A stretch of DNA of 64,000 nt from Kordiimonas pumila. GTDB lineage: Bacteria; Pseudomonadota; Alphaproteobacteria; Sphingomonadales; Kordiimonadaceae. The translations under genes and the position numbers were made by a program. Below are positions 1 through 64,000 of this stretch, piece after piece; the first letter of the stretch is position 1; each line of letters begins with the position of its first letter. Location: NCBI RefSeq assembly GCF_015240255.1, contig NZ_CP061205.1, positions 3,644,501 to 3,708,500 on the forward strand, written 5' to 3'. Under the pieces are notes generated by a model. The model was not told where the DNA came from. It saw only the letters and a program-made list of their open reading frames with translations, and made no database searches.

Positions 1-214
1 GGCTTGGGCATTCAAAAGCATAGGCCATTCAGGACTCTCTATCGTTGGAAAATCTACTTAATGCCACATTGCCCAAACCGCATGAAAAAGACAAGTTTCT
101 AACGTAAAGCAAACGCTTTGGCGCACTAACACCAGAACACCAATTATAATAGAGCAACGCCTAACGCCTGTTTACAAGAAGGGCTACGGGCTTAAAAATT
201 CAGAAGTATTTTCA
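1..214. other. left-edge non-coding stretch
   Basis: No convincing reading frame, hairpin or RNA gene is visible here. It lies downstream of the small gene that ends at 215 on the minus strand and could be a 3' untranslated region or the upstream region of a gene beyond the edge. Confidence 0.4.
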
Positions 215-415
215 TTATTTAAGGCTATTACCTGCGGCAAGACGAAGAGCCTGCTCTAGAATATCTTTATCCCCTACATGATTTGCGAGGATCAGGATCA
301 AGCGGGCGTTTATCCTCATACTATCTTCTATCTTGCGGCCATCATGCAGCCTGATGAGTGACCCGTAAAAATCATCAGCCGCAGCTATATTAGCCGAGGT
401 GTTTAACAAGCTCAT
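215..415 (-). CDS. DUF2783 family small protein
   Basis: A 66-residue soluble protein resembling the DUF2783 family, which from general knowledge is found next to flavin-dependent aromatic hydroxylases and has no established activity. The recognisable parts are the ADDFYGSLIRLHDG segment near residue 13 and the NARLILILANHVGD segment near residue 36. It begins 1 base after the stop of the flavoprotein gene, so the two are almost certainly translated from one message. It may be a partner or stability factor for that enzyme, which is inference. No signal peptide or membrane segment is seen. Confidence 0.8.
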   Translation of the reverse strand: MSLLNTSANIAAADDFYGSLIRLHDGRKIEDSMRINARLILILANHVGDKDILEQALRLAAGNSLK

Positions 416-416
416 A

Positions 417-2009
417 TTAATACCCTTTCGCTTTTTTCAAAGCTGCACGTAGGCTAGGCACATCAACCTGTTTCCACCTAGCCGCAACATACTGATCAGG
501 CCTAATCAAGTAGGCACTACCCGACATAAGGTCATACCGATCGAGAACAATGCGACAATCACCTACCGCGTTATCAATATCTACAACCATAATACCTAGG
601 TCACAGTCAACCCCACCACCCTTTGTTAGAAGCACAAAACCAGCTTGAAGAAAATCGTAAAGCCAACCATTGCCTATAGGGGCATCTAGAGCTGGCGCGC
701 CGGGCTTTATTCCCTTACCTGACCAATCATCTCTATCAGGCGTGTTCAAGCTACTTTCTGGGTAGCATACAGCTGTTGATAGCCGGCCTGAATTTACCAG
801 TGGTCGCGCAAAAGCTACCTCAGAAGCAAGCTCCAGTACGGCATCCCGAAAAATCCGGCTCATTTCTGTTTTTGGTGTCATAAAATCAGTTGAACGGCTT
901 GAATTAAGGATATTTTCATCGGCCGTGATAATGGCTTCTGTATTATAACTCTCCAGCAACCCTTCACCGGCTTCACCTCGTAAAATCAGGTCCAGCTTCC
1001 AGCCAAGGTTATCAATGTCAGCAAGGCCGCCATTACAGCCTCGCGCGCCGAAAGGCGAAACCAAATGGGCACTATCGCCCGCAAAAATGATATTCCCGTG
1101 TACAAACCTACTCATACGCCGACACTGAAAAGTGTAAACACTATACCATTCTTCAGTAAATTCGATATTATCCCCAAGCATTCCTCTTACCAAGGGCTCA
1201 ACATTTTCTGGTTTCATGGCCTCCTGACGGTCAATATTCCAACCAAGTTGAAAATCAAGGCGCCACACATCATCAGGCTGCTTGTGTAGCAATGCTGACT
1301 GCCCTGGATTAAAAGGTGGGTCAAACCAAAACCACCTCTCCGGCGGGTGGTTTCCAGTCATCTTTATATCTGATATCAGAAAGTTATCTTCAAAAACTCT
1401 TCCATCAAAATCAAGCCCAAGCGCAGTGCGAACGAGCGAGCGACTACCATCACAAGCAATTAACCATTCTGTCTTCACTGAATACGCGTAATCACCTGCT
1501 TGAACCTCAAGCTGTACATACCCTTCCTGTTGCTCCACGCCCACAACCCCGTGCCCCCACCGCACTGTTATGTTAGGGTTACGGCAGACAGCTTCATAGA
1601 GATACTCTTCAACATAATACTGTTGAATATTAATAAATGCTGGCCGTTTCTGGTCTTTCACCGGCAACAAATCAAACTGGTAAATCGCGTCAGCCCTATC
1701 GCCCCAAAAGACTTTTCCAACATTCCATATCACGCCCTTTTCAACCATTTTATCCCCAACACCAAGCCGGTCAAAAATATCGAGTGAGCGCTTTGAAAAG
1801 CAGATTGCTTTCGAGCCTGCTGCTATAAAATCAAACAGCGTAAGAACCAGCACCTTGTGACCCCGCTGAGCAAGATCAAGAGCTGCAGCAAGGCCAACAG
1901 GACCTGCTCCCACAATCACCACCCTAGCATCTTCGACACCTGTGGCCATTAAAGGCAGCGGTGTTTGGCCAATTTCCCGCCAAACGGGAATCCCGGAAAC
2001 ATTCGCCAT
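417..2009 (-). CDS. FAD-dependent aromatic ring hydroxylase, MhpA/PheA type
   Basis: A class A flavoprotein monooxygenase of about 530 residues, expected to hydroxylate a phenolic ring using NAD(P)H and oxygen in the cytoplasm. The FAD-binding GAGPVG lies at residues 34-39, the CDGSR motif at 186-190 and the second FAD motif GDSAH at 311-315. The start at 2009 is preferred because AGGA precedes it at normal spacing and it follows the upstream gene's stop by 4 bases; an upstream in-frame ATG at 2048 would lie inside that gene. It is co-transcribed with the MBL-fold gene upstream and the DUF2783 gene downstream. The substrate is unknown; 3-hydroxyphenylpropionate-type compounds are only the nearest named precedent. 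Confidence 0.85.
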   Translation of the reverse strand: MANVSGIPVWREIGQTPLPLMATGVEDARVVIVGAGPVGLAAALDLAQRGHKVLVLTLFDFIAAGSKAICFSKRSLDIFDRLGVGDKMVEKGVIWNVGKVFWGDRADAIYQFDLLPVKDQKRPAFINIQQYYVEEYLYEAVCRNPNITVRWGHGVVGVEQQEGYVQLEVQAGDYAYSVKTEWLIACDGSRSLVRTALGLDFDGRVFEDNFLISDIKMTGNHPPERWFWFDPPFNPGQSALLHKQPDDVWRLDFQLGWNIDRQEAMKPENVEPLVRGMLGDNIEFTEEWYSVYTFQCRRMSRFVHGNIIFAGDSAHLVSPFGARGCNGGLADIDNLGWKLDLILRGEAGEGLLESYNTEAIITADENILNSSRSTDFMTPKTEMSRIFRDAVLELASEVAFARPLVNSGRLSTAVCYPESSLNTPDRDDWSGKGIKPGAPALDAPIGNGWLYDFLQAGFVLLTKGGGVDCDLGIMVVDIDNAVGDCRIVLDRYDLMSGSAYLIRPDQYVAARWKQVDVPSLRAALKKAKGY

Positions 2010-2013
2010 TGTC

Positions 2014-2973
2014 TTAGTCCTGCAACTGTGCCCAAACTTCCCGGTCACGTTCCATTGTCCAGATGCGCGGCCAGTCTATACCGTCAAACTCATCCCACAG
2101 GCGTTGCACATTAAAAGGCAGACAATGTTCAAAAATAGGCCAGTGACCAAACTTCGGCGCAAGAGCCTTGTGCGTTGCTTCAAAAGCCTCTTTCAAGGTG
2201 CCACCCCGTTTGTGCACTGCACCAACATTGTCAATCATACCATTCAAAAAGCCTCGCGTTTGTTCGATCGCAGCATCACAGGCGTCAACACCAATTGCAA
2301 CGGCACCCCGGCCACCAACCAGTTTTTCTGCCCTAAAGGATTTTACCTTATCGAGGGTGCCTTCGCTCCAGTCCATATGGAAGGCGTCCCCCGTGTAAAG
2401 GGCTGCCTGTGCCTCCACCAAGTCACCTGCAAACAGGGTTTTTGATCTATCGTGGTAGACAGCAATATCTCCAGCCGTATGTCCACGCCCACAAAACTGC
2501 AGATCAAGGATCCCATAGTTACCGCCTAGCTCAATCGTCATATGGTCATCAAAAGTAATATTGGGCCGCGTAAGACCCGGAATACCTTCTGGCTCCTTAA
2601 ATAGGCGTGGCATACGGCCAAACTCACTATCCCAATCTTCTTTACCGCGTTCTTCGATCAGTTTTTTGGTTACAGAAGATGTGATAATTGTCTCTGCCCC
2701 AAAAGCGCTGGCGCCCAGCACGCGCACAGCGTGGTAATGTGTCAAAATAAGGTATTTTATGGGTTTATCCGTATGCACCCGCAGCTTCTTAAGCCAGTCG
2801 CCAGCCGCCGCAGGTGTCGCCCGCGCTTCTATGCAAACCAGAAAGTCCTCACCTTCAATGGCACCTACATTCGGGTCCCCCTCAGCGGTGAGTGCATAAA
2901 CACCCTTATCAAGGACTTCGAGTGTTTCTTTTTTTTCTGTTAGGTCAGTAGATGATGCAAATGGCTTTGACAT
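2014..2973 (-). CDS. MBL-fold metallo-hydrolase with degenerate metal motif
   Basis: A metallo-beta-lactamase-fold protein of 319 residues, first gene of the minus-strand hydroxylase operon. The canonical HxHxDH metal motif reads HYHAVR at residues 79-84, so both histidines of the first site remain but the Asp and third His are lost. The downstream ligands are still plausible: GRGHTAGD with H165 and FAGD with D184. This suggests a single-metal site or altered chemistry, for example ester, lactone or thioester hydrolysis. The start at 2973 is supported by an AGGAG ribosome site; an extended start at 3027 lacks one. Linkage to the ring hydroxylase implies a role in the same pathway. Confidence 0.8.
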   Translation of the reverse strand: MSKPFASSTDLTEKKETLEVLDKGVYALTAEGDPNVGAIEGEDFLVCIEARATPAAAGDWLKKLRVHTDKPIKYLILTHYHAVRVLGASAFGAETIITSSVTKKLIEERGKEDWDSEFGRMPRLFKEPEGIPGLTRPNITFDDHMTIELGGNYGILDLQFCGRGHTAGDIAVYHDRSKTLFAGDLVEAQAALYTGDAFHMDWSEGTLDKVKSFRAEKLVGGRGAVAIGVDACDAAIEQTRGFLNGMIDNVGAVHKRGGTLKEAFEATHKALAPKFGHWPIFEHCLPFNVQRLWDEFDGIDWPRIWTMERDREVWAQLQD

Positions 2974-3063
2974 AAATAAGCTCCTGAATACTTTGGTTTG
3001 TAGCCACCATAAAGATGGCCCACACATATCCTTGTCATTAGTTCTAATTACATCTTTTATTTT

Positions 3064-3077
3064 GTTGATAAATCAAC
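3064..3077. promoter_or_regulatory. MarR-type operator candidate, copy 1
   Basis: The inverted repeat GTTGATAAATCAAC (6-base arms, 2-base centre) lies between the divergent MBL/hydroxylase operon and the LuxR-type gene. Close copies lie at 17521 and 22097, the last one directly upstream of the MarR-family gene. The repeat itself is seen; assigning it to that MarR protein is inference. Confidence 0.6.
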
Positions 3078-3089
3078 TAGATTGCTTGC

Positions 3090-3824
3090 ATGAAGTTTAT
3101 AAATCCAGATATTGGCCTTAGGCTGTTTGAAAAGGCAGGCACCAACCTGCTTTCTGAGGCCATGCTTGCCGCAGCCCAAACAATGATCCCTGCAAAGGAG
3201 ATATTTGCTTATAGAGCAACTGAAAGCAGTACTCCTGAGATGCTGCTATCATACGGAATGGATAGCGGCGCAGAACGACGAGCAACATCTTTTGCGGCAC
3301 ATTTCTTTATATCCGACCCTATCAGAAAAACACGGTATAACATCAAGCCTGATACGGGTTTTTATCAGCATGTGAATATTTCCCAAATCGAGCGCGGGGA
3401 TTACCGCTGGCACTGTTTTGAAAAGCCAGGCTTTACAGACAAACTTTGTTTTGGCTGGCAGCGCGGCAAGGAGAGCTTTGTCCTTACCTTTTATGTGAAA
3501 GACAAAAATGAACTTCCTTCTACACCGCTATTTGAAGCATTTGGTAATATGTGCCTAACGGTCTTGATACATCACAGAGATATCCTTGAGAAGCACGCTT
3601 GCCCTCTCGCAGACAGACTCCATTCAATTATCAATGAAAGATATCCAATGCTAACCGTGAGAGAGGCAGAAATATGTGCCCTGACCCTTGCCGGGATCAA
3701 GGCACCAGAAATTGCAAATACTCTTGGTATAAGCCCAAATACAGTTCTTACATACCGCCAGCGGGCTTATGCACGCCTTGGAATACGTTCAACAAACGAA
3801 CTGCTTGGCTCTATTATAAACTAA
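3090..3824 (+). CDS. LuxR-family transcriptional regulator
   Basis: A 244-residue regulator. The C-terminal 60 residues form a clear LuxR-type helix-turn-helix with LTVREAEICALTLAG and the recognition-helix region ISPNTVLTYRQRAYARLG. The N-terminal 180 residues occupy the place of an autoinducer-binding domain but do not show a clear set of the invariant acyl-homoserine-lactone pocket residues to my eye. No luxI-type synthase is visible in the window, so it is best read as an orphan or ligand-responsive regulator. It is transcribed divergently from the hydroxylase operon, which it may control, possibly by sensing an aromatic metabolite. Confidence 0.8.
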   Translation: MKFINPDIGLRLFEKAGTNLLSEAMLAAAQTMIPAKEIFAYRATESSTPEMLLSYGMDSGAERRATSFAAHFFISDPIRKTRYNIKPDTGFYQHVNISQIERGDYRWHCFEKPGFTDKLCFGWQRGKESFVLTFYVKDKNELPSTPLFEAFGNMCLTVLIHHRDILEKHACPLADRLHSIINERYPMLTVREAEICALTLAGIKAPEIANTLGISPNTVLTYRQRAYARLGIRSTNELLGSIIN

Positions 3825-3837
3825 GCTGCACCGAAGC

Positions 3838-5022
3838 CTAACTAATGGCAGCAATAGCCCGCGCCACATGAAGGATATTGTCTTCCGTTAATCCAGCTAT
3901 ATTTACCCGCCCTGAGCCAATGATATGAACATGGTGCTCTGAGCGCAGTTTCTCAACAGCTTCTGGGGAAATGCCAAGTAAAGCAAACATACCGCGCTGG
4001 TTTTCAAGGTAGCTATAATCACGCTTACTGCCATGCTCTGCTAATAATGTAACCAATCTTGATCGCATAGTGTTAATACGGTTGCGCATAGTACTTAGCT
4101 CCACTTCCCATTCACGGCGCAGATCTGGTGTACCCAGAATTTTTGCAACGATCGCAGCACCGTGATCAGGTGGCATGGAATAGTTTGTGCGGGCAACCGG
4201 CATCATATGGGCCCGAGCAAGCGTAACATTGTCCGTATCTCTTGCGACCAGTGTTAGGGCCCCCACACGTTCACGGTACAAGGCAAAGTTCTTCGAATAT
4301 GAACTTGCTATCACCATTTCAGGCACACATGATGCCAGTAAACGAAGGCCCTCCGCATCTTCATTTAATCCATTACCAAAGCCAAGGTAAGCAAGGTCAA
4401 CAAGCGGCAACGCACCTGTTTTCACCAGAAGGTCTGCAATTTGTTGCCACTGCTCAAGGTCAGGGTCAGCCCCGCTTGGGTTATGACAGCACCCATGTAA
4501 TAAAAGAACATCACCTTCTTTCATACCCTTGAGGGATGTCATCATCGCATCAAAAGTGAGCTCACCAGAAGCGACATCATAGTAAGAATACGGCACCAGT
4601 TCATAACCCGCCACTGTGAAGATTGCTTTATGGTTCGTCCATGTTGGGTCAGGGATAAAAATGCGGGTCTTGCCTTGAAGTTTACGAATATAGTCTGCCG
4701 CGATCCGAAGCGCCCCTGTACCCCCCGGGGTTTGAACCGTCAGGCTACGCCCCAGCAAGTCCTTATTCGCCCCGAACAAAAGCTCTCGCGTCACAAGATT
4801 ATAATCCGGGTTACCCGCCGATGAGATATAAGCCTTGGTCGCCTGTGTCTCCAGAAGCCATTGCTCGGCTTTTTTAACTGCCTTTAAAACAGGAGCCTTG
4901 CCTGTATGATCTTTATAAATTCCAATCCCAAGATCCACCTTATCGGCGCTCTTGTCGTTCGCAAAGAGTTGAGCCAAGCTTAGAATTGGATCAGCTGGTG
5001 CTACGGACAAGTTTGTAAACAT
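3838..5022 (-). CDS. aromatic amino acid aminotransferase (class I)
   Basis: A PLP-dependent aminotransferase of 394 residues in the AspC/TyrB subgroup. It exchanges the amino group of aromatic amino acids or aspartate with 2-oxoglutarate. The family motif HGCCHNPSG spans residues 176-184 and the Schiff-base lysine is K244 in SYSKNFALYRERVGAL. The ATG at 5022 is chosen because AAGGA sits 7 bases before it; the ATG two codons upstream would almost abut that ribosome site. In this context it probably deaminates an aromatic amino acid released by the neighbouring hydrolases. An operator-like 16-mer lies just upstream at 5038-5053. Confidence 0.88.
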   Translation of the reverse strand: MFTNLSVAPADPILSLAQLFANDKSADKVDLGIGIYKDHTGKAPVLKAVKKAEQWLLETQATKAYISSAGNPDYNLVTRELLFGANKDLLGRSLTVQTPGGTGALRIAADYIRKLQGKTRIFIPDPTWTNHKAIFTVAGYELVPYSYYDVASGELTFDAMMTSLKGMKEGDVLLLHGCCHNPSGADPDLEQWQQIADLLVKTGALPLVDLAYLGFGNGLNEDAEGLRLLASCVPEMVIASSYSKNFALYRERVGALTLVARDTDNVTLARAHMMPVARTNYSMPPDHGAAIVAKILGTPDLRREWEVELSTMRNRINTMRSRLVTLLAEHGSKRDYSYLENQRGMFALLGISPEAVEKLRSEHHVHIIGSGRVNIAGLTEDNILHVARAIAAIS

Positions 5023-5037
5023 TACCATTTCCTTTTT

Positions 5038-5053
5038 GTTACGTATTACGATA
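5038..5053. promoter_or_regulatory. operator-like 16-mer, family 1 copy A (IclR candidate)
   Basis: The sequence GTTACGTATTACGATA lies immediately upstream of the aminotransferase ribosome site and within the divergent aminotransferase/MFS promoter region. It belongs to a set with consensus GTWACRYAWTAYGAKA, with other copies at 8949, 15369 and 16436. The copy upstream of the first IclR gene suggests that regulator as the binder (inference). Confidence 0.55.
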
Positions 5054-5165
5054 CGCTATTGCACTTGACGTTACTTGTAAATCGTGTATTTCTCAAAACG
5101 CAATGAAAAAACGTTAGAGTTTTGCCTGTTGCATCCTGTATCAGTAAAAGAATGGAAAATATCTT

Positions 5166-6434
5166 ATGACGACAGACGCGGCAGGGGCCTTAAGGCAAAG
5201 AAACAGCGATGCTAACTGGAATGTAGCCTGCGCTTTTATTATATTTTTCTCTGTCCTTGGTATCCCCGCGATGATGATCCCGGTTCTATACGAATCGATC
5301 ATTAATGACACAGGCTGGTCACGCGGCGATGTTGCGATGTTTAGCTCGTTAAAGTTCGGCTTTGGAGCAATTGCCGCTTATTTAACGGGGCCGCTTGTTG
5401 AGCGTTTTGGTGTAAGAATCCTTACCATACTCTGTTCTATACTTGCAGGTTTGTGCCTGCTTTCCATGCTTTTAGTTAACAGCCTCGCGTTTCTCTATTT
5501 ACTGGGTATTCTTCTGGGCTTTAGCGCACTCGGCGTAACGACAGGCATGAAGATATTTATATCGCAGTGGTTTTCTGCCCGCCAAGGCCTCGCCATAGGC
5601 ATAAGCCTTATGGGGACAAGCTGCGCAGGCGTTGCTATACCTTACGTTACAACCATTTTATCTGAAGCTTATGGTTGGCGCGCCACATGTGCGCTCATGA
5701 GCCTTGTCATATGGTGTATTGCCCTGCCTCTTTTCATCACCAAGGCGAAAGAATTAAATGGTGAGCAGAAACAGCAAGCCAAAACAGAAATGGCGGCACA
5801 GCCTTCTAGTGTGCCTGCATTCAGTGAAATACGTTTTGGTCGAGCCTTTATTTTTGCCATCATTATCAATTTTTTAATCGGCATGGTAGACCACGGGATG
5901 TCTGCACATCTGGTTATTTATTTCAGCTCTGATGTTGGGTTAGGCGCAGAAATGGCGGCCCTAGGGTTTTCACTTGTGATGCTTCTCAGCAATGTTGGCA
6001 AGATAGGGTATGGCTGGCTCTATGACCGCTTCTCTATTAAAGGAATGGCCTTTTGCTGGTGTGTGGTTATCGTTGGTGTTGCTATGGCTTTCCCTGTTAC
6101 GGGTATAACAAGCCTTGTCATTTTCGCCCTTATTTACGGCCCTACTCAAGGTGGCATGCTTGTTAACATTCCCGTTCTTGCAAAACATTGTTTTGGACCA
6201 AAGGCAATGATCAGGGCAATTGCCGTTTTATCTACCTTCTTTATGCTTGGTAGCGCTGTTGGACCAGCCCTTGCAGGCTACCTGCACGACGCAACGGGAA
6301 GTTACGATTCTACTTTTATCATCTTTATTGTCGCAACATTAGTTGCAGCCTGCATGACTTTATCACTCAAACCAGTTTTCTTCATAAAAAAGAACGAAAA
6401 AACGAGTACGGCTACAGTTCCCAAGGAAGGCTAA
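5166..6434 (+). CDS. MFS transporter, oxalate/monocarboxylate-like
   Basis: A 12-helix inner-membrane major facilitator protein of 422 residues, most like the oxalate:formate antiporter/monocarboxylate group. It has regularly spaced hydrophobic segments, a hydrophilic central loop near residues 195-220 (rich in K, E, Q, A) and the cytoplasmic loop motif YDRFSIKG after helix 8. It is divergent from the aminotransferase and precedes the DJ-1/dipeptidase/RidA genes on the same strand. Probably imports an organic or aromatic acid related to this island. Substrate and direction cannot be read from sequence. Confidence 0.82.
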   Translation: MTTDAAGALRQRNSDANWNVACAFIIFFSVLGIPAMMIPVLYESIINDTGWSRGDVAMFSSLKFGFGAIAAYLTGPLVERFGVRILTILCSILAGLCLLSMLLVNSLAFLYLLGILLGFSALGVTTGMKIFISQWFSARQGLAIGISLMGTSCAGVAIPYVTTILSEAYGWRATCALMSLVIWCIALPLFITKAKELNGEQKQQAKTEMAAQPSSVPAFSEIRFGRAFIFAIIINFLIGMVDHGMSAHLVIYFSSDVGLGAEMAALGFSLVMLLSNVGKIGYGWLYDRFSIKGMAFCWCVVIVGVAMAFPVTGITSLVIFALIYGPTQGGMLVNIPVLAKHCFGPKAMIRAIAVLSTFFMLGSAVGPALAGYLHDATGSYDSTFIIFIVATLVAACMTLSLKPVFFIKKNEKTSTATVPKEG

Positions 6435-6479
6435 CCGCCTTACGGGCCGAGTCAAAAATACGCTCTAGAGGCAACAATC

Positions 6480-7301
6480 ATGAACCGTAGAACATTTAAT
6501 CGTCTTATTGGGCTTTCTGCTATTGCAGGCGCAGTGTCTAACACCGGTATCGCAGATACTGGTGCTGTTGCAGAAACGCGTAAAACCGCATCAGGATCAA
6601 CCACGATGACAAAGCCGGAACAGCCGTTCAAAATTGGCATGCTAATTTTCAACAATATGACCAATCTTGATTTTGTTGGGCCTTGCGACATGCTGTCCCG
6701 TGTGCGTGAAGCCGAAGTTACGATACTGGGTAAAACTCTCGAACCCGTTCTCACAGACTCTGGCTGTTTAGTCATCCCTAAAATGACCCTTAAAGACGCC
6801 CCACAATTTGATATGCTTTTTGTGGGAGGTGGCCCCGGCACAACGGCATTGATGGAGGATGAGGAAGTAATCGGCTTTTTCAAAAAACAAGCGCCGGGCG
6901 CAAAGTGGATTACAGCTGTTTGTACCGGAACACTTGTTCTTGGTGCAGCGGGCCTTTTTAAAGGCTACAAGGCAGCAACACACTGGACCGTAATGGATCT
7001 GTTACCCATTCTCGGTGCAACACCGGTTTACGAACGGGTTGTTATTGACCGTAACCGTATTTCAGGTGGCGGCGTGACCGCAGGCATAGATTTTGCCCTA
7101 ACCGTTATTGCAGAGTTGTGGGGCACCGAACGCGCACAGCTGATCCAATTAGGGAATGAATATAACCCGCAACCGCCCTTTAATTCAGGCTCCCCGTTTA
7201 CTGCCCCCAAAGCTATTGTTGATAAATATAATAGCCTAACAAAAGGCATGACAACAAGGCGCAAGGAAGCTGCTGAACGCATGGCAAAAATGTTAGGGTA
7301 A
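6480..7301 (+). CDS. exported DJ-1/PfpI protein, isonitrile hydratase-like (copy 1)
   Basis: A 273-residue DJ-1/PfpI-superfamily protein closely resembling isonitrile hydratase, which adds water to R-NC to give an N-formamide. The candidate nucleophile is C148 in AVCTGTLVLGAAGL and the candidate catalytic Asp is D64 in NLDFVGP. The subfamily tail ending PPFNSGSP is present. Unlike the known cytoplasmic enzyme it starts with MNRRTFNRLIGLSAIAGAV, a twin-arginine-type signal, predicting a folded periplasmic enzyme. It heads a tight cluster with the M19 dipeptidase (3 bases downstream) and RidA. A second copy lies at 12067. Isonitrile hydration is a family-based inference; other DJ-1 activities are possible. 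Confidence 0.8.
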   Translation: MNRRTFNRLIGLSAIAGAVSNTGIADTGAVAETRKTASGSTTMTKPEQPFKIGMLIFNNMTNLDFVGPCDMLSRVREAEVTILGKTLEPVLTDSGCLVIPKMTLKDAPQFDMLFVGGGPGTTALMEDEEVIGFFKKQAPGAKWITAVCTGTLVLGAAGLFKGYKAATHWTVMDLLPILGATPVYERVVIDRNRISGGGVTAGIDFALTVIAELWGTERAQLIQLGNEYNPQPPFNSGSPFTAPKAIVDKYNSLTKGMTTRRKEAAERMAKMLG

Positions 7302-7304
7302 GAT

Positions 7305-8405
7305 ATGTGTGGTATCTGCTTAAATTTTGATTCAGCCACCAAGACCGAAGCTGCGGATAAAGTGCCGCAACTTCAAAAAATAGAGCACAACCTCACTGAA
7401 GCTGAACTCTATACTGGTCATGCTTTCCTAAAAAAATACCCTACCATTGATATCCATGCACACCCTGGTCGCTTTTTCATGGTTGGGCCTCACGCTGGCT
7501 CAGCGCTTGACAAGCATTACACCCCACCATTCCCTGATCAAGCCATTTCAGACATGGCCATGGGCGGCATTAGTGCTGTTATGTTTGCCACTGTTGCAGA
7601 TCATGCCTTACTTGGAATCTCCAAAACGGGTATGGGGGCGCAGCGATCTTTCAATCCCGGCGAAGCGCTAGAAGACCATAACCGTCAAATTTCTGTTCTT
7701 CAGTCTCTCGTTCAAAACAGTAAACTTCAACATGCTACCAATAAACATGACATCAAGCTTGGTCATAGCAACGGTGCGGTATCGTGTATTTTTTCTGTTG
7801 AAGGTGGCGATTTTATTGAAGACCAGCTTGACCGCATTACAGAAGCACACTGTAACGGTGTTCGTTCCATCACTATTATTCATTATAATATTAACCAGAT
7901 TGGTGACACTCAAACAGAAACCCCATTTCATAATGGCTTGACAAAATTAGGCCAAAATATCATCCGTGAAATGGACCGCGTGGGCATTCTCGTTGATCTT
8001 GCACACGCAAGCTTTGAGGCAAGTATTGCTGCTGCCGAGGTTTCATCAAAACCGATGATGATCTCACATTCAAATATAGCACAGAGCAATGACACGCACC
8101 CCAGGCTTATCAGCCTTGAGCACGCAAAGTTGGTAACAGAAACAGGCGGTATTATCGGTGCAGTTCCTGCGGGCTTTGGGCAAAAAAACTTCACTGATTA
8201 TATTGATACGATCATTCGTATGAGTGACTTACTCGGAACCGATCATGTTGTGATTGGTACCGATATGGATTTTACGTATAAGCCCGTTTTCACATCATAC
8301 CATGATTGGGCACTGATTCCTGCAGCCTTACTTGCACGCGGCATGCATGAACATGAAGTCGCCGACATAATGGGCCGTAACTTTTTACGTATTTTACCTG
8401 ATTAA
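7305..8405 (+). CDS. peptidase M19 (membrane dipeptidase family)
   Basis: A 366-residue member of the renal-dipeptidase (M19) family, binuclear zinc enzymes that cleave dipeptides and some N-acyl or beta-lactam amides. The zinc-binding DIHAHP lies at residues 49-54. Further family features are SVEGGDFIE near residue 165, the LVDLAHAS segment and the MISHSN segment that carries the next metal histidines. No signal peptide is visible, so a cytoplasmic site is likely. AGGG precedes the start by about 7 bases. It sits between the isonitrile hydratase-like gene and RidA. A role in releasing an amino acid or amine from a conjugated substrate fits the context. Confidence 0.82.
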   Translation: MCGICLNFDSATKTEAADKVPQLQKIEHNLTEAELYTGHAFLKKYPTIDIHAHPGRFFMVGPHAGSALDKHYTPPFPDQAISDMAMGGISAVMFATVADHALLGISKTGMGAQRSFNPGEALEDHNRQISVLQSLVQNSKLQHATNKHDIKLGHSNGAVSCIFSVEGGDFIEDQLDRITEAHCNGVRSITIIHYNINQIGDTQTETPFHNGLTKLGQNIIREMDRVGILVDLAHASFEASIAAAEVSSKPMMISHSNIAQSNDTHPRLISLEHAKLVTETGGIIGAVPAGFGQKNFTDYIDTIIRMSDLLGTDHVVIGTDMDFTYKPVFTSYHDWALIPAALLARGMHEHEVADIMGRNFLRILPD

Positions 8406-8429
8406 TCCCCCTTTTCAGAGGACAATGTC

Positions 8430-8840
8430 ATGACACATATTCCCCATACAAAATCAGATGATGGCGGTATTTTATTTTTCCCAAGCACACGGCCCGGTTC
8501 TCCCTTCTCAAGGGCTGTACAGGTTGGCAATATTCTGTACCTCTCTGGCCAAATTGGTAATAATCCTGACGGCACCCTGCCAGATAGCCTTGCCGACCAA
8601 ACTCGTAATACCATGACGAACATTTCCAATGCCCTTGCCTCTCTTGGCTCCAACATGGAACAAATATTCAAATGCACCATCATGATGGAAGACATGACAC
8701 GCTGGAAAGAATTCAATGCTGTTTATCTGGAGTTTTTTGACGCTGAGAAACTACCGGCACGCAGTGCCTTTGGTGCAAGTGGTCTTGTTGCTGGTGCCCT
8801 TCTGGAAATTGAGTGCTGCGCTTATGCTCCACAAACCTAG
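8430..8840 (+). CDS. RidA family enamine/imine deaminase (copy 1)
   Basis: A 136-residue YjgF/RidA/UK114-type trimer-forming protein. Family members hydrolyse 2-aminoacrylate and related enamines to 2-oxo acids, and some, such as 2-aminomuconate deaminase, act in aromatic pathways. It has the LYLSGQIGNNPDG strand-turn, and the substrate-carboxylate arginine is expected in LPARSAFGASGL, followed by the acidic LEIECCAYAP end. It is the last gene of the DJ-1/M19/RidA unit. Here it may process an enamine produced during deamination. A general stress role is the alternative. Confidence 0.85.
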   Translation: MTHIPHTKSDDGGILFFPSTRPGSPFSRAVQVGNILYLSGQIGNNPDGTLPDSLADQTRNTMTNISNALASLGSNMEQIFKCTIMMEDMTRWKEFNAVYLEFFDAEKLPARSAFGASGLVAGALLEIECCAYAPQT

Positions 8841-8948
8841 AAACAATCTTTCTATTCTTGCCTTACCTCACCTATTTCCGGAACAAATTTTACCTGCTGA
8901 AACAATGGAAGTTTTTTCTTGCCTTTTTTTACATAATTCATGACATTG

Positions 8949-8964
8949 TCTCGTAATATGTTAC
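8949..8964. promoter_or_regulatory. operator-like 16-mer, family 1 copy B (IclR candidate)
   Basis: On the minus strand this reads GTAACATATTACGAGA and matches the copies at 5038, 15369 and 16436. It lies 107 bases upstream of the thiamine-diphosphate enzyme start, in the 230-base gap after the RidA gene. Confidence 0.5.
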
Positions 8965-9070
8965 AAATTATCCATACATTGCTCTCAATACTTGGGAGTA
9001 TGGGTGTCGCGTTATACGGTTATTCAGACTTTTCTGCGACATTTGGACAAACGCAAGGAAATAGGCAAAG

Positions 9071-10741
9071 ATGAACAGCATGATGGATGTTAAAAGTATA
9101 GCTGTGGACAAAACGAAACGCATGACAGGCGGGGATGCGCTGGTTGCTGGTTTACATCGCTGGGGCGTGGATACAGTATTTGGTGTACCGGGTGTTCAGC
9201 TCGATCAGTTTTTTGATGGTATGCAACGGAACGGCGGTGATATTCGCCTTATTCATACACGCCACGAACAAGGTGCTGCCTATATGGCGCTTGGGTATGC
9301 CATGGTTACTGGCAAACCTGGCATTTGTGCCGTTGTTCCCGGGCCTGGTGTTCTGAACGCTGGCGCGGCGCTTTCTACAGCCTATGCCTGTAATGCCCGT
9401 GTGCTTTGCCTAACAAGCACTGTAAACAGCGCGATGATTGACCGTTATCACGGTGCCCTACACGAAATTAATGATCAGGCTAGCTTGCTACGGAATCTGA
9501 GCAAATGGCATGCGCGCGCCAGCCACGCCAGCCAGATACCAGCACTGCTGGATGAAGCTTTCCGGCAGTTGATGACAGGTCGCCCTCGTCCGGTTTCTCT
9601 TGAAGTGCCACCAGATATTCTAGCGCAAATGGCTATGATACAGTATCCAGATAGTCTGCCGGATATGGTTAACCCGACCGCGGACCCAGAACTGGTCAAA
9701 AAAGCTGCCGAAGTATGTGCAGAAGCGAAAAATCCAATGATCGTAGTTGGCAGCGGCGCGCTTGAAGCCGGTGCGGAAATTAAAGCACTTGCGGAGCTGT
9801 TGCAGGCACCTGTCGTTAGCCGTCATATGGGGCGCGGTATTCTGCGCCAAGATGACCCTTACGCATTGGAAGCCGCTGCTGCCCTGCCACACTGGAAAGA
9901 TGTGGATGTTGTAATAGGTATTGGCACACGCCTGCAACAGTTGCGGGAATGGGGCCATGACGATAATTTAAAAGTTATCCGGATTGACCTTGATCAGGCA
10001 GAAATGAACCGGGTTATCCTACCAACAGTTGGCATATATGCAGACAGCACCACGGGCACAGCGGGCCTGATTGCAGCCTTAAAGCCGGTTAATCCTGTTC
10101 GACCAGATATTACCAAAAAAATTGCTGATATAAAGGCAGAGTTCCGCGCTGAAATTGTGCGTGATATTCAACCACAAATCAGCTTCCTTGATGTGATCCG
10201 AGCTGAAATGGAAGACGACGATGTGTTCGTGGATGAAATGACGCAGGTGGGTTACGCATCTCGCTACGGCCTGCCGATTTACACACCACGCACCTATGTC
10301 AACTCAAGCTATCAGGGCACACTCGGCTATGGTTTTGCCACCGCCCTTGGCGCACAGGTTGGCGCGGGCAAACGGCGGGTGATTTCTGTGAACGGTGATG
10401 GCGGCTTTATGTACACCATGCCAGAACTGGCATCGGCTGTTCTCCATAACATTCCCCTTATTGCCATTGTTTTCAGTGATGGTAATTTTGGTAACGTACG
10501 CCGCATTCAAACCAATGCCTACGGTGGCAGGGTAATTGCCTCCAATCTTCACAACCCTGACTTTGTCGAGCTTGCCAAAAACTTTGGCGCTGTGGGCATT
10601 AAAGCTGAAGGCCCTGAAGGCCTGCGTGCCGCACTTAAGGAAGCAAAAAAAGCAACAGGGCCTGTTATTATTGAAGTGCCCGTAGTGCTGGAAGAAATTG
10701 CATCTCCGTGGAAACACGTTCATGGCAGAAAGGTTCGATAA
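9071..10741 (+). CDS. thiamine diphosphate-dependent enzyme (acetolactate synthase/decarboxylase-like)
   Basis: A 556-residue ThDP enzyme with the PYR, central and PP domains in the usual order. The cofactor-activating glutamate is E66 in TRHEQGAAYMALGYA, and the metal-diphosphate motif begins NGDGGF near residue 441 and ends at SDGNFGNVRR. Family members decarboxylate 2-oxo acids and may ligate the product. The acetolactate synthase fold is shared by benzoylformate decarboxylase and oxalyl-CoA decarboxylase, so the substrate is open. It overlaps or abuts the ArgE-like gene. Next to an aromatic aminotransferase it may decarboxylate an aryl-2-oxo acid to an aldehyde (inference). Confidence 0.85.
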   Translation: MNSMMDVKSIAVDKTKRMTGGDALVAGLHRWGVDTVFGVPGVQLDQFFDGMQRNGGDIRLIHTRHEQGAAYMALGYAMVTGKPGICAVVPGPGVLNAGAALSTAYACNARVLCLTSTVNSAMIDRYHGALHEINDQASLLRNLSKWHARASHASQIPALLDEAFRQLMTGRPRPVSLEVPPDILAQMAMIQYPDSLPDMVNPTADPELVKKAAEVCAEAKNPMIVVGSGALEAGAEIKALAELLQAPVVSRHMGRGILRQDDPYALEAAAALPHWKDVDVVIGIGTRLQQLREWGHDDNLKVIRIDLDQAEMNRVILPTVGIYADSTTGTAGLIAALKPVNPVRPDITKKIADIKAEFRAEIVRDIQPQISFLDVIRAEMEDDDVFVDEMTQVGYASRYGLPIYTPRTYVNSSYQGTLGYGFATALGAQVGAGKRRVISVNGDGGFMYTMPELASAVLHNIPLIAIVFSDGNFGNVRRIQTNAYGGRVIASNLHNPDFVELAKNFGAVGIKAEGPEGLRAALKEAKKATGPVIIEVPVVLEEIASPWKHVHGRKVR

Positions 10742-11933
10742 AGCAGAAATGGCTGTATCACCGAACCAAAGACCTAGTCAGAGTACAACAGATATCCTTC
10801 GTACTCTGATAGGATTTTCAACTGTTAGCCGCGATAGCAACATGGACCTGATTAACTGGGTTCATGATTATCTGGCATCATACGGCGTTACATGCCGGCT
10901 CAGCTATAATGCTGAAAAAACCAAAGCAAACATTTTTGCTACAATAGGTGAAGGCTCAGGCGGTATTGCACTGTCTGGCCACACTGATGTCGTACCCGTT
11001 GATGGGCAAAATTGGTCTACAGATCCATTTAAACTTATCGAAACAGATGGCCGTTTTTATGGACGCGGGACAAGCGACATGAAAGGCTTTATTGCTGTAG
11101 TGCTCTCGAAGGTACCTGCAATGGTAAAGGCACCACTTAAAGAGCCAATCCATCTTGCATTTTCTTTTGATGAGGAGGTTGGCTGCCTTGGTGTGCGGCA
11201 TTTGCTGGATGATATAAAAGAAAGCGGTATCAAGCCCCGTGGCTGTATCATTGGTGAACCAACAAGCATGAAAACCATTATTGGCCATAAAAGCGGCTCG
11301 GTTTATACCTGCAAAGTAAATGGCCTTGAGGTTCATAGCTCCCTTGCGCCGCAAGGTGTGAACTCCATTGAATTTGCTGCAATGATGGTGCTTAAAATAC
11401 GTGAAATTGGCCTACGTCTTAAAGAAACCGAAAAGCGCCATGACGGCTATGAAGTGCCCTACAGCACTATGCAAACCGGCGTTATTGAGGGTGGGTATGC
11501 CAGCAATATTGTACCCGCTGAATGTTCGTTCCGCTTTGACATTCGCAGCCTGCCTTGGACGAACCCAGAAGAAATTGTTACAGAACTTCGTACATATGCC
11601 GAAGAATTTATCTTGCCAGAAATGCGGGAAATTCACCCTAATGCCGCAATAGAAATTGTTCGTAAAGGCGGCGTTCCCGGCTTTGCCATTGCAGAGGATG
11701 CAGAACTCACACGCTATGTTCAGCGCGTTGCCCTGTCGAACACACCACCCGGTTATGTAACCTTTGGGTCAGAAGCTGGCCTGTTTCAAGAAATTAATAT
11801 TCCAGCGGTCATTTGTGGCCCCGGCTCTATTAGTCAAGCTCATAAAGCGGATGAGTTTATTGATCTGACCCAGCTTGCAGCGTGCGAAGCCTTTATCGAT
11901 AGGCTAATCGTCACCCCTTTCATGACAATTTAA
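10722..11933 (+). CDS. M20 deacylase, acetylornithine deacetylase (ArgE)-like
   Basis: A zinc-dependent M20 peptidase/deacylase of about 403 residues. Active-site landmarks are SGHTDVVPVDG (H87, D89), the bridging-metal FDEEVGCLG near residue 150 and GEPTSM near residue 179; the C-terminal CGPGSISQAHKADEF carries the last metal histidine. Two starts are possible: 10722, overlapping the ThDP gene by 20 bases, or 10749, just after its stop at 10741. Neither has a decisive ribosome site. The catabolic rather than biosynthetic neighbourhood suggests removal of an N-acyl or N-formyl group from an amino compound. True arginine biosynthesis is less likely here. Confidence 0.82.
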   Translation: MAERFDKAEMAVSPNQRPSQSTTDILRTLIGFSTVSRDSNMDLINWVHDYLASYGVTCRLSYNAEKTKANIFATIGEGSGGIALSGHTDVVPVDGQNWSTDPFKLIETDGRFYGRGTSDMKGFIAVVLSKVPAMVKAPLKEPIHLAFSFDEEVGCLGVRHLLDDIKESGIKPRGCIIGEPTSMKTIIGHKSGSVYTCKVNGLEVHSSLAPQGVNSIEFAAMMVLKIREIGLRLKETEKRHDGYEVPYSTMQTGVIEGGYASNIVPAECSFRFDIRSLPWTNPEEIVTELRTYAEEFILPEMREIHPNAAIEIVRKGGVPGFAIAEDAELTRYVQRVALSNTPPGYVTFGSEAGLFQEINIPAVICGPGSISQAHKADEFIDLTQLAACEAFIDRLIVTPFMTI

Positions 11934-11956
11934 ACCGGATACACAGCTAAAAAGAA

Positions 11957-11988
11957 AAGCCATTTCCAACACCTGGGAGTGGCTTTTT
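11957..11988 (+). terminator. intrinsic terminator after the ArgE-like gene
   Basis: An 11-base-pair stem with three G-T wobbles and a 7-base loop is followed by five T residues, 23 bases after the ArgE-like stop codon. It should end the ThDP/ArgE transcript. Confidence 0.75.
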
Positions 11989-12000
11989 GTATTTTGCATC

Positions 12001-12031
12001 AAAAAAGCCGCAAGCCATTTCGGCTTGCGGC
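12001..12031 (-). terminator. intrinsic terminator for the minus-strand DJ-1 gene
   Basis: A perfect 10-base-pair stem (GCCGCAAGCC against its complement, 5-base loop) is followed on the minus strand by six T residues. It lies 36 bases beyond the stop at 12067. Confidence 0.85.
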
Positions 12032-12066
12032 GGCGGAGACAATGCACAAAGTATCTCTATAAAATT

Positions 12067-12927
12067 CTAGCTAAAGTTTTCTGCAGCTTTCAGTGCGGCC
12101 TCTCTTACCATTCCATCCAGACCCGTACGGGCTGCTTTCACGGCTGATGCCATTTCCTCACCAGCGCCTTCTGGGCTACCTGCATTAAAAGGTGGTGCCG
12201 GATCATATTCAATAATAAGCTGCGCCCGCTTGGCCTCTTCTTCACCCCTAAGGGCTGCGCCAATAACAAGGCCAAAATCAATACCAGCAGTTACACCGCC
12301 GCCCGTCATACGGTTGCGGTCAATCACAACACGCTCATGCGGCACATGGGTGGCGCCCATAATACTCAAAAGGTCAGCGACCACCCAAAGGGAAGTTGCC
12401 TTATAACCCCGTAGCAAGCCCGCTGCCGCTAGCACTAGGCTACCGGTACAAACACTTGTCACATATTTGGCGCGGCTACCGCGGTCTGCCATAAATGCAA
12501 TAATATCATCATCTTTCATGCAATTAATGGTGCCAACCGTGCCGCCAGGAACAAATAATACATCCACGTCTTTTGGGCAGCCATCAAGTGTCATGGTCGG
12601 TGCTATATCAATGCCCTCAACAGTTTTCACTGGGGTCATATCTTTCCAGACCAGATGTATTTCGCAGCCAAGAATGTTTAAAACAGTGAGAGGGCCAACC
12701 AAATCCAGCAAAACCATCTTGGGGTATATCAGCATGGCTACCACAGGGTCTTTACCCGGAAAGCGATCTCGCATAACAGGCTTGGATGTTTTTGGATTAA
12801 CCTCATGTGCGCCAGCCGGTGATGAACCAGCCACCGCTGAAGCCACCAAACCAGCACCAAATGTTTGCAGAAGCTTTCTACGGTCAATCGCTTCAATAAA
12901 CTTTTCCAGGTCAGAGTTTTTAGTCAT
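12067..12927 (-). CDS. exported DJ-1/PfpI protein, isonitrile hydratase-like (copy 2)
   Basis: A 286-residue paralogue of the protein at 6480. The candidate nucleophile is C160 in TSVCTGSLVLAAAGLLRG, the candidate Asp is D75 in LLDLVGP, and the typical PAPPFNAGSP tail is present. The start at 12927 follows AGGAAAG at good spacing; the frame's earlier ATGs lack a site. An N-terminal DRRKLLQTFGAGLVASAVAG stretch looks like a twin-arginine signal, so both copies appear to be exported. It is directly upstream (on its strand) of its own terminator and shares the gap with the TonB receptor terminator. Two periplasmic copies in one island is unusual. Confidence 0.8.
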   Translation of the reverse strand: MTKNSDLEKFIEAIDRRKLLQTFGAGLVASAVAGSSPAGAHEVNPKTSKPVMRDRFPGKDPVVAMLIYPKMVLLDLVGPLTVLNILGCEIHLVWKDMTPVKTVEGIDIAPTMTLDGCPKDVDVLFVPGGTVGTINCMKDDDIIAFMADRGSRAKYVTSVCTGSLVLAAAGLLRGYKATSLWVVADLLSIMGATHVPHERVVIDRNRMTGGGVTAGIDFGLVIGAALRGEEEAKRAQLIIEYDPAPPFNAGSPEGAGEEMASAVKAARTGLDGMVREAALKAAENFS

Positions 12928-12998
12928 TTTTATAGCTTTCCTATCGTCATGAGCTTTTATCTGCATATGATTTGCCAATCAGCAGATACTTACAACAG

Positions 12999-13031
12999 AA
13001 AAGGCCGCCAACTTTTCAGAAGGCGGCCTTT
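12999..13031 (-). terminator. intrinsic terminator after TonB receptor 1
   Basis: A 10-base-pair stem AAAGGCCGCC/GGCGGCCTTT with a 12-base loop lies 14 bases beyond the receptor stop. On the minus strand the stem runs into a short T-rich tail. Confidence 0.7.
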
Positions 13032-13044
13032 GGGGTTTTACTGT

Positions 13045-15246
13045 CTAGAAATTATAGAGCAGGTTCACGCTTATTTCCCTTGGACGGCCCACATCAAGCA
13101 TGCTTACACCAATAACAGATTCCACTCTGGCAAAGTCCATCCCACCAATGAAATACTCTTTATCAAGCAGATTGGTTGCGGCAAGCGCCAAACTCCATAC
13201 TTCATCTTTAGATGTATATTGCAGGCGCGCGCTCATCAGGCCGTAACCATCTAGCAAAACAGAGTTTGCATCTGTTGATGTTGTTCCCTGTTTGGCGCGG
13301 TAGTCGTAGTTAACACTAGCCAGCATTGAACCTTCACCCACATCAGCTTCATAGGTCGCACCAACAGAATATGTAAATTCAGGTGTACGGAACACACGGC
13401 TATCAACCGTAATGCCTGTAGCTGTTCCAACGTCATCGTACTTGGCGTTAATATAGCCGAATGTACCCCGAAGTTTTAAGTTTTCTGTTACAACGGCCCA
13501 TGCTTCAGCTTCAAAACCTGTACGATGTGAATCACCCACATTCTGAATATATGTAGCAAGGCTAATTGGCTCGAGAGCGGTAAGCTGCTGGTCGGTATAT
13601 TCCATATGGAAGCCAGTGAGGTTCAACCGCACGCGGTTATCAAACAAGTCTGAACGGATACCCGCTTCATAGTTCCATACAGTTTCTGGGTCATACTGAG
13701 TAAAGATCGGTGCACCGCGGTCACCCACATTAATGCCACCACTGCGGAAACCTTTGGTAACCGAAGCATATGTCATCACATCTGGTGTCCACTGGTATTC
13801 AAGCGTTAAACGCGGGGAGAAATTGTCCCAGCTACCTTCGCCGGTACCTTCAAAGCCTGTATTTATGCGGCCACCAACACCAGATTTTTTGTCTTTGCTA
13901 TACCGAATACCAGCCGTTACTGAAAAATTATCTGTTACGTTATAGGTACCTTGGGCAAATGCCGCGTAGCTTTCAACAGTTTGTCGCTGGTATACAGAGC
14001 GTGGCACAGGGTATGTGCCATCAAAAGCAGTGGTAATTTCAGAATCGTCAGTTGGGGTTTCTTTCAGGTAGTAAAGGCCTGTTACAAACTGCAAATCACC
14101 TAGCGTGCCTTCTAGCTGTAACTCTTGTGAAAACTGGTCAATTTTTCTGTTATTGACAATGTCATAGACATTAAAGCCCGTACCATCCCAGTCATTGGCA
14201 GAATACACATCAGCTTCCATATAAGAAGATATGGACTTCACTGTAAATGTTTCAGACAACTCGGCTGTTACAACACCAGACAGGGCGAAGCCATCATAAT
14301 CATAGCCACTTTCATCGCCGCCGTACCGTGTATAACTGTCTGGGCTAACATATCTTTCATCATATATTTCGCCAGTTTTGGCATTATGAACACTGATAAA
14401 AAGGTCGCTTGGGTCAATGAAGTCAACAATGTAAGCGCGACCATTATTATGGGACTTGGTTTTGCTGGCACTGAGATCAACTGTGATAGTGTCTGAAACA
14501 AGTGCACGAAGTTGTAAGCGACCAATCTGGGTATTGTCGTCGCCGTCAGGGCGGTTATCAGCGATATGCTCGATAAAACCCTTACGCTCGAGAGAACCTA
14601 CAGTTACTTTGGCAAATAATTTTTCAGTAAGCGGAATATTGATGCCTGCTTTAATGTCCAACCGGTCAAAACTGCCAACAGTTGCATCTACATAGCCGCC
14701 CAGCTCACCTGTTGGCTGCTTCGTAATATACTGAATAGCACCACCGATAGTGTTTTTACCAAAGAGAGTTCCTTGCGGCCCGCGCAGCACTTCGATGCGC
14801 TCAACATCCAGAATACTCAGAAGAGAGCTGTCACTGCGGCTCATGAAGACACCGTCGACATAAAGGCCTACACCTTGGTCAAATGTAATACCAGAACGAT
14901 CCTGACCAATACCACGAATATAAAAGCCACCGCTGTTTGAACCCGTCAGTGTTTGGCTACCCACCAGAACGTTAGGCACAAAACTGCCAACATCCAGAAG
15001 GGATTCAATATTCATGTTTCTTATGTCGTCAGAAGTCACCGCTGATATGGCGATCGGTGTTTCCTGCAGGTTTTCACTACGCTTTTCAGCCGTTACAATA
15101 ATTTCTTCCAGCACCATGTCAGCCTTGTTGGCTTTTGCTTGCGCTTGCACTGGAGCACTGATGAAGGCACCGGCCTGTACTGCAACTACAGCTATGCCAG
15201 CCATAAGCCGAATGGACCTTATGCTTGAAGCACTTTTACTTTTCAT
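13045..15246 (-). CDS. TonB-dependent outer-membrane receptor 1
   Basis: A 733-residue outer-membrane receptor with a signal peptide ending near PVQAQA, a TonB-box-like LEEIIVTAEKR near residue 46, a plug domain (LRGPQGTLFGKNTIGGAI) and a 22-strand barrel ending in the aromatic YNF signature. It has no STN domain, so it is a transporter rather than a sigma signaller. The start is supported by AGGGAGGA. A 363-base leader upstream carries an operator-like 16-mer shared with other island promoters. It probably imports the island's aromatic substrate rather than iron. This is inferred from context and not shown by sequence. Confidence 0.88.
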   Translation of the reverse strand: MKSKSASSIRSIRLMAGIAVVAVQAGAFISAPVQAQAKANKADMVLEEIIVTAEKRSENLQETPIAISAVTSDDIRNMNIESLLDVGSFVPNVLVGSQTLTGSNSGGFYIRGIGQDRSGITFDQGVGLYVDGVFMSRSDSSLLSILDVERIEVLRGPQGTLFGKNTIGGAIQYITKQPTGELGGYVDATVGSFDRLDIKAGINIPLTEKLFAKVTVGSLERKGFIEHIADNRPDGDDNTQIGRLQLRALVSDTITVDLSASKTKSHNNGRAYIVDFIDPSDLFISVHNAKTGEIYDERYVSPDSYTRYGGDESGYDYDGFALSGVVTAELSETFTVKSISSYMEADVYSANDWDGTGFNVYDIVNNRKIDQFSQELQLEGTLGDLQFVTGLYYLKETPTDDSEITTAFDGTYPVPRSVYQRQTVESYAAFAQGTYNVTDNFSVTAGIRYSKDKKSGVGGRINTGFEGTGEGSWDNFSPRLTLEYQWTPDVMTYASVTKGFRSGGINVGDRGAPIFTQYDPETVWNYEAGIRSDLFDNRVRLNLTGFHMEYTDQQLTALEPISLATYIQNVGDSHRTGFEAEAWAVVTENLKLRGTFGYINAKYDDVGTATGITVDSRVFRTPEFTYSVGATYEADVGEGSMLASVNYDYRAKQGTTSTDANSVLLDGYGLMSARLQYTSKDEVWSLALAATNLLDKEYFIGGMDFARVESVIGVSMLDVGRPREISVNLLYNF

Positions 15247-15609
15247 TGTTATTCCTCCCTAATAACGAGCTCGGCATCTTGGCTAGCCCGCTAATGCTAC
15301 ATCTCGTATTTCAAGTCTCCCAATCAGCATCACAACATAGTAACAATAATTACAAATATTGCAACACTGTTACGCAATACGAGACTATTTCATTGTGTAT
15401 GTCAACTAGTTTAAGAGCGTAAAAAGGGGAATGTCACAAAGTTTCAGTAAGAGAAACTTTGCTAAAGAGATGAGGAAAACCGGGCTTTTCAGAGCTTTTA
15501 TTCATGCTTTAATTGTTTGCCGCAACCACCAGGCCAGCCTGCCTACCAATTATACAGCAACTTTACGGAGAGATATAAAAGCGAGAAGGCCTATAGATAT
15601 AATCAAGCT
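15247..15609. promoter_or_regulatory. receptor leader region with hairpin and operator-like sites
   Basis: This gap holds no credible gene. It contains the operator-like 16-mer at 15369-15384, a partial inverted copy sharing TCTCGTATT at 15302-15310, and a 9-base-pair hairpin CAAAGTTTC/GAAACTTTG at 15437-15461. The hairpin may be the weak end of the IclR transcript coming from 15610. Confidence 0.5.
15369..15384. promoter_or_regulatory. operator-like 16-mer, family 1 copy C (IclR candidate)
   Basis: GTTACGCAATACGAGA lies 123 bases upstream of the TonB receptor 1 start codon. It matches copies at 5038, 8949 and 16436 (consensus GTWACRYAWTAYGAKA). Confidence 0.55.
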
Positions 15610-16362
15610 TTACGGCTTAAGAGAAGAGACTGCGCCCTCTGCATATTCAGCCTGAATGCTCTCGGCAACACCCTTAACCATTTCAAGCAACGATGTTTCA
15701 GGTTCAGGTAACAACAATGAAGAAGAAAGTATTATACCGACTGTAGACGCAATTAACCCGTCTGGTTCAAAGATAGGCGCGGCTATACCGCCTAAGCCAT
15801 TTCCTCTTGCATTTGCTTCAAAATCAACACCATATTTTTTGATGTTATCTATAACACGCGGCGGTACAGGCTTCTGGTTTTCATAATAATATATCAACCG
15901 CGCAGCAGGAGAACTTGGTAAACTTAGAACGGTGCCCGGATGCACCATAATACCCGGCTCAAACTGGCTTGGAACCGAGGATACAACCATTGCACCACCA
16001 CGTGTTGGTGTTGCCAGCAAAGCTGTATGACCAGTTTGCTGACATAAATCAGTAAGGTACGGGCGCGATATTTCCACGATATTGCTGCGATAAACCGCAG
16101 CTCTGCCAAACTTCAACAGTTTACGACCAAAAACATAACCTTCCCCTTCACGGGCTCTGTCGACAAGGCCCAAATGTGTTAGGGTTTGTAAATGCCTTGA
16201 AACACGGGCTTTCGTCATACCAAGCTGACGCGCCAAATCCGTTACTCTAACAGCGCCAGTGGCCTCGGTTAACACTTCCAGTATCTGAACTGTCACCTCA
16301 ACACTTTTCACCGTCGAAGACGTCTTTACTACGTGTTCATCTGTAACTGATGATTTTACCAT
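15610..16362 (-). CDS. IclR-family transcriptional regulator 1
   Basis: A 250-residue IclR regulator. The N-terminal winged helix-turn-helix spans roughly residues 20-85, with VTDLARQLGMTKARVSRHLQ carrying the recognition helix. The C-terminal effector domain follows, with LLATPTRGGAMVVSS and GLGGIAAPIFEPDG typical of ligand pockets for aromatic or small organic acids. An operator-like 16-mer lies in its own upstream gap at 16436, suggesting autoregulation. The same motif at three other promoters of the island makes it the likely local regulator. A paralogue lies at 24040. Confidence 0.87.
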   Translation of the reverse strand: MVKSSVTDEHVVKTSSTVKSVEVTVQILEVLTEATGAVRVTDLARQLGMTKARVSRHLQTLTHLGLVDRAREGEGYVFGRKLLKFGRAAVYRSNIVEISRPYLTDLCQQTGHTALLATPTRGGAMVVSSVPSQFEPGIMVHPGTVLSLPSSPAARLIYYYENQKPVPPRVIDNIKKYGVDFEANARGNGLGGIAAPIFEPDGLIASTVGIILSSSLLLPEPETSLLEMVKGVAESIQAEYAEGAVSSLKP

Positions 16363-16435
16363 TTTGATATGAACCTAACCCACTTTATTGTTTCTCGTGC
16401 AGGGCATAGCATAAAGATCAAATAGTGATAAGCAA

Positions 16436-16451
16436 TATCATAATACGTTAC
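16436..16451. promoter_or_regulatory. operator-like 16-mer, family 1 copy D (IclR candidate)
   Basis: On the minus strand it reads GTAACGTATTATGATA. It lies 74 bases upstream of IclR 1 and just downstream of the extradiol dioxygenase gene on the same strand. Confidence 0.55.
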
Positions 16452-16477
16452 AGACTAAAAAAGCCGCTAGAATAACG

Positions 16478-17503
16478 TTAAGCTTGCCAGTAAGTAAATG
16501 CACACGAAGACCCCGTGCCACCTTCGGTCCTGTACAGGCACTGATAATCAACTACTGTCATGTCAAGGCCTACAGTATCCATAACAGCAGACGTTGCTAT
16601 CCAGCTTTTACATTCAGATGTACCCGCCATCAATTCCTTTTGCGGTATTGACTTAAGCGTTTCTGCATCATGCTTTTTCATTGCATCTAAAAACATGTGG
16701 TCCCACTCTTTATCAACCACAAAATGCGTTAGCCCGCCTGTGGTGAGAACGGCAACCCTTTTATCTGTATCCCAAGCTTGAATTGCTTTTGCCACGGCAA
16801 CCCCAAAATCATAACACCTACTTGCCGTTGGACTATTCTCATAATACCAGCAATTCACATCAACAGGTACATGTTGCACAACATGATCACGCATAATATT
16901 TTTATATAAAAAACCATAAGCATGGGGCATCCCATAAAGCAGGGAATGATCACCTTTAACTGTTGGCTTTTCATGGCATAAGGTTACATCGAAACCGCTT
17001 TCCTTTACCAGATGGCCCGCTATGTGAAGGCCGAGTTCCCGGTTACCAGGGTACACAGTGTGTTCCGCCGGCAAATGCCCGTGGTCAGCAAGTTCAATAC
17101 CAATAGGAAGGCGTTTGTTTTGCTCTGGCGTGCGCGGTAAATTTTCAATCGTTTCTGAAGCAATGACTGCAAATGTTGGGATCATGCCTGAAAAAATTTC
17201 ATGCTGGTCATTACCAATAATCACCACAACATCCGGGGCAGCCTCGACAAATATTTCATGCAGGCGGTCCATAGCTAAAAAGCTTTTGCGCAAGGCCTCT
17301 TCTCTGGTTTCCATGCCAAGCAATGCGCCCAGGTTCTCAGCCTCCCGCATCTTTTCAAGCTCTTTGTATTTTAGCTTTTCCCCCTTAAACCAAAGCGGGA
17401 TTCCATCCTGCCGATCACGGTCGGCCCTCAAATCCCAGTCTTTTGCGAGTGTATGAAGTTGCGGTGTGTGTGCACATCCAATTCCAAGTACTATTTCGGC
17501 CAT
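16478..17503 (-). CDS. LigB-type (class III) extradiol ring-cleavage dioxygenase
   Basis: A 341-residue protein of the LigB/AmnB/MEMO-like superfamily, whose enzymes use Fe(II) and oxygen to open catechol-type or aminophenol-type rings. The expected iron ligand H12 is in GIGCAHTPQ. The FVEAAPDVVVIIGNDQHEIF strand-turn and LTTGGLTHF near the C-terminal third fit the fold. The ribosome site AGGAGGG fixes the start at 17503. It is divergent from the first FAH-family gene, and a MarR-type operator candidate lies between them. Neighbouring RidA, aldehyde dehydrogenase and ACMSD-like genes recall 2-aminophenol or hydroxyanthranilate routes, but the substrate could equally be a protocatechuate-type acid. 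Confidence 0.82.
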   Translation of the reverse strand: MAEIVLGIGCAHTPQLHTLAKDWDLRADRDRQDGIPLWFKGEKLKYKELEKMREAENLGALLGMETREEALRKSFLAMDRLHEIFVEAAPDVVVIIGNDQHEIFSGMIPTFAVIASETIENLPRTPEQNKRLPIGIELADHGHLPAEHTVYPGNRELGLHIAGHLVKESGFDVTLCHEKPTVKGDHSLLYGMPHAYGFLYKNIMRDHVVQHVPVDVNCWYYENSPTASRCYDFGVAVAKAIQAWDTDKRVAVLTTGGLTHFVVDKEWDHMFLDAMKKHDAETLKSIPQKELMAGTSECKSWIATSAVMDTVGLDMTVVDYQCLYRTEGGTGSSCAFTYWQA

Positions 17504-17520
17504 TTTAGCCCTCCTAATTA

Positions 17521-17534
17521 GTTGACTAATCAAT
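17521..17534. promoter_or_regulatory. MarR-type operator candidate, copy 2
   Basis: GTTGACTAATCAAT is a near-perfect inverted repeat in the 86-base gap between the divergent dioxygenase and FAH-family genes. Matching copies are at 3064 and 22097. Confidence 0.6.
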
Positions 17535-17589
17535 TATATGAATTATTCCTAAGGCAACACACCCGTGGGTGACACTGAAAGGAATGATT

Positions 17590-18567
17590 GTGAAGTTGGT
17601 AACTTTTGAAATTAATGGCCAGATACGGACCGGTGCGGTTACAAAAAAATCTATGGTGCTGGATCTGTTTACTGCAGCCACACCCAGCGAACAGCCACTG
17701 CTCGCTACCATGCAGTCTATCGTTGAGCATGAAGATCAGGCGCTGGATGCTATCAACAACCTGCTTGTTAAAAACAGCGGTGAACATGCATACAACTTTG
17801 ACCAAATCCGTTTTTTGCCGCCTCTGCCTGTGCCCAATTCGATCAGAGATTTTGCTAATTTTGAACTGCACTGTCTGCAAGCATTGGAAACCAGCATGCG
17901 TACACGCGCAGCATCCCAGCCCGATCCAGAAACTGCGTATCAAAGCTACAAAGCAAGTGGTGCTTATGCCTTGCCACCCATTTGGTACGAGCGCCCGTTT
18001 TACTTTAAGGGCAACCGCATGACCTGTTCTGGCCATAAGAGCGTGATCGAGTGGCCCTACTTTACAAACATGATGGACTATGAACTGGAATTTGCCGCCA
18101 TCATTGGCAAAAAAGGCAAAAACATTAGCCATGAGAAAGCAACAAGCCATATTTTTGGATACACACTCTATAATGATTTTAGTGCACGCGACGAACAAGT
18201 CCGCGATCAGCAGTTCCGCATGGGGCCCTCGAAAGGCAAAGACTTTGATACGGGCAATGCTATGGGCCCTTGGATTGTTACCCGTGACGAGCTGCCAAAC
18301 CCCTACAACCTTGCAATGAGCGTAAGAATAAATGGTGAAACGCAAGGAAGCAGTAACAGTTCTGGAATGCAACATAGCTTTGAAGACTGTATTGCGTTTG
18401 TAAGCCGTGATGAAACGCTTTACCCAGGCGATGTGTTTGGATCGGGTACTGCAGGAAATGGTTGCGGCTTTGAAACCGGACGTTACCTTGCACCTGGTGA
18501 TAGTATTGAGCTTGACATCGAAGAGCTCGGCATCCTCCAGAACACTATTGGTGAGCGCCGAGCTTAA
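17590..18567 (+). CDS. fumarylacetoacetate hydrolase (FAH) family protein 1
   Basis: A protein of about 325 residues with the FAH/2-oxo-acid hydratase-decarboxylase fold. Family members hydrolyse or hydrate ring-cleavage products using a divalent metal. FKGNRMTCSGHKSVIEWP, DYELEFAAIIGK (metal acid residues) and IFGYTLYNDFSARDEQ are clear. The GTG at 17590 is chosen because AGGA precedes it by 6 bases; the ATG at 17584 abuts that site and an earlier GTG at 17569 lacks one. It is divergent from the extradiol dioxygenase and probably acts on its product. Hydrolase versus hydratase activity is not decidable. An opposite-strand open frame here is a shadow. Confidence 0.83.
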   Translation: MKLVTFEINGQIRTGAVTKKSMVLDLFTAATPSEQPLLATMQSIVEHEDQALDAINNLLVKNSGEHAYNFDQIRFLPPLPVPNSIRDFANFELHCLQALETSMRTRAASQPDPETAYQSYKASGAYALPPIWYERPFYFKGNRMTCSGHKSVIEWPYFTNMMDYELEFAAIIGKKGKNISHEKATSHIFGYTLYNDFSARDEQVRDQQFRMGPSKGKDFDTGNAMGPWIVTRDELPNPYNLAMSVRINGETQGSSNSSGMQHSFEDCIAFVSRDETLYPGDVFGSGTAGNGCGFETGRYLAPGDSIELDIEELGILQNTIGERRA

Positions 18568-18572
18568 CATCG

Positions 18573-19982
18573 TTATTTACTAATCCGTACGGTCTGGAGT
18601 TGCATATATTCCTCCAGTCCGTACAGACCAAATTCTACACCAATCCCTGATTGCTTGGCTCCGCCAAATGGGGCATTCGGCGAAATAGTTGCATGGTCAT
18701 TCACCCATGCCGTGCCACTTTCAAGCCTACAAGCAAGAACGCGGGCTTTTTCTATGTCAGCCGACCAAATAGAACCACCTAGTGCATTTTCATTAGCATT
18801 GGCGCAGGCGACTGCGTCGTCAACATCCATAAATCTAACAATTGGTAAAACTGGCCCAAATTGTTCTTCATCAACAATACGAACACCGTCACTCACGTCC
18901 ACGACGACAGTCAGCGGATAGAAATACCCGGCGCGATCAAGAGCTTGCCCCCCCGACAGAACCCGCGCACCGTTAGAGACAGCATCAGCAACCAGTTCTT
19001 TGACATAATCAAACTGTGCTTTGTTTTGCAAAGGCCCAAACTGAGTTTCAGGGTCATTACCCGGACCCACTTTTGCTGCAATTGCCATTTCCGCAAGCTT
19101 TGTAGAAAGCGTATCGTAAATGCTGTCGTGCACATAAAGCCGTTTTAGTGCCGCACACGTCTGGCCACTATTTCCAAATGCCTTAGCAAAAATTTTAGCT
19201 GCAATTTTATCAGTATCTGCATCAGCTAACACAATAGCAGCATCATTACCGCCCAGTTCCAGCGTAAGCCGTTTCAGGTTAGACGCGGCATTTGCCATAA
19301 TATTACGGCCAGTATTGGTGGAGCCCGTGAAGACAATTTTATCAATTCCCGCATGGCCAGACATCATCCGCCCCAAGCCCCCTTCCCCTGTAACAGAATT
19401 CAACACGCCCTTTGGTAAAATGCCATTTGCAATTTCTATGAGGCGCAGTGTGCTAAGGGGGGTGTAAGACGAAGGCTTAATGATAACAGTGTTTCCTGCA
19501 AGCAAAGCTGGCATTATGTGCCATACTGCAATCATCACAGGGTGATTCCACGGCGTGATAGAACCAACCACCCCAAGCGGCTTACGGTGGACCTCTATGC
19601 GTACCGCTTCATCATCCTGCACAACATCAACGGACGGGCGTAACTTAGCTGTCGCGCGCGCCCATTTAAGCGCACCCATAATTTCACCCGCCGCACCCGT
19701 ATGCACTGGTTTTCCCTGCTCTGTAGACAAAAGAACAGCAAGATCATCCTTCTCTTGCTCAACGGCATCTGCGATTGCTTCGATCATGGCAGCCCGGTCT
19801 TGAACTGACTTTCCGGCCCATGCAGGAAAGGCTGCCCGGGCGGCGCTTACAGCAGCATCTAAATGCTCTGACGTTGCAACTGAACACCTTGCAAAACCCT
19901 CAGCAGTAGCGGGGTTTATCACTTCAAAGCTATCCTCAGTGCGTATTTTTTCGCCGTCGATAAGAAACGAATGCTGGATCAT
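18573..19982 (-). CDS. aldehyde dehydrogenase family protein
   Basis: An NAD(P)-dependent aldehyde dehydrogenase of 469 residues. The catalytic cysteine is C276 in NSGQTCAALKR and the general base is E242 in LELGGND; VGSITPWNHP and the FTGSTNTGR cofactor loop are intact. The start at 19982 is preferred, with AAAGGG about 10 bases upstream; the ATG at 19991 abuts that site. It follows the amidohydrolase gene by 18 bases on the same strand, so the two are an operon. By context it would oxidise a ring-cleavage semialdehyde such as a muconate semialdehyde, or an aldehyde from the ThDP enzyme. Confidence 0.87.
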   Translation of the reverse strand: MIQHSFLIDGEKIRTEDSFEVINPATAEGFARCSVATSEHLDAAVSAARAAFPAWAGKSVQDRAAMIEAIADAVEQEKDDLAVLLSTEQGKPVHTGAAGEIMGALKWARATAKLRPSVDVVQDDEAVRIEVHRKPLGVVGSITPWNHPVMIAVWHIMPALLAGNTVIIKPSSYTPLSTLRLIEIANGILPKGVLNSVTGEGGLGRMMSGHAGIDKIVFTGSTNTGRNIMANAASNLKRLTLELGGNDAAIVLADADTDKIAAKIFAKAFGNSGQTCAALKRLYVHDSIYDTLSTKLAEMAIAAKVGPGNDPETQFGPLQNKAQFDYVKELVADAVSNGARVLSGGQALDRAGYFYPLTVVVDVSDGVRIVDEEQFGPVLPIVRFMDVDDAVACANANENALGGSIWSADIEKARVLACRLESGTAWVNDHATISPNAPFGGAKQSGIGVEFGLYGLEEYMQLQTVRISK

Positions 19983-20000
19983 GGCTTTCATGCCCTTTCA

Positions 20001-20987
20001 TTATAAGCCAAACAACCGCTCTGCTGTTTCGCTCTTCACTTTGCTTGCAACGCTTTTCTCGAGTGCATTAACGCGCCCTAAGCAACCCGCCATATCACCA
20101 ATATTGTGCGGATAATCAGACCCATACATGACACGATCAGCGCCGCCTGCTACCTCGATGCACAAGTCAAGTGCACCCTTTTCATACACGACAGCATCAT
20201 AATATATTTTCCGTAAGTAAGTGCTCGGAGCATCCTTTATTTTTTCAGAGCATGCGGGGATCATTTCATGACAGCGATCAAGCCTGCCAGCTAAATACGG
20301 CAGAGTACCACCACCGTGTGCCGCGATAATATTAAGCTTTTTATAACGATCAAAAAATCCATCAAATATCATTCGGGAAATCGCAAGTGTCGTATCAAAC
20401 ATAAAGCCAACTGGCGGTATCAGGCCGTACTCATGCATTTCCATTTTACTGGCACCCTGCGGCGCCGTTGGGTGAATAAGAACAGGCAGACCGTATGCAT
20501 CTATTGCATCCCAAATAGGAGTGAACTCTGGCGCAGTAAGGCTTTTTTCATCAATATTTGCTGTTACAAATACCCCTGCGGCACCCGCTTTAACGGCAGC
20601 ATGTAGTGTCTCAACAGCCTTATCAGCATACTGCCATGGGAGAGTAGCAAACCAGCGCAGCCTTTCAGGGTATTTATCTTGCTGCTCTGCCATAACTGTA
20701 TTCATGACAGTTGAAGCCTGAACGCTGATATCTTCACTACCCCAATAAGCGCTTGGGCAGGTCAAAGATACGACTGCAAGATCAACTCCCGCTTTGTCCA
20801 TATTCTGAATGCGTAAATCAAAATCCAGCATCTCCGGGAATAAGGTCATAAACGGAGCGCCCCACATAAATATGGAATCCTGCCCTGCTTTCGTTTTTTT
20901 CACCTCATACTTCGGTGCGCCGTGCTTACAAAGAAGGTCAAGCCACTTCTGGCTAATCATATGGGTATGGACATCAATAACAGACAT
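20001..20987 (-). CDS. amidohydrolase-superfamily decarboxylase, ACMSD-like
   Basis: A 328-residue metal-dependent protein of the 2-amino-3-carboxymuconate-6-semialdehyde decarboxylase/gamma-resorcylate decarboxylase group. The zinc motif DVHTH lies at residues 5-9. The IAAHGGGTLPYLAGRLDRC segment and the late YGSDYPHNIGD are diagnostic for the group. The start at 20987 is set by GAGGAG. A perfect 13-base-pair hairpin precedes the gene and separates it from FAH 2 upstream. With the downstream aldehyde dehydrogenase it makes the pair expected for an aminocarboxymuconate semialdehyde route. A non-oxidative aromatic decarboxylase or a hydrolase are alternatives. Confidence 0.82.
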   Translation of the reverse strand: MSVIDVHTHMISQKWLDLLCKHGAPKYEVKKTKAGQDSIFMWGAPFMTLFPEMLDFDLRIQNMDKAGVDLAVVSLTCPSAYWGSEDISVQASTVMNTVMAEQQDKYPERLRWFATLPWQYADKAVETLHAAVKAGAAGVFVTANIDEKSLTAPEFTPIWDAIDAYGLPVLIHPTAPQGASKMEMHEYGLIPPVGFMFDTTLAISRMIFDGFFDRYKKLNIIAAHGGGTLPYLAGRLDRCHEMIPACSEKIKDAPSTYLRKIYYDAVVYEKGALDLCIEVAGGADRVMYGSDYPHNIGDMAGCLGRVNALEKSVASKVKSETAERLFGL

Positions 20988-21009
20988 GCTAGTACTCCTC
21001 ACTAAAGGA

Positions 21010-21040
21010 ACACCCTGTTTCCAGACAGGAAACAGGGTGT
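21010..21040 (-). other. intercistronic 13-bp perfect hairpin
   Basis: ACACCCTGTTTCC pairs perfectly with its complement around a 5-base loop between FAH 2 and the amidohydrolase gene. On the transcribed strand no run of T follows (TTCCTTTAG), so it looks like an RNA processing, stability or attenuation element rather than a full terminator. Confidence 0.65.
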
Positions 21041-21049
21041 CGACTTATA

Positions 21050-22012
21050 TTATTTCTCAAGATTCACGCGGTTAGACAGCCGGCCAAGACCTTCCACTTC
21101 TACATCAGTGAGCTTGCCGTCATATAGACCCAGATATGTACCAACATTCCCACGCGGGTGCTTTTCGGTACCTTTGGAAGCCGTCCCTGTATGAATGCAA
21201 TCGCCCAGCTCCATAGTGAACCATTTGGTCGCCTCAGAGATCACGCGCTCTACAGGAAAGAAATAGTTAGCTGTGCTATCTTCTGTATAACATTCACCGT
21301 CAATGTATCCGCGGACCTTCAGCTTATTTGGATCTTTCACTTCGTCCTTAGTCGTAATCCACGGCCCCATAGAGGCAAACGTGTCTGCTCCTTTGGATTT
21401 GGCATGATAGATAAAGTATAAATATGTATCATCATCGCCGAATTTTTCACGCCATGCCGTATGGTGCGGCTTCACCAGATCCGGTGTTTGCTTCAGAGCA
21501 ATAGCATCTTGGCTAAACTTAACGCCGCTCGCTGTTACATCATTAGTCAGAGTGTAGCCAAACACGTAATCAAGAGCATCTTCTGGCGCTACATTCTTCG
21601 CGCGTTTGCCAAATATAACAACAGGTTCTGGCTCTGGGATTGACTGGCCGTGATCCTTTAAAATATCAATTGTTTTATTATGCCCAGTAAGTGCTGACCG
21701 GCCTTTAATAAAAAACATAGGCGCCGTCATAGGCTTATAAGCTTTGCTGTTCAGGTTATTGTTATTTACTGCACACCCAAGAATTTTTGAAGGCTTGGGG
21801 TTAGGTGCCATCCAGTCAGCTCCGGCAAGATCAATAACAGGAAGCGTGCCCGCTTTCGCTTTCACAATAGCCTCTGCTGCTGAATCAAGGCCGGCAGAGC
21901 CTGCTTCGATCAAATCTTCCATCCATGTATAGGGAACAGCAACTGCCGTATCATCTGTTACTCTGGCAATTACAGTAGGACGTCCGTCCAGCATAATGGT
22001 TCCTAGTTTCAC
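21050..22012 (-). CDS. fumarylacetoacetate hydrolase (FAH) family protein 2
   Basis: A FAH-family protein of about 320 residues, probably a hydratase, isomerase or hydrolase for an open-chain product of ring cleavage. KILGCAVNNNN, the metal-binding EPEPVVIFGKRA and VFGYTLTNDVTASG are clear. The GTG start at 22012 (MKLGTIMLDGRP) is preferred because AGGA lies about 7 bases before it; the ATG at 22030 has no good site. It is divergent from the MarR gene, with an operator candidate between them. It heads the FAH 2/amidohydrolase/aldehyde dehydrogenase unit. It has only loose similarity to FAH 1, so the two likely act on different intermediates. Confidence 0.8.
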   Translation of the reverse strand: MKLGTIMLDGRPTVIARVTDDTAVAVPYTWMEDLIEAGSAGLDSAAEAIVKAKAGTLPVIDLAGADWMAPNPKPSKILGCAVNNNNLNSKAYKPMTAPMFFIKGRSALTGHNKTIDILKDHGQSIPEPEPVVIFGKRAKNVAPEDALDYVFGYTLTNDVTASGVKFSQDAIALKQTPDLVKPHHTAWREKFGDDDTYLYFIYHAKSKGADTFASMGPWITTKDEVKDPNKLKVRGYIDGECYTEDSTANYFFPVERVISEATKWFTMELGDCIHTGTASKGTEKHPRGNVGTYLGLYDGKLTDVEVEGLGRLSNRVNLEK

Positions 22013-22096
22013 GAAAGTATCCTTTCTCATTTGGCCGGAGGAGCCGCGTTTCACATACGACGCGTTTCTAATCCGAAGTTTCACAAGCGGTATTCT

Positions 22097-22110
22097 GTTG
22101 ACTCATCAAC
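22097..22110. promoter_or_regulatory. MarR-type operator candidate, copy 3
   Basis: GTTGACTCATCAAC, with exact 6-base inverted arms, sits 66 bases upstream of the MarR gene and 85 bases upstream of the divergent FAH 2 start. This position is typical for an autoregulating MarR repressor. Confidence 0.65.
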
Positions 22111-22175
22111 TTTATTCATGTTTTTTGCCCTCACCCACGCATCTCCTAACCAGCTACAGCGGAGCCAAAAGATTT

Positions 22176-22628
22176 ATGAACAAGAAACGCCCTACGGCAG
22201 ATATGGAAAAATTTCTCTCTTATCGGTTGAGTATTATTTCCAGACTTATAAATCGCCGCTCCACGAGGTATTTTAATGAGAACTACGGTCTGACCCTCGC
22301 CGAATGGCGCGCACTCGCACAAATTGCTGCAGGCAAAATGAACACGGTGAAAGCAATTTCCGAACAAACCTTTTCTGACAAAGGCCTGATCAGCAGAGCT
22401 ATTACCAGCCTTGAAAAGAAAGGACTTATTGAAGGCACACCAAACCCAAAAGATAAACGCAGTATGGAATACAAACTGAGCGCAGTAGGTATTAGCATTC
22501 ACGACGAAATCATGCCCATGCGCATGGAAGAAAACGCCCTGATTGCCGAAATCATGACCCCGGAAGAGCTTGAGCTTTTCAAAGACGTATTGGCTCGCAT
22601 TCAAGGTCATCTTAATGCTCTCGACTAA
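22176..22628 (+). CDS. MarR-family transcriptional regulator
   Basis: A 150-residue winged-helix regulator. The SIISRLINRRSTRYF dimer helix, the GLTLAEWRALAQIAAG segment, the recognition helix in SDKGLISRAITSLEKKGLI and the wing with PNPKDKRSMEYKLS are all recognisable. The ATG at 22176, with GGAG 11 bases upstream, is chosen; the open frame continues upstream but crosses the operator and divergent promoter. It probably represses FAH 2 and, judging from shared operators, the dioxygenase/FAH 1 and hydroxylase promoters, with an aromatic ligand as inducer. Its stop codon overlaps that of the convergent Rieske gene. Confidence 0.85.
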   Translation: MNKKRPTADMEKFLSYRLSIISRLINRRSTRYFNENYGLTLAEWRALAQIAAGKMNTVKAISEQTFSDKGLISRAITSLEKKGLIEGTPNPKDKRSMEYKLSAVGISIHDEIMPMRMEENALIAEIMTPEELELFKDVLARIQGHLNALD

Positions 22629-23908
22629 ATCGTTTCTGACGCATTTTCATCAATCATGCCCATTGCAATCTGGTATTCCCGTTTAATCTCCTCGGGCTGG
22701 CCCACCTGATGCTGATAATCAGGCTCATTCAAGCGGTACGATAAAGCCTTGGCCAGCGCCCTGCTCTCATCAAGAGACATAGACTGCGTAAATAGTTCAC
22801 GGTGCTTGATAGGAAGCTCAACGCATGCATTTTTCTTAGAATCCCTGATCAACCCTTTTGGGTCTTGACCATCGCTTACAAGCTGCATGTTTTTTTCATA
22901 ACAGCGACGCATCATCACAATGCCCAAGTCACTTTGACCTAAATGCTCTTCGGTACGATCAGCAATTGTACCTTGCCCGACCCATGCAACAATATCCTGA
23001 TTCATAACGTGGCTTGTAATCCAGCGGCCCGCGCCATCCTTAACCGGGCCCTTCCAGTAAGGCACCCGCTGTTGCACATAAGGCTCTCTGTCTACCGGCA
23101 CACGGTGAAACATCCATGTAACACTTAAGGTGTTCTCATCATCGACAGGAATGCGCCACTCAATATGATCACCCAGAAAAAAAGCATGCGGCCAAAGTGC
23201 CGTTGCGCCAATTGTCCAGTGCTCATTGCTTTTATCAGTATCTTCCCGCACACGCCGATAGATGTGGCCATACTCAAATTCTTCAAACTTAAGCTCCAGA
23301 TGAGTAGGCCCATATTCACCGCTTCCTGACAACCGAGAGGACCAGTTCCTGTGCATCCATTCAAAATGAACGGGGTCACAGCTGTTTTCCTGACACTGGA
23401 ACCAGTTGCACGGAATATCCGCAAACACCACCTGCCTGAAACCATTACCCCATGTAAACGGCTCCCAGTTTGGCACTAGCGGCGCAGGGTCCGGCCCCAT
23501 ATAGATCCAAAGCATTCCAGCTTTTTCTTCAACCTTATATGACTTGATCGTAATTTTATCCCGGAAGCGAGCTTTTGGATTAGCTATATCCTCATAGGGT
23601 TGCTCAATACACTTGCCGGTAGGGCCGTAGCACCAGCCATGATAGCTACAGCGCAAGCCATCTTCTTCAACAATGCCGTAAAGCATATCCGCACGCCGGT
23701 GTGGGCACTGCCTGTCAACAATACCGTATTCACCTTTACCACTTTTAAAAAGCACCAAGTCTTCGCACAGTAAGCGCACAGCCTTAATAGGGTTTTCCTC
23801 AAGCTCGGCAACCGCTGCAATAGGGTGCCAATAGCGCCGCAACATATTCCCCATCGGGGTATTAGGCCCAACCTTCGTAAACCGTTCATTTTGTGCGGCA
23901 CTAACCAT
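22625..23908 (-). CDS. Rieske non-heme iron oxygenase, alpha subunit
   Basis: A 427-residue terminal oxygenase. The Rieske cluster ligands are C68, H70, C87 and H90 (CPH and CSYH). The catalytic iron site is in DPVHFEWMH with H181 and H186. Length and layout match single-component alpha subunits of the phthalate dioxygenase/vanillate demethylase type. Likely reactions are ring hydroxylation or O/N-demethylation. No ferredoxin or reductase gene lies nearby, so electrons must come from elsewhere. It is divergent from IclR 2, with two inverted-repeat sites in the gap, and its stop overlaps the MarR stop by 4 bases. Confidence 0.86.
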   Translation of the reverse strand: MVSAAQNERFTKVGPNTPMGNMLRRYWHPIAAVAELEENPIKAVRLLCEDLVLFKSGKGEYGIVDRQCPHRRADMLYGIVEEDGLRCSYHGWCYGPTGKCIEQPYEDIANPKARFRDKITIKSYKVEEKAGMLWIYMGPDPAPLVPNWEPFTWGNGFRQVVFADIPCNWFQCQENSCDPVHFEWMHRNWSSRLSGSGEYGPTHLELKFEEFEYGHIYRRVREDTDKSNEHWTIGATALWPHAFFLGDHIEWRIPVDDENTLSVTWMFHRVPVDREPYVQQRVPYWKGPVKDGAGRWITSHVMNQDIVAWVGQGTIADRTEEHLGQSDLGIVMMRRCYEKNMQLVSDGQDPKGLIRDSKKNACVELPIKHRELFTQSMSLDESRALAKALSYRLNEPDYQHQVGQPEEIKREYQIAMGMIDENASETI

Positions 23909-23971
23909 CGCTTATAAAAACTCCTTAGCACGTATCAAAACCAGTTCTTGCCCTTGCTAGGTAAAAAAAAT

Positions 23972-23987
23972 GTTTACATAACGCAAC
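23972..23987. promoter_or_regulatory. IclR 2 operator candidate, copy 1
   Basis: GTTTACATAACGCAAC is an imperfect inverted repeat in the 131-base gap between the Rieske gene and IclR 2. It resembles the site at 24002 in the opposite orientation (shared GTT-TC...GCAAC half sites). Confidence 0.5.
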
Positions 23988-24001
23988 AAATCAATATAAA
24001 A

Positions 24002-24018
24002 GTTGCATATAACGAAAC
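24002..24018. promoter_or_regulatory. IclR 2 operator candidate, copy 2
   Basis: GTTGCATATAACGAAAC lies 22 bases before the IclR 2 start codon. It also partly matches the family 1 motif found at 5038, 8949, 15369 and 16436, as expected for related IclR regulators. Confidence 0.5.
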
Positions 24019-24039
24019 TATTAAGCGGATTAAAGCACC

Positions 24040-24849
24040 ATGAACAGGGACCCACGCCGCCGCGCACCCCAGTTAGCACCGGCAAAAATAGAAACCGTTG
24101 CCACTGCTTCTGATATAATTGATTTTCTGGCAGAAAGTGGTGAAACCGTCGGTGTGCAAAAAGTTGCCGATGCACTAAACATGACTAAGTCCCGTGCTTC
24201 AAGGCACTTGGCAAACCTTGAATCGTTAGGCCTTATTGGGCGCGTACCCGGTGCGCGCGGCTACCAGTTGGGCTGGCGCGTAATGCGCTGGGGTCAAATT
24301 GCTTCTACCCACCTTGATCTTACAAAAATTTTTGAAGGACCCCTCCAAGACCTTAATCAGCAAACAAACAAAACTGTATTGCTGTGCGCACCCGCTGGCG
24401 GCGAAGCTATTGTTACCAAATGTTTGCCCTCAAATACCGCTATTCGCATAGAGGTTAAAATTGGGCTGGTTTTAAGCCTACCGTACTCCCCAAGCGCTTG
24501 TATTTGCTATGCTTTTTTACCTCGAGAACAACGCCAAAGCATGCTGATTCACCTGAAGCAACGGGAGCAAGATTTCCGTGTAGAAAACGAAACACACTTT
24601 AACCAGCGAATTTCCGAAATACAGCAAACCTATTATAGCTGGGATAAAAATAAATATAATGTTGGCTACGGCGCAATTGCAGCACCTGTTTTTAATCAGC
24701 ATGAGGGCCTTGCGGGTACAATTACGCTTGTGCTGCCAAGCGAAGAGCTTAGTGATAAACCACCTGAGCATCTGTTAAAAAGCCTGCTTACAACTGCTGA
24801 GGAATGCTCCAGACTTTTGAAGTCGCACATCAAGTTCCCCAGTCTCTGA
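24040..24849 (+). CDS. IclR-family transcriptional regulator 2
   Basis: A 269-residue IclR protein. The helix-turn-helix includes VQKVADALNMTKSRASRHLANLESLGLI with the recognition helix at about residues 48-60, and the effector domain includes TVLLCAPAGGEAIVTK and GYGAIAAPVFNQHEG. It is divergent from the Rieske oxygenase and precedes RidA 2 by 33 bases. It likely controls the Rieske gene and its own RidA/MFS neighbours. A paralogue of the regulator at 15610, it may answer to a different intermediate of the same pathway. Confidence 0.86.
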   Translation: MNRDPRRRAPQLAPAKIETVATASDIIDFLAESGETVGVQKVADALNMTKSRASRHLANLESLGLIGRVPGARGYQLGWRVMRWGQIASTHLDLTKIFEGPLQDLNQQTNKTVLLCAPAGGEAIVTKCLPSNTAIRIEVKIGLVLSLPYSPSACICYAFLPREQRQSMLIHLKQREQDFRVENETHFNQRISEIQQTYYSWDKNKYNVGYGAIAAPVFNQHEGLAGTITLVLPSEELSDKPPEHLLKSLLTTAEECSRLLKSHIKFPSL

Positions 24850-24882
24850 TATCGAGATTTACCCGCGTTAAAGGTGCCTATA

Positions 24883-25377
24883 ATGAAAGAAACTATTACG
24901 TCGCTGGCCGCCGCAAAAGGCTACACACTACCCAAAGTGCACTATGCTAATACAGACTTCATTTTATACCGCGTAACAGGGAATTTGGTTTATATTTCAG
25001 GCATGGTAGCCCAGTTCGAGGGCAAAAGGCCTTACATTGGAAAACTTGGTAAAGATATCTCATTAGAAGACGGTATTGAAGCTGCAAAACTAAGCGCCCT
25101 TAACATCCTTTCATGGTTACGGGAAGCAGTTGGTGATGACGCTAGCAGAATTGCAAGCTGTTTAAAGCTCGGCGGCTTTGTCGCTAGCACCCCAAGCTTT
25201 ACAGACCAGTCAAAAGTTATAAGCGGCGCATCGCGTTTAATTGTTGATGTTTTTGGTGAGAAAGGCAAACACACACGCACCTCCGTGGGGGTTGCCGTTT
25301 TACCATTTGATATTAGCGTAGAAATTGAAGCAATTTTTGAGCTTCATCCGAAAGAAGATACACCAACTAAATTTTGA
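24883..25377 (+). CDS. RidA family protein (copy 2)
   Basis: A 164-residue RidA-type protein, longer than the usual 130 residues through an N-terminal extension. LVYISGMVAQFEGKRPYIG and the conserved arginine in RTSVGVAVLPFDISVEIEAIF are recognisable. AAAGG 8 bases before the ATG at 24883 fixes the start. RidA-family proteins with this longer form are often named endoribonuclease or enamine deaminase; in aromatic pathways related proteins act as 2-aminomuconate deaminase. Being downstream of IclR 2 and near the Rieske gene, a pathway role is more likely than housekeeping. Confidence 0.8.
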   Translation: MKETITSLAAAKGYTLPKVHYANTDFILYRVTGNLVYISGMVAQFEGKRPYIGKLGKDISLEDGIEAAKLSALNILSWLREAVGDDASRIASCLKLGGFVASTPSFTDQSKVISGASRLIVDVFGEKGKHTRTSVGVAVLPFDISVEIEAIFELHPKEDTPTKF

Positions 25378-25521
25378 GCGAGTTTAAATAACAACTACTG
25401 GCCCAGTCTTTTCTGTTAACAGCCTATTAAATTTAAGCTTACAGAACCAAAGCACCTAACCTGATAACAGCCCAACTTTTGACTACGATCTAAACCAACA
25501 TGACAGCAAAGCAGAATAGTT

Positions 25522-26907
25522 ATGGCGAAGGCCAATAACAATAATCAGCAAGCTACCAAAGCTTTTCTTACAGATGGCATGCCACTGCCTCAACGCTATT
25601 TTGCTATTCTAACACTGTGTTTTGGTACCTCTTTGGTGGTGATAGATAGTTCTATTGCCTCGGTCGCTCTTCCCACTATTGCACGCGACCTTAATGTAAA
25701 AGAATCTGAAGCCGTCTTTATTGTTACCATCTATCAACTAATGCTGGTGATGTGTCTTCTCCCTCTCTCGGCCATGGCAGAGCGTATTGGCTACCGAAAA
25801 ATGTACCGCAGTGGCCTTGCTATTTTTGCCCTTGGGACAGGTCTCTGCGTGTTTGTGAACAACCTTCCTATGCTGCTCTTCCTCAGGGTACTGCAATCTA
25901 TTGGTGCCGCTGCTGTCATGAGTGTGTCTGCCGCCCTGCTGCGGCCTATATACCCCAAAGCCATGCTCGGGCGCGGCATGGCCCTAAACAGTGTTATTGT
26001 TGCAAGTTCCTCTGCTTTGGCACCTACACTTGGTGGCTATATCTTAAGTATTGCGGATTGGCCGCTTATTTTTGCTGTATCTGCACCGTTTGCAGTTCTC
26101 GGCTTAATACTGTCGCGGTTTTTACCCCCACCTAAGCGCAGAGACATTCCCTATGATACAATAAGTGCCTTGCACAGTGCGCTTACTTTTGGCCTGCTTA
26201 TTGCTGGGCTAGAGATAGCCGTTCATAGTGAATCCAAAGCTTTAGCTATCATTCTGGCGCTCAGTGGCATTACAAGCGCCGTTATGTTTGTACGGTTACA
26301 AAACAAAGCAGAAAACCCAATTTTGCCGGTCGACCTGCTTAGCAAGCCTTTGTTTTCTTTTTCAATATCAGGGGCCTTTCTTGCCTTCACAGCCAGCATG
26401 ATGCTCATCGTGCTTATTCCTTTTATGCTGGAAAAGCGCTATGCTTTTAATCCTGGTGAAATAGGAACAATTTTAGCGGCATGGCCCCTTACAGCCGTTA
26501 TTGCAGCCCCCCTGGCAGGCATATTGTCGGATCGGTTTAACCCTGCAATATTGGGCACCCTTGGAACAGCAGTTGCTGTTTTGGGATTAGCCGCCCTTTA
26601 TACCCTGCCGGTTGACCCACTAAAAACTGATATAGCATGGAGACTTGCCTTCTGCGGCGGTGGATTTAGCATGTTTTTAGCCCCTAACGCCCGGCTCATT
26701 ATTGGTAATGCACCGCCAGAGCGTGTAGCACCGGTGGGCGGCCTTATTGCTACAACACGCCTAAGCGGTCAAACTTTTGGCGCGTCTCTTGCTGCAGCCC
26801 TTCTTGCAAACAGCATGGGAATAGGCAAAGAAGCAATCCTTCTTCCCATAACTCTCACAGTTCTTGCTGGGCTTTGTAGCGCAAGCAGGCTTTGGATCAG
26901 AGAATAA
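25522..26907 (+). CDS. MFS transporter, DHA2 (EmrB/QacA) family
   Basis: A 461-residue inner-membrane transporter with about 14 predicted helices. The first helix carries the DHA2-type VVIDSSIASVALPTIARDL signature, followed by the MAERIGYRKMYRSG loop. The family exports hydrophobic or organic-anion compounds with proton antiport, though some import. It follows RidA 2 by 144 bases with no terminator recognised. It may relieve toxicity of aromatic intermediates or move an end product. No periplasmic-adaptor partner is present, as would be expected for a tripartite pump. Confidence 0.82.
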   Translation: MAKANNNNQQATKAFLTDGMPLPQRYFAILTLCFGTSLVVIDSSIASVALPTIARDLNVKESEAVFIVTIYQLMLVMCLLPLSAMAERIGYRKMYRSGLAIFALGTGLCVFVNNLPMLLFLRVLQSIGAAAVMSVSAALLRPIYPKAMLGRGMALNSVIVASSSALAPTLGGYILSIADWPLIFAVSAPFAVLGLILSRFLPPPKRRDIPYDTISALHSALTFGLLIAGLEIAVHSESKALAIILALSGITSAVMFVRLQNKAENPILPVDLLSKPLFSFSISGAFLAFTASMMLIVLIPFMLEKRYAFNPGEIGTILAAWPLTAVIAAPLAGILSDRFNPAILGTLGTAVAVLGLAALYTLPVDPLKTDIAWRLAFCGGGFSMFLAPNARLIIGNAPPERVAPVGGLIATTRLSGQTFGASLAAALLANSMGIGKEAILLPITLTVLAGLCSASRLWIRE

Positions 26908-26961
26908 AGCCTGCGCCTTCAGCGTGGTTATTTCATCTTCCATCCCCCAAATGATCGCTTT

Positions 26962-27981
26962 CTAATACGCAAGAGGTGTCTCTGCCCCCAAGATAACTTC
27001 AAGAATGTAAGGGATTGTTTGCTCAGCATAGGTCCTGTTTAGGATCAGGCTCATATGATCCGCTTCTTTGATAATAGCGCGCTTGCTATTTGTGGATAGC
27101 CCTTCCATTTCTGTGTGAAGCGACATTAGTTTTTGAGTTATAGTCTCAGAATCAAGCTCTTCGGGCCAATCTTCTGCATTTTGCGCTGTTCCCGCACTTA
27201 TAAGTGTAAAAGGTATGTCACCAAGCGTCTTGTTACGGTCCGCTTGCAAAGCGGCTAAATCAAAATCACGAAATTCAGCAAGGAAGGCATCATAGGTGGT
27301 AACGCGCTTACTTATATAAGCTAACTGTCGCTGTATTTCTGCAGGGTATTCAAGGATTAGATTATAGTCCCGCCCGGCTTCCGTAGGGTTATACAGTTCC
27401 GTAATGCCCCATTTTATCATAGACTGCAGCGTATGTATCTGGTTCGCCAGCGCCGGATAAAACTTCTTGTTATCAATATTCAGCACCTCTCCCTGCCTTG
27501 GGTGGCTTGGATCAAGGAGCACAAGACCAGATACTTCACCCGGATAACGCTCAATATAATCACGGTTGTAAAGGCCCGCGATGGAATGCCCCACAAACAC
27601 AAAAGGCCGCTTAATACCCGCTTTATTTAATAAAGTATGAAGAGCTTCGTTCACTGTTTTTGAATCACGCGGCAAACCGCTCTCCTCGCTCCAGCCAAGG
27701 CCCGCACGGTCATATGAGCAGACCTTTGTTGTTGCTGAAACGCCTTTTTGGATCCAGTAAAAAAGCGGCAACGCCTCACCTGAGCCCGTTTCAATAACAA
27801 CGGTGGGCAAACCAGTGTCTGCGCCTGTACAGTGTATGTGAAGCTTATAACCACCCACATCAACCATTTGCCCAGGGGGTGGTACTTCGTCATTAAAGCT
27901 TTTAAGGATGAGGCCCACTAAGAGCGGCGCTGCCGACAGCGTTATGATGGTCACAGCCAGTATTTTAAATAATTTTTTCAT
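26962..27981 (-). CDS. alpha/beta hydrolase with N-terminal membrane anchor or signal
   Basis: A 339-residue alpha/beta-hydrolase. The nucleophile is S133 in VFVGHSIAGLYNRD and a late EADHMSLI provides the histidine. YDRAGLGWSE is the usual oxyanion-region strand. The first 28 residues are a hydrophobic signal or anchor (KKLFKILAVTIITLSAAP), suggesting action outside the cytoplasm. It lies downstream of the STN-type receptor on the same strand, 87 bases away, and may hydrolyse the compound that receptor recognises, though a hairpin separates them. Family activity could be esterase, lipase or haloalkane type. Confidence 0.75.
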   Translation of the reverse strand: MKKLFKILAVTIITLSAAPLLVGLILKSFNDEVPPPGQMVDVGGYKLHIHCTGADTGLPTVVIETGSGEALPLFYWIQKGVSATTKVCSYDRAGLGWSEESGLPRDSKTVNEALHTLLNKAGIKRPFVFVGHSIAGLYNRDYIERYPGEVSGLVLLDPSHPRQGEVLNIDNKKFYPALANQIHTLQSMIKWGITELYNPTEAGRDYNLILEYPAEIQRQLAYISKRVTTYDAFLAEFRDFDLAALQADRNKTLGDIPFTLISAGTAQNAEDWPEELDSETITQKLMSLHTEMEGLSTNSKRAIIKEADHMSLILNRTYAEQTIPYILEVILGAETPLAY

Positions 27982-28027
27982 GGGTCAGCCCCTTCCCGAG
28001 GGTTCTACAACATCACCTATAAAAGAA

Positions 28028-28053
28028 GTGCCCCGCATATACATGCAGGGCAC
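28028..28053 (-). terminator. probable terminator after TonB receptor 2
   Basis: A stem GTGCCC/GGGCAC continued by GCAT/ATGC across one mismatch, with a 4-base loop, lies 16 bases past the receptor stop. On the minus strand it is followed by CTTCTTTTA, a moderately T-rich tail. Confidence 0.55.
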
Positions 28054-28068
28054 CAAACCTACGGCAGC

Positions 28069-30600
28069 TTAAAAATCAACTGACAATACCATACCAAGGG
28101 TACGAGGACGCGCAGGCACGCCAAGGGCGCCAAAAATCTTTTCATAAGATGTGTTAGTATAAACAAGGTTATTGAAAAGGTTCGTGGCATAGAAATTCAC
28201 AGCGTATTTTTCACCAAACGTAATTCCCGCATTCACATCAGCGAGAACGTAACTTTCCGCAGGAAAATTAAAGGACGGTGACAGTGCACTACCATCATCA
28301 AAACTACCAGCAGCCGCACTTGAGTAACGGAATCCACCGCCCACATGAGCCATCATGTCACCACTGAAGGCAAAGTCATAGCGCGCATTCATGGACGCAG
28401 TCCACTTAGCAAGGCCCGGCACACGCTGGTCTTTAAGGCCAAAAATAACAGGCTCATCATTATCTAGCTTGCTATCGGTGTATGCCAGTGTTGAAAGCAC
28501 AGAAAACCCTTCAAATGGCTTGACTGTTACTGTGCCTTCAAAGCCTTTTGCCGTTACGCCGCTCTCTGCATTACCAATGTAGTTCGCACCAAAAATGGGC
28601 ACCAAGGTCTGAAACTTGTTCCAGTTGATGTACCAAACAGCGGCATCATACGAGATAAGCCCGTTTGCAACATACCCCTTTGCACCAACTTCATAGCTCC
28701 ACAAGCTATCAGACTTCACATCAGGTGACGTAATTGGTGCCCCCGGTGGGTTTGTGCGCGCTGGGCGGAAGCCACTTGCTGCCCGCGCATAAAGAGACAA
28801 AGCCTCGCTTGGGCGGTAGCTAAATGCAAAAGACCATGTGTCTGCAGTGTCTTTAATTTCCACATTAGAAACACCGCCAGCACCCACCAGCGCCGGGTGA
28901 CCCGTAACAGTTGTATCAATGCCAACATTCTGGCGGCTTAGTCGGCCTCCAATCGTTAGGTCAATGTCTGGCGTGAAATAATATTTGATATTACCAAAGA
29001 CTGCATATTCCTTATAGGAATCCACCGTATTGGTATCAAACACCACCCAATCAGACGGTGCGCTAATACCCAGTGCGCGTGTTGGCGCTTCCTCGTCGGT
29101 GTAATAAAGGCCAAAGAGCCATTCCCAATTGCCTGTAGTTTCTGAGGTTAGGCGCAGTTCCTGCACAAACTTTTTATAGCCGGTTGTTGTTTCAGTAGGG
29201 AAACCTGTATCCGTACCTGTTGGGTGGCCATCAAGGCTGTTAATAAAAGCGAGAACGCCAGCGCTGTTTTGGTCTACAAGAAACAGCTTGGGGCTTTTCA
29301 GGTATGCCGTAACAGACGTCAGTGTTGCCCAGTCAAAATTATAATTGATCGTGCCACTATATAGGTCAGTTTTAATGTTTTGCACATCGTCCGGGTTGCC
29401 GGTTGTTCTGAAATCACCATAAATAGCATTATAGTCCGCATCAAGTTGAGACATCCCAGGCCCAGCCCACTCTGTCGACTGGTGCGTATAATTCAAGCGT
29501 ACTTCAAGGCTGTCTGTCAGCATCCACAGCACATCGGCTGAATACCCATATCTTTCGTAGTTATCGCCGTTTTCCTTGATTACATCACCTGTTGCTAGGT
29601 CAATGAAATCATAAAGGCCGCCATCATCCTGATAAAAACCAGATAGAGTTATACCCAGCTTGCTGCTCACAATAGGCGTGCTGACACGGGCGCTATATAA
29701 TTGGTTTGTGCCACCGTCCTTCGTGGTCGACAAATTAGCTGAGGCATCCCCCCTAAACTGCTCCAGCTCTGGTTTGCGCAGAATATATTTCACGGCACCA
29801 CCAAGAGAAGTGGAGCCGTAAAGCGTACCTTGCGGACCCTTAAGAAGTTCCACACGCTCCACATCCTGTAAAGACGCATCAATGAAAAATTCGGTGCTCA
29901 GATTACTGTTAACTGGCACATCATCCATATAAACACCCACAACAGGGGAATGGGAAAACTGCCCAACACCACGCGCCGTCAGCGTGCCAAGGCCCGGGGG
30001 CAAGCCCTCGTTATTCGTGCTAAGGCCCGGTGTGTAAGCCAAAATATCGCTCAGGGACACTAAGCCCTTATTTTTAAAATCATCTGGGTTTGCAACAGAA
30101 ATGGCAAGGGGCACATCTTGCAGGTTTTGTGCGCGCCGGTTGGCTGTTACAACAATATCCTCAAGAACGAAACCTCCAGCGTTCTCTGCCATTTCATCTT
30201 CATTGGCGACAGCAAGATTAGCCTTATAGTTTTCCCCGTATGAAATGGTGCGATAGCCCGCTGATGTTTTCTGGTACGAAGCACCCTTTTCAGATTTTGG
30301 CACAATCACATATGTGGTCTCATCCACCTTCTGAAACTTCAGGTTGGTATTCTTTAAAAGCTGGCCAAGCGCTGTGATTGAATCCAGATTACCAGACACG
30401 CCCCCCGCGGTTATGTCAGAAACCTGCTCTGGCGCATAAAGAAGCTGTATTTGTGTGATCTCCGACAGTTCTGTAAGCGCCTCGGTGAGGCTTTGTGCCT
30501 TTATGTCAATTGTATAAACGCGCGCATCCTGTGCGTAGGATGACATGGTTGATACGGCCATAAGCGCGAGTGCTGCTGTAGAATTTTTCAAACCAAACAT
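28069..30600 (-). CDS. TonB-dependent receptor 2 with STN signalling domain
   Basis: An 843-residue outer-membrane receptor. A signal peptide ends near SYAQD, then residues about 25-110 form a secretin/TonB N-terminal (STN) domain that would contact a FecR protein. The TonB-box-like LEDIVVTANRR, the plug (LKGPQGTLYGSTSLGGAV) and the barrel follow. It is divergent from an ECF sigma/FecR pair, so ligand binding probably switches on its own transcription through FecR. The ligand could be a xenosiderophore, an aromatic compound or a glycan; sequence alone does not say. Confidence 0.88.
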   Translation of the reverse strand: MFGLKNSTAALALMAVSTMSSYAQDARVYTIDIKAQSLTEALTELSEITQIQLLYAPEQVSDITAGGVSGNLDSITALGQLLKNTNLKFQKVDETTYVIVPKSEKGASYQKTSAGYRTISYGENYKANLAVANEDEMAENAGGFVLEDIVVTANRRAQNLQDVPLAISVANPDDFKNKGLVSLSDILAYTPGLSTNNEGLPPGLGTLTARGVGQFSHSPVVGVYMDDVPVNSNLSTEFFIDASLQDVERVELLKGPQGTLYGSTSLGGAVKYILRKPELEQFRGDASANLSTTKDGGTNQLYSARVSTPIVSSKLGITLSGFYQDDGGLYDFIDLATGDVIKENGDNYERYGYSADVLWMLTDSLEVRLNYTHQSTEWAGPGMSQLDADYNAIYGDFRTTGNPDDVQNIKTDLYSGTINYNFDWATLTSVTAYLKSPKLFLVDQNSAGVLAFINSLDGHPTGTDTGFPTETTTGYKKFVQELRLTSETTGNWEWLFGLYYTDEEAPTRALGISAPSDWVVFDTNTVDSYKEYAVFGNIKYYFTPDIDLTIGGRLSRQNVGIDTTVTGHPALVGAGGVSNVEIKDTADTWSFAFSYRPSEALSLYARAASGFRPARTNPPGAPITSPDVKSDSLWSYEVGAKGYVANGLISYDAAVWYINWNKFQTLVPIFGANYIGNAESGVTAKGFEGTVTVKPFEGFSVLSTLAYTDSKLDNDEPVIFGLKDQRVPGLAKWTASMNARYDFAFSGDMMAHVGGGFRYSSAAAGSFDDGSALSPSFNFPAESYVLADVNAGITFGEKYAVNFYATNLFNNLVYTNTSYEKIFGALGVPARPRTLGMVLSVDF

Positions 30601-30934
30601 ATGGTTATCCCCTGTGTTTTATTTCCTCTGAGGTTCCGCAATCTGGTTATCCGCTTCACGTCTTATTCTAACTTATTGTGTATGATTACACCTATGACGC
30701 AGCGCCGAAGATCAGCAAGTGCCAATTTCTATCGCCTATACTCCATCAGAACCCGACCTAAAAACACAAGGACACCAAAAATCCCCTACCTTTTTTTAAA
30801 AAAAACACCATTTTCAAATATTTTAAAAATGATCACAACCGCAGTAGGGGATTTTTTTCTGCACAGTGTTAAAGTGGTGGTGAATTATACCTCATGGTAA
30901 ATAGGCTACAAATGGTGGCCTGATTGAGCACAAA
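30601..30934. promoter_or_regulatory. divergent receptor/sigma intergenic region with large AT-rich hairpin
   Basis: No gene is seen here. A 13-base-pair perfect inverted repeat (AAAAATCCCCTAC at 30777-30789, complement at 30844-30856) encloses a 54-base loop made of A and T runs that can fold further. In the rightward sense the stem ends in seven T residues, so it could work as an attenuator or terminator before the sigma gene. The remainder should contain both divergent promoters. Confidence 0.6.
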
Positions 30935-31510
30935 ATGAAAACAGATACGCTATTTGAAAAACAATACCGCAAGTACGGCCCTGAAGTGCAAAACTTCATT
31001 GCCCGATACGTTGGTAATTATTCGGTAGCGGAAGACATCATGCACGAAGTATTCATCAAAGCGTATCAGGCGTACCAGGAAAAACACATAGATAACCCAA
31101 GAGCCTATTTATTCGCAGCCGCCAGAAACCATTCGCTCAATCACTTAAGGCAGCAATCAAACCACCGGCGTCACAGCACGGTTGAATTTGACGAACTTAT
31201 CCATGCTCATGAGCGCCCTTCTGAAGATACACGGATAGAGGCCAGAAACGAGCTTCAACTGGTCATAAAGGCTATTCGCACCCTGCCCCCAAGGGCACAA
31301 AAAGCATTTATCCTGAACCGGGTGTACCGCTTTAGTTACAAAGAAGTGGGGGAAAAAATGGGTATTTCACCACGCACAGTTGAAAACCATGTGGCGAAAG
31401 GCTTACTTGCCTGCACCAAATTTATGGTTGACTATACTTCACACGACGATCAAGCCACAGGGGACAATGTCACCAGCTTAGCCGAACATCGCAGCCGACT
31501 CAGATCGTAA
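30935..31510 (+). CDS. ECF RNA polymerase sigma factor, FecI-like (1)
   Basis: A 191-residue extracytoplasmic-function sigma factor. Region 2 spans about residues 8-75, with SVAEDIMHEVFIKAYQAYQ and the promoter-melting NPRAYLFAAARNHSLNHLR. Region 4 spans about 105-165, with LPPRAQKAFILNRVYRFSY and the helix-turn-helix EVGEKMGISPRTVENHVAKG. It is followed 16 bases later by its FecR partner. It should direct transcription of the divergent STN receptor and perhaps nearby genes. Confidence 0.9.
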   Translation: MKTDTLFEKQYRKYGPEVQNFIARYVGNYSVAEDIMHEVFIKAYQAYQEKHIDNPRAYLFAAARNHSLNHLRQQSNHRRHSTVEFDELIHAHERPSEDTRIEARNELQLVIKAIRTLPPRAQKAFILNRVYRFSYKEVGEKMGISPRTVENHVAKGLLACTKFMVDYTSHDDQATGDNVTSLAEHRSRLRS

Positions 31511-31526
31511 TTCACGGACAGTAGCA

Positions 31527-32606
31527 ATGACAAACATAACCCACCATACATACGATGATGCTCTGGCAGAGGCTAGCAAATGGCTTGCGCGGGAAGAAGC
31601 CGGTGACATGACGGCTGAAGCACAGGAAATGCTTGAGCACCGGCTAGCATCTGATGAAACATTCCAGTTGGCATACCTCGAGACAATGCGCGCTGCAAAT
31701 ATCCTGAAAGGCCTCTCTAACCTGCACGGGGAGGACTTGCTCAGCGCTTTGGCACCAGATCTGTCCCATATGGTCAACAATACTGATAAAACAGCACCGA
31801 AACCCACTAAGAAGCCCCGACTATCTTATGGCTGGATGGGGGCAATCGCTGCATCATTTTTGGCGATTGCGGTTATAGTCACAACTCTGCTTCAAACTGG
31901 CCCCATGTCATCCATATATGAAACAGCTGTTGGCGAAAGCCGTACCATTATGCTGAAAGATGGTTCTGTCATTACACTGAATACTGACACACGTTTATCT
32001 GTCGCGCTCGCTGCCAATGAACGCCGTATATTACTTGAAAAAGGCGAGGCATATTTTGATGTAGCAAAAGATAAAAGTCGCCCATTTCTTGTAGTTGTAG
32101 GTGACGAAACTGTTCGGGCCGTTGGTACTGAATTTAACATTAAACACCGCAATGACATTACCAACATTATGGTCACAGAAGGCATTGTTGAAGTTAAGAA
32201 AAATACGCCAGTACCCACGCTCAGCGCGCAAAGCCAGTCCATGCCTGTTTCGCTCGCAGTAGGTGGCACATTGACAACAGATCCCGCAGGTGTACGAACA
32301 AGTAATCTCAGCCCAGAAGAACTGATGCATCAAACGTCTTGGCGCAGGGGCATGCTGCATTTCAAAAGCAAAGAACTGAGTGCTGTTGTGCAAGAAGTAC
32401 AATATTATGTGAACAAAGAAATTATTATTGCGAGCGACCAAGCAAGTAGTATTTTGATTGGCGGATCCATTAACACACAGAATGTCACCTCTTTTCTGAA
32501 AGGGTTAGAAGTTAACTTCCCAGTGAGTGTGATAGAGCGCAGTAGCGTGATCATCATCAGCTATAAAAGCAAAGAGGAGGATATGCTGCAAAGCACCAGT
32601 ATGTAG
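31527..32606 (+). CDS. FecR-family anti-sigma regulator (1)
   Basis: A 359-residue inner-membrane sigma regulator. The cytoplasmic N-terminal DUF4880-like part (DDALAEASKWLAREEAG) precedes a single transmembrane helix near residues 98-118 (YGWMGAIAASFLAIAVIVTT). The periplasmic FecR domain follows, with GESRTIMLKDGSVITLNTDT and RPFLVVVGDETVRAVGTEFN, and then a C-terminal STN-interaction region. It holds the sigma factor inactive until the receptor is loaded. The C-terminal domain (WRRGMLHFKSKELSAVVQE) is complete. Confidence 0.9.
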   Translation: MTNITHHTYDDALAEASKWLAREEAGDMTAEAQEMLEHRLASDETFQLAYLETMRAANILKGLSNLHGEDLLSALAPDLSHMVNNTDKTAPKPTKKPRLSYGWMGAIAASFLAIAVIVTTLLQTGPMSSIYETAVGESRTIMLKDGSVITLNTDTRLSVALAANERRILLEKGEAYFDVAKDKSRPFLVVVGDETVRAVGTEFNIKHRNDITNIMVTEGIVEVKKNTPVPTLSAQSQSMPVSLAVGGTLTTDPAGVRTSNLSPEELMHQTSWRRGMLHFKSKELSAVVQEVQYYVNKEIIIASDQASSILIGGSINTQNVTSFLKGLEVNFPVSVIERSSVIIISYKSKEEDMLQSTSM

Positions 32607-32706
32607 CCATACGCGGGCCCCTTGCTATCAAGACTGTGTTAGGGCACCATAGTTGTTACTTCATTACAGGGCATATAGATAAAATCAGGTGAGACACCAC
32701 CCTACC

Positions 32707-33402
32707 ATGCGTTTGCTATATATGATGTTCATAGTGCTGTTGCTAAGCCATGTGGTAACTGCCGCAAGCACTGACTGGACTGACCACAAGAAGGTAAAGC
32801 TGGAAGAAAAAGCCGCCAAAGCAGCAAAACAGGGCAAGTGGTCGCTCGCCATCAAATACGGAGAAAAAGCTCTCACCGCGAACGAAGCGCTCAAAAGCGA
32901 AGCGCCTGAGCATTATCTCAATACCCTTAAAAACCTGAACAGTTACTACGAAAAAGCAAACCGCCTAGACGAAATAGAACCAAGGCTTGAAAAAGCATAT
33001 ACATTATCAAAACAGCATTTAGGCGTTGCCCACACAACAACGTATGTAAGCAGAAACCTCTTATATAAATCACTGATATCAAAAGAGGCATATGAGCGCG
33101 CTATTCCGCTTTTGCGCGAGGCTATCACGACCTTGGGCACAGCCCCTTATGCCGACATCAAACGCCACCACTATCTAAAGCAGCTTTATTCTTTGTATGG
33201 CTTAACTGGTGCCCTTGAGAATGAGGAAAAAGCCTTAATAGAATTTCTAGCACTTGATAAAAGCCTGTATGGCACAAATGACGCAGACAATATCAAAATC
33301 ATTCAAAACCTTGCGAACAACTACTGCCTGCAAAACAAGATAGAAGCCTTCAACAAGATTACAAGAACGCACGATCTGCGCTTTGCCTGCCCACAAAACT
33401 AA
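32707..33402 (+). CDS. exported TPR-like hypothetical protein
   Basis: A 231-residue protein starting with a signal peptide (MRLLYMMFIVLLLSHVVTA). The mature part is helical and lysine-rich, with repeating units such as AAKQGKWSLAIKYGEKALT, YEKANRLDEIEPRLEKAYT and ISKEAYERAIPLLREAITT, which look like tetratricopeptide repeats. The ATG at 32707 is preferred because it gives the signal peptide; a GTG at 32689 lies upstream. Located 100 bases after FecR 1 and possibly co-transcribed. It might scaffold the receptor system in the periplasm, but no function is assigned. Confidence 0.65.
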   Translation: MRLLYMMFIVLLLSHVVTAASTDWTDHKKVKLEEKAAKAAKQGKWSLAIKYGEKALTANEALKSEAPEHYLNTLKNLNSYYEKANRLDEIEPRLEKAYTLSKQHLGVAHTTTYVSRNLLYKSLISKEAYERAIPLLREAITTLGTAPYADIKRHHYLKQLYSLYGLTGALENEEKALIEFLALDKSLYGTNDADNIKIIQNLANNYCLQNKIEAFNKITRTHDLRFACPQN

Positions 33403-33563
33403 AGAATGATTAAAGCCGTGGCCCGTGATGGTGCTATTGCTATGGTAGATGATATTACGGTAGCGAAGGCAGCTTCGGTCATACATATTTATACTTTAGG
33501 GCGCTTTTCAGTGCATGTTTATGAAACAGGTAATCTTGATAGAGAAGCGCAATATGGTTTAAA

Positions 33564-33639
33564 TGGTGGTCGGTACTGGGCTCGAACCAGCGACCTCTTC
33601 GATGTCAACGAAACGCTCTACCAACTGAGCTAACCGACC
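33564..33639 (-). tRNA. tRNA-Val (anticodon GAC)
   Basis: The minus strand folds into a complete cloverleaf: the acceptor GGTCGGT pairs with ACCGACC, the D arm is GCTC...GAGC, the anticodon loop is TTGACAT with GAC in the middle, and the T arm has TTCGAGC. The discriminator A and an encoded CCA end are present. The GAC anticodon reads valine codons GUC and GUU. Confidence 0.95.
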
Positions 33640-33678
33640 AGGACCATTTGCAGAACAGCACATCTAATGAGGCTGCTA

Positions 33679-33710
33679 TGTGCCACCATATAAACGCCGC
33701 AGGTGGCACA
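33679..33710. other. inverted repeat in the tRNA/amidohydrolase gap
   Basis: TGTGCCACC pairs perfectly with GGTGGCACA across a 14-base loop. Around it the sequence GCAGAA-N-AGCACA is repeated directly at 33650 and 33725. Nothing else is visible between 33640 and 33789. It could be part of the tRNA promoter region or a leader of the next gene. Confidence 0.4.
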
Positions 33711-33789
33711 CGCAAGAGGTTTTATGTGCAGAATAGCACACGTTTGCAAAGCAGGTGACAGCCGCGATAAAACAGGCTAGCGTTACAGG

Positions 33790-34686
33790 ATGGAAACAAC
33801 GGAAGCACCCCCACCTTTTGTGCACCGCGCGCCGCGCGGGCCTGAAACGCCTTTTTTGTTTTCTGTACCGCACAGTGGACGGTTTTACCCGCCTGACTTT
33901 ATGAAGCGATCGAGACTTTCAAAAACTGATCTCAGGCTTGCTGAGGACGCCTTCGTGGATACCCTGATGGCAGATATGCCTGCCCACGGTGTTACGATGC
34001 TGGTTGCAACCCACGCCAGATCATATCTTGACCTGAACCGAGCGGCTTATGAACTCGATACAGAAATGTTCACACCGCCACTTGCCTCACAAAACCACGA
34101 TACTAGCTACAGGGTGCAAGCGGGTCTTGGCGTTATTCCGCGCCTTATTGCTGAAGGCATGCCAATTTATGCGGCTCCCCTCCCTGCACGCGAGGCAGAA
34201 AAGCGCATCACTACTGTTCATGCAGCATACCACCAAAAGCTGGCGCAGCTATTGGCCGCGAAACGCGCACAGTTTCCCAATGTATTTCTGGTTGATTGCC
34301 ATTCCATGCCCTCCGGTAGCCACCTGAAAAGCAAAAGAGCAGAGCCTGACATTATACTCGGTGACTGTTGGGGCAAATCCTGCATGCGAGATTTCACAAG
34401 CCTTGCAGAGCAGTTATTTTCTGAGACTGGCTTAAAGGTACGGCGTAATGTGCCCTATTCCGGCGGTTATACAACAGAAAACTATGGCAAACCCGAAACT
34501 GGCGTACATGCCCTGCAAATTGAGATTAACCGCGCCCTTTATATGGATGAAGAGACCTACAGCCCACTTCCTGCCTTTGATGCTGTTAAAACTGCCCTCG
34601 GTAAAATATGTGCCAAACTGGTTATAGAGACCCTGCGCAACCCTATAACTATGGCAAATATGCAACAGGCGAAGGCTGCTGAATAG
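33790..34686 (+). CDS. N-formylglutamate amidohydrolase-like protein
   Basis: A 298-residue protein of the N-formylglutamate amidohydrolase (HutG) family, zinc-dependent enzymes that release formate from N-formylglutamate in histidine degradation. FSVPHSGRFYPPDF, the EDAFVDTLMAD segment, the VDCHSMPSGS segment and NVPYSGGYTTENYG are family landmarks. No hut genes accompany it, and many alphaproteobacterial members of this family are stand-alone. Given the N-formyl product expected from isonitrile hydratases in the same window, a broader N-formyl hydrolase role can be considered, but it lies 5 kb outside the catabolic island. Confidence 0.8.
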   Translation: METTEAPPPFVHRAPRGPETPFLFSVPHSGRFYPPDFMKRSRLSKTDLRLAEDAFVDTLMADMPAHGVTMLVATHARSYLDLNRAAYELDTEMFTPPLASQNHDTSYRVQAGLGVIPRLIAEGMPIYAAPLPAREAEKRITTVHAAYHQKLAQLLAAKRAQFPNVFLVDCHSMPSGSHLKSKRAEPDIILGDCWGKSCMRDFTSLAEQLFSETGLKVRRNVPYSGGYTTENYGKPETGVHALQIEINRALYMDEETYSPLPAFDAVKTALGKICAKLVIETLRNPITMANMQQAKAAE

Positions 34687-34797
34687 CTAGAGGCCAAAAA
34701 ATGTGCGTTATTCTTTATCTAATTTTTATGGAATATTGATATAGTCTTTCTTGCGGGAGAAAACGGCCTCTTGTCTGAACATATAAAAATAGCAGAC

Positions 34798-34878
34798 AAA
34801 AAAAAGAGCCACGCACGAAGCGTGGCCCAGGCTCAGGGAGGAAACGCCCACTCGGGGCATCCGCGGAGTTAACCGCTA
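34798..34878 (-). ncRNA. candidate trans-acting small RNA with C-rich single-stranded loop
   Basis: A predicted transcript of about 81 bases. It has a 4-bp stem GCGG/CCGC, a second short stem GCCC/GGGC, an unpaired GTTTCCTCCCTGA, and a Rho-independent terminator with stem GCCACGC/GCGTGGC followed by eight T. A promoter with TTGGAA and TACATT separated by 17 bases lies exactly upstream. The unpaired CCTCCC can pair with Shine-Dalgarno sequences, as in several alphaproteobacterial regulatory RNAs. No open frame of note overlaps it. It is not assigned to a named RNA family. Confidence 0.7.
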
Positions 34879-34884
34879 CTAAGT

Positions 34885-34913
34885 AATGTAATACGTCTGG
34901 AACCAAATTCCAA
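34885..34913 (-). promoter_or_regulatory. sigma-70-type promoter for the small RNA
   Basis: On the minus strand a -35 element TTGGAA (34908-34913) and a -10 element TACATT (34885-34890) are 17 bases apart. They place transcription start near 34878. Confidence 0.5.
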
Positions 34914-35165
34914 GTGAAGCTTACAATAAACTTTCTTGACAATTAGTTAACAAACACTATCCCCTTGAATTTAAAAGATATTTATTTTCAGATTTCTGAA
35001 AATTCTTTTTTTATTTTGAGTCGCACTCACCAAATACTGCACTTTTTGCCCCAAAACCTCTCGACTCATGCGTGTAACGTCAAGTTTCAAAAAAATGTCA
35101 CATGATCGACACTGATCTGTCACCCCTTTCCTTTATTAAAGCCACAAGCGATAAAGGATATGTGT

Positions 35166-36215
35166 ATGACCAAGCCTTTTTCTTTAAAGAAGAAATCGAA
35201 AAACAAAACCAGCTTTGGTAGTTTTTCTGGCTTTTCAGCGGTGCAGCCTAATTTTAACGAGGCACCTGCCGCGACTGAGCCTGCCACAACCATGACCTCC
35301 AGTATTATACCACTACTGGCTGCAGCGGGGCTTGAGCCGCCGGGTGATGCTCCGCCTGCGGAAGACGAGGAAATCACAACAAGGAAAAAAGGCGCGCGTC
35401 ACTACCGCGCTGTTTTTATATCTGACACCCACCTTGGCACCCGCGCTGCAAGGGTTGATCTTTTACTGGACTTTCTAAAGTCTATTTCATGCGAACAGTT
35501 ATATCTGGTTGGTGACATTGTTGATGGTTGGCAGATCAAGCGCTCATGGTTTTGGGATACAACCCATAACGATGTAATCCGCCGGGTGCTAAAAATGGCA
35601 AAACACGGCACCAAGGTAACCTACATCCCCGGCAACCACGATGAAGGCCTGCGTGGTTTTGAGGGTCATGACCTAGCTGGCGTTTCGCTGGAACCTGAGG
35701 TGGTATTTGAGGGCGCAAACGGCAAGCGCTACTGGGTACTGCACGGGGATCAGTTCGACGGTGTTGTGAAATATGCCAAATGGCTCGCCCATGTAGGGGA
35801 TTATGCCTATGTATTCCTGCTACGCCTGAACACCGCAGTGAATAAAATGCGCCGCCTGCTTGGATATGATTACTGGTCACTTTCTGCTTACCTGAAACAC
35901 AAGGTAAAGAACGCGGTTGAATATATCGGCAAATTCGAAGAAGCCGTGGCCGCAGAAGCGCGCCGCCGCGGTGTAGACGGTGTAATTTGTGGGCATATTC
36001 ACCAGGCCGAGCGCCGCATGTTTGACGATATTGAATATATGAATGACGGCGACTGGGTCGAAAGCTGCACTGCACTGGTAGAGCATGACAACGGCGAGTT
36101 TGAGATTCTGTACTGGGCCGAAATTGTTGCCCGCAGAAACGCCCGCCGTGCTCTAAAAGAAAATGCCCGTAAAAAGCCACGCAAAAACGGCCCCGTACCC
36201 ATAGCAGCAGAATAA
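35166..36215 (+). CDS. UDP-2,3-diacylglucosamine diphosphatase-like metallophosphoesterase
   Basis: A 349-residue calcineurin-type phosphoesterase related to LpxH, the lipid A precursor pyrophosphatase. The metal motifs are all present: FISDTHLG, LVGDIVDGW, YIPGNHDE, the LHGDQFD histidine and ICGHIHQAE. An 85-residue N-terminal extension rich in K, S, A and P is unlike LpxH and may be disordered. The ATG at 35166 is chosen because AGGA lies 7 bases before it. It is followed 72 bases later by a glycosyltransferase, a pairing seen in alphaproteobacterial glycolipid loci. Its role may therefore be in membrane glycolipid rather than lipid A synthesis. Confidence 0.82.
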   Translation: MTKPFSLKKKSKNKTSFGSFSGFSAVQPNFNEAPAATEPATTMTSSIIPLLAAAGLEPPGDAPPAEDEEITTRKKGARHYRAVFISDTHLGTRAARVDLLLDFLKSISCEQLYLVGDIVDGWQIKRSWFWDTTHNDVIRRVLKMAKHGTKVTYIPGNHDEGLRGFEGHDLAGVSLEPEVVFEGANGKRYWVLHGDQFDGVVKYAKWLAHVGDYAYVFLLRLNTAVNKMRRLLGYDYWSLSAYLKHKVKNAVEYIGKFEEAVAAEARRRGVDGVICGHIHQAERRMFDDIEYMNDGDWVESCTALVEHDNGEFEILYWAEIVARRNARRALKENARKKPRKNGPVPIAAE

Positions 36216-36287
36216 GCTGAACCCCTATAATAAAAGGCATGCGTTACAGCTACGGCTATGCCTTTATAAACGTATAGAGACAAAAAT

Positions 36288-37379
36288 ATGCCAGATACCA
36301 GCACTGCACCCGCGGCAAAAACCACGGCAGCTTTGGCAAAATCACTTGCCATTTGCATTGTAACAGACGCTTGGCACCCACAGGTGAACGGTGTGGTACG
36401 CACCTTAGATACCCTGCGTAGTGAACTGGAGACCATGGGTCATACAGTACACATGCTAACACCGGCCATGTTTAAAACCATGCCTTGCCCCACCTACCCG
36501 GAAATTAGGCTAGCCCTTGGCACCCGTAAACGTGTGTCCGAGATCATGGCAAACTGGCATATAGACGCGGTTCACATTGCGACAGAAGGACCGCTGGGCT
36601 GGGCTGCGCGCCGCTGGTGCATAAAAAGTGGCAGGTCATTCACCACTGCCTACCATACGGCATTTCCAGAATATATTGCAGCGCGCACACCACTGCCTGC
36701 AAGCTGGTTTTACCCACTGTTCCGCAAATTTCACAGTGCCAGTAGCGGCGTGCTTGTCGCGACCCCCACTGTCAGACAGATGTTGACAGATCATGGCTTT
36801 AAAAACATTGTACCTTGGACCCGCGGTGTTGACAGTGCCCAGTTCCACCCCATGCCCGCAGCGTATGCAGACTGCACCCTAAAGCGCCCGGTACAGCTTT
36901 ATGTAGGCCGCGTGGCCGTTGAAAAAAATATCGAGGCTTTCCTTGGCTGTAAGGTACCTGGTACCAAAGTGGTCGTGGGCGAAGGCCCCGTAATGACAAA
37001 ACTAAAGGCAAAATTTCCTGATGTGCAGTTTTGGGGCGCTAAATCAGGGGCTGAACTCGCGGCTGCCTATGCAGTTGCTGATGTGTTTGTCTTCCCGTCA
37101 AAAACAGACACCTTTGGCCTTGTGATGATTGAGGCGCTTGCAGCTGGCGTACCGGTTGCAGCCTACCCCGTGCAGGGGCCGGTTGATGTACTGGGAGACA
37201 GGGGCAAAGGGCCGTTTAAAGGCTGGAAAAAGCAAATAGCCGCGCTGAATAATAATCTTGAGGTTGCCATTCAGGATGCCCTAACCCTTGAGCGTACCGA
37301 CTGCGCCGAATTTGCAAAACTGTATAACTGGCAAGCAGTGGCCGAACAGTTCCTCAGCGCCCTTCAGGTTGAGGGTTAA
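36288..37379 (+). CDS. glycosyltransferase family 4 (GT-B), glycolipid type
   Basis: A 363-residue GT-B glycosyltransferase. The N-terminal acceptor domain begins CIVTDAWHPQVNGVVRTLDTL and the C-terminal nucleotide-sugar domain contains VFVFPSKTDTFGLVMIEALA, the EX7E-like element. It resembles alphaproteobacterial glycosyltransferases acting on diacylglycerol or phosphatidyl lipids. The partner phosphoesterase gene lies just upstream on the same strand. Its last 26 bases overlap the end of the convergent membrane-protein gene. Donor and acceptor are unproven. Confidence 0.83.
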   Translation: MPDTSTAPAAKTTAALAKSLAICIVTDAWHPQVNGVVRTLDTLRSELETMGHTVHMLTPAMFKTMPCPTYPEIRLALGTRKRVSEIMANWHIDAVHIATEGPLGWAARRWCIKSGRSFTTAYHTAFPEYIAARTPLPASWFYPLFRKFHSASSGVLVATPTVRQMLTDHGFKNIVPWTRGVDSAQFHPMPAAYADCTLKRPVQLYVGRVAVEKNIEAFLGCKVPGTKVVVGEGPVMTKLKAKFPDVQFWGAKSGAELAAAYAVADVFVFPSKTDTFGLVMIEALAAGVPVAAYPVQGPVDVLGDRGKGPFKGWKKQIAALNNNLEVAIQDALTLERTDCAEFAKLYNWQAVAEQFLSALQVEG

Positions 37380-38074
37380 GTTTATAATCTAGCTCAAGCT
37401 CAGAGAACAATCTCGCGAATAGTAATGATCCTGTCGTCATAATCGAAATGATTATAAAACTATCTATAAAGGCAGACACGAACCAAAAGTCAAAAACCAC
37501 AGAAATGAGTGAAATTGGAAACAATGGTATTGCAATAGCAGTGCAGCTCCCAAATCCCCCCAGTGCGCTAACGTATAAAATACCAAAAACATCTCTGCCC
37601 CTGGGGACATACACAAAACTTTTGTATCCCGCTATCATCGCTGGAAAACTCAACAGAACAACAAATAAAGCCCCGTACAGCACCAAAAAAAGAACAAAAA
37701 GCATAAATACCGCAGCCATTGAGCTGGTCAATTCTTCCAAAACTCCTGAAAGGTAAAATAAGCCTCGCAATATAGTAAGTACCAAGATGGAAAGTGAAAA
37801 ATATTTCATGATGACTTTATAATCAGAGCCACCCTTGCTTGCATCTGGTGATAAAAGGGCAACCTGCCACTTATATATATTCCATGATGCTGCAATCCAC
37901 ACGAACAGTATAGAAATTAAGCCCTTGCCTTGCGTGTCATCAATGCCAGCAATAATGAAACCCACAATTGCTAGGGCACATATAAATGATGGAATGATTG
38001 CACTCTTAAAGTATTGGAAATTTCTGTTTCCAAATAAACTTTACTGTACTTTTTATGACCGCATCTTTTTCCAT
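37354..38074 (-). pseudogene. membrane protein gene with a +1 frameshift near its start
   Basis: A five-to-six-helix inner-membrane protein of unknown family. An ATG at 38074 behind GGGGGA opens the frame MEKDAVIKSTVKFIWKQKFP, which stops after 22 residues at TAA (38006-38008). Continuing in the +1 frame gives KSAIIPSFICALAIVGFIIAG and then the rest of the protein without a break to 37354. The junction reads CTT TAA G on the coding strand. It may be a real frameshift mutation, a sequencing slip in the T/A run or a programmed +1 shift. The downstream part alone has only a GTG at 37965 without a ribosome site. No function is recognised. Confidence 0.65.
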
Positions 38075-38261
38075 AAGTCCCCCAATCAATATATTTTCTT
38101 CGCCATTTTAGTCAGCACCTGTATCAACGCAACCATTTTCAGATCAGGCGTCGCTATCAAGTGGACACGCATATATAACAATGTCACTTGCCTTATGTGC
38201 GAGTGCCTGATAGGGGCTTCGCAACACTATAGAATAGACTATATAAGACGGAGACAGGCGC

Positions 38262-38687
38262 GTGCCCAAGGACATCAGCACACCGGTTGCAACTACCTTG
38301 AACGAAAACGACACTGTAAAAGACTATTTTGTGGTCCGCGACGGTATTCGTTATGCAGGAACGCATCTGATTATTGACCTGTACGGCGCATCGCGCCTTA
38401 ACGAGTTGCCGCACATTGAAGAAACCCTGCGCGCATGTATCACCGCATCAAAGGCAACTCTGCTGCATATGCACCTGCACCCGTTTGAACCAAACGGTGT
38501 GAGCGGTGTGGCTGTGCTGGCGGAAAGCCATATTTCTGTGCACACGTGGCCTGAGAGCGATTATGCTGCTTTTGATGTCTTTATGTGTGGGGCCACAAAA
38601 CCTGAGGTCTGCGCCGACATTCTGGAAGCTGCCTTTAAGCCAAAAAATCTTGTCGTTACTGAACTTTTACGGGGTAAAAACTTATGA
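38262..38687 (+). CDS. speD: S-adenosylmethionine decarboxylase proenzyme, prokaryotic class
   Basis: A 141-residue proenzyme that cleaves itself at the Glu-Ser bond in LAESHISVHTWPE to make the pyruvoyl cofactor. It then converts AdoMet to the aminopropyl donor for spermidine. The N-terminal YAGTHLIIDLYGASRL and the ESDYAAFDVFMCG region are typical. It begins with GTG behind GGAG. Its last 4 bases overlap the ATGA of the spermidine synthase gene, so the two are translationally coupled. No riboswitch was recognised in the 187-base leader. Confidence 0.93.
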   Translation: MPKDISTPVATTLNENDTVKDYFVVRDGIRYAGTHLIIDLYGASRLNELPHIEETLRACITASKATLLHMHLHPFEPNGVSGVAVLAESHISVHTWPESDYAAFDVFMCGATKPEVCADILEAAFKPKNLVVTELLRGKNL

Positions 38688-39565
38688 GCCAGAAACCTGC
38701 AGCCCCTTCGTGGTGGCGTGAACGGTCTGAAGATATAGGCGCCGCACTCTCACTTGAGGTAACCCTGCTACACCGCGAGCAAAGCCCCTATCAATTGATT
38801 GAGATTTTAGACCATAAAGCCTATGGTCGCCTTCTAGTGCTAGATGGCTATGTGCAGGCAAGTCAGGCTGACGAATTTATCTATCACGAGATGGCACTGC
38901 ACGTGCCGCTTTTAGGCCGCGAGCGCACTAACACATCTGTCCTTATTCTGGGCGGCGGTGACGGCGGCGCACTAAGAGAAGCGCTTGTGCATGATTTTGT
39001 AACCGACGTGACCATGGTGGAAATTGACGAACGCGTTATCGCGCTTTCAAATGAATATCTGGGCGTGAACGGCAACTATAACGACCCACGTGTTACCCTG
39101 CATATTGAAAACGCGGCGGATGTTGTTGCCCGGTATGTGGCTGAGGGTAAAAAATATGACCTGATCCTGCTGGACCTCACAGAACCGGTTGGTCCTTCTG
39201 CTTGCCTGTTCACGGAGGATTTCTGCCGTGAACTTGTGAAGCTGGTATCAGACACAGGTGTGATTATCGATTCAGATAGTATTTTCCTGTCCACCAGTGG
39301 CGGTCAGTTCCTACAAGAAGACAGCGACCACGGCGAAAACCTTGTAAATGTGATGCGTCGTACCAAGATGCTACCTCATATGGAAGTATACCGCGGCAAA
39401 GTGCCTGTATACCCTGGCGCTGATTTTGGCTTTTACCTATACAGCCGCGACGGTGTTTCTCTAAAGCAACCAGTGCGTAACTATGAAGGCAAGCAGTATA
39501 GCCCAGAGATGCACAGCGCCGCTTTTGTACTGCCCCGCTGGCAAAAAGAATGGCTTGGGCTATAG
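38684..39565 (+). CDS. speE: spermidine synthase (polyamine aminopropyltransferase)
   Basis: A 293-residue aminopropyltransferase that joins putrescine and decarboxylated AdoMet. The Rossmann glycine motif is LILGGGDGGALREAL and the catalytic Asp is in LILLDLTEPVGPS. The N-terminal strand segment LLVLDGYVQASQADEFIYHE is typical. It overlaps speD by 4 bases. Ending MEVYRGKVPVYPGADFGF is family-like. The pair supplies spermidine for general growth. Confidence 0.93.
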   Translation: MSQKPAAPSWWRERSEDIGAALSLEVTLLHREQSPYQLIEILDHKAYGRLLVLDGYVQASQADEFIYHEMALHVPLLGRERTNTSVLILGGGDGGALREALVHDFVTDVTMVEIDERVIALSNEYLGVNGNYNDPRVTLHIENAADVVARYVAEGKKYDLILLDLTEPVGPSACLFTEDFCRELVKLVSDTGVIIDSDSIFLSTSGGQFLQEDSDHGENLVNVMRRTKMLPHMEVYRGKVPVYPGADFGFYLYSRDGVSLKQPVRNYEGKQYSPEMHSAAFVLPRWQKEWLGL

Positions 39566-39657
39566 GCCTGCTTCCACGCTGAAAACTAGGTTTCAAGGCA
39601 AGAACTCTTTCCTTCTTGCCTAATTGCCATTTCCCGCGTATAAGGCGCGCAAATGCT

Positions 39658-39690
39658 GGGGCCCATATAGGTGAGGCCCCTTTTATAATT
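39658..39690 (+). terminator. intrinsic terminator after speDE
   Basis: GGGGCC pairs with GGCCCC around an 11-base loop and is followed by TTTTATAATTTT. An extra weak hairpin (AGGCAAGAA/TTCTTGCCT) lies upstream at 39596-39621. Confidence 0.6.
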
Positions 39691-39776
39691 TTGTAACAGA
39701 TGGTGTGCATAGATACTCCCCAGAGTCCATGCGCGAAGTGCGCCGGTAAAAGAGCGCCGCCCCCCAGGAATGTAAA

Positions 39777-41609
39777 ATGACAAAAAAAATACGCAATATC
39801 GCGATTATCGCGCACGTTGACCACGGTAAGACAACACTTGTGGATAACCTTTTCAAACAGTCTGGTATGCTACGCGAAAACCAGCGCATGGAAGAACGTG
39901 CGATGGATAGCGGCGATCTGGAAAAAGAACGCGGCATTACTATTCTCGCGAAATGTACGTCTGTTATGTGGGGCGACACGCGCGTTAATATTGTTGATAC
40001 ACCAGGCCACGCCGATTTCGGCGGTGAGGTGGAACGTATTCTTTCCATGGTTGATGGTGTGGTCCTGCTGGTTGATGCCGCAGAAGGCCCTATGCCGCAA
40101 ACCAAATTTGTAACCATGAAGGCCCTCGCCCTTGGCTTGTGCCCAATTGTGGTTGTAAACAAAGTTGATAAATCAGACGGTGATCCAGACGCAGCAACAG
40201 ACGCCTGTTTTGACCTGTTCGTGAACTTGGATGCAAACGAAGACCAGCTTGATTTCCCTGTAATGTACGCCTCTGGCCGTAATGGTTGGTGCGACGAAAC
40301 ACTCGATGGGCCACGCGAAAACCTGCACCCGCTGTTTGAGAAAATTATCGAGCATGTTCCTGCGCCAAAAGTGGTAACAAACGGTAACGCTGACAAGCCT
40401 TTTTCCATGCTGATCAGCCTGCTTGACCGCGACAACTTTGTTGGTCGTATCCTGACCGGGCGTATTGAAACAGGCCGGGTAAAAATTGGTACCCCTATTC
40501 ACGCACTTGCCCATGACGGCGGCGTTCTGGAAACTGGTCGTATTTCAAAGCTGCTCGCTTTTAGGGGGCTTGAACGCGTACCGGTGGAAGAAGCAGAAGC
40601 AGGTGACATTGTCGCGATCGCAGGCCTCACAGTTGCAAACGTGGCGGACACCATCTCTGTTCCTGAAGTTACAGAACCGCTGCACGCTATTCCGGTTGAC
40701 CCACCAACCCTCGCAATGACCTTTATGGTAAATGACAGCCCACTTGCTGGCCGCGAAGGCAAGCATGTAACAAGCCGGGTTATCCGCGACCGCTTAATGC
40801 GCGAAGCCGAAGGTAACGTTGCGATCGAAGTTACAGAATCTGAAAGCAAAGACGCTTTCGAAGTAGCTGGCCGCGGCGAGCTGCAACTTGGTGTCCTTAT
40901 TGAAACTATGCGCCGCGAAGGCTTTGAGCTTGCAATCTCTCGCCCACGCGTACTGTTCAAAAATGACGATAACGGCAAGCGTCTTGAACCATACGAAACT
41001 GTACAGATCGATGTGGACGAAGAATACCAAGGCAACGTGGTAGAGAAAATGTCGCAGCGCAAGGCTGAACTTAAAGGTATGGTACCATCAGGTGGTGGTA
41101 AAGTACGCCTGACGTTTGATGCCCCTGCCCGCGGCCTTATTGGTTATCATGGTGAATTCCTGACAGACACACGCGGTACCGGTATTATGGCCCGCGCCTA
41201 TGACCGCTACGACGCCTACAAAGGCCCAATCCGTGCACGTCAGCGCGGTGTGCTGATCGCCACAGCTGGCGGCAAGGCCGTTCAGTATGCGCTGTTCTAT
41301 TTACAGGAACGCGGTACTATCATGATCAACCACGGCGACGAAGTGTATGAAGGCATGATTATCGGCGAGCATAGCCGCGATAACGATCTTGACGTAAACG
41401 TGCAGAAAGCCAAACAGCTTACAAACATGCGCGCCAGTGGCAAGGACGATGCTATCAAAATGACCACGCCGAAGATTTTGCCTCTTGAGGAAGCTCTTGC
41501 CTACATTAACGACGACGAGCTGGTTGAGGTAACACCACAAAGCATTCGCTTGCGCAAACGCTACCTCTTACCACACGAGCGTAAGAAAAACGCCAAAGCA
41601 GCAGAATAA
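39777..41609 (+). CDS. typA: translational GTPase TypA/BipA
   Basis: A 610-residue ribosome-associated GTPase of the elongation-factor family. The G1 motif is AHVDHGKTT, G2 lies in RGITILAK, G3 is DTPGHADFGG and G4 is NKVDKSDGD. It has the full EF-G-like and BipA C-terminal domains, ending with the lysine-rich LLPHERKKNAKAAE. BipA helps ribosome assembly and stress adaptation, especially at low temperature. The gene stands alone with its own terminator at 41634, and the length is normal for the family. Confidence 0.96.
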   Translation: MTKKIRNIAIIAHVDHGKTTLVDNLFKQSGMLRENQRMEERAMDSGDLEKERGITILAKCTSVMWGDTRVNIVDTPGHADFGGEVERILSMVDGVVLLVDAAEGPMPQTKFVTMKALALGLCPIVVVNKVDKSDGDPDAATDACFDLFVNLDANEDQLDFPVMYASGRNGWCDETLDGPRENLHPLFEKIIEHVPAPKVVTNGNADKPFSMLISLLDRDNFVGRILTGRIETGRVKIGTPIHALAHDGGVLETGRISKLLAFRGLERVPVEEAEAGDIVAIAGLTVANVADTISVPEVTEPLHAIPVDPPTLAMTFMVNDSPLAGREGKHVTSRVIRDRLMREAEGNVAIEVTESESKDAFEVAGRGELQLGVLIETMRREGFELAISRPRVLFKNDDNGKRLEPYETVQIDVDEEYQGNVVEKMSQRKAELKGMVPSGGGKVRLTFDAPARGLIGYHGEFLTDTRGTGIMARAYDRYDAYKGPIRARQRGVLIATAGGKAVQYALFYLQERGTIMINHGDEVYEGMIIGEHSRDNDLDVNVQKAKQLTNMRASGKDDAIKMTTPKILPLEEALAYINDDELVEVTPQSIRLRKRYLLPHERKKNAKAAE

Positions 41610-41633
41610 AACCTACCAAAAGCGGTTTACCGC

Positions 41634-41668
41634 AAAGGCGCCACGGCTTATCCGGTGGCGCCTTTTTT
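41634..41668 (+). terminator. intrinsic terminator after typA
   Basis: AAAGGCGCCAC pairs with GTGGCGCCTTT around a 10-base loop and runs into six T residues, 25 bases after the typA stop. Confidence 0.88.
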
Positions 41669-41823
41669 ATGACGTAATTTTTGGTATATTGTAAAAGTAG
41701 ATAAAACGTCTTATATTAGACAGACAAGTGACGCTGAAAACAGCGCGCCATAAAATAAAAAACGACAACGACCGAGCGGCCAAATACATAAAAAAGCCGC
41801 ACGACAAGCGAAGGAGAAAACCC

Positions 41824-41970
41824 ATGCAGAAACCTGCAAGCACCTACGGTATGACCAAAGTTGAATATCAACGCAGGCTGCAAGCTTTTGAGCAAGCTCA
41901 AGCTTACCGTGAAGCTGCCCAGCAGCCAAGAGACGGCCTGTTCACGCGCCTTTTCAAGCGCAGCCATTAA
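41824..41970 (+). CDS. small 48-residue basic protein of unknown function
   Basis: A short frame with a strong ribosome site (AAGGAG, 6 bases before the ATG). The product is a charged, helix-forming peptide: residues 10-30 (MTKVEYQRRLQAFEQAQAYR) look amphipathic and coiled, and the end FTRLFKRSH is basic. No signal peptide or membrane segment is seen. It lies alone after typA, beyond that gene's terminator, so it has its own promoter. No family is recognised. The good start site is the main evidence that it is translated. Confidence 0.55.
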   Translation: MQKPASTYGMTKVEYQRRLQAFEQAQAYREAAQQPRDGLFTRLFKRSH

Positions 41971-42055
41971 AATAGTCCTTTTGAAAGCTTAAAAACCCGC
42001 AGCACGGGCACCTTTGCATGTGCCGGTCCTTTTAGCATGATCCCATGTGGTTATT

Positions 42056-42556
42056 CTATGAATTCAGCCATGTTATGAGGGTGCTTCTGATTGTAAAATC
42101 AGTTGCCCCTTCTATACAAAAGGTATCTAGAGACGGGTTTACACGTAAACCATAATTATTTGGAGTTTTATATTCATCGGCAACCAGCATTGTGACTACT
42201 TCTAATATCCCATCCCCAAATGTAAACCAAGAATACTCATTGTCCGCAATGCCATAAATTGCAGCCTTGGGGATAGTGAGCACCCCTTGCCGTGTTGTTA
42301 AACACAAATGGTTTGTATGGATTTCCAAGGCATTTTTAGAATATCGGACAGGATACTGTATAATAGGATACTGTATCCATAGAAAAATTAGCATCACCAC
42401 ACAGAATATCAGGCTAAAACCAAGCGTGTCGCGCCCGACATCACTATAAAAAGCATAAACGGGCGCCAAAACCAGAACAGCAACGGTGACCCAAAAGCAA
42501 ATGATCATCATGGCAATTTGTCGCGTTTTAAACTTATAAATAATCGGATATTCCAT
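42056..42556 (-). CDS. hypothetical membrane protein, two helices
   Basis: A 166-residue protein with two N-terminal membrane segments (about residues 14-36 and 47-62) and a C-terminal soluble beta-rich part with QGVLTIPKAAIYGIADNEYSW. This layout recalls small bacterial membrane proteins with a cytoplasmic PH-like domain, but no family is identified. It is isolated between a convergent 48-residue gene and the MscS gene. The gene ends 85 bases short of the small gene, and the stem GGCAC/GTGCC there is too short to call a terminator. Confidence 0.6.
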   Translation of the reverse strand: MEYPIIYKFKTRQIAMMIICFWVTVAVLVLAPVYAFYSDVGRDTLGFSLIFCVVMLIFLWIQYPIIQYPVRYSKNALEIHTNHLCLTTRQGVLTIPKAAIYGIADNEYSWFTFGDGILEVVTMLVADEYKTPNNYGLRVNPSLDTFCIEGATDFTIRSTLITWLNS

Positions 42557-42718
42557 AGCCTACCCCAGCTTAAAATGTTTCTATGGCACCACTTTCTAAA
42601 TATTCACTTTTACCTCTCAACTCTTTTGAGAAGTGGAGTATTCGGTCAAATTGACAAATACCAATAGGTATATTTATTCATCTATAGTCAAAGCCGCTAA
42701 TGTTCCCCACAAACCGTA

Positions 42719-42746
42719 TAAAAAGGCGCCACACGGGCGCCTTTTA
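42719..42746 (-). terminator. bidirectional terminator after the MscS gene
   Basis: A perfect 10-base-pair stem AAAAGGCGCC/GGCGCCTTTT with a 5-base loop lies 31 bases beyond the MscS stop. T-rich sequence follows on both strands, so it can stop transcripts in either direction. Confidence 0.8.
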
Positions 42747-42776
42747 TGTGTTTCGCGATCGACATGAAGCCTGCTT

Positions 42777-43604
42777 TTAGTCTTCTTTTTCGATATAAAG
42801 CGTGCGCGACGGGAATGGAATATCCACATCGCTGGCGTTGAAGTTTTCTTTCACGGTTTTAAGCAGCGCCCACTTCAGCGGCCAATAATCACTACCAAGG
42901 CACCAGACCCGCACCATAATATCAACACTGCTTTCACCAAGATTTGACACGGCAACAACCGCCTCAGGCTCTTTCATGCAGCGCTCGTCAGCCGCCAGCG
43001 CCTTACGGATAATATCCATCGCCTTATTAATATCAGCGCCGTAACCAATGCCAAAAACCATGTCCAGCCGGCGGGTGTCGTGGTGATTAAAGTTTTTAAT
43101 GCTAGACCCCCAAACACTGCTGTTTGGAACGGTAATGCGTACGTTATCTGGCGTGTCCATTTCAGTCACGAACAGAGTAATAGCCTTCACCACGCCTGCT
43201 GTGCCGCCTACATCGACAAATTGCCCAACCCGGAACGGCCGGAAGATCAAAAGCATAACACCAGCAGCCACATTAGAAAGCGTGCCCTGCAGTGCGAGGC
43301 CAATGGCAAGGCCTGCCGCACCAATAACCGCCACAAGGCTTGTGGTTTCCACCCCAAACTGGCCTAAAATCGCAATCACTGTAAAAATAATAACCGCGTA
43401 TTTCGCAAGGCTCGCCAAGAAATGGGAAACCGTTTCATCCATTTTTTCGCTACGGCCCAAAATTTTGCCAAGCCGCACCTTAACCGCACCGGCAAGCCAC
43501 AAGCCAATGATCAGGATAAGAATAGCGCCAATAACCGAAAGGCCCATATCAATGGCTTGTGCCAACATCACATCCATCTGCTCATTATCATTCAATAGGT
43601 CCAT
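42777..43604 (-). CDS. small-conductance mechanosensitive channel, MscS family
   Basis: A 275-residue homoheptameric channel protein that relieves osmotic pressure. Three transmembrane segments lie in the first 115 residues; the pore-lining TM3 (AVIGAAGLAIGLALQGTLSN) has the typical Gly-Ala packing, followed by the hinge AAGVMLLIFRPFRVGQ. The beta domain and the alpha-beta domain complete the protein at normal MscS length. It stands alone between two terminators and probably responds only to membrane tension. Confidence 0.9.
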   Translation of the reverse strand: MDLLNDNEQMDVMLAQAIDMGLSVIGAILILIIGLWLAGAVKVRLGKILGRSEKMDETVSHFLASLAKYAVIIFTVIAILGQFGVETTSLVAVIGAAGLAIGLALQGTLSNVAAGVMLLIFRPFRVGQFVDVGGTAGVVKAITLFVTEMDTPDNVRITVPNSSVWGSSIKNFNHHDTRRLDMVFGIGYGADINKAMDIIRKALAADERCMKEPEAVVAVSNLGESSVDIMVRVWCLGSDYWPLKWALLKTVKENFNASDVDIPFPSRTLYIEKED

Positions 43605-43688
43605 GAAAGTTTCCTGTTATTCTTCAAATGTTATTTGTTAAAGGGCCATTTAAGCTGGCCGGGCTATGGTATTACAAAAGTAGCAGAA

Positions 43689-45425
43689 TCACACATTGTT
43701 TGCTGGGCGATGAATCCAGTTTTGGCGGAAATTATCTGCCGAAACCGGTTTACTAAAATAATAGCCCTGCACACTGATGCAGCCCCTATCCTGTAAAAAC
43801 TCAAGTTGTTCTAACGTCTCCACACCTTCGGCTGTTACCATGAAACCTAGCACTTCACCAAGACTGAGTATAGCCTGAATGATAGCTTGATCATCTGTGT
43901 TTTCAATCACACCACGTGTAAAACTATGGTCAATTTTAACATAATCAAACGGCAACCGTTTCAAATAAGACAATGAACTATAGCCAGTGCCAAAGTCATC
44001 TAGCGCAAACCGAACCCCAATAGTTCGCAGCCGCTGCATAACCTCTGCAGCTTGTTTCAGGTCTGCCAGCAAACTTGTTTCTGTGAGTTCAAACACCAGC
44101 CTGCCGGGTTCAAGGGCATTATCTGCAATCACTTTTTCTACAAAGGCGATAAAATTAGGCCGGTGGATCTGCTCGCCAGAAATATTAATGGAAAGCTGCG
44201 GCAAGCCGGGTGTGGCCGCCAAAAAGGCGCAGGCTTCCTCCATGATTTTCTCACCTAGCAACCAAATGAGACCACTGTTTTCTGCCACAGGTACAAAAAC
44301 AGCTGGCGAAACTTGCCCCAAATCCGGGCTGTTCCAGCGCACCAATGCCTCGGCCCCAATAAGTTCAAATGTCTGTGAATGTACAATCGGCTGATAGTGC
44401 ATATAAAATTCATTATTGCTAAGCCCCATGCGCATATGGTTTTCAATCCGCACCTGATTAAGAACCATTTCCTCCATTTCAGGGGCAAAGAAACGATAAC
44501 TGTCCTTACCCGCTGATTTTGCCTCATACATGGCAGTGTCTGCCTGTCGCAAAATGGCATCAATCGTTGCACTTTCTGGTGTAAGCATGGTTATGCCAAT
44601 GCTCACTGTCACGTGCAGGCTGTGCTGTTCAATAAGCACAGGTTCTACCAGCGCTTCCAAGGCTTTGCCCGCAACCTTGCTAACACCGCGTAGCGCCTTA
44701 ACCATGTCGGCCCCCGCTTCAGGTAACAGAACAGCAAATTCATCTCCGCCAATACGAGCAACAGAATCTTCACGCCGACAGCAGGTTTGCAACCGGGCAG
44801 AAACTTCACGCAGCAATTGGTCTCCCACAGAGTGCCCCAGCGCATCATTGATGGTTTTGAAATTGTCCAGATCCAGCAACATCAGCGCGCCTATAGTGGC
44901 ATGGCGCTTGGTGTGCTGTAAAACCTGCTCAAGCCTCTCTTGTAAAAGGCGGCGGTTCGGAAGGGAGGTCAGGTCATCATGAAACGCAAGGCGCTCTTCC
45001 CGTTCCTGCGCGCGGCGCTGGTTTGTCATATATCGTATAACCCGCCGCAACTCTCGCACAGAAAGGTCATCGTGAAAGACCACATCACTTGCCCCTCGCT
45101 TAAGGAGCGACGCTTCAAAAACAAGATCATCCTGCCCGGATATTATAACCAACGGCGCCTTACAATCAGTCCTATCAAGAATTTCTTCAACAAGATTGAG
45201 GCTCGTTTCTTTGCCGATGCTGGCGCTTATAAAGCAGATGTCAAAATACCAGCTTCTATGAGCCTTAATAAGCTCAATCGTTGTCTCTGCATCTTCGGTG
45301 CGTGATATACACCCATTAATGCCGTCCAGCCCCTCAACAAGACGCGAAAAGCTTTCGTAGCTTTCCTCATTTGCTTCGACCAGAAGTATATTCAGTCCGT
45401 TTTTCACCGGCCTCAACAACCCCAC
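43689..45425 (-). CDS. GGDEF-EAL cyclic-di-GMP protein with degenerate receiver domain
   Basis: A 578-residue protein. The N-terminal 125 residues have a CheY-like receiver fold, but the acid pocket reads LLVEANEES and the phospho-acceptor region reads FDICFISASIG, with Ser/Ala where Asp is expected. The GGDEF domain (about 150-310) has an intact GGDEF in RIGGDEFAVLLPEAG. The EAL domain (about 325-570) has AEALVRW, ELTETSLLAD and DDFGTGYSSLSYLK, so both activities may be functional. A likely signal integrator that does not depend on phosphorylation. Overlapping frames on the other strand are shadows. Confidence 0.88.
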   Translation of the reverse strand: MGLLRPVKNGLNILLVEANEESYESFSRLVEGLDGINGCISRTEDAETTIELIKAHRSWYFDICFISASIGKETSLNLVEEILDRTDCKAPLVIISGQDDLVFEASLLKRGASDVVFHDDLSVRELRRVIRYMTNQRRAQEREERLAFHDDLTSLPNRRLLQERLEQVLQHTKRHATIGALMLLDLDNFKTINDALGHSVGDQLLREVSARLQTCCRREDSVARIGGDEFAVLLPEAGADMVKALRGVSKVAGKALEALVEPVLIEQHSLHVTVSIGITMLTPESATIDAILRQADTAMYEAKSAGKDSYRFFAPEMEEMVLNQVRIENHMRMGLSNNEFYMHYQPIVHSQTFELIGAEALVRWNSPDLGQVSPAVFVPVAENSGLIWLLGEKIMEEACAFLAATPGLPQLSINISGEQIHRPNFIAFVEKVIADNALEPGRLVFELTETSLLADLKQAAEVMQRLRTIGVRFALDDFGTGYSSLSYLKRLPFDYVKIDHSFTRGVIENTDDQAIIQAILSLGEVLGFMVTAEGVETLEQLEFLQDRGCISVQGYYFSKPVSADNFRQNWIHRPANNV

Positions 45426-45687
45426 ATCGTTAATACTTTATCCCGCACGCAGCACCTTGTACTAGTTTAGGATAAATTACAACAATTTGGACTTAATTGA
45501 TGGAATTGGATAATTTCAATTTTCATCAAATACATAAAGTCTTTCCTACTTTTTTACAAAGCCTTAACCATACTGGACATATGGTACCTGTTGCTAAAGC
45601 TGGCCTACGAGAACCAGCAAGGCATTTGGAATAGGCGCGTTTCGCGCCGGTTAGCCAAAGCCAAAATGGGATAGGGGAACATAGAAT

Positions 45688-46122
45688 ATGGCAGAGCGTA
45701 AAATTCAGGTATTCCTGTATGGAGCATCTATAAGCCTTGAAATTCTATCAACTGCCGGTATTCCAAAACGTGCGTTTGCCCCTGCTTCCATTACCGGGTT
45801 TGATCTTGTTATAAAGCCTGTTGCCAATCTGGTTGAAAATGGCGACGGCATTGTTTACGGCATTCTAGCCAACTTTACCCACACTGAAATTCAAGCTCTT
45901 TTTGATAGTTACCTCAGAACACGCACAACAGCGACATACCAGTATGAACCAGTAATGGCCCACACTCGCGGCGGCAGAACAGTTGCCGCCATTACCTTTA
46001 TGTCCGTTGATATGGAACCAGCCCCCGTTGATAAAGATTATGTTAATTTTCTCCTGAAAGCTTCAAAAGACTATGGCTTTCCCGGCTGGTATATTCAGTA
46101 TATTGAAGCCTTCATTAAATAA
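45688..46122 (+). CDS. gamma-glutamylcyclotransferase-like protein (AIG2/GGCT fold)
   Basis: A 144-residue protein with the small GGCT fold: the start FLYGASISLEILSTAG replaces the usual YGTL loop, and IVYGILANFTHTEIQALFDSYL and GGRTVAAITFMS follow. Family members cleave gamma-glutamyl dipeptides or glutathione to 5-oxoproline. The altered first loop (YGAS instead of YGTL) may mean a changed or lost activity. The gene stands alone. A hairpin AACGCCG/CGGCGTT follows it at 46136-46164. Confidence 0.7.
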   Translation: MAERKIQVFLYGASISLEILSTAGIPKRAFAPASITGFDLVIKPVANLVENGDGIVYGILANFTHTEIQALFDSYLRTRTTATYQYEPVMAHTRGGRTVAAITFMSVDMEPAPVDKDYVNFLLKASKDYGFPGWYIQYIEAFIK

Positions 46123-46135
46123 CCCAGATAAAAAG

Positions 46136-46164
46136 AACGCCGCGTAGCAGTGCTATACGGCGTT
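46136..46164 (+). terminator. hairpin after the GGCT-like gene
   Basis: AACGCCG pairs with CGGCGTT, and GTAGCA/TGCTAT extends the stem inside. No T run follows, so termination efficiency is doubtful. Confidence 0.4.
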
Positions 46165-46239
46165 AAGTCCCAATGATCATATAAATATTGGTAGGAACGT
46201 AAAGCCTGCGCCCCAAAAGAGCACAGGCCTGATAGTCTT

Positions 46240-48495
46240 TTAGAAATCATACCCAATGCTGAACTTCACAGAACGACCAAGAATGGGGCGGCCATTCGGT
46301 GCAGACGGGTTGCGCGGATCACCTTCTGTTATGCCGTGGCTATCAGTCAGGTTATCCCCATGCACTTGGAAGAACAGGTTAGAGGATGTACGCACCAGAA
46401 TACCTGCATCAAGCTTTTCATAACCGTCAAGGTCAACCGTGTTAGCGTTATCGCCGTAACGGTGGCCAACAAGCTGTACAGCACCATACAAAGTCGCGCT
46501 TACATCACCAATTTCAAACATATAGCTTGGTGAAATACGGAACTGTGTTTTTGGTTGGCGCAGAACTTGGTTATCCACATCTGCAGGTGTTGTCGATTCT
46601 GTGATCTTAGCATCTTGAACAGTTGCAAGAACAGAAAGGCTAAACGGCCCATATGTGAAACTACCATCCACTTCAACCCCGATAGACCGCGTTTTAAAGG
46701 CTGTTGCACCAATAACGCTGCCTACAACACTGGAGAAGCTGTCATTCTTGTTATAGAAGGCCGTTGCAAACAGGCCAAAATGCTCACCTGAATATTTCAC
46801 GCCGCCTTCAAGCTGCTTCACACCGTTCACATTCAAGTTGTTTTCCCGTACATCATCAAAGTGTGGGAAAAGTGACCCTTTTGAATACCGTGCAAACACA
46901 CCCACATCGTCGTTGAAGTCAAAGTTCACAGCGCCAGTGTAGGAAACAGCATCGTCTTTCAGTGTAGTAGCCATATCGCGTATACCGTCAGGGTAGCCCG
47001 GGCCAGAATCGAGCACATAATCAATCTCGATCCATTCCTGACGTACACCAAAATCAAACCGTAGCTGTGACGTTGCCTGCCAGCTATCGGCGATATAAAG
47101 CGCATCTGCTGTTGCATCACCCGATGACTGGATACCATATGCCCAACATCCTGTACCTGACCCGGCAGCAGCCAAATCAGCGCATGTAGTGCCATCGAGG
47201 GAATCGCCGTTCGCTACATTATGGAAGGGCAAGAAATTACCGATTGACCAGAAATCATCCGATGACCAGTTGGCACGGTAATAGCCAACAGTAATATCAT
47301 GATCACCAAGGTGTTTGTTGATGCTGATATCATTTGTGAACGATTCAATATCTTTCAAGACAACCCAGTGGCCATATGCCTGTACATACTCGCTACCAGC
47401 CAGCGTTTCACCGCCTGTCGTTGTTGCTGTACCACCCGGCAAGGCAGAAACTTGAACAGAACCACCATCTGGAACAAAACCAAGGGTGTCAGCATTGCCT
47501 TTTGTATAGGACATGTTGTCCCTGATTGCCCAACCATCGCCGAGGTCAAAATCTGCATTAAGGCCCGTAACAACACCGTCCCAACCACGACCATCCGCAA
47601 AGTCGAATGTTTCCATATCGCCGTTTGCATTCACTTGAAGTGTGCGATAGCGCGAGTTATTGCCAAGCTGCGAGAATGTGCCCAGGTCGTTACCTGTACC
47701 AAGCGCCATGGGTAGATACCACTGACCGTGGTCATCTGTCATACGCGCCCATGCGTTAATTTCGCCGTTTTCAAGAACCTTGGTCAGTTGAACCGTGAAT
47801 TGCTTGCCTTTTTCGGAAGTAAATTCAGCATCCCGAATACCATCAGATGACTGAACATAGCCACCGACCATGTAATACAGATCATTACCAAGGGGGCCAG
47901 ACATAACCGCATCAACACGCTGCAAGCCATAATCTGATGTCGAGTATTTAACCCGGCCTTCAGTCTCATCGCCGCCTTTTTTCAGGTTAAAGTTCAGTGT
48001 CACACCCGGCTCGCCGTTAGAGAAAACAGCGTTAGGGCCGCCTCTCAGAGCTTCAGCACTTGAAACTGTTTCATCAATTCGAAACAGAACACTTTGTTCC
48101 ATAAAGGACAGCATTTCAGTGCCGTAAATTGGTGCACCGTTAATAGACATGGTCACAAACGGCGCATCACTGCCACCCGGTAAGCCACGTACATCGATAT
48201 TCGCGCCTGCAATACCGCCAGAGCTTTCCGCCCACACACCCGGAACAAGAGTAAAAAGTTCTGCCGTACTTTTAGGCCCTGCGAGGCTAATTGCATCTTC
48301 GCTCATGGTTGTAATAGCAAAACTTGCATTCTGCTTTGCGATACCTGCACCGCCAGGAGTACCCAGCACCACAATTTCTTCAATGGATGCAGTATTGTCT
48401 GCATTTGCCTGTGTATCCTGCGCGGATACAGCCGTCGCTGCCATCGCCATAGCTATCGCAGTCGACATATTCAAACTAAGTCGAGTTAGTTTCAT
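46240..48495 (-). CDS. TonB-dependent receptor, alpha-glucoside (maltose) type
   Basis: A 751-residue outer-membrane receptor. The signal peptide ends near TAVSAQ, then a TonB-box-like IEEIVVLGTPGG, a plug (LRGGPNAVFSNGEPGVTL) and a barrel ending with the YDF signature. The ATG at 48495 follows GGGAGG; an earlier in-frame ATG at 48540 is not preferred. It is divergent from a LacI regulator with two operator copies between, and near a GH65 phosphorylase. This matches MalA-like receptors that bring maltodextrins across the outer membrane. Sugar specificity is inferred from context only. Confidence 0.85.
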   Translation of the reverse strand: MKLTRLSLNMSTAIAMAMAATAVSAQDTQANADNTASIEEIVVLGTPGGAGIAKQNASFAITTMSEDAISLAGPKSTAELFTLVPGVWAESSGGIAGANIDVRGLPGGSDAPFVTMSINGAPIYGTEMLSFMEQSVLFRIDETVSSAEALRGGPNAVFSNGEPGVTLNFNLKKGGDETEGRVKYSTSDYGLQRVDAVMSGPLGNDLYYMVGGYVQSSDGIRDAEFTSEKGKQFTVQLTKVLENGEINAWARMTDDHGQWYLPMALGTGNDLGTFSQLGNNSRYRTLQVNANGDMETFDFADGRGWDGVVTGLNADFDLGDGWAIRDNMSYTKGNADTLGFVPDGGSVQVSALPGGTATTTGGETLAGSEYVQAYGHWVVLKDIESFTNDISINKHLGDHDITVGYYRANWSSDDFWSIGNFLPFHNVANGDSLDGTTCADLAAAGSGTGCWAYGIQSSGDATADALYIADSWQATSQLRFDFGVRQEWIEIDYVLDSGPGYPDGIRDMATTLKDDAVSYTGAVNFDFNDDVGVFARYSKGSLFPHFDDVRENNLNVNGVKQLEGGVKYSGEHFGLFATAFYNKNDSFSSVVGSVIGATAFKTRSIGVEVDGSFTYGPFSLSVLATVQDAKITESTTPADVDNQVLRQPKTQFRISPSYMFEIGDVSATLYGAVQLVGHRYGDNANTVDLDGYEKLDAGILVRTSSNLFFQVHGDNLTDSHGITEGDPRNPSAPNGRPILGRSVKFSIGYDF

Positions 48496-48644
48496 GTAAT
48501 CCTCCCGTGTGCCTTCTTGATATATTCCCCTGCAGAGCAAAAGCCCCGCAAATTACCAGAATTCTACAAATACTTCGTAAAGACACATCGAATAGTTTCC
48601 CCATATGTCTTTGAAAAGCTCTGGCCCTTTATGGCTACGCTTCT

Positions 48645-48660
48645 TTGCAATCGATTGCAA
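48645..48660. promoter_or_regulatory. LacI operator O1
   Basis: TTGCAATCGATTGCAA is a perfect 16-base palindrome in the 240-base gap between the divergent TonB receptor and the LacI gene. It occurs unchanged at 52817. Confidence 0.8.
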
Positions 48661-48667
48661 TAGATAA

Positions 48668-48683
48668 TTACAATCGATTGCAT
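48668..48683. promoter_or_regulatory. LacI operator O2
   Basis: TTACAATCGATTGCAT differs from O1 at two positions and is centred 23 bases from it, about two helical turns. This is consistent with cooperative repressor binding. Confidence 0.75.
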
Positions 48684-48735
48684 AAATCAGTAATAATTCT
48701 CGACAAAAGTGCAGTTCTAAGGGTAGTAAGGTCTT

Positions 48736-49758
48736 ATGGAAAAAAGTAAAAACCTAACCATGGCAGATATAGCCAAGCTTGCTGGTGTTTCCGAGGCAAC
48801 TGTATCCCGTGCCTTGAAGAACAGCCCTCTTATCAATAAAGAAACCCGGGCAAAAGTTCAGCGAGTCGCAGCAGAAAATAATTATGAAATAAATGCCGCC
48901 GCCAGAAATTTCCGTCTTAAAAAAACCCACACACTTGCTGTGGTGCTGATGGTAGACCGTGACTGGGGCCACGAAGTTACAGATGCGTTTTTGCTGGTGC
49001 TGCTGGGCAGTATTGCGGATGAAGCCTCCCATCATGGCTATGATTTGCTGCTCGCAACCAACCCGCGCCAAATATACGACATGAATGGATATTATATTGA
49101 AAGCAAGCGGGCAGATGGTCTTATTATCATTGGTCAAGGCCGCAATGATGCCCGCCTCGACCTGCTCGCAACCAAAAAAGCACCGTTCATTGTTTGGGGT
49201 GCGCATGTTGAAGAACATAACTATCTAACCGTTGGCAGCGACAATGAAACCGGCGCAGAAGATGCCACCGCTTTACTCATCAAAAATGGCCGCAAACGGA
49301 TTGCCTTTATGGGTGATGAGCGCCACCCAGAGGTGGAACACCGCCTGAAGGGGTACAAAAAAGCACTTCAAAAAGCATCCATCCCAATTGATGACCAGTT
49401 GATCATCAAAACAGATTTTTCTCGATCAGACGGCTACAATAAAACGGATCAGGTTTTACTAGGCGAAGGCCGCGACTTTGACGCGATTTTTGCTGTAAGT
49501 GATAATGTCGCTATCGGTGCCATGAAGCGCCTTACTGAAGCAGGTAAAATAATCCCCGATGATGTTGCTGTTATCGGGTTTGATGATATCTCACTTGCAA
49601 GCTTTAGTTCACCGGGACTAACGACCGTACACCAAGATATTACCCAAGGGGGCAAGTGCCTCGTACAAAACCTGCTGGATATAATGGCAGGAAAAACTGT
49701 TGACCATGTCGCCTTGCCTGCAAAGCTTGTTATCCGACAATCGTGCGGCAGCGCCTAA
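48736..49758 (+). CDS. LacI-family transcriptional repressor of alpha-glucoside use
   Basis: A 340-residue LacI/GalR repressor. The N-terminal helix-turn-helix begins LTMADIAKLAGVSEATVSRA and the hinge KVQRVAAENNYEINAAARN leads to a periplasmic-binding-protein-like sugar domain with VIGFDDISLASFSSPGLTTV. The CAATCGATTG operator core found three times here fits the LacI family. It likely represses the receptor, the phosphorylase operon and itself until a maltose-type sugar or phosphosugar binds. Its stop codon shares bases with the convergent beta-phosphoglucomutase stop. Confidence 0.9.
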   Translation: MEKSKNLTMADIAKLAGVSEATVSRALKNSPLINKETRAKVQRVAAENNYEINAAARNFRLKKTHTLAVVLMVDRDWGHEVTDAFLLVLLGSIADEASHHGYDLLLATNPRQIYDMNGYYIESKRADGLIIIGQGRNDARLDLLATKKAPFIVWGAHVEEHNYLTVGSDNETGAEDATALLIKNGRKRIAFMGDERHPEVEHRLKGYKKALQKASIPIDDQLIIKTDFSRSDGYNKTDQVLLGEGRDFDAIFAVSDNVAIGAMKRLTEAGKIIPDDVAVIGFDDISLASFSSPGLTTVHQDITQGGKCLVQNLLDIMAGKTVDHVALPAKLVIRQSCGSA

Positions 49759-50411
49759 GCTTTAGCCTGCATAAGCTTGAAACACTCAATCAAACCCTCA
49801 GGAGTAGGCATTACTACATCTGCTTCATGGAGAAGGGCTGGGTCTCCAATACCAACTGCGATCATCCCAGCGGCTTTGATAGCTGTTACACCTGCGACAG
49901 CATCTTCCACACCAATAGCATCAGTCGGGGCAGAGTTCAGAGCACGCGCCACATCCAGAAAAATATCAGGGGCTGGTTTACCGTTCAGAATTTTGCCTGC
50001 ATCTGCCACATAATCAAATACACCCTCAACACCAAGGCTTTTAATCACCTGTGGAGCATTGCGGCTTGCTGATGCTAAGCCGATCTTCCAACCTTCTTCC
50101 CTGAGCCAGGTAAAGGTGTCTGATACACCTGGCAGCAACTCTGCCGCGTTTATCCCTTTAATCAGTTCTTTGTAATCATCATTCTTCTGGTCCGCGAGGG
50201 CGAGCCGTTCTTTATTTGAAAACAGTCGAGGTGATTTTGCCAGAATATAATCTAGCGATTCCATGCGCCCCACGCCTTTTAAGTTATCGTTGTCTTCGTG
50301 GGTGAAGGCAACGCCTACAAATTCCGCAAGCCTGCGCCATGCCTGAAAATGGTATTTAGCGGTGTCAACAACCACACCGTCCAGATCAAATATACAGGTT
50401 TTTGGTGTCAT
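49755..50411 (-). CDS. pgmB: beta-phosphoglucomutase (HAD family)
   Basis: A 218-residue HAD-superfamily phosphotransferase. The nucleophile is D9 and the acid/base D11 in FDLDGVVVDTAKYHFQAW. The GVGRMESLDYIL cap loop and the LGVEGVFDYVADAGKILNGKP region are characteristic. It converts beta-glucose 1-phosphate, the product of an inverting GH65 phosphorylase, to glucose 6-phosphate. It lies 10 bases after that phosphorylase gene on the same strand, the usual pairing. The stop codon overlaps the convergent LacI stop. Confidence 0.9.
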   Translation of the reverse strand: MTPKTCIFDLDGVVVDTAKYHFQAWRRLAEFVGVAFTHEDNDNLKGVGRMESLDYILAKSPRLFSNKERLALADQKNDDYKELIKGINAAELLPGVSDTFTWLREEGWKIGLASASRNAPQVIKSLGVEGVFDYVADAGKILNGKPAPDIFLDVARALNSAPTDAIGVEDAVAGVTAIKAAGMIAVGIGDPALLHEADVVMPTPEGLIECFKLMQAKA

Positions 50412-50421
50412 TGTTTTTGCC

Positions 50422-52767
50422 TTACTCAGCTTTAAAGGGCTGGCCAGCTACAAGTCGGTACAGGCTACCCTTATGGCTAATTTCCAAATCATTGCCAGCG
50501 TGCAGTTTGTAAACCGTGGCCGACGCCGTCACACAAACTGCAATAACCCGCCCTTTGATGTGCATACTAAAGCTATACTCATCCCAGCCCTTTGGCAGAT
50601 AGGGGTTAAAATATAAAGTGCCCCCCTCAAAGCGTACCCCTGCAAAACCATAAACAAGCGACAGCCACGAGCCTGCCATACAGGCCATATGGAGGCCGTA
50701 ATGGGTGTTGGCATGCCGGTTTTCCAAATCCATACGGTATGTTTCTTCAAACATTTCATAGGCTTTTTGCCTATCGCCCACCTCTGAATTAGCAATGGAG
50801 TACATGCAGGCCGACAGGGTGCTGTCATGTGTAGTGCGCGGTTCATAATAAGCCAAATTACGGCGTTTATCTTCTGTACTAAACTGCGCACTGAGCAGCA
50901 CCTGTGCCAGCACAACATCGGCCTGTTTCAACACCTGATGCCGGTAGATAACCAACGGGTGATAATGCAGCAATAAGGGGTGTTTCTCCGCTGGTGTGCC
51001 AGCAAAGTCCCACTCTGGTTTTGCGAAAAAGCCTTCACATTGTTCGTGCACCTTCATGGTATCATCATAGGGCAGATACATGAGATTTGCCGCCTTTTCC
51101 CAGTCTTGGGCCTCAGCGGCGCGCATACCGGTTTTATCCAGAATGCCTTTTATAAGTATCGGGTCTGATACCTGCAGGTCAGCAAAAATCTTTGCCGCGT
51201 GCGCCAAATGGTGCTGCGCCATTGCATTGGTATAAAGGTTATTGTCTACCATCGCCGTATATTCATCGGGGCCAGTTACCTCGAATATACAAAACTTGCC
51301 GTCGTGCCTGTCACTAAACTGGCCAAGGCCCATCCACAGCCGGGCGGTTTCAAACAGCATTTCTGCCCCGCCCTCCTTTAGAATAGTTTGGTCTTCTGTC
51401 GCTTCCAGATATTGGATCAGCGCGTAAGCAATAGCTGCATTAATATGGTACTGCGCCGTGCTCGCCGGGAAAAATGATGAGCATTCCTCGCCGCCAATAG
51501 TGCGCCAAGGGTAAAGTGCGCCTTTACTATGCCCCATAATACGTGCACGGGCACGCGCACCTTCAAGCGCATTAATACGGTATGTTATAAGCGAACGTGC
51601 TGTTGCAGGCTGGGTAAACACAAAAAACGGTACGGCGTAAATTTCTGTATCCCAGAAATAATGCCCATCATACCCCGGCCCGGAAAGCCCCTTGGCACCC
51701 AGCGAGCGCTTACCGTCACGACCGGTTGATTGGTACAAGTGGAACATATTGAACCGCATGCCCTGCTGCACCGCCTCGTCACCCTGTATTTCAATGTCTG
51801 CTGATTTCCAAAAGCCTGCAAAGGCTGTGCGCTGCTCTACCATCAGGTTTTCAAAACCCTTTGATTTTGCCTTCTCAACAGTTTCTTGCGCCTGCTTCGC
51901 CAACATTTCGGCATTTTCTGCAGCACCGTCCGCATAGGCGGTATATTTTCGAAGCAGTAATCGCTCACCAGCCTTTAGCTGCAATGCCAAATCCCAGCCC
52001 CAAAAACTACTCTCTTCAACAGAGCATGTTTCAACAGCCCCTGTGCTTTCCAGATCATACCCGCAAGCAGTAACAATCACGCGCTCGCTGTCTGTAATAG
52101 TGTGCGTCGTAACGGCTGTATTTTCTGAAATATCAACATTACAAAATGCCAAACACTGCCGAATGGAAAGAGCGCCCGCGCGCGGATCATCGGTTTCTGT
52201 TTCAATACCGTAGCCCGCATCAATCCCTGTACCAAGACTGATAGGGCCGCTATAATCAATGGAAGATATCTCAATTTCCTGCACCATCAGGCCTGAAGAA
52301 ACACTGGATACAAAACGCTTTGTTCTAACACGCACTGATTTGGTATCTGCAACCTGCCAGACACGAGTGCTCACCAGAAGACCGTCGCGCATATCAAGCG
52401 AGCGGGTATTTTCAGTGAATGAGCTACTTCCCTGCTCCAACAGGCTATCGCCTGCTCGCAACATAAGCCGCTTCACATCAGGTACCATGATCATTTTGTT
52501 GTTGTGGGTTGCAAAGCCGTATGCTTTTTCGTCGTAGTGAATAGGTTCGCGCAGATACGCGCCGTTAATATAGGTACCTTCAATCGTATCAATACCTGCA
52601 GCCACGGGTTCTTCATACGTACCGCGTGTACCAAGGTAACCATTCGCCTGTGCCATAAGGGTTTCACGTACAGCAAGCTGTGCGGCATCAAATACCGGCT
52701 CATTCAAAAGCCACGCATCAGGCATGCCATGCCCTGCATTATTTTTGTTACTCTCAACTAATCCCAT
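50422..52767 (-). CDS. GH65 inverting alpha-glucoside phosphorylase (maltose/kojibiose/trehalose type)
   Basis: A 781-residue glycoside hydrolase family 65 protein that splits alpha-glucosyl disaccharides with phosphate. The catalytic glutamate is E502 in VTGPDEYTAMVDNNLYTNA. GYDGHYFWDTEIYAVPFF, the VIYRHQVLKQADVVLAQ and the phosphate-binding THDSTLSACMYS segments are all present. The start at 52767 follows GAGGG. It is paired with beta-phosphoglucomutase downstream and is divergent from an MFS transporter across operator O3. Sequence style suggests maltose phosphorylase; kojibiose, nigerose and trehalose phosphorylases of the same family cannot be excluded. Confidence 0.86.
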   Translation of the reverse strand: MGLVESNKNNAGHGMPDAWLLNEPVFDAAQLAVRETLMAQANGYLGTRGTYEEPVAAGIDTIEGTYINGAYLREPIHYDEKAYGFATHNNKMIMVPDVKRLMLRAGDSLLEQGSSSFTENTRSLDMRDGLLVSTRVWQVADTKSVRVRTKRFVSSVSSGLMVQEIEISSIDYSGPISLGTGIDAGYGIETETDDPRAGALSIRQCLAFCNVDISENTAVTTHTITDSERVIVTACGYDLESTGAVETCSVEESSFWGWDLALQLKAGERLLLRKYTAYADGAAENAEMLAKQAQETVEKAKSKGFENLMVEQRTAFAGFWKSADIEIQGDEAVQQGMRFNMFHLYQSTGRDGKRSLGAKGLSGPGYDGHYFWDTEIYAVPFFVFTQPATARSLITYRINALEGARARARIMGHSKGALYPWRTIGGEECSSFFPASTAQYHINAAIAYALIQYLEATEDQTILKEGGAEMLFETARLWMGLGQFSDRHDGKFCIFEVTGPDEYTAMVDNNLYTNAMAQHHLAHAAKIFADLQVSDPILIKGILDKTGMRAAEAQDWEKAANLMYLPYDDTMKVHEQCEGFFAKPEWDFAGTPAEKHPLLLHYHPLVIYRHQVLKQADVVLAQVLLSAQFSTEDKRRNLAYYEPRTTHDSTLSACMYSIANSEVGDRQKAYEMFEETYRMDLENRHANTHYGLHMACMAGSWLSLVYGFAGVRFEGGTLYFNPYLPKGWDEYSFSMHIKGRVIAVCVTASATVYKLHAGNDLEISHKGSLYRLVAGQPFKAE

Positions 52768-52816
52768 GTAACCCTCACCCGCATTCAACTATAGAATCAT
52801 TAGTATAATATATTCT

Positions 52817-52832
52817 TTGCAATCGATTGCAA
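52817..52832. promoter_or_regulatory. LacI operator O3
   Basis: An exact copy of the palindrome at 48645, located between the divergent phosphorylase and MFS transporter genes. It ties both units to the LacI repressor. Confidence 0.8.
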
Positions 52833-52907
52833 TACTGTTATTGTCTAGGCTTGCAAGCTGCTTTGGTGGTATCCATTGAAGCATTCTCTTAATCCTGGGG
52901 AGGGTTC

Positions 52908-54146
52908 ATGTCTGTCTGGCGCATCAAACTTTCGCTGTTTCTAACCTATTTTGTTTTTGCAATTTTGCTGAACAGCGTGGGCACTGTCATTCTACAGGTT
53001 ATTAAAAACTATGATCTGATGCACCAAAGCGCAAGTGTACTGGAAGCCTTTAAGGACCTGCCCATTGCCATAGTTTCGTTTCTGCTTGCATCATTTCTGC
53101 CGCGTTTCGGGTTTAGAAAGTCTATGATGCTAGGCCTCGCTATTGTCACTGGTGCCTGCCTTTCCATGCCACTGCTACCAAGCTTTCTAACCACCAAACT
53201 ACTATTTCTGGCAACAGGCGTTTCTTTCGCACTTGTAAAAGTATCGGTTTATTCAACCGTTGGGCTGGTAACAAACTCGCCTAAAGAGCATGCCTCCTTT
53301 ATGAATATCCTAGAAGGCGTGTTTATGACAGGTGTTCTACTTGGCTATGCCATGTTCAGCTATTTTGTAGAAGACGGCGTTGCAAAATCACAGACATGGC
53401 TTGATGTTTACTGGGTTCTTGCGGTTATGACAGTGCTTGCCATTCTGCTTTTGTACATAACCCCATTTGACGAAAGTGAGGCCGTACACAAAGGCAACTC
53501 ACTGTCAGACGATTTCCTTGATATGCTGAAGCTGGTTATCAAGCCCCTTGGCTATGTATTTGCGTTATGCGTTTTTCTGTCTGTCCTTATTGAACAAGGT
53601 ATCGGCTCATGGTTACCTACCTTCAATAACGAAGTGCTGATGCTGCCTGAAAGCATTAGTATTCAGGCAACCAGCATTTTTGCTGGCAGCTATGCATTGG
53701 GTCGTTTTTGTGCAGGCGCTGTTATGGCACGCGTGTCGTGGTACCCTGTTTTAAATGCCTGCTTGCTTGCGGTTATGGCGCTTGTCATTATCAGTCTGCC
53801 CATGGCAGAAAATATAATGCCACAAGAAAATATTACATGGCTAACCGCACCTGCCGCCGCTTATATATTCCCGTTAATTGGGCTGTTTCTGGCGCCTATC
53901 TATCCCGCGATCAATTCGATTGTATTAAGCGCTCTCCCTAAATATCAGCACTCAGAAATGACAGGCCTGATTGTTATTTTCTCTGCGCTCGGCGGCACAA
54001 CCGGCTCGCTTATCACCGGTGCCATTTTTGGCAAACTTGGTGGCAGCACTGCTTTTTACTGCTCGCTTATCCCACTTGTTGGTATTCTTATCGCACTATA
54101 TTTCTTCCGCCGCCTAACTGCCAAAGCTGCTGCGAACGCCGAATAA
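52908..54146 (+). CDS. MFS sugar transporter (disaccharide or glucose)
   Basis: A 412-residue 12-helix transporter of the major facilitator superfamily, with FLPRFGFRKSMMLG as the first-loop motif and LPKYQHSEMTGLIVIFSALG in the second half. The ATG follows a GGGGAGGG ribosome site. Divergent from the phosphorylase gene, it likely carries the intact disaccharide through the inner membrane for cytoplasmic phosphorolysis. The family resembles fucose/glucose-type symporters, but the substrate is inferred from context. Confidence 0.82.
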   Translation: MSVWRIKLSLFLTYFVFAILLNSVGTVILQVIKNYDLMHQSASVLEAFKDLPIAIVSFLLASFLPRFGFRKSMMLGLAIVTGACLSMPLLPSFLTTKLLFLATGVSFALVKVSVYSTVGLVTNSPKEHASFMNILEGVFMTGVLLGYAMFSYFVEDGVAKSQTWLDVYWVLAVMTVLAILLLYITPFDESEAVHKGNSLSDDFLDMLKLVIKPLGYVFALCVFLSVLIEQGIGSWLPTFNNEVLMLPESISIQATSIFAGSYALGRFCAGAVMARVSWYPVLNACLLAVMALVIISLPMAENIMPQENITWLTAPAAAYIFPLIGLFLAPIYPAINSIVLSALPKYQHSEMTGLIVIFSALGGTTGSLITGAIFGKLGGSTAFYCSLIPLVGILIALYFFRRLTAKAAANAE

Positions 54147-54254
54147 TTTGCATAGCGTAGAAGGCGCCATTTGCGTATCGCTCTTGCCAACACAGAGTAT
54201 AAACCATACTATCAAAGTCAAATCGAGTGCGGTTTATAAGGTGGTTGCTGGTCC

Positions 54255-54845
54255 GTGAGCAAGATTTACGAAAGCTTCATAGAGCACGAAAAAGCGCTAA
54301 AGCACTATCTGCGGCGTTTCTTTTCACGTGCACAAGACATTGAAGATATAGCACAGGAAACTTTCCTCAAAGCCTTTGCCACTGAAATTCGTACTGATGT
54401 ACGCTCGCCCAAAGCCTTGCTATTTCGCGCTGCAAAGCATCTGGCCCTCAATGAACTGGCGAAAAAAGCAAATACCACTACAGATTATACTGAGGATTTT
54501 GGCGGCTCAGATGTCTTTCTAGATAGAAACCATACAGGTGCCGAAGCACAGATAGACAGCAAACGTAAACTGATTGTTTTTTCAAAAGCACTCGCCAGTT
54601 TACCACCAGCCTGTAAGCAGGTTTTTATCCTGCGAAAAGTTGAAGGGCTTTCGGCCAAAGAGGTTGCAATAAAGCTGAATATTTCTGTCAGCGGCGTTGA
54701 AAAGCATATTGCTGTCGGCCTGATGAAATGTAGCCAATATTTCCGCGAGAATGGCTATGATCCAGCCGACTTCGGAATGCAGGTCAAATCATTGGCACAG
54801 AAAAAGGCTAAAGATACAGATTTGGGGCAAGGCCAAGATGACTAA
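54255..54845 (+). CDS. ECF RNA polymerase sigma factor, FecI-like (2)
   Basis: A 196-residue extracytoplasmic-function sigma factor starting with GTG. Region 2 includes FFSRAQDIEDIAQETFLKAF and SPKALLFRAAKHLALNELAK. Region 4 includes LPPACKQVFILRKVEGLSA with the helix-turn-helix EVAIKLNISVSGVEKHIAVG. It overlaps its FecR gene by 8 bases, so the two are translationally coupled. It should transcribe the downstream STN receptor and perhaps the esterase genes. Confidence 0.9.
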   Translation: MSKIYESFIEHEKALKHYLRRFFSRAQDIEDIAQETFLKAFATEIRTDVRSPKALLFRAAKHLALNELAKKANTTTDYTEDFGGSDVFLDRNHTGAEAQIDSKRKLIVFSKALASLPPACKQVFILRKVEGLSAKEVAIKLNISVSGVEKHIAVGLMKCSQYFRENGYDPADFGMQVKSLAQKKAKDTDLGQGQDD

Positions 54846-55887
54846 CGGCGAAAATATCGTTTCATTTCCTGACCGACGAGTCATTGAGGAAGAAGCCGCC
54901 ATGTGGGTTGCCAAAATGGACACGCGCGACCTGATAGCCGCTGAACGGCAAGAATTTCGAAATTGGTTGCAAAAAAGCCCGCAACACCAAGAAGCGATTG
55001 ACCGCATGGCAGCCATATGGTCTGGCAGTGATATCCTTGATGATTTAAATTATGAAGACACACTAGAGCCTGCAATAACAGGTCGCCAACCGCAATCTCG
55101 TCTTATTGTGTGGGGTATGGCGGTTGCCGCCTCCTTATTGCTCGCAGTGACAGCTTTGCTCTTCAATACTAGCAATCCGCAAGCAGAAACAGGCAGCTCA
55201 CATTATTACACGGCTGTGGGCGAATTGAAAACTGTCACACTCGTTGATGGTTCCTCTGCGACCTTAAATACCAATAGTGAAATTGAAGTGCACTATACAC
55301 CCGACACCCGAACATTGGAACTGATCCGCGGGGAAGCCCATTTCAAAGTAGCCCATGACACCAGCCGGCCTTTTCTGGTTTATGCCGGTGGCAGTGTTGT
55401 GAAGGCTGTGGGCACGGCTTTTAGCGTGTTTCTACGAGAAAAGAACATTGAGGTGACCGTGGATGAAGGCGTGGTTGAATTATTATCCGCGCCTGAAACA
55501 GCCCAACCAATCAACGAAAAAAAGGGTATTCCACCCGCCCAAAACCTGACCCCTATTGCAGCTTTAACCGTTGGCCAAAATGCTGTGTTCAGCACGCAAA
55601 TTGACCATATTGAAAAGCTAAATCAGCAAACACTGGACCGTAAACTATTATGGAGAGAAGGCTTTATTGCCTTTGCCGGCGAACCTCTTTCCGAGGTGAT
55701 AGATAACATCAGCAGATATACAGACGTTCAAATTGAAATACAGGACCCGAGCCTTAAAAATACGCCCATAGGAGGCTATTTTAAAGTCGGCGATGTAGAC
55801 GGTATGCTTGAAGCACTTGAGAATGTTTTTGGCGTTCAGGTTAACCGCCTTGATGACAAAAACATAACCCTAACCCGGGCTACATAA
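54838..55887 (+). CDS. FecR-family anti-sigma regulator (2)
   Basis: A 349-residue FecR protein. The cytoplasmic N-terminal part (residues 1-85) includes MWVAKMDTRDLIAAERQEFR, the transmembrane helix is near 95-112 (IVWGMAVAASLLLAVTALLF), and the periplasmic FecR domain contains VGELKTVTLVDGSSATLNTN. The C-terminal domain ends with EALENVFGVQVNRLDDKNIT. The ATG at 54838 has AAGG 6 bases upstream and overlaps the sigma gene. It passes the receptor signal to the sigma factor. Confidence 0.9.
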   Translation: MTNGENIVSFPDRRVIEEEAAMWVAKMDTRDLIAAERQEFRNWLQKSPQHQEAIDRMAAIWSGSDILDDLNYEDTLEPAITGRQPQSRLIVWGMAVAASLLLAVTALLFNTSNPQAETGSSHYYTAVGELKTVTLVDGSSATLNTNSEIEVHYTPDTRTLELIRGEAHFKVAHDTSRPFLVYAGGSVVKAVGTAFSVFLREKNIEVTVDEGVVELLSAPETAQPINEKKGIPPAQNLTPIAALTVGQNAVFSTQIDHIEKLNQQTLDRKLLWREGFIAFAGEPLSEVIDNISRYTDVQIEIQDPSLKNTPIGGYFKVGDVDGMLEALENVFGVQVNRLDDKNITLTRAT

Positions 55888-55988
55888 CTCACCTACTTCA
55901 CGCTTACTTTTAAAAATTTATAAATTTTTAGTGAGGGTTTTATTTCATAACCGGTCATCACTTACAAGGCCGGTGAAAAACACACAGT

Positions 55989-58424
55989 ATGCTGATTATC
56001 TGGCCAAAACATAAGGGTCGAACACCCATAGGGAGGTGGTGCGCTGCAATCTGGTTGATTGCGGTACTGACACTTGGTGATTTACTGACTGTGCATGCAA
56101 ATGCTCCTGAAGAAAAACATGTGTTTCATATTACAGAAGAAACACTAGGAGGAGCATTACAAGCGCTTGCACGCCAAGCCAAAGTGCAACTTCTCTACTC
56201 TTATGATTTGGCAACCAGCAAGGATATACACCCCGTAAATGGGGAATATACCGTTACTGAAGCACTGGATTTACTGCTCCGTGACACGGGTTTTTCGGGC
56301 GGCCTTACAGCAAGGGGGATCATTACGGTCACTCCGGCTGAAGCAAAAACGAAACCAGTCAAGGAGGAACACGTGTTAACTCAAGAGCGTAAAAGAGGGC
56401 TACTGGCATCTATTGCAACTATTTTATTTGGTGCAGGAGTCGCTAGCGGCGTTGGTGCACAAGATGCATCTACAGACGGCGATTTCGTGTATGAAGAAGT
56501 TGTCATTACCGGTGAAAAAATTGGTAAAAGCCTAAAAGATACAACAACAGCCATTACAGTTATAACAGGTAGCGACGGGGAATCCCGCTCTGTTTATGAC
56601 CTGATTGAATTTGTGCCAAACGTAGTAGCTAATCCTTTTGGTGTCCCAAACATTAGGGGCGTTGAAGGTACGGGTACGGCGCTTGGTTCCTTTACATTCT
56701 TCTCAGGCGCACGCCCGCGCGTAAGCACATCAGTGGACGGCATGACCGATGTTTGGTCAGGCTATGTTAACGGCGAAGCAGGCATGTGGGACGTGAAACA
56801 GGTTGAGTTCCTGCGTGGCCCACAGTCTACCACACAAGGCCGTAACACTATTGGCGGTGCCATCATTATCACCACCAAAGAACCCTCTTTTGATTGGGAA
56901 GCAGGCGCCCGTGTCGGCTATGAAACGGAGCGTAAAAACTTTCAATATGCTGGCGTTGTGTCTGGCCCAATTGTTGATGATACACTGGCCTTCCGGCTTT
57001 CTGTTGATGGATTTTCCGGTCACAGCTTCATTGATTATACATCAAATAGCGGTGATTTTCCGTGGGATCCATCTGAAACAATTGATATGAATGTACGCGG
57101 TAAGCTATTATTCAAACCCAGTGACGACCTTACCCTGAAGCTGACCGTTGTACGCCGCGATCAAAAAGGTGAATATGCCCAATATGTAACCGGTCCCGAC
57201 TTTTTTGATTACAAATTCGTAGCGGACCTCGCAACCCGTACAAATGCCCGCTACCAAAACACAGAAACAACAGCAGTAAGCTTTGATGTTGAATATGATT
57301 TCAATGAAGATCTTTCTGGCTTTCTGCAAGCAGGGTATGTGGACTATCATTTCGAATTTGACGAGCACCCCGGCAGCATTACACAGGTAACCGAGCAGGA
57401 AAACAAAACCCTGGAAGGTCGCCTCGTTTATAATCCGGAAGAAAGCAGCATTACCGGTGTTGCGGGCTTCTACTACCTGAAAAGCAGTGACGATCTCTAT
57501 GTAGGCAACAACCTTTATGCTGCTGATGATAATATCGAAACAATGGCTTTCTTCACAGATGCTAACGTATCCCTTACAGACAAGCTTTCTATGGAAATTG
57601 GCGGTCGTATTGAAAACGAAAAGCAAAACCGCGCGGTTCAGCTTTTGTCCAGAAACAATGCCTATGATTTTATTGTTGATAAAACCATTTTCCTACCCAA
57701 AATTGGCTTTCGGTATGATCTGACCGACACAATAACTGTGGGTGCAAGCGCGCGCAAAGGCTATAACGCTGGCGGCGGCGGTTTTAGTTTCCTTAGGAAC
57801 GAGTCTTACGATTTTGATGAAGAACGTGTAGATGCCTTTGAGCTATCTTTCCGGGGCTCCTTCTTTGAAAACCGTGTAAAGCTCAACTCTAACATCTTCC
57901 TGAACAAATATGATGGCTATCAGGCTGTTGCTTTTGGTCCAACCGGTGGTTCTAACGATTCCATCATCATTAACGTAGACAAAGGCGAAACTTACGGTAT
58001 CGAAGGCGAGATGATTGTCTTTGTTGGTAAGGGCCTTGAGCTGAACAGTTCTGTGGGCTGGCTGCACACCGAGATAAAAGAAGCAAGCGGCGTTAACGCC
58101 TATCTAGTTGGTAATGAGTTTAGCTATGCACCTGCTGTTAATGCGGCTGTTGGTTTCACTCAAAACTTTGAGAACGGTTTATCTTTTGGTGCACGCCTGA
58201 ACTATGTAGGCGAATATTTCTCTGACATTGACAATCTGGCAACTGACCTTGCTGGTGACTATGTTACAGTCAGCCTGAACATAGGCTACGAAACAGAGCG
58301 TTTCAGCGTTCGCGCGTACGCCAAAAACCTGTTTGAGGAAGAAATCCTGCTCCGGTCTGCAACCACAACGGCACAGGTCGGCGCACCCGGATCGTTTGGT
58401 ATCGTTTTTGATTATAACTTCTAG
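55989..58424 (+). CDS. TonB-dependent receptor 3, STN type with an internal second start
   Basis: An 811-residue frame. Residues 1-37 form a first signal peptide and about 42-115 an STN domain (HITEETLGGALQALARQAKV). At residue 129 the sequence restarts: a GTG at 56373 with AAGGAGG 5 bases upstream opens LTQERKRGLLASIATILFG...GVGAQ, a second signal peptide, then the TonB-box-like YEEVVITGEKIGKS, the plug (LRGPQSTTQGRNTIGGAI) and a barrel ending DYNF. The ATG at 55989 has only a weak ribosome site. Two products, with and without the STN domain, are plausible. Barrel length is normal. Ligand unknown; exported esterase genes follow. Confidence 0.85.
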   Translation: MLIIWPKHKGRTPIGRWCAAIWLIAVLTLGDLLTVHANAPEEKHVFHITEETLGGALQALARQAKVQLLYSYDLATSKDIHPVNGEYTVTEALDLLLRDTGFSGGLTARGIITVTPAEAKTKPVKEEHVLTQERKRGLLASIATILFGAGVASGVGAQDASTDGDFVYEEVVITGEKIGKSLKDTTTAITVITGSDGESRSVYDLIEFVPNVVANPFGVPNIRGVEGTGTALGSFTFFSGARPRVSTSVDGMTDVWSGYVNGEAGMWDVKQVEFLRGPQSTTQGRNTIGGAIIITTKEPSFDWEAGARVGYETERKNFQYAGVVSGPIVDDTLAFRLSVDGFSGHSFIDYTSNSGDFPWDPSETIDMNVRGKLLFKPSDDLTLKLTVVRRDQKGEYAQYVTGPDFFDYKFVADLATRTNARYQNTETTAVSFDVEYDFNEDLSGFLQAGYVDYHFEFDEHPGSITQVTEQENKTLEGRLVYNPEESSITGVAGFYYLKSSDDLYVGNNLYAADDNIETMAFFTDANVSLTDKLSMEIGGRIENEKQNRAVQLLSRNNAYDFIVDKTIFLPKIGFRYDLTDTITVGASARKGYNAGGGGFSFLRNESYDFDEERVDAFELSFRGSFFENRVKLNSNIFLNKYDGYQAVAFGPTGGSNDSIIINVDKGETYGIEGEMIVFVGKGLELNSSVGWLHTEIKEASGVNAYLVGNEFSYAPAVNAAVGFTQNFENGLSFGARLNYVGEYFSDIDNLATDLAGDYVTVSLNIGYETERFSVRAYAKNLFEEEILLRSATTTAQVGAPGSFGIVFDYNF
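56361..56367 (+). promoter_or_regulatory. internal ribosome binding site within receptor 3
   Basis: AAGGAGG, a full Shine-Dalgarno sequence, lies 5 bases before the in-frame GTG at 56373 and directly precedes a second signal peptide. It is much stronger than the site before the annotated ATG at 55989. Confidence 0.75.
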
Positions 58425-58445
58425 TCAAGAATTTGCATGATAACA

Positions 58446-58507
58446 CATTATAGTTTTTCACTATAATGACAGTCTGAAAACAGTGACAGGGGCTATGCCC
58501 TTGTCAC
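58446..58507 (+). other. two tandem hairpins between receptor 3 and the esterase gene
   Basis: CATTATAGT/ACTATAATG (9 bp, 58446-58468, loop TTTTC) is followed by GTGACAGGGGC/GCCCTTGTCAC (11 bp with one G-T pair, 58483-58507). Neither has a T run on the right. They may reduce read-through or protect the receptor mRNA. Confidence 0.55.
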
Positions 58508-58540
58508 TTATCAGCCCCTATTACAGCCAGAGTAAAGACC

Positions 58541-59911
58541 ATGCACTGCATTTTCAACCGCCTTCTCCATACAGTTTTTTTCCGCCTATTTGCTATTACA
58601 ATACTGGCAACTGGCTGTAGCGCAGAACCCGCAGGCACAGAACATAAAACCGGCCTTCCCGTAGCTGGCCTTCATACAATAATTGATAATTTTTTGGATC
58701 ATAAAAGCGAAGCGGCAGAGGCTCACTTTTGGCAAGCTGTTGAAAAGAATGGCACCCCCCTCGTCACCCCCACAAAAATAAATGAAACAGGCAACAAAAC
58801 TGTACAGATGACCTTTCTATGGCGCGGCGACCAAGATACACACTCAGTTGAACTTCTTGGCAGCAAGCGCACAGCCGACCGCAAAGATAACCTGATGGCA
58901 AATATTGCAGGCACCCATATCTGGTTTAAAACAGTTGAGGTGCCATCCGACGCTGCCATGACCTATAATTTTGCTCTGAATACGGCTCAGTTCATGGGCA
59001 CAGATGCCTACAGGAAACATGTGTTTGCTAATTTGAAACACGACCCTTTCAATAAGAACCTTTGGCACCTGCAAGAAAGTATGTTCAAAACAGCTTCCAT
59101 CATCAAGGGGCCTGATGCTGCAGAACTATACTGGTCAATACCGAAAGGCGCACCAGAAGGCCGCCTTGCAAAGCACAGCTTTCAAAGCAGCATCATGAAA
59201 GTAACACGAGGCATCTCTCTTTATTATCCCCCAAAAACAAACACTCAGGACGAGCTGCCTATTGTCTTCATTTTTGACGGCGAAAAATACCTAACAGACG
59301 GTCTTGCAAACTATGCGCTTGATAACCTGATAAACGAGCAAAAAATACCGCCCGTGCTCGCTGTTTTTGTTGACAACACGGTTCCCACACAGCGGGCAGA
59401 AGAACTGCCCTGCAACCCTGACTTTACAAATTTTCTCGCAGATGAATTGCTGCCATGGGTAAGGGCCGAAGTTCCTGCCACAAAAACCTCAACCGATATT
59501 GTTGTGGCAGGATCAAGCTACGGCGGCCTTGCCTCAACATGCGCGAACCTGTTCCGACCAGAGGTGTTCAACCATGTGCTTAGCCAATCTGGATCTTACT
59601 GGTGGTCTCCGCCCGAAGGGTCTGCCCTTGCTGATGGCATGAAAGAAAGCTGGGTTTCAAGGCGCTATGCTGACCGGGGCTGTGCCGACACACGTTTTTA
59701 TTTTGATGCCGGCCTCTTTGAATGGGGCGCAGACGATAAAAACATCGGTAACAGTACAGAAACCCTATACACGCTATTAAAAAGCAAAGGCTGCGAAACC
59801 GTATATCGCAGTTTCCCCGGCGGTCATGACCTGCTGTTCTGGCGCGAAACACTCCCAGAGGGGCTCGTTTGGCTCCTAGGCAATGAGGAAAAGCCATCCT
59901 TCAAAAATTAA
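58541..59911 (+). CDS. enterochelin esterase-like hydrolase, exported (probable lipoprotein)
   Basis: A 456-residue protein with an N-terminal signal and a possible lipobox (ILATGCSAEP, cysteine near residue 26). The N-terminal 170 residues form a beta-rich Fes-like domain with the MTFLWRGDQDTHSVELLG strand. The C-terminal alpha/beta-hydrolase has the nucleophile in VVAGSSYGGLAS and the His in FPGGHDLLFWRE. Fes-type enzymes open tricatechol siderophore esters; related proteins act on other esters. Following the STN receptor it probably hydrolyses the imported or surface-bound ligand, here outside the cytoplasm. Confidence 0.8.
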   Translation: MHCIFNRLLHTVFFRLFAITILATGCSAEPAGTEHKTGLPVAGLHTIIDNFLDHKSEAAEAHFWQAVEKNGTPLVTPTKINETGNKTVQMTFLWRGDQDTHSVELLGSKRTADRKDNLMANIAGTHIWFKTVEVPSDAAMTYNFALNTAQFMGTDAYRKHVFANLKHDPFNKNLWHLQESMFKTASIIKGPDAAELYWSIPKGAPEGRLAKHSFQSSIMKVTRGISLYYPPKTNTQDELPIVFIFDGEKYLTDGLANYALDNLINEQKIPPVLAVFVDNTVPTQRAEELPCNPDFTNFLADELLPWVRAEVPATKTSTDIVVAGSSYGGLASTCANLFRPEVFNHVLSQSGSYWWSPPEGSALADGMKESWVSRRYADRGCADTRFYFDAGLFEWGADDKNIGNSTETLYTLLKSKGCETVYRSFPGGHDLLFWRETLPEGLVWLLGNEEKPSFKN

Positions 59912-60136
59912 GCGATACGCATGGCTGCCACTTCAGTCAAATAGCCGCCATTCGTGTTTAATATTTATAAATTTTAGACAAAACAATGCAATAAAGTCAG
60001 TAATTCGCACTTTAAACTATATAAATATCGAAATTATTTAACTTATGTTGTATAAAATCATTGCGATTTAAAACACAGGGCTAACGCTACACACCCAAAT
60101 CACCACAATGCAGGATTGATGACAGGAGAACATAAA

Positions 60137-61798
60137 ATGCCAAACTGGCGGAAGCCGATAGCAGGCTTAAAACAAGTAATATTGAAGGCACTGGCTATGT
60201 TCTTTGCCGTAGGTGTTACCATTACCTTACCACAGCACCATGCCTTTGCAAATGATGCTACAGCGTGCAGCATGATACGGTTTGCTGACTTTTCCACCCT
60301 TGACGGCGGCAATGCAGCAACCAGCATTACCAGTACAGCCCTGTTGAAAAACGCACCGGTTTCAGAAGCAGAGTCTGCTCGCACATACCGCTTTAGCCTT
60401 ATGATGGGTGCCCCTATCGCCGAAGGAATTAGCGAACTACCTGAGCACTGCCTGATAGAGGGCTATGTAACACCTACTATTCGCTTTCAGTTCCGTCTGC
60501 CGGTTAAAGACAACTGGAACGGTAATTATCTAATGTCATCATGTGACGGTTTCTGTGGTAGCATTCAGACAGAGCGCACCATGGCTGGTATTGCTCGCAA
60601 CTATGCCACAATGACCCATGACGGCGGCCACACGAATATGGGTTTTGACGGTAAATGGGCACGGAACAATCTGCAAGGCCGCATAGACTTTGGCCACCGC
60701 GCAAACCACGTTCTAGCGATTGCAGCCAAAGCCATTATCAAGGCTTATTACGGCGCACCACCACAATATTCTATCATCGCGGGTTGCTCTAAAGGCGGAC
60801 AAGCGGGCGTTATGGCGGCACAGCGTTACCCACAAGACTATGACGGTGTTATCGCGCGCGGCCCCACTGTGAATTACACCAAGGTAAACCTGATCAGTTG
60901 CATGGATAATGCAAAAGATGCCCTTGATGAAAACGACCAGCCTATTTTTGATATTTCCTTTGCAGATTTCATCAAGAAGGCCGTCATGGCAGCGTGCGAC
61001 GAAACAGACGGCCTCAAAGACGGTTTGATCAGTGACCCGCGCCAGTGCCACTTTGATCCAGCTACACTCCTTTGCGGTAAAACAGAAGGCGACAAATGCC
61101 TAAGCGCGCAACAAGTAACTGCCTTAAAGGGCCTTTATGCACCCTCTGTTGATAGCACCGGCAAAGAACTGTACGGCGCCTTGCCTTATGGTTCTGAAGA
61201 AGAATGGAAAGGTTGGGTTATCCCGCAGCAGGCAGGCGTAAAACCATACCATTATTATGCAGCTACTGAATATATGAAGTATATAGCATACCCTAATGCC
61301 CTACCACTGGATGCCAACTGGCGTGATTTTGAATATGAAACCGAAAAGAACAAACTCGCCGAAATGAGCACAGTCTTTGACGCCGACAACCCAGACCTGC
61401 GCGAGTTTCGTGACCGTGGTGGTAAAATGATCGTACTACATGGCTGGTCTGACGGCGCTATACCAGCCTACGCCAGCATAAAATGGTATGAAGATGTTAT
61501 TCGGTTTATGGGCGGGCGCGAGAAAACAGCAGAGTTTGCCCGCATGTTCCTGCTGCCCGGCGTTATACACTGCGGCATGGAAGGCCCCGGCCCTAATACC
61601 ATGGATGCTATCACCATGCTTGAAACATGGATGGCTGGAGGCCCCGCACCAGAAAGCCTGCTGACATCAAAAATTGAAAACGGTGTTACTGTTCGCACAC
61701 GCCCCGTGTACCCTTACCCATACGGGGTAAAATACAAGGGCAAAGGCGACATTAATAAAGCCGAAAACTTTAAACGAATTGATCCCGTAGGCAGATAG
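60137..61798 (+). CDS. tannase/feruloyl esterase family protein, exported
   Basis: A 553-residue secreted serine esterase. A signal peptide ends near HHAFAND. The family's CS-D-HC catalytic arrangement is visible: C217-S218 in AGCSKGGQAGVMAAQ, the Asp in LHGWSDGAIPAY and His-Cys in LLPGVIHCGM. The CS and HC cysteines normally form a disulfide beside the active site. Members release gallic, ferulic or other phenolic acids from esters. The ATG at 60137 follows AGGAG. Downstream of a receptor and a Fes-like esterase on the same strand, it could feed phenolic acids to the catabolic island. Substrate not determined. Confidence 0.85.
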   Translation: MPNWRKPIAGLKQVILKALAMFFAVGVTITLPQHHAFANDATACSMIRFADFSTLDGGNAATSITSTALLKNAPVSEAESARTYRFSLMMGAPIAEGISELPEHCLIEGYVTPTIRFQFRLPVKDNWNGNYLMSSCDGFCGSIQTERTMAGIARNYATMTHDGGHTNMGFDGKWARNNLQGRIDFGHRANHVLAIAAKAIIKAYYGAPPQYSIIAGCSKGGQAGVMAAQRYPQDYDGVIARGPTVNYTKVNLISCMDNAKDALDENDQPIFDISFADFIKKAVMAACDETDGLKDGLISDPRQCHFDPATLLCGKTEGDKCLSAQQVTALKGLYAPSVDSTGKELYGALPYGSEEEWKGWVIPQQAGVKPYHYYAATEYMKYIAYPNALPLDANWRDFEYETEKNKLAEMSTVFDADNPDLREFRDRGGKMIVLHGWSDGAIPAYASIKWYEDVIRFMGGREKTAEFARMFLLPGVIHCGMEGPGPNTMDAITMLETWMAGGPAPESLLTSKIENGVTVRTRPVYPYPYGVKYKGKGDINKAENFKRIDPVGR

Positions 61799-61814
61799 CA
61801 CGGCATCTTAAAAC

Positions 61815-61853
61815 AAGCCCTGACCCGATTGCACAATTTTGGGTCAGGGCTTT
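61815..61853. terminator. bidirectional terminator between tannase and acyl-CoA dehydrogenase
   Basis: AAGCCCTGACCC pairs perfectly with GGGTCAGGGCTT around a 14-base loop. It lies 17 bases after the tannase stop and 16 bases after the convergent gene's stop, with short T runs. Confidence 0.8.
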
Positions 61854-61867
61854 AACATACCCGCACG

Positions 61868-63004
61868 TTAAACAGAGGCAAGGCTGCGGGTAATTACAAG
61901 CCGCTGTATATCGGACGTGCCTTCATAAATCTGGCACACCCGAACATCGCGGTAAATTTTGGCCAGACCAAATTCTTCCAGATAGCCATAGCCACCCAGT
62001 GTTTGGATAGCGCCAGAGCAAACAGCCTCTGCCGTTTCGGACGCAAACAGTTTTGCCATCGATGCCTGAATAAGGGCTGGCTCACCCGCATCTTTCAGGC
62101 TAGCTGCGGACAGTACTAGCTGGCGCGCTGCCTCAAGCTTTGTCGCGAGATCAGCAAGGCGGAAACCCACCGCCTGATGGTCAATAATCGCCTTACCAAA
62201 CGATTTACGCTCCTGCGCATACTGCACGGCGATATCAAGCGCCGCTTGCGCCATACCAATGCTCTGTGCCGCAATACCAATACGGCCTGCCTCGAGGTTC
62301 GAAAGCGCTATTTTGTAACCAGCGCCCTCTGCCCCCAAGCGCAGATCCTCTTCAATGAACAAGTCATCAAACCGAAGCGCACAAGTGTCAGATGCCCCTT
62401 GTCCAAGCTTATGCTCGACTTTTTCAACAATAAAACCCGGCTTGTCAGTTGGTACCAAAAAGCCTGAAATGCCGCGCTTGCCTGCCGCTGGGTTTGTCAC
62501 CGCATACACAACCGCAAGGCCTGCAATCTTGCCAGAGGTAATAAACTGCTTCGACCCACTCAGTTTATAACCGCCTTCCACCTTAACCGCGCGGCACCTG
62601 AGGGCTGACGCGTCTGAACCGGCATCTGTTTCTGTCAGCGCAAAAGCGCCGATCATTTTGCCTGCAATCAGGTCAGGCAGGAACCGGGCTTGCTGCGCCT
62701 TAGTTCCATCTTTCAGTAACCCGCTCACAATCAGGCTATTCTGGATTGATACGATGGTAGACAGGGCACCGTCACCCGCTGCAAGCTCCATCAGTGCAAG
62801 CGCATAGGAAACATAGTCAACCGCCGCACCGCCAAACTCTTCAGGCGCTGTCATACCCATAAGGCCAAGGTCGGCAATCGCTTTAAAAATTTCTTTAGGG
62901 TATCCACCCGCCGCTTCATAAGCTTGGCTGTTTGGCTTTAGTTCCTGCTGGGCAAATGCCCGCACCATATCCCGCACAGCGGTTTGTGTTTCATTCAAAA
63001 TCAT
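61868..63004 (-). CDS. acyl-CoA dehydrogenase
   Basis: A 378-residue FAD-dependent acyl-CoA dehydrogenase. MGMTAPEEFGGAAVDYVSYA, the ALTETDAGSDASALR FAD-binding region and the C-terminal catalytic base in YEGTSDIQRLVI are present; length is standard. It oxidises acyl-CoA to enoyl-CoA for beta-oxidation or branched-chain or aromatic side-chain breakdown. It lies 12 bases downstream of the indolepyruvate oxidoreductase-like gene, suggesting a joint role in degrading aryl- or branched-chain acyl-CoA. Chain-length preference cannot be told. Confidence 0.9.
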   Translation of the reverse strand: MILNETQTAVRDMVRAFAQQELKPNSQAYEAAGGYPKEIFKAIADLGLMGMTAPEEFGGAAVDYVSYALALMELAAGDGALSTIVSIQNSLIVSGLLKDGTKAQQARFLPDLIAGKMIGAFALTETDAGSDASALRCRAVKVEGGYKLSGSKQFITSGKIAGLAVVYAVTNPAAGKRGISGFLVPTDKPGFIVEKVEHKLGQGASDTCALRFDDLFIEEDLRLGAEGAGYKIALSNLEAGRIGIAAQSIGMAQAALDIAVQYAQERKSFGKAIIDHQAVGFRLADLATKLEAARQLVLSAASLKDAGEPALIQASMAKLFASETAEAVCSGAIQTLGGYGYLEEFGLAKIYRDVRVCQIYEGTSDIQRLVITRSLASV

Positions 63005-63016
63005 AAATAGTCTGCC

Positions 63017-64000
63017 TTATGCTGCTTGCTCATGCTCTGGTTTTGATGCGCCCTTAAAGGCACTTATAAAAGCGCTTTTGCTCTTTTTATACACACCAAT
63101 AGCCTCTTCTTTTACCGGACCATAACCCCGGATCATATCTGGAAGTGCGGCAATATCTGTTGCCTGCTTGATAGACCCTTCCCGAAGGCCTTGTAGCAAA
63201 CTATCAACCGTTTCAAAATAGTCTTGCACCAATGCGCGCTCCATACGGCGTTCATGGGTTTTACCAAACGGGTCTGCCCAAGTACCGCGTAGGCCTTTTA
63301 GCTGAGCCAGTATTTTAAACAGGCTAAATACCCATGGGCCAAATTTCATTTTGGCGGGCCTGCCCGTTTTAGGGTCTGTCCGCGTCAACAGTGGCGGCGC
63401 AAGCCAAATAGACAGTTTTTCAGTACTGGCAAACTGGGCCTTCAAATTTTCCATAAAGGCTGGCTCGCTGTAAAGCCGTGCCACTTCATACTCGTCCTTG
63501 TAAGCCATCAATTTATAAGCATTAACCGCAACGGCACGGATAAACGCTTCACCCTCATCACCCATGCCAGATACAGCATGTTTCACACGGGCAATGAGCG
63601 CCTGATAGCGGTCAGCGTAAGCCTTGTTTTGATACTCTACCAGATCGTTTGTACGTTTACTGATCAAGCTTTCAAGATTGAGAGCGGCACTATCCACCAC
63701 AGGTATTTCATAAATACCGGCAACCTTTTCAACTTCTACAGGGTCAACAGCTACCAGCCGCCCCCACATAAAGGCACGTTTGTTCAGGTCAACTGCTGCA
63801 CCGTTAATTTCAATTGCGTTAAAAATTGTCTCAGCCGTTACAGGTATCAAACCTTGCTGCCACGCATACCCAAGCATCATCATATTAGCCGCTATATTAT
63901 TGCCAAACAGGCCTTCTGCAATGCGGGTTGCCTTCAGGGTGTAGCCAGTTTTAGCACGTTTCATTAGCGTATTTATCATATCCGTTGCCGGAATGGCTGC
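63017..64000 (-). CDS. indolepyruvate ferredoxin oxidoreductase family protein, C-terminal part (truncated by window)
   Basis: About 327 C-terminal residues of a large fused protein whose frame stays open through 64000. Recognisable are NNIAANMMMLGYAWQQGLIP, the NAIEINGAAVDLNKRAFMWG segment typical of the gamma-type domain, and the DUF6537-like tail with KMKFGPWVFSLFKILAQLKG. The full enzyme is a thiamine/iron-sulfur oxidoreductase converting aryl-2-oxo acids to aryl-acetyl-CoA. That suits the aromatic aminotransferase elsewhere in the window. The first Met visible at 63979 is internal, not the start. Confidence 0.82.
   Translation of the reverse strand, partial: AAIPATDMINTLMKRAKTGYTLKATRIAEGLFGNNIAANMMMLGYAWQQGLIPVTAETIFNAIEINGAAVDLNKRAFMWGRLVAVDPVEVEKVAGIYEIPVVDSAALNLESLISKRTNDLVEYQNKAYADRYQALIARVKHAVSGMGDEGEAFIRAVAVNAYKLMAYKDEYEVARLYSEPAFMENLKAQFASTEKLSIWLAPPLLTRTDPKTGRPAKMKFGPWVFSLFKILAQLKGLRGTWADPFGKTHERRMERALVQDYFETVDSLLQGLREGSIKQATDIAALPDMIRGYGPVKEEAIGVYKKSKSAFISAFKGASKPEHEQAA

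Follow-up and report, generated by a model that had tools for sequence, protein, structure and literature searches.

A horizontally acquired, co-regulated island that degrades an aromatic amino acid with a blocked nitrogen (an acyl, formyl or peptide-like block) is the reading that we favour, at a probability of about 0.58, for this region of the Kordiimonas pumila genome. The window, meaning the whole stretch of DNA that was analysed, spans 64,000 nt (GCF_015240255.1, NZ_CP061205.1, 3,644,501-3,708,500), and all coordinates are window-based. The gene set is rare among bacteria and has a near gene-for-gene copy in a distantly related bacterium, a Niveispirillum MAG (locus L017; a 7.5-Mb bin that may be mixed), where 16 of 25 tested window proteins recur at 50-85% identity with order and orientation kept, apart from one that has moved. 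This recurrence, together with promoter motifs above controls, indicates that the island is more than a chance association. The initial annotation had drawn its limits at 417-27981; most of its listed genes do form one unit, but the right limit was too wide, and the conserved unit stops near RidA2 (25377). The enzymes that it named are all intact ORFs, and the profile searches that it called for found the family assignment of each. The genes of the proposed upper route, together with the M19 and RidA genes, are as follows.

3838..5028, minus: aromatic amino-acid aminotransferase, AroAT (NF006719, 528 bits, cut-off 377)
5166..6434, plus: MFS transporter MFS1 (PF07690; 62% in L017)
7305..8405, plus: M19 dipeptidase-like protein, a local addition (PF01244; nearest solved structure, the dipeptidase GliJ)
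8430..8840, plus: RidA-family protein RidA1, a local addition (PF01042)
9071..10741, plus: ThDP enzyme, proposed arylpyruvate decarboxylase (PRK08266, 728 bits, cut-off 571; 74% in L017)
10698..11933, plus: ArgE-type M20 deacylase (TIGR01892, 389 bits, cut-off 298; 62% in L017)
18573..19991, minus: aldehyde dehydrogenase, ALDH (PF00171; 67% in L017, 71% in L045)
24874..25377, plus: RidA-family protein RidA2, YjgF_endoribonc (PF14588; 50% in L017, located there between ThDP and MFS1)

From the gene content and its conserved arrangement we infer an ordered series of reactions and a substrate. TonB1 would import the N-blocked aromatic amino acid, an exported DJ-1 protein would process it in the periplasm, MFS1 would carry the processed compound inward, and ArgE would release the amino group by N-deacylation. 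AroAT could then transaminate the product to an arylpyruvate, which the ThDP enzyme is proposed to decarboxylate to an arylacetaldehyde, and ALDH would oxidise this to an arylacetate. The best NCBIfam matches of MFS1, under their cut-offs, are monocarboxylate and oxalate/formate types. ArgE scores above the acetylornithine deacetylase cut-off, and that reaction may be its sole role; ALDH sits in the ring-gene operon and could instead act on a ring-cleavage semialdehyde. The ring genes are listed here.

417..2048, minus: FAD-dependent aromatic hydroxylase, PRK08132 subfamily (715 bits, cut-off 416)
16478..17533, minus: LigB-type extradiol dioxygenase (PF02900, 66.7 bits against 26.3; 71% in L017)
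17569..18567, plus: FAA-hydrolase-family enzyme FAH1 (PF01557, 2.3e-55; 70% in L017)
20001..21002, minus: ACMSD-like amidohydrolase/decarboxylase (Amidohydro_2; nearest solved structures, ACMSD, 3.3e-40)
21050..22084, minus: FAA-hydrolase-family enzyme FAH2 (PF01557; 85% in L017)
22625..23908, minus: Rieske oxygenase, phthalate-dioxygenase type (PF00355 and PF19301; PDB 7fhr, 1.8e-45; 79% in L017)

The Rieske oxygenase, perhaps with the FAD hydroxylase, would place hydroxyls on neighbouring ring positions, the LigB-type enzyme would open the ring, the ACMSD-like enzyme would decarboxylate or cleave the ring-opened product, and FAH2 and FAH1 might carry out the final steps. The unit has no recognisable HpaE-, HpaF- or aldolase-type gene, which leaves the lower route incomplete or places it elsewhere. 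The FAD hydroxylase was not found in L017, L027 or L028, and its sole tie to the unit is motif B at 3063. FAH1 and FAH2 are additions to the earlier gene list. A long frame opposite FAH1 (17530-18570, minus) was rejected as a gene, its codon-position G+C pattern differing from that of the other genes.

Two of the ring enzymes appear to be variants with altered active sites. Of the LigB iron triad, which we take to be a 2-His-1-carboxylate set of His12, His61 and Glu242, the first His and the Glu are kept in the alignment and the second His is not; that position is Gln in 14 of 15 aligned sequences, the window's included, and His in the canonical-looking L042, while the window enzyme has a His one place further on. 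Alignment of the ACMSD-like enzyme indicates that the metal-site residues are kept (HxH, His174, His224 and Asp291, presumably in human numbering), that Trp194 is replaced, and that an Arg aligns with Arg239 (human Arg235), which is contributed by the neighbouring subunit. At the position of Arg51 (human Arg47), both the window and L017 have Met in the alignment. This substrate arginine is described as a carboxylate gatekeeper (PMC11650718).

Shared promoter-region motifs, counted in excess of shuffles and random stretches, suggest that these genes constitute a regulon with testable operators, which turns a list of enzymes into an ordered hypothesis. The regulators and sites are given below; motif A is 15 bp long.

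3090..3824, plus: LuxR-type regulator (GerE domain)
15610..16362, minus: IclR regulator IclR1, proposed reader of motif A (81% in L017, 70% in L045; motif A at all three)
22176..22628, plus: MarR-type regulator, proposed reader of motif B (60% in L017; MarR name from reading the sequence, with no family search; start chosen at 22176, the longest frame beginning at 21996)
24040..24849, plus: second IclR-type regulator, IclR2 (63% in L017, 32% to IclR1)
5037..5051, minus: motif A, divergent AroAT/MFS1 promoter region (1 mismatch)
8951..8965, plus: motif A before ThDP (0 mismatches)
15368..15382, minus: weak motif A before TonB1 (3 mismatches; similar L017 site before TonB1 at 12052)
16438..16452, plus: motif A before IclR1 (1 mismatch)
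3063..3078: motif B between LuxR and MBL (0 mismatches to WGTTGAYTNATCAACW)
17520..17535: motif B, LigB/FAH1 (1 mismatch; L017 site at 9974)
22096..22111: motif B, FAH2/MarR (0 mismatches; L017 site at 5361, 3 mismatches)

Motif A links AroAT/MFS1, ThDP-ArgE, TonB1-InhA2 and IclR1, and motif B links LigB/FAH1, FAH2/MarR and MBL-FAD hydroxylase. Through the first motif IclR1 may control the upper genes, and through the second the MarR protein may control the ring genes. With at most one mismatch allowed, all three genome-wide sites of motif A and 3 of 4 distinct sites of motif B fall in the island. Motif A has three sites in L017 against 0.13 expected (at the TonB1, ThDP and MFS1/AroAT promoter regions) and two in the Aminobacter plasmid locus L045 against 0.15 expected (both in the AroAT-ThDP gap), L045 being the only fully separate test, since the patterns were derived from sites later counted, those of L017 included. 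Within the 64-kb window alone, the four sites found against 2.66 expected (28 of 100 shuffles) are not above chance.

Parallel clusters point in the same direction, with linked aminotransferase, ThDP and ALDH genes in the window, L017, L045, L048 and L069, some of them alongside hpa genes or HpaB, which suggests that an arylacetate funnel has been re-used with differing ring chemistries. The Aminobacter locus holds relatives of IclR (70%), ALDH (71%), AroAT (61%), ThDP (42%), LigB (39%) and Rieske (33%) in about 24 kb, and its ALDH adjoins annotated hpa genes; a closer AroAT relative (64%) lies in L027, which adjoins L017. The aminotransferase, ThDP, LigB, ALDH and HpaB genes occur together in L048, where HpaB is above its cut-off and ALDH is closest, under the cut-off, to the StyD phenylacetaldehyde dehydrogenase. 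No ALDH match was found in L043 or L044.

The same three genes make up the Ehrlich-type trio leading from aromatic amino acids to arylacetate, a transamination-decarboxylation-oxidation sequence that Aromatoleum also follows in its anaerobic degradation of phenylalanine. The island differs in adding an N-deacylase, an exported DJ-1 protein and Rieske/LigB ring genes, and in having a ThDP enzyme of the PRK08266 branch. With homoprotocatechuate (hpa) meta-cleavage it shares the arylacetate entry, and the Aminobacter HpaG-type protein is distantly similar to FAH1 (35%) and FAH2 (24%); however, no HpaE, HpaF, HpaH or HpaI was recognised in the unit, the ACMSD-like enzyme is extra, and HpaG/HpaE equivalog scores are far under the cut-offs (FAHs 107 and 108 against 276 bits; ALDH 352 against 638). 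The opa cluster of Pseudomonas sp. PTH10, which acts in 2,3-dihydroxybenzoate meta cleavage, resembles the island in its ring-hydroxylating oxygenase, extradiol dioxygenase, ACMSD-like decarboxylase OpaD and semialdehyde dehydrogenase, but its OpaC is similar to the type I extradiol enzyme DhbA, and the portions of the account available to us name no amino-acid side-chain genes (PMC6362003).

The exported proteins bear on the identity of the blocking group.

6480..7301, plus: InhA1, exported isonitrile-hydratase-like DJ-1 protein, a local addition (2.7e-59 to InhA; RR leader)
12067..12978, minus: InhA2, exported InhA-like DJ-1 protein (3.3e-64 to 3ewn, 4.2e-53 to InhA; RR leader)
13045..15246, minus: TonB-dependent receptor TonB1 (own sequence and similarity to Pfam-confirmed receptors; 61% in L017, same position)

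Two exported isonitrile hydratase-like proteins had been reported initially, and both are present with a twin-arginine (Tat) type leader as read by eye, following a longer N-terminus in InhA2; only InhA2 lies within the conserved unit. Its gene is 66 bp behind TonB1, and its L017 relative (51%) is likewise behind TonB1. L017 and its flanks gave no match to InhA1, M19 or RidA1, and in the whole of that genome M19 is matched only in part, at 33%. Outside the window, 5 of 6 exported InhA-like genes have a TonB receptor gene no more than 4 kb away, compared with 0 of 20 unexported ones, which makes periplasmic processing of TonB cargo testable, gives partial support to such a step and points to a periplasmic role for the InhA-like family; the characterised isonitrile hydratase (InhA/ICH) differs in this respect, the island proteins being both exported and associated with TonB receptor genes. 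For the InhA-like family, few natural substrates are known.

It is conceivable, if rather unlikely, that the receptor imports a tyrosine- or tryptophan-derived isonitrile, possibly as a copper complex, which an exported InhA-like protein hydrates to a formamide and ArgE deformylates, the route being the same thereafter. InhA1, whose best solved relative is InhA, keeps in alignment the Asp and Cys-Thr of that enzyme (the catalytic residues of ICH are, we assume, Asp17, Cys101 and Thr102). InhA2 carries the LDLVGP and VCTGS motifs of InhA, by which its Asp and Cys-Thr were judged, the printed alignment being to 3ewn; this uncharacterised ThiJ/PfpI protein is its best solved relative, nearer than InhA, which forms the second-best group. 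Two other loci with an exported InhA-like gene (L106 and L107) also have PCuAC and PepSY genes, with SCO1 in L106. The cited sources describe isonitriles as copper binders (PMC10971408, PMC10792529) and Cys as the ICH nucleophile (PMC10971408). Against this, InhA-like proteins matching InhA2 are common (39 of 385 sampled genomes of the class, the window's included), InhA2 is without the His/Met linker of L077-L079, and the unit has no recognisable copper gene. The neighbourhood search that the initial annotation called for finds the InhA2, ArgE, RidA2, LigB and ACMSD-like genes linked in L017, in support of its proposal of one catabolic unit, probably for an aromatic amino-acid derivative; isonitriles as the substrate stay conjectural. 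It seems to us unlikely that a TonB receptor delivers an aromatic amino-acid derivative bearing an isonitrile, which may be complexed with copper, and that a dedicated periplasmic hydratase disarms the isonitrile, freeing any metal before the formamide is deformylated and catabolised; if true, the pairing of receptor and exported hydratase, with copper genes adjacent in two other genomes, would be an unrecognised way to open isonitrile metallophores.

A variant 3-hydroxyanthranilate/2-aminophenol meta-cleavage, with an amino-bearing ring, LigB in place of the cupin dioxygenase, decarboxylation by ACMSD, oxidation by ALDH, deamination by RidA and the FAHs as decarboxylase and hydratase, is quite improbable. 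An annotated Diaphorobacter kynurenine-type cluster (L047) does bring together 3-hydroxyanthranilate dioxygenase, an amidohydrolase, ALDH and two genes each of the RidA and FAH types, and kynU is 12 kb off; however, its two FAH proteins match no window protein at E 1e-3, its ACMSD, ALDH and RidA are only 29%, 33% and 28-30% identical to the window's, ACMSD Arg51 and Trp194 are replaced in the window enzyme, and the unit shows no recognisable gene of kynureninase type.

That unrelated catabolic modules lie side by side by chance in a variable region also has a low probability: genus-wide similarity begins at tRNA-Val (33564), with scattered matches to its left (24-44 kb DNA query), the ThDP orthologue is absent from 18 other genus genomes, and FAD hydroxylase-MBL, M19-InhA1-RidA1 and TonB2 are outside the L017 cluster, but 16 genes hold their arrangement across genera, with common motifs.

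Three further genes complete the list.

215..415, minus: DUF2783 protein, behind the FAD hydroxylase gene (PF10932, 3.7e-23)
2014..3027, minus: metallo-beta-lactamase-fold hydrolase, MBL (PF00753; overlaps the FAD hydroxylase gene)
25522..26907, plus: MFS transporter MFS2, outside the conserved unit

MFS2 has no match in L017, L027 or L028. In one other species of the genus, a single stretch (G335:C4:226064-231287) matches the alpha/beta hydrolase, TonB2, sigma and FecR genes together. An FAH gene (L070 18831-19529) lies 186 bases beyond the DUF2783 ORF, on the same strand.

The window (bases 3644501–3708500 of a single-contig 4.04-Mb genome; G+C about 47%) contains the enzymes named in the initial annotation as intact open reading frames with clear family matches, confirming that observation. 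The set is completed by two genes of the FAA-hydrolase family and by regulators of the LuxR, MarR and IclR types, the last represented twice. The FAD hydroxylase, MBL-fold and DUF2783 genes form one run, and a further FAA-hydrolase gene, recognized by a Pfam match, lies on the same strand 186 bases beyond this run, just outside the window edge. The region to the left of the window that holds it (L070; G000:C1:3625000-3644900) has more catabolic-looking genes, which from their translations resemble a carotenoid oxygenase, an acyl-CoA ligase, a thiolase, an amidohydrolase and an X-Pro dipeptidyl-peptidase. A long minus-strand frame at 17530–18570 was dropped as a gene in favour of FAH1.

To find relatives, we scanned 84,980 species genomes for exact peptide patterns taken from LigB, an approach that misses diverged copies. 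It returned one relative, 71% identical, in a metagenome-assembled genome, Niveispirillum sp. Gw_Bodden_bin_248 (locus L017). Of the 25 proteins from the window that were compared, 16 have counterparts around this gene, at 50–85% identity: IclR2, Rieske, MarR, FAH2, ACMSD-like, ALDH, FAH1, LigB, IclR1, TonB1, InhA2, ArgE, ThDP, RidA2, MFS1 and AroAT. Gene order and relative orientations are the same in both genomes, RidA2 excepted. The FAD hydroxylase, MBL, LuxR, M19, RidA1, MFS2 and alpha/beta hydrolase are absent from this locus and its flanks (L027 and L028), where InhA1 and TonB2 have just 25–29% relatives; M19 was compared with the whole Niveispirillum genome, giving only a 33% partial match, and the other eight non-shared proteins with these three regions only. 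Overall, it is likely that the window carries a real and rare catabolic unit, probably under shared regulation, that acts on a derivative of an aromatic amino acid. The original reading is partly supported; the isonitrile substrate that it also proposed is a guess. Beside the Niveispirillum unit (L027:5935-12942) we observed a second set of genes, comprising a class III aminotransferase, an APH-family kinase, an ALDH 66% identical to that of the window, an MFS-like frame recognized by reading, and a DJ-1 protein with a Tat-type leader.

Parallel clusters suggest how such a unit might work. On the Aminobacter plasmid pANY103a (L045), relatives of IclR, AroAT, ThDP, LigB, Rieske and ALDH fall within about 24 kb, and the ALDH relative adjoins genes annotated hpaI, hpaH, FAH, hpaD, hpaE, isomerase and hpaR; five further Aminobacter plasmids have IclR, ALDH and LigB relatives. 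In another locus (L048), an aminotransferase and LigB are accompanied by a ThDP enzyme scoring above the PRK08266 cut-off, by HpaB, also above cut-off, and by an ALDH closest to phenylacetaldehyde dehydrogenase, with a score below cut-off; a third (L069) groups ThDP, aminotransferase and ALDH. Two more loci (L043 and L044) are not independent, as they were chosen for the aminotransferase next to ThDP that was already visible among the matches. The groupings in L045, L048 and L069 support a funnel common to these clusters and the window unit, in which an aromatic amino acid would be converted to an arylpyruvate, an arylacetaldehyde and then an arylacetate. The ring hydroxylation that would follow appears to differ from cluster to cluster; in the window unit it would be performed by the phthalate-dioxygenase-type Rieske protein. 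This protein has a LigXa-like C-terminal match, and could also be an O-demethylase. The ALDH could serve in the upper or the lower part of the pathway. Plain kynurenine/3-hydroxyanthranilate and plain homoprotocatechuate assignments were both ruled out by scores and missing genes. Loci L045 and L063 of pANY103a show that Aminobacter plasmids carry a related cluster, also of aromatic amino-acid type, in which RraA-family genes accompany LigB, Rieske and hpa genes.

Judging by alignment, two of the enzymes appear to have altered active sites. In the ACMSD-like protein, Arg239 and the metal ligands of ACMSD are conserved, but in both the window and L017 Arg51 is replaced by Met and the Trp194 region is altered. 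One report describes Arg51 and Arg239 of ACMSD as binding the carboxylates of the substrate (PMC11650718). Because the carboxylate-binding Arg51 so described is replaced, the substrate of the ACMSD-like protein should differ from that of ACMSD. The LigB-type protein retains the first His, the Glu and the catalytic His of class III extradiol enzymes, whereas the alignment places Gln at the second iron His in 14 of 15 aligned sequences, including that of the window. A canonical-looking LigB (in L042) has His at this position.

To look for shared promoter motifs, we compared 23 between-gene stretches (11 from the window and 12 from L017, some including gene ends). The best 15-mer (up to 3 mismatches) occurred in 6 of the 23 stretches and the best 18-mer (up to 4 mismatches) in 7, compared with maxima of 4 and 3 in 15 shuffles, 5 and 4 in 25 draws of random stretches, and 4 and 4 in 17 intergenic stretches from elsewhere in the window. 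The margin over controls is small at length 15 but clear at 18. Motif A, TCGTAATAYGTTACA, lies before AroAT/MFS1, ThDP, TonB1 (3 mismatches) and IclR1. Genome-wide, all three sites with up to one mismatch are in the island and two more occur elsewhere at two mismatches; at three mismatches the signal is swamped (102 sites versus 205 for a backward control), and the count in the window is not above chance (4 found, 2.66 expected). In L017, which was itself used in motif discovery, the motif precedes TonB1, ThDP and MFS1/AroAT (3 found, 0.13 expected; 0 of 100 shuffles). A separate test is provided by L045, which has a 70% IclR1 relative: two sites were found, both in the AroAT–ThDP gap, against 0.15 expected; 2 of 100 shuffles reached a count of two. 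Motif B, WGTTGAYTNATCAACW, occurs at LuxR/MBL, LigB/FAH1 and FAH2/MarR, and these are three of its four distinct genome-wide sites with up to one mismatch; at two mismatches there were 69 matches versus 13 for a backward control. A near form gave 5 matches at 3 places in the window (1.59 expected) and occurs at two places in L017, FAH1/LigB and MarR/FAH2. We infer that IclR1 and MarR read motifs A and B. No 12-base stretch was common to the Rieske/IclR2 gaps of the window and L017. The window gap (23909–24039) contains the inverted repeat GCAAC-N14-GTTGC and the L017 gap a similar one with arms one base further apart.

InhA1 and InhA2 are both InhA-like with Tat-type leaders. InhA1 retains the Asp and Cys-Thr of InhA in alignment; InhA2, whose best match is the uncharacterised 3ewn and then InhA, has the same motifs. 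With InhA2-like proteins in 39 of 385 class genomes, a common occurrence, the name itself carries little information. Among 30 such loci, seven, including the window's own, were judged exported from their leaders by eye; an automated pattern picked out six of the 30, one of them doubtful, and did not detect L077 or L078. A TonB receptor gene lay upstream on the same strand, within a limit of 4 kb that we chose, in 5 of the 6 exported loci outside the window versus 0 of the 20 unexported loci compared, from 23 (Fisher p = 9e-5). The first comparison used some receptors of the tested loci as queries; the counts were unchanged when the profile was built without them. The five linked loci are L106–L109 and L111 (genomes G499, G039, G280, G267 and G478), and the window pair (12067–15246) and its L017 equivalent were the source of the idea. 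Given this linkage, the exported InhA-like proteins are likely periplasmic enzymes acting on TonB cargo. Naming an isonitrile as this cargo is a guess, to which the isonitrile copper chelators described in two reports (PMC10971408, PMC10792529) lend added plausibility, and the pair is possibly a periplasmic opener of a metallophore. PCuAC and PepSY genes occur in L106 and L107, and SCO1 in L106, where a PepSY gene separates receptor and DJ-1 genes. Window InhA2 is without the His/Met-containing linker that follows the leader in the exported proteins of L077–L079 (HDMS..P..W-like) and L105 (looser).

Holders of relatives of the unit, Niveispirillum and Aminobacter, are alphaproteobacteria. LigB homologues in 289 class and 147 order genomes are 30–41% identical over most of their length, and none of 20 of their neighbourhoods, fetched and compared with the window proteins, held the unit; among them, L048 shares aminotransferase, ThDP, LigB and ALDH types with the window. 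The gene set was not described in any title or abstract opening among the literature matches listed, a scope mostly outside subscription journals. IclR1 gave no match in overlapping samples of 384 further genomes of the class and 397 of the phylum (E 1e-45 and 1e-40), with the best 6–7 candidates per genome scored. No ThDP orthologue occurred in 18 other genomes of the genus; there was one 48% relative (L069). With DNA from 24.0–43.9 kb as query, genus-wide similarity starts at tRNA-Val (33564) and extends rightwards; to its left, the hydrolase/TonB2/sigma/FecR set has a match in one species, and a few species match short pieces. The missing ThDP orthologue, the patchy DNA similarity and the lack of IclR1 matches together point to horizontal acquisition of the unit. 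The stretch at 26962–32606 (alpha/beta hydrolase, TonB2, sigma factor and FecR-like) resembles a separate module, because it matches as a set G335:C4:226064-231287 of one other species of the genus.
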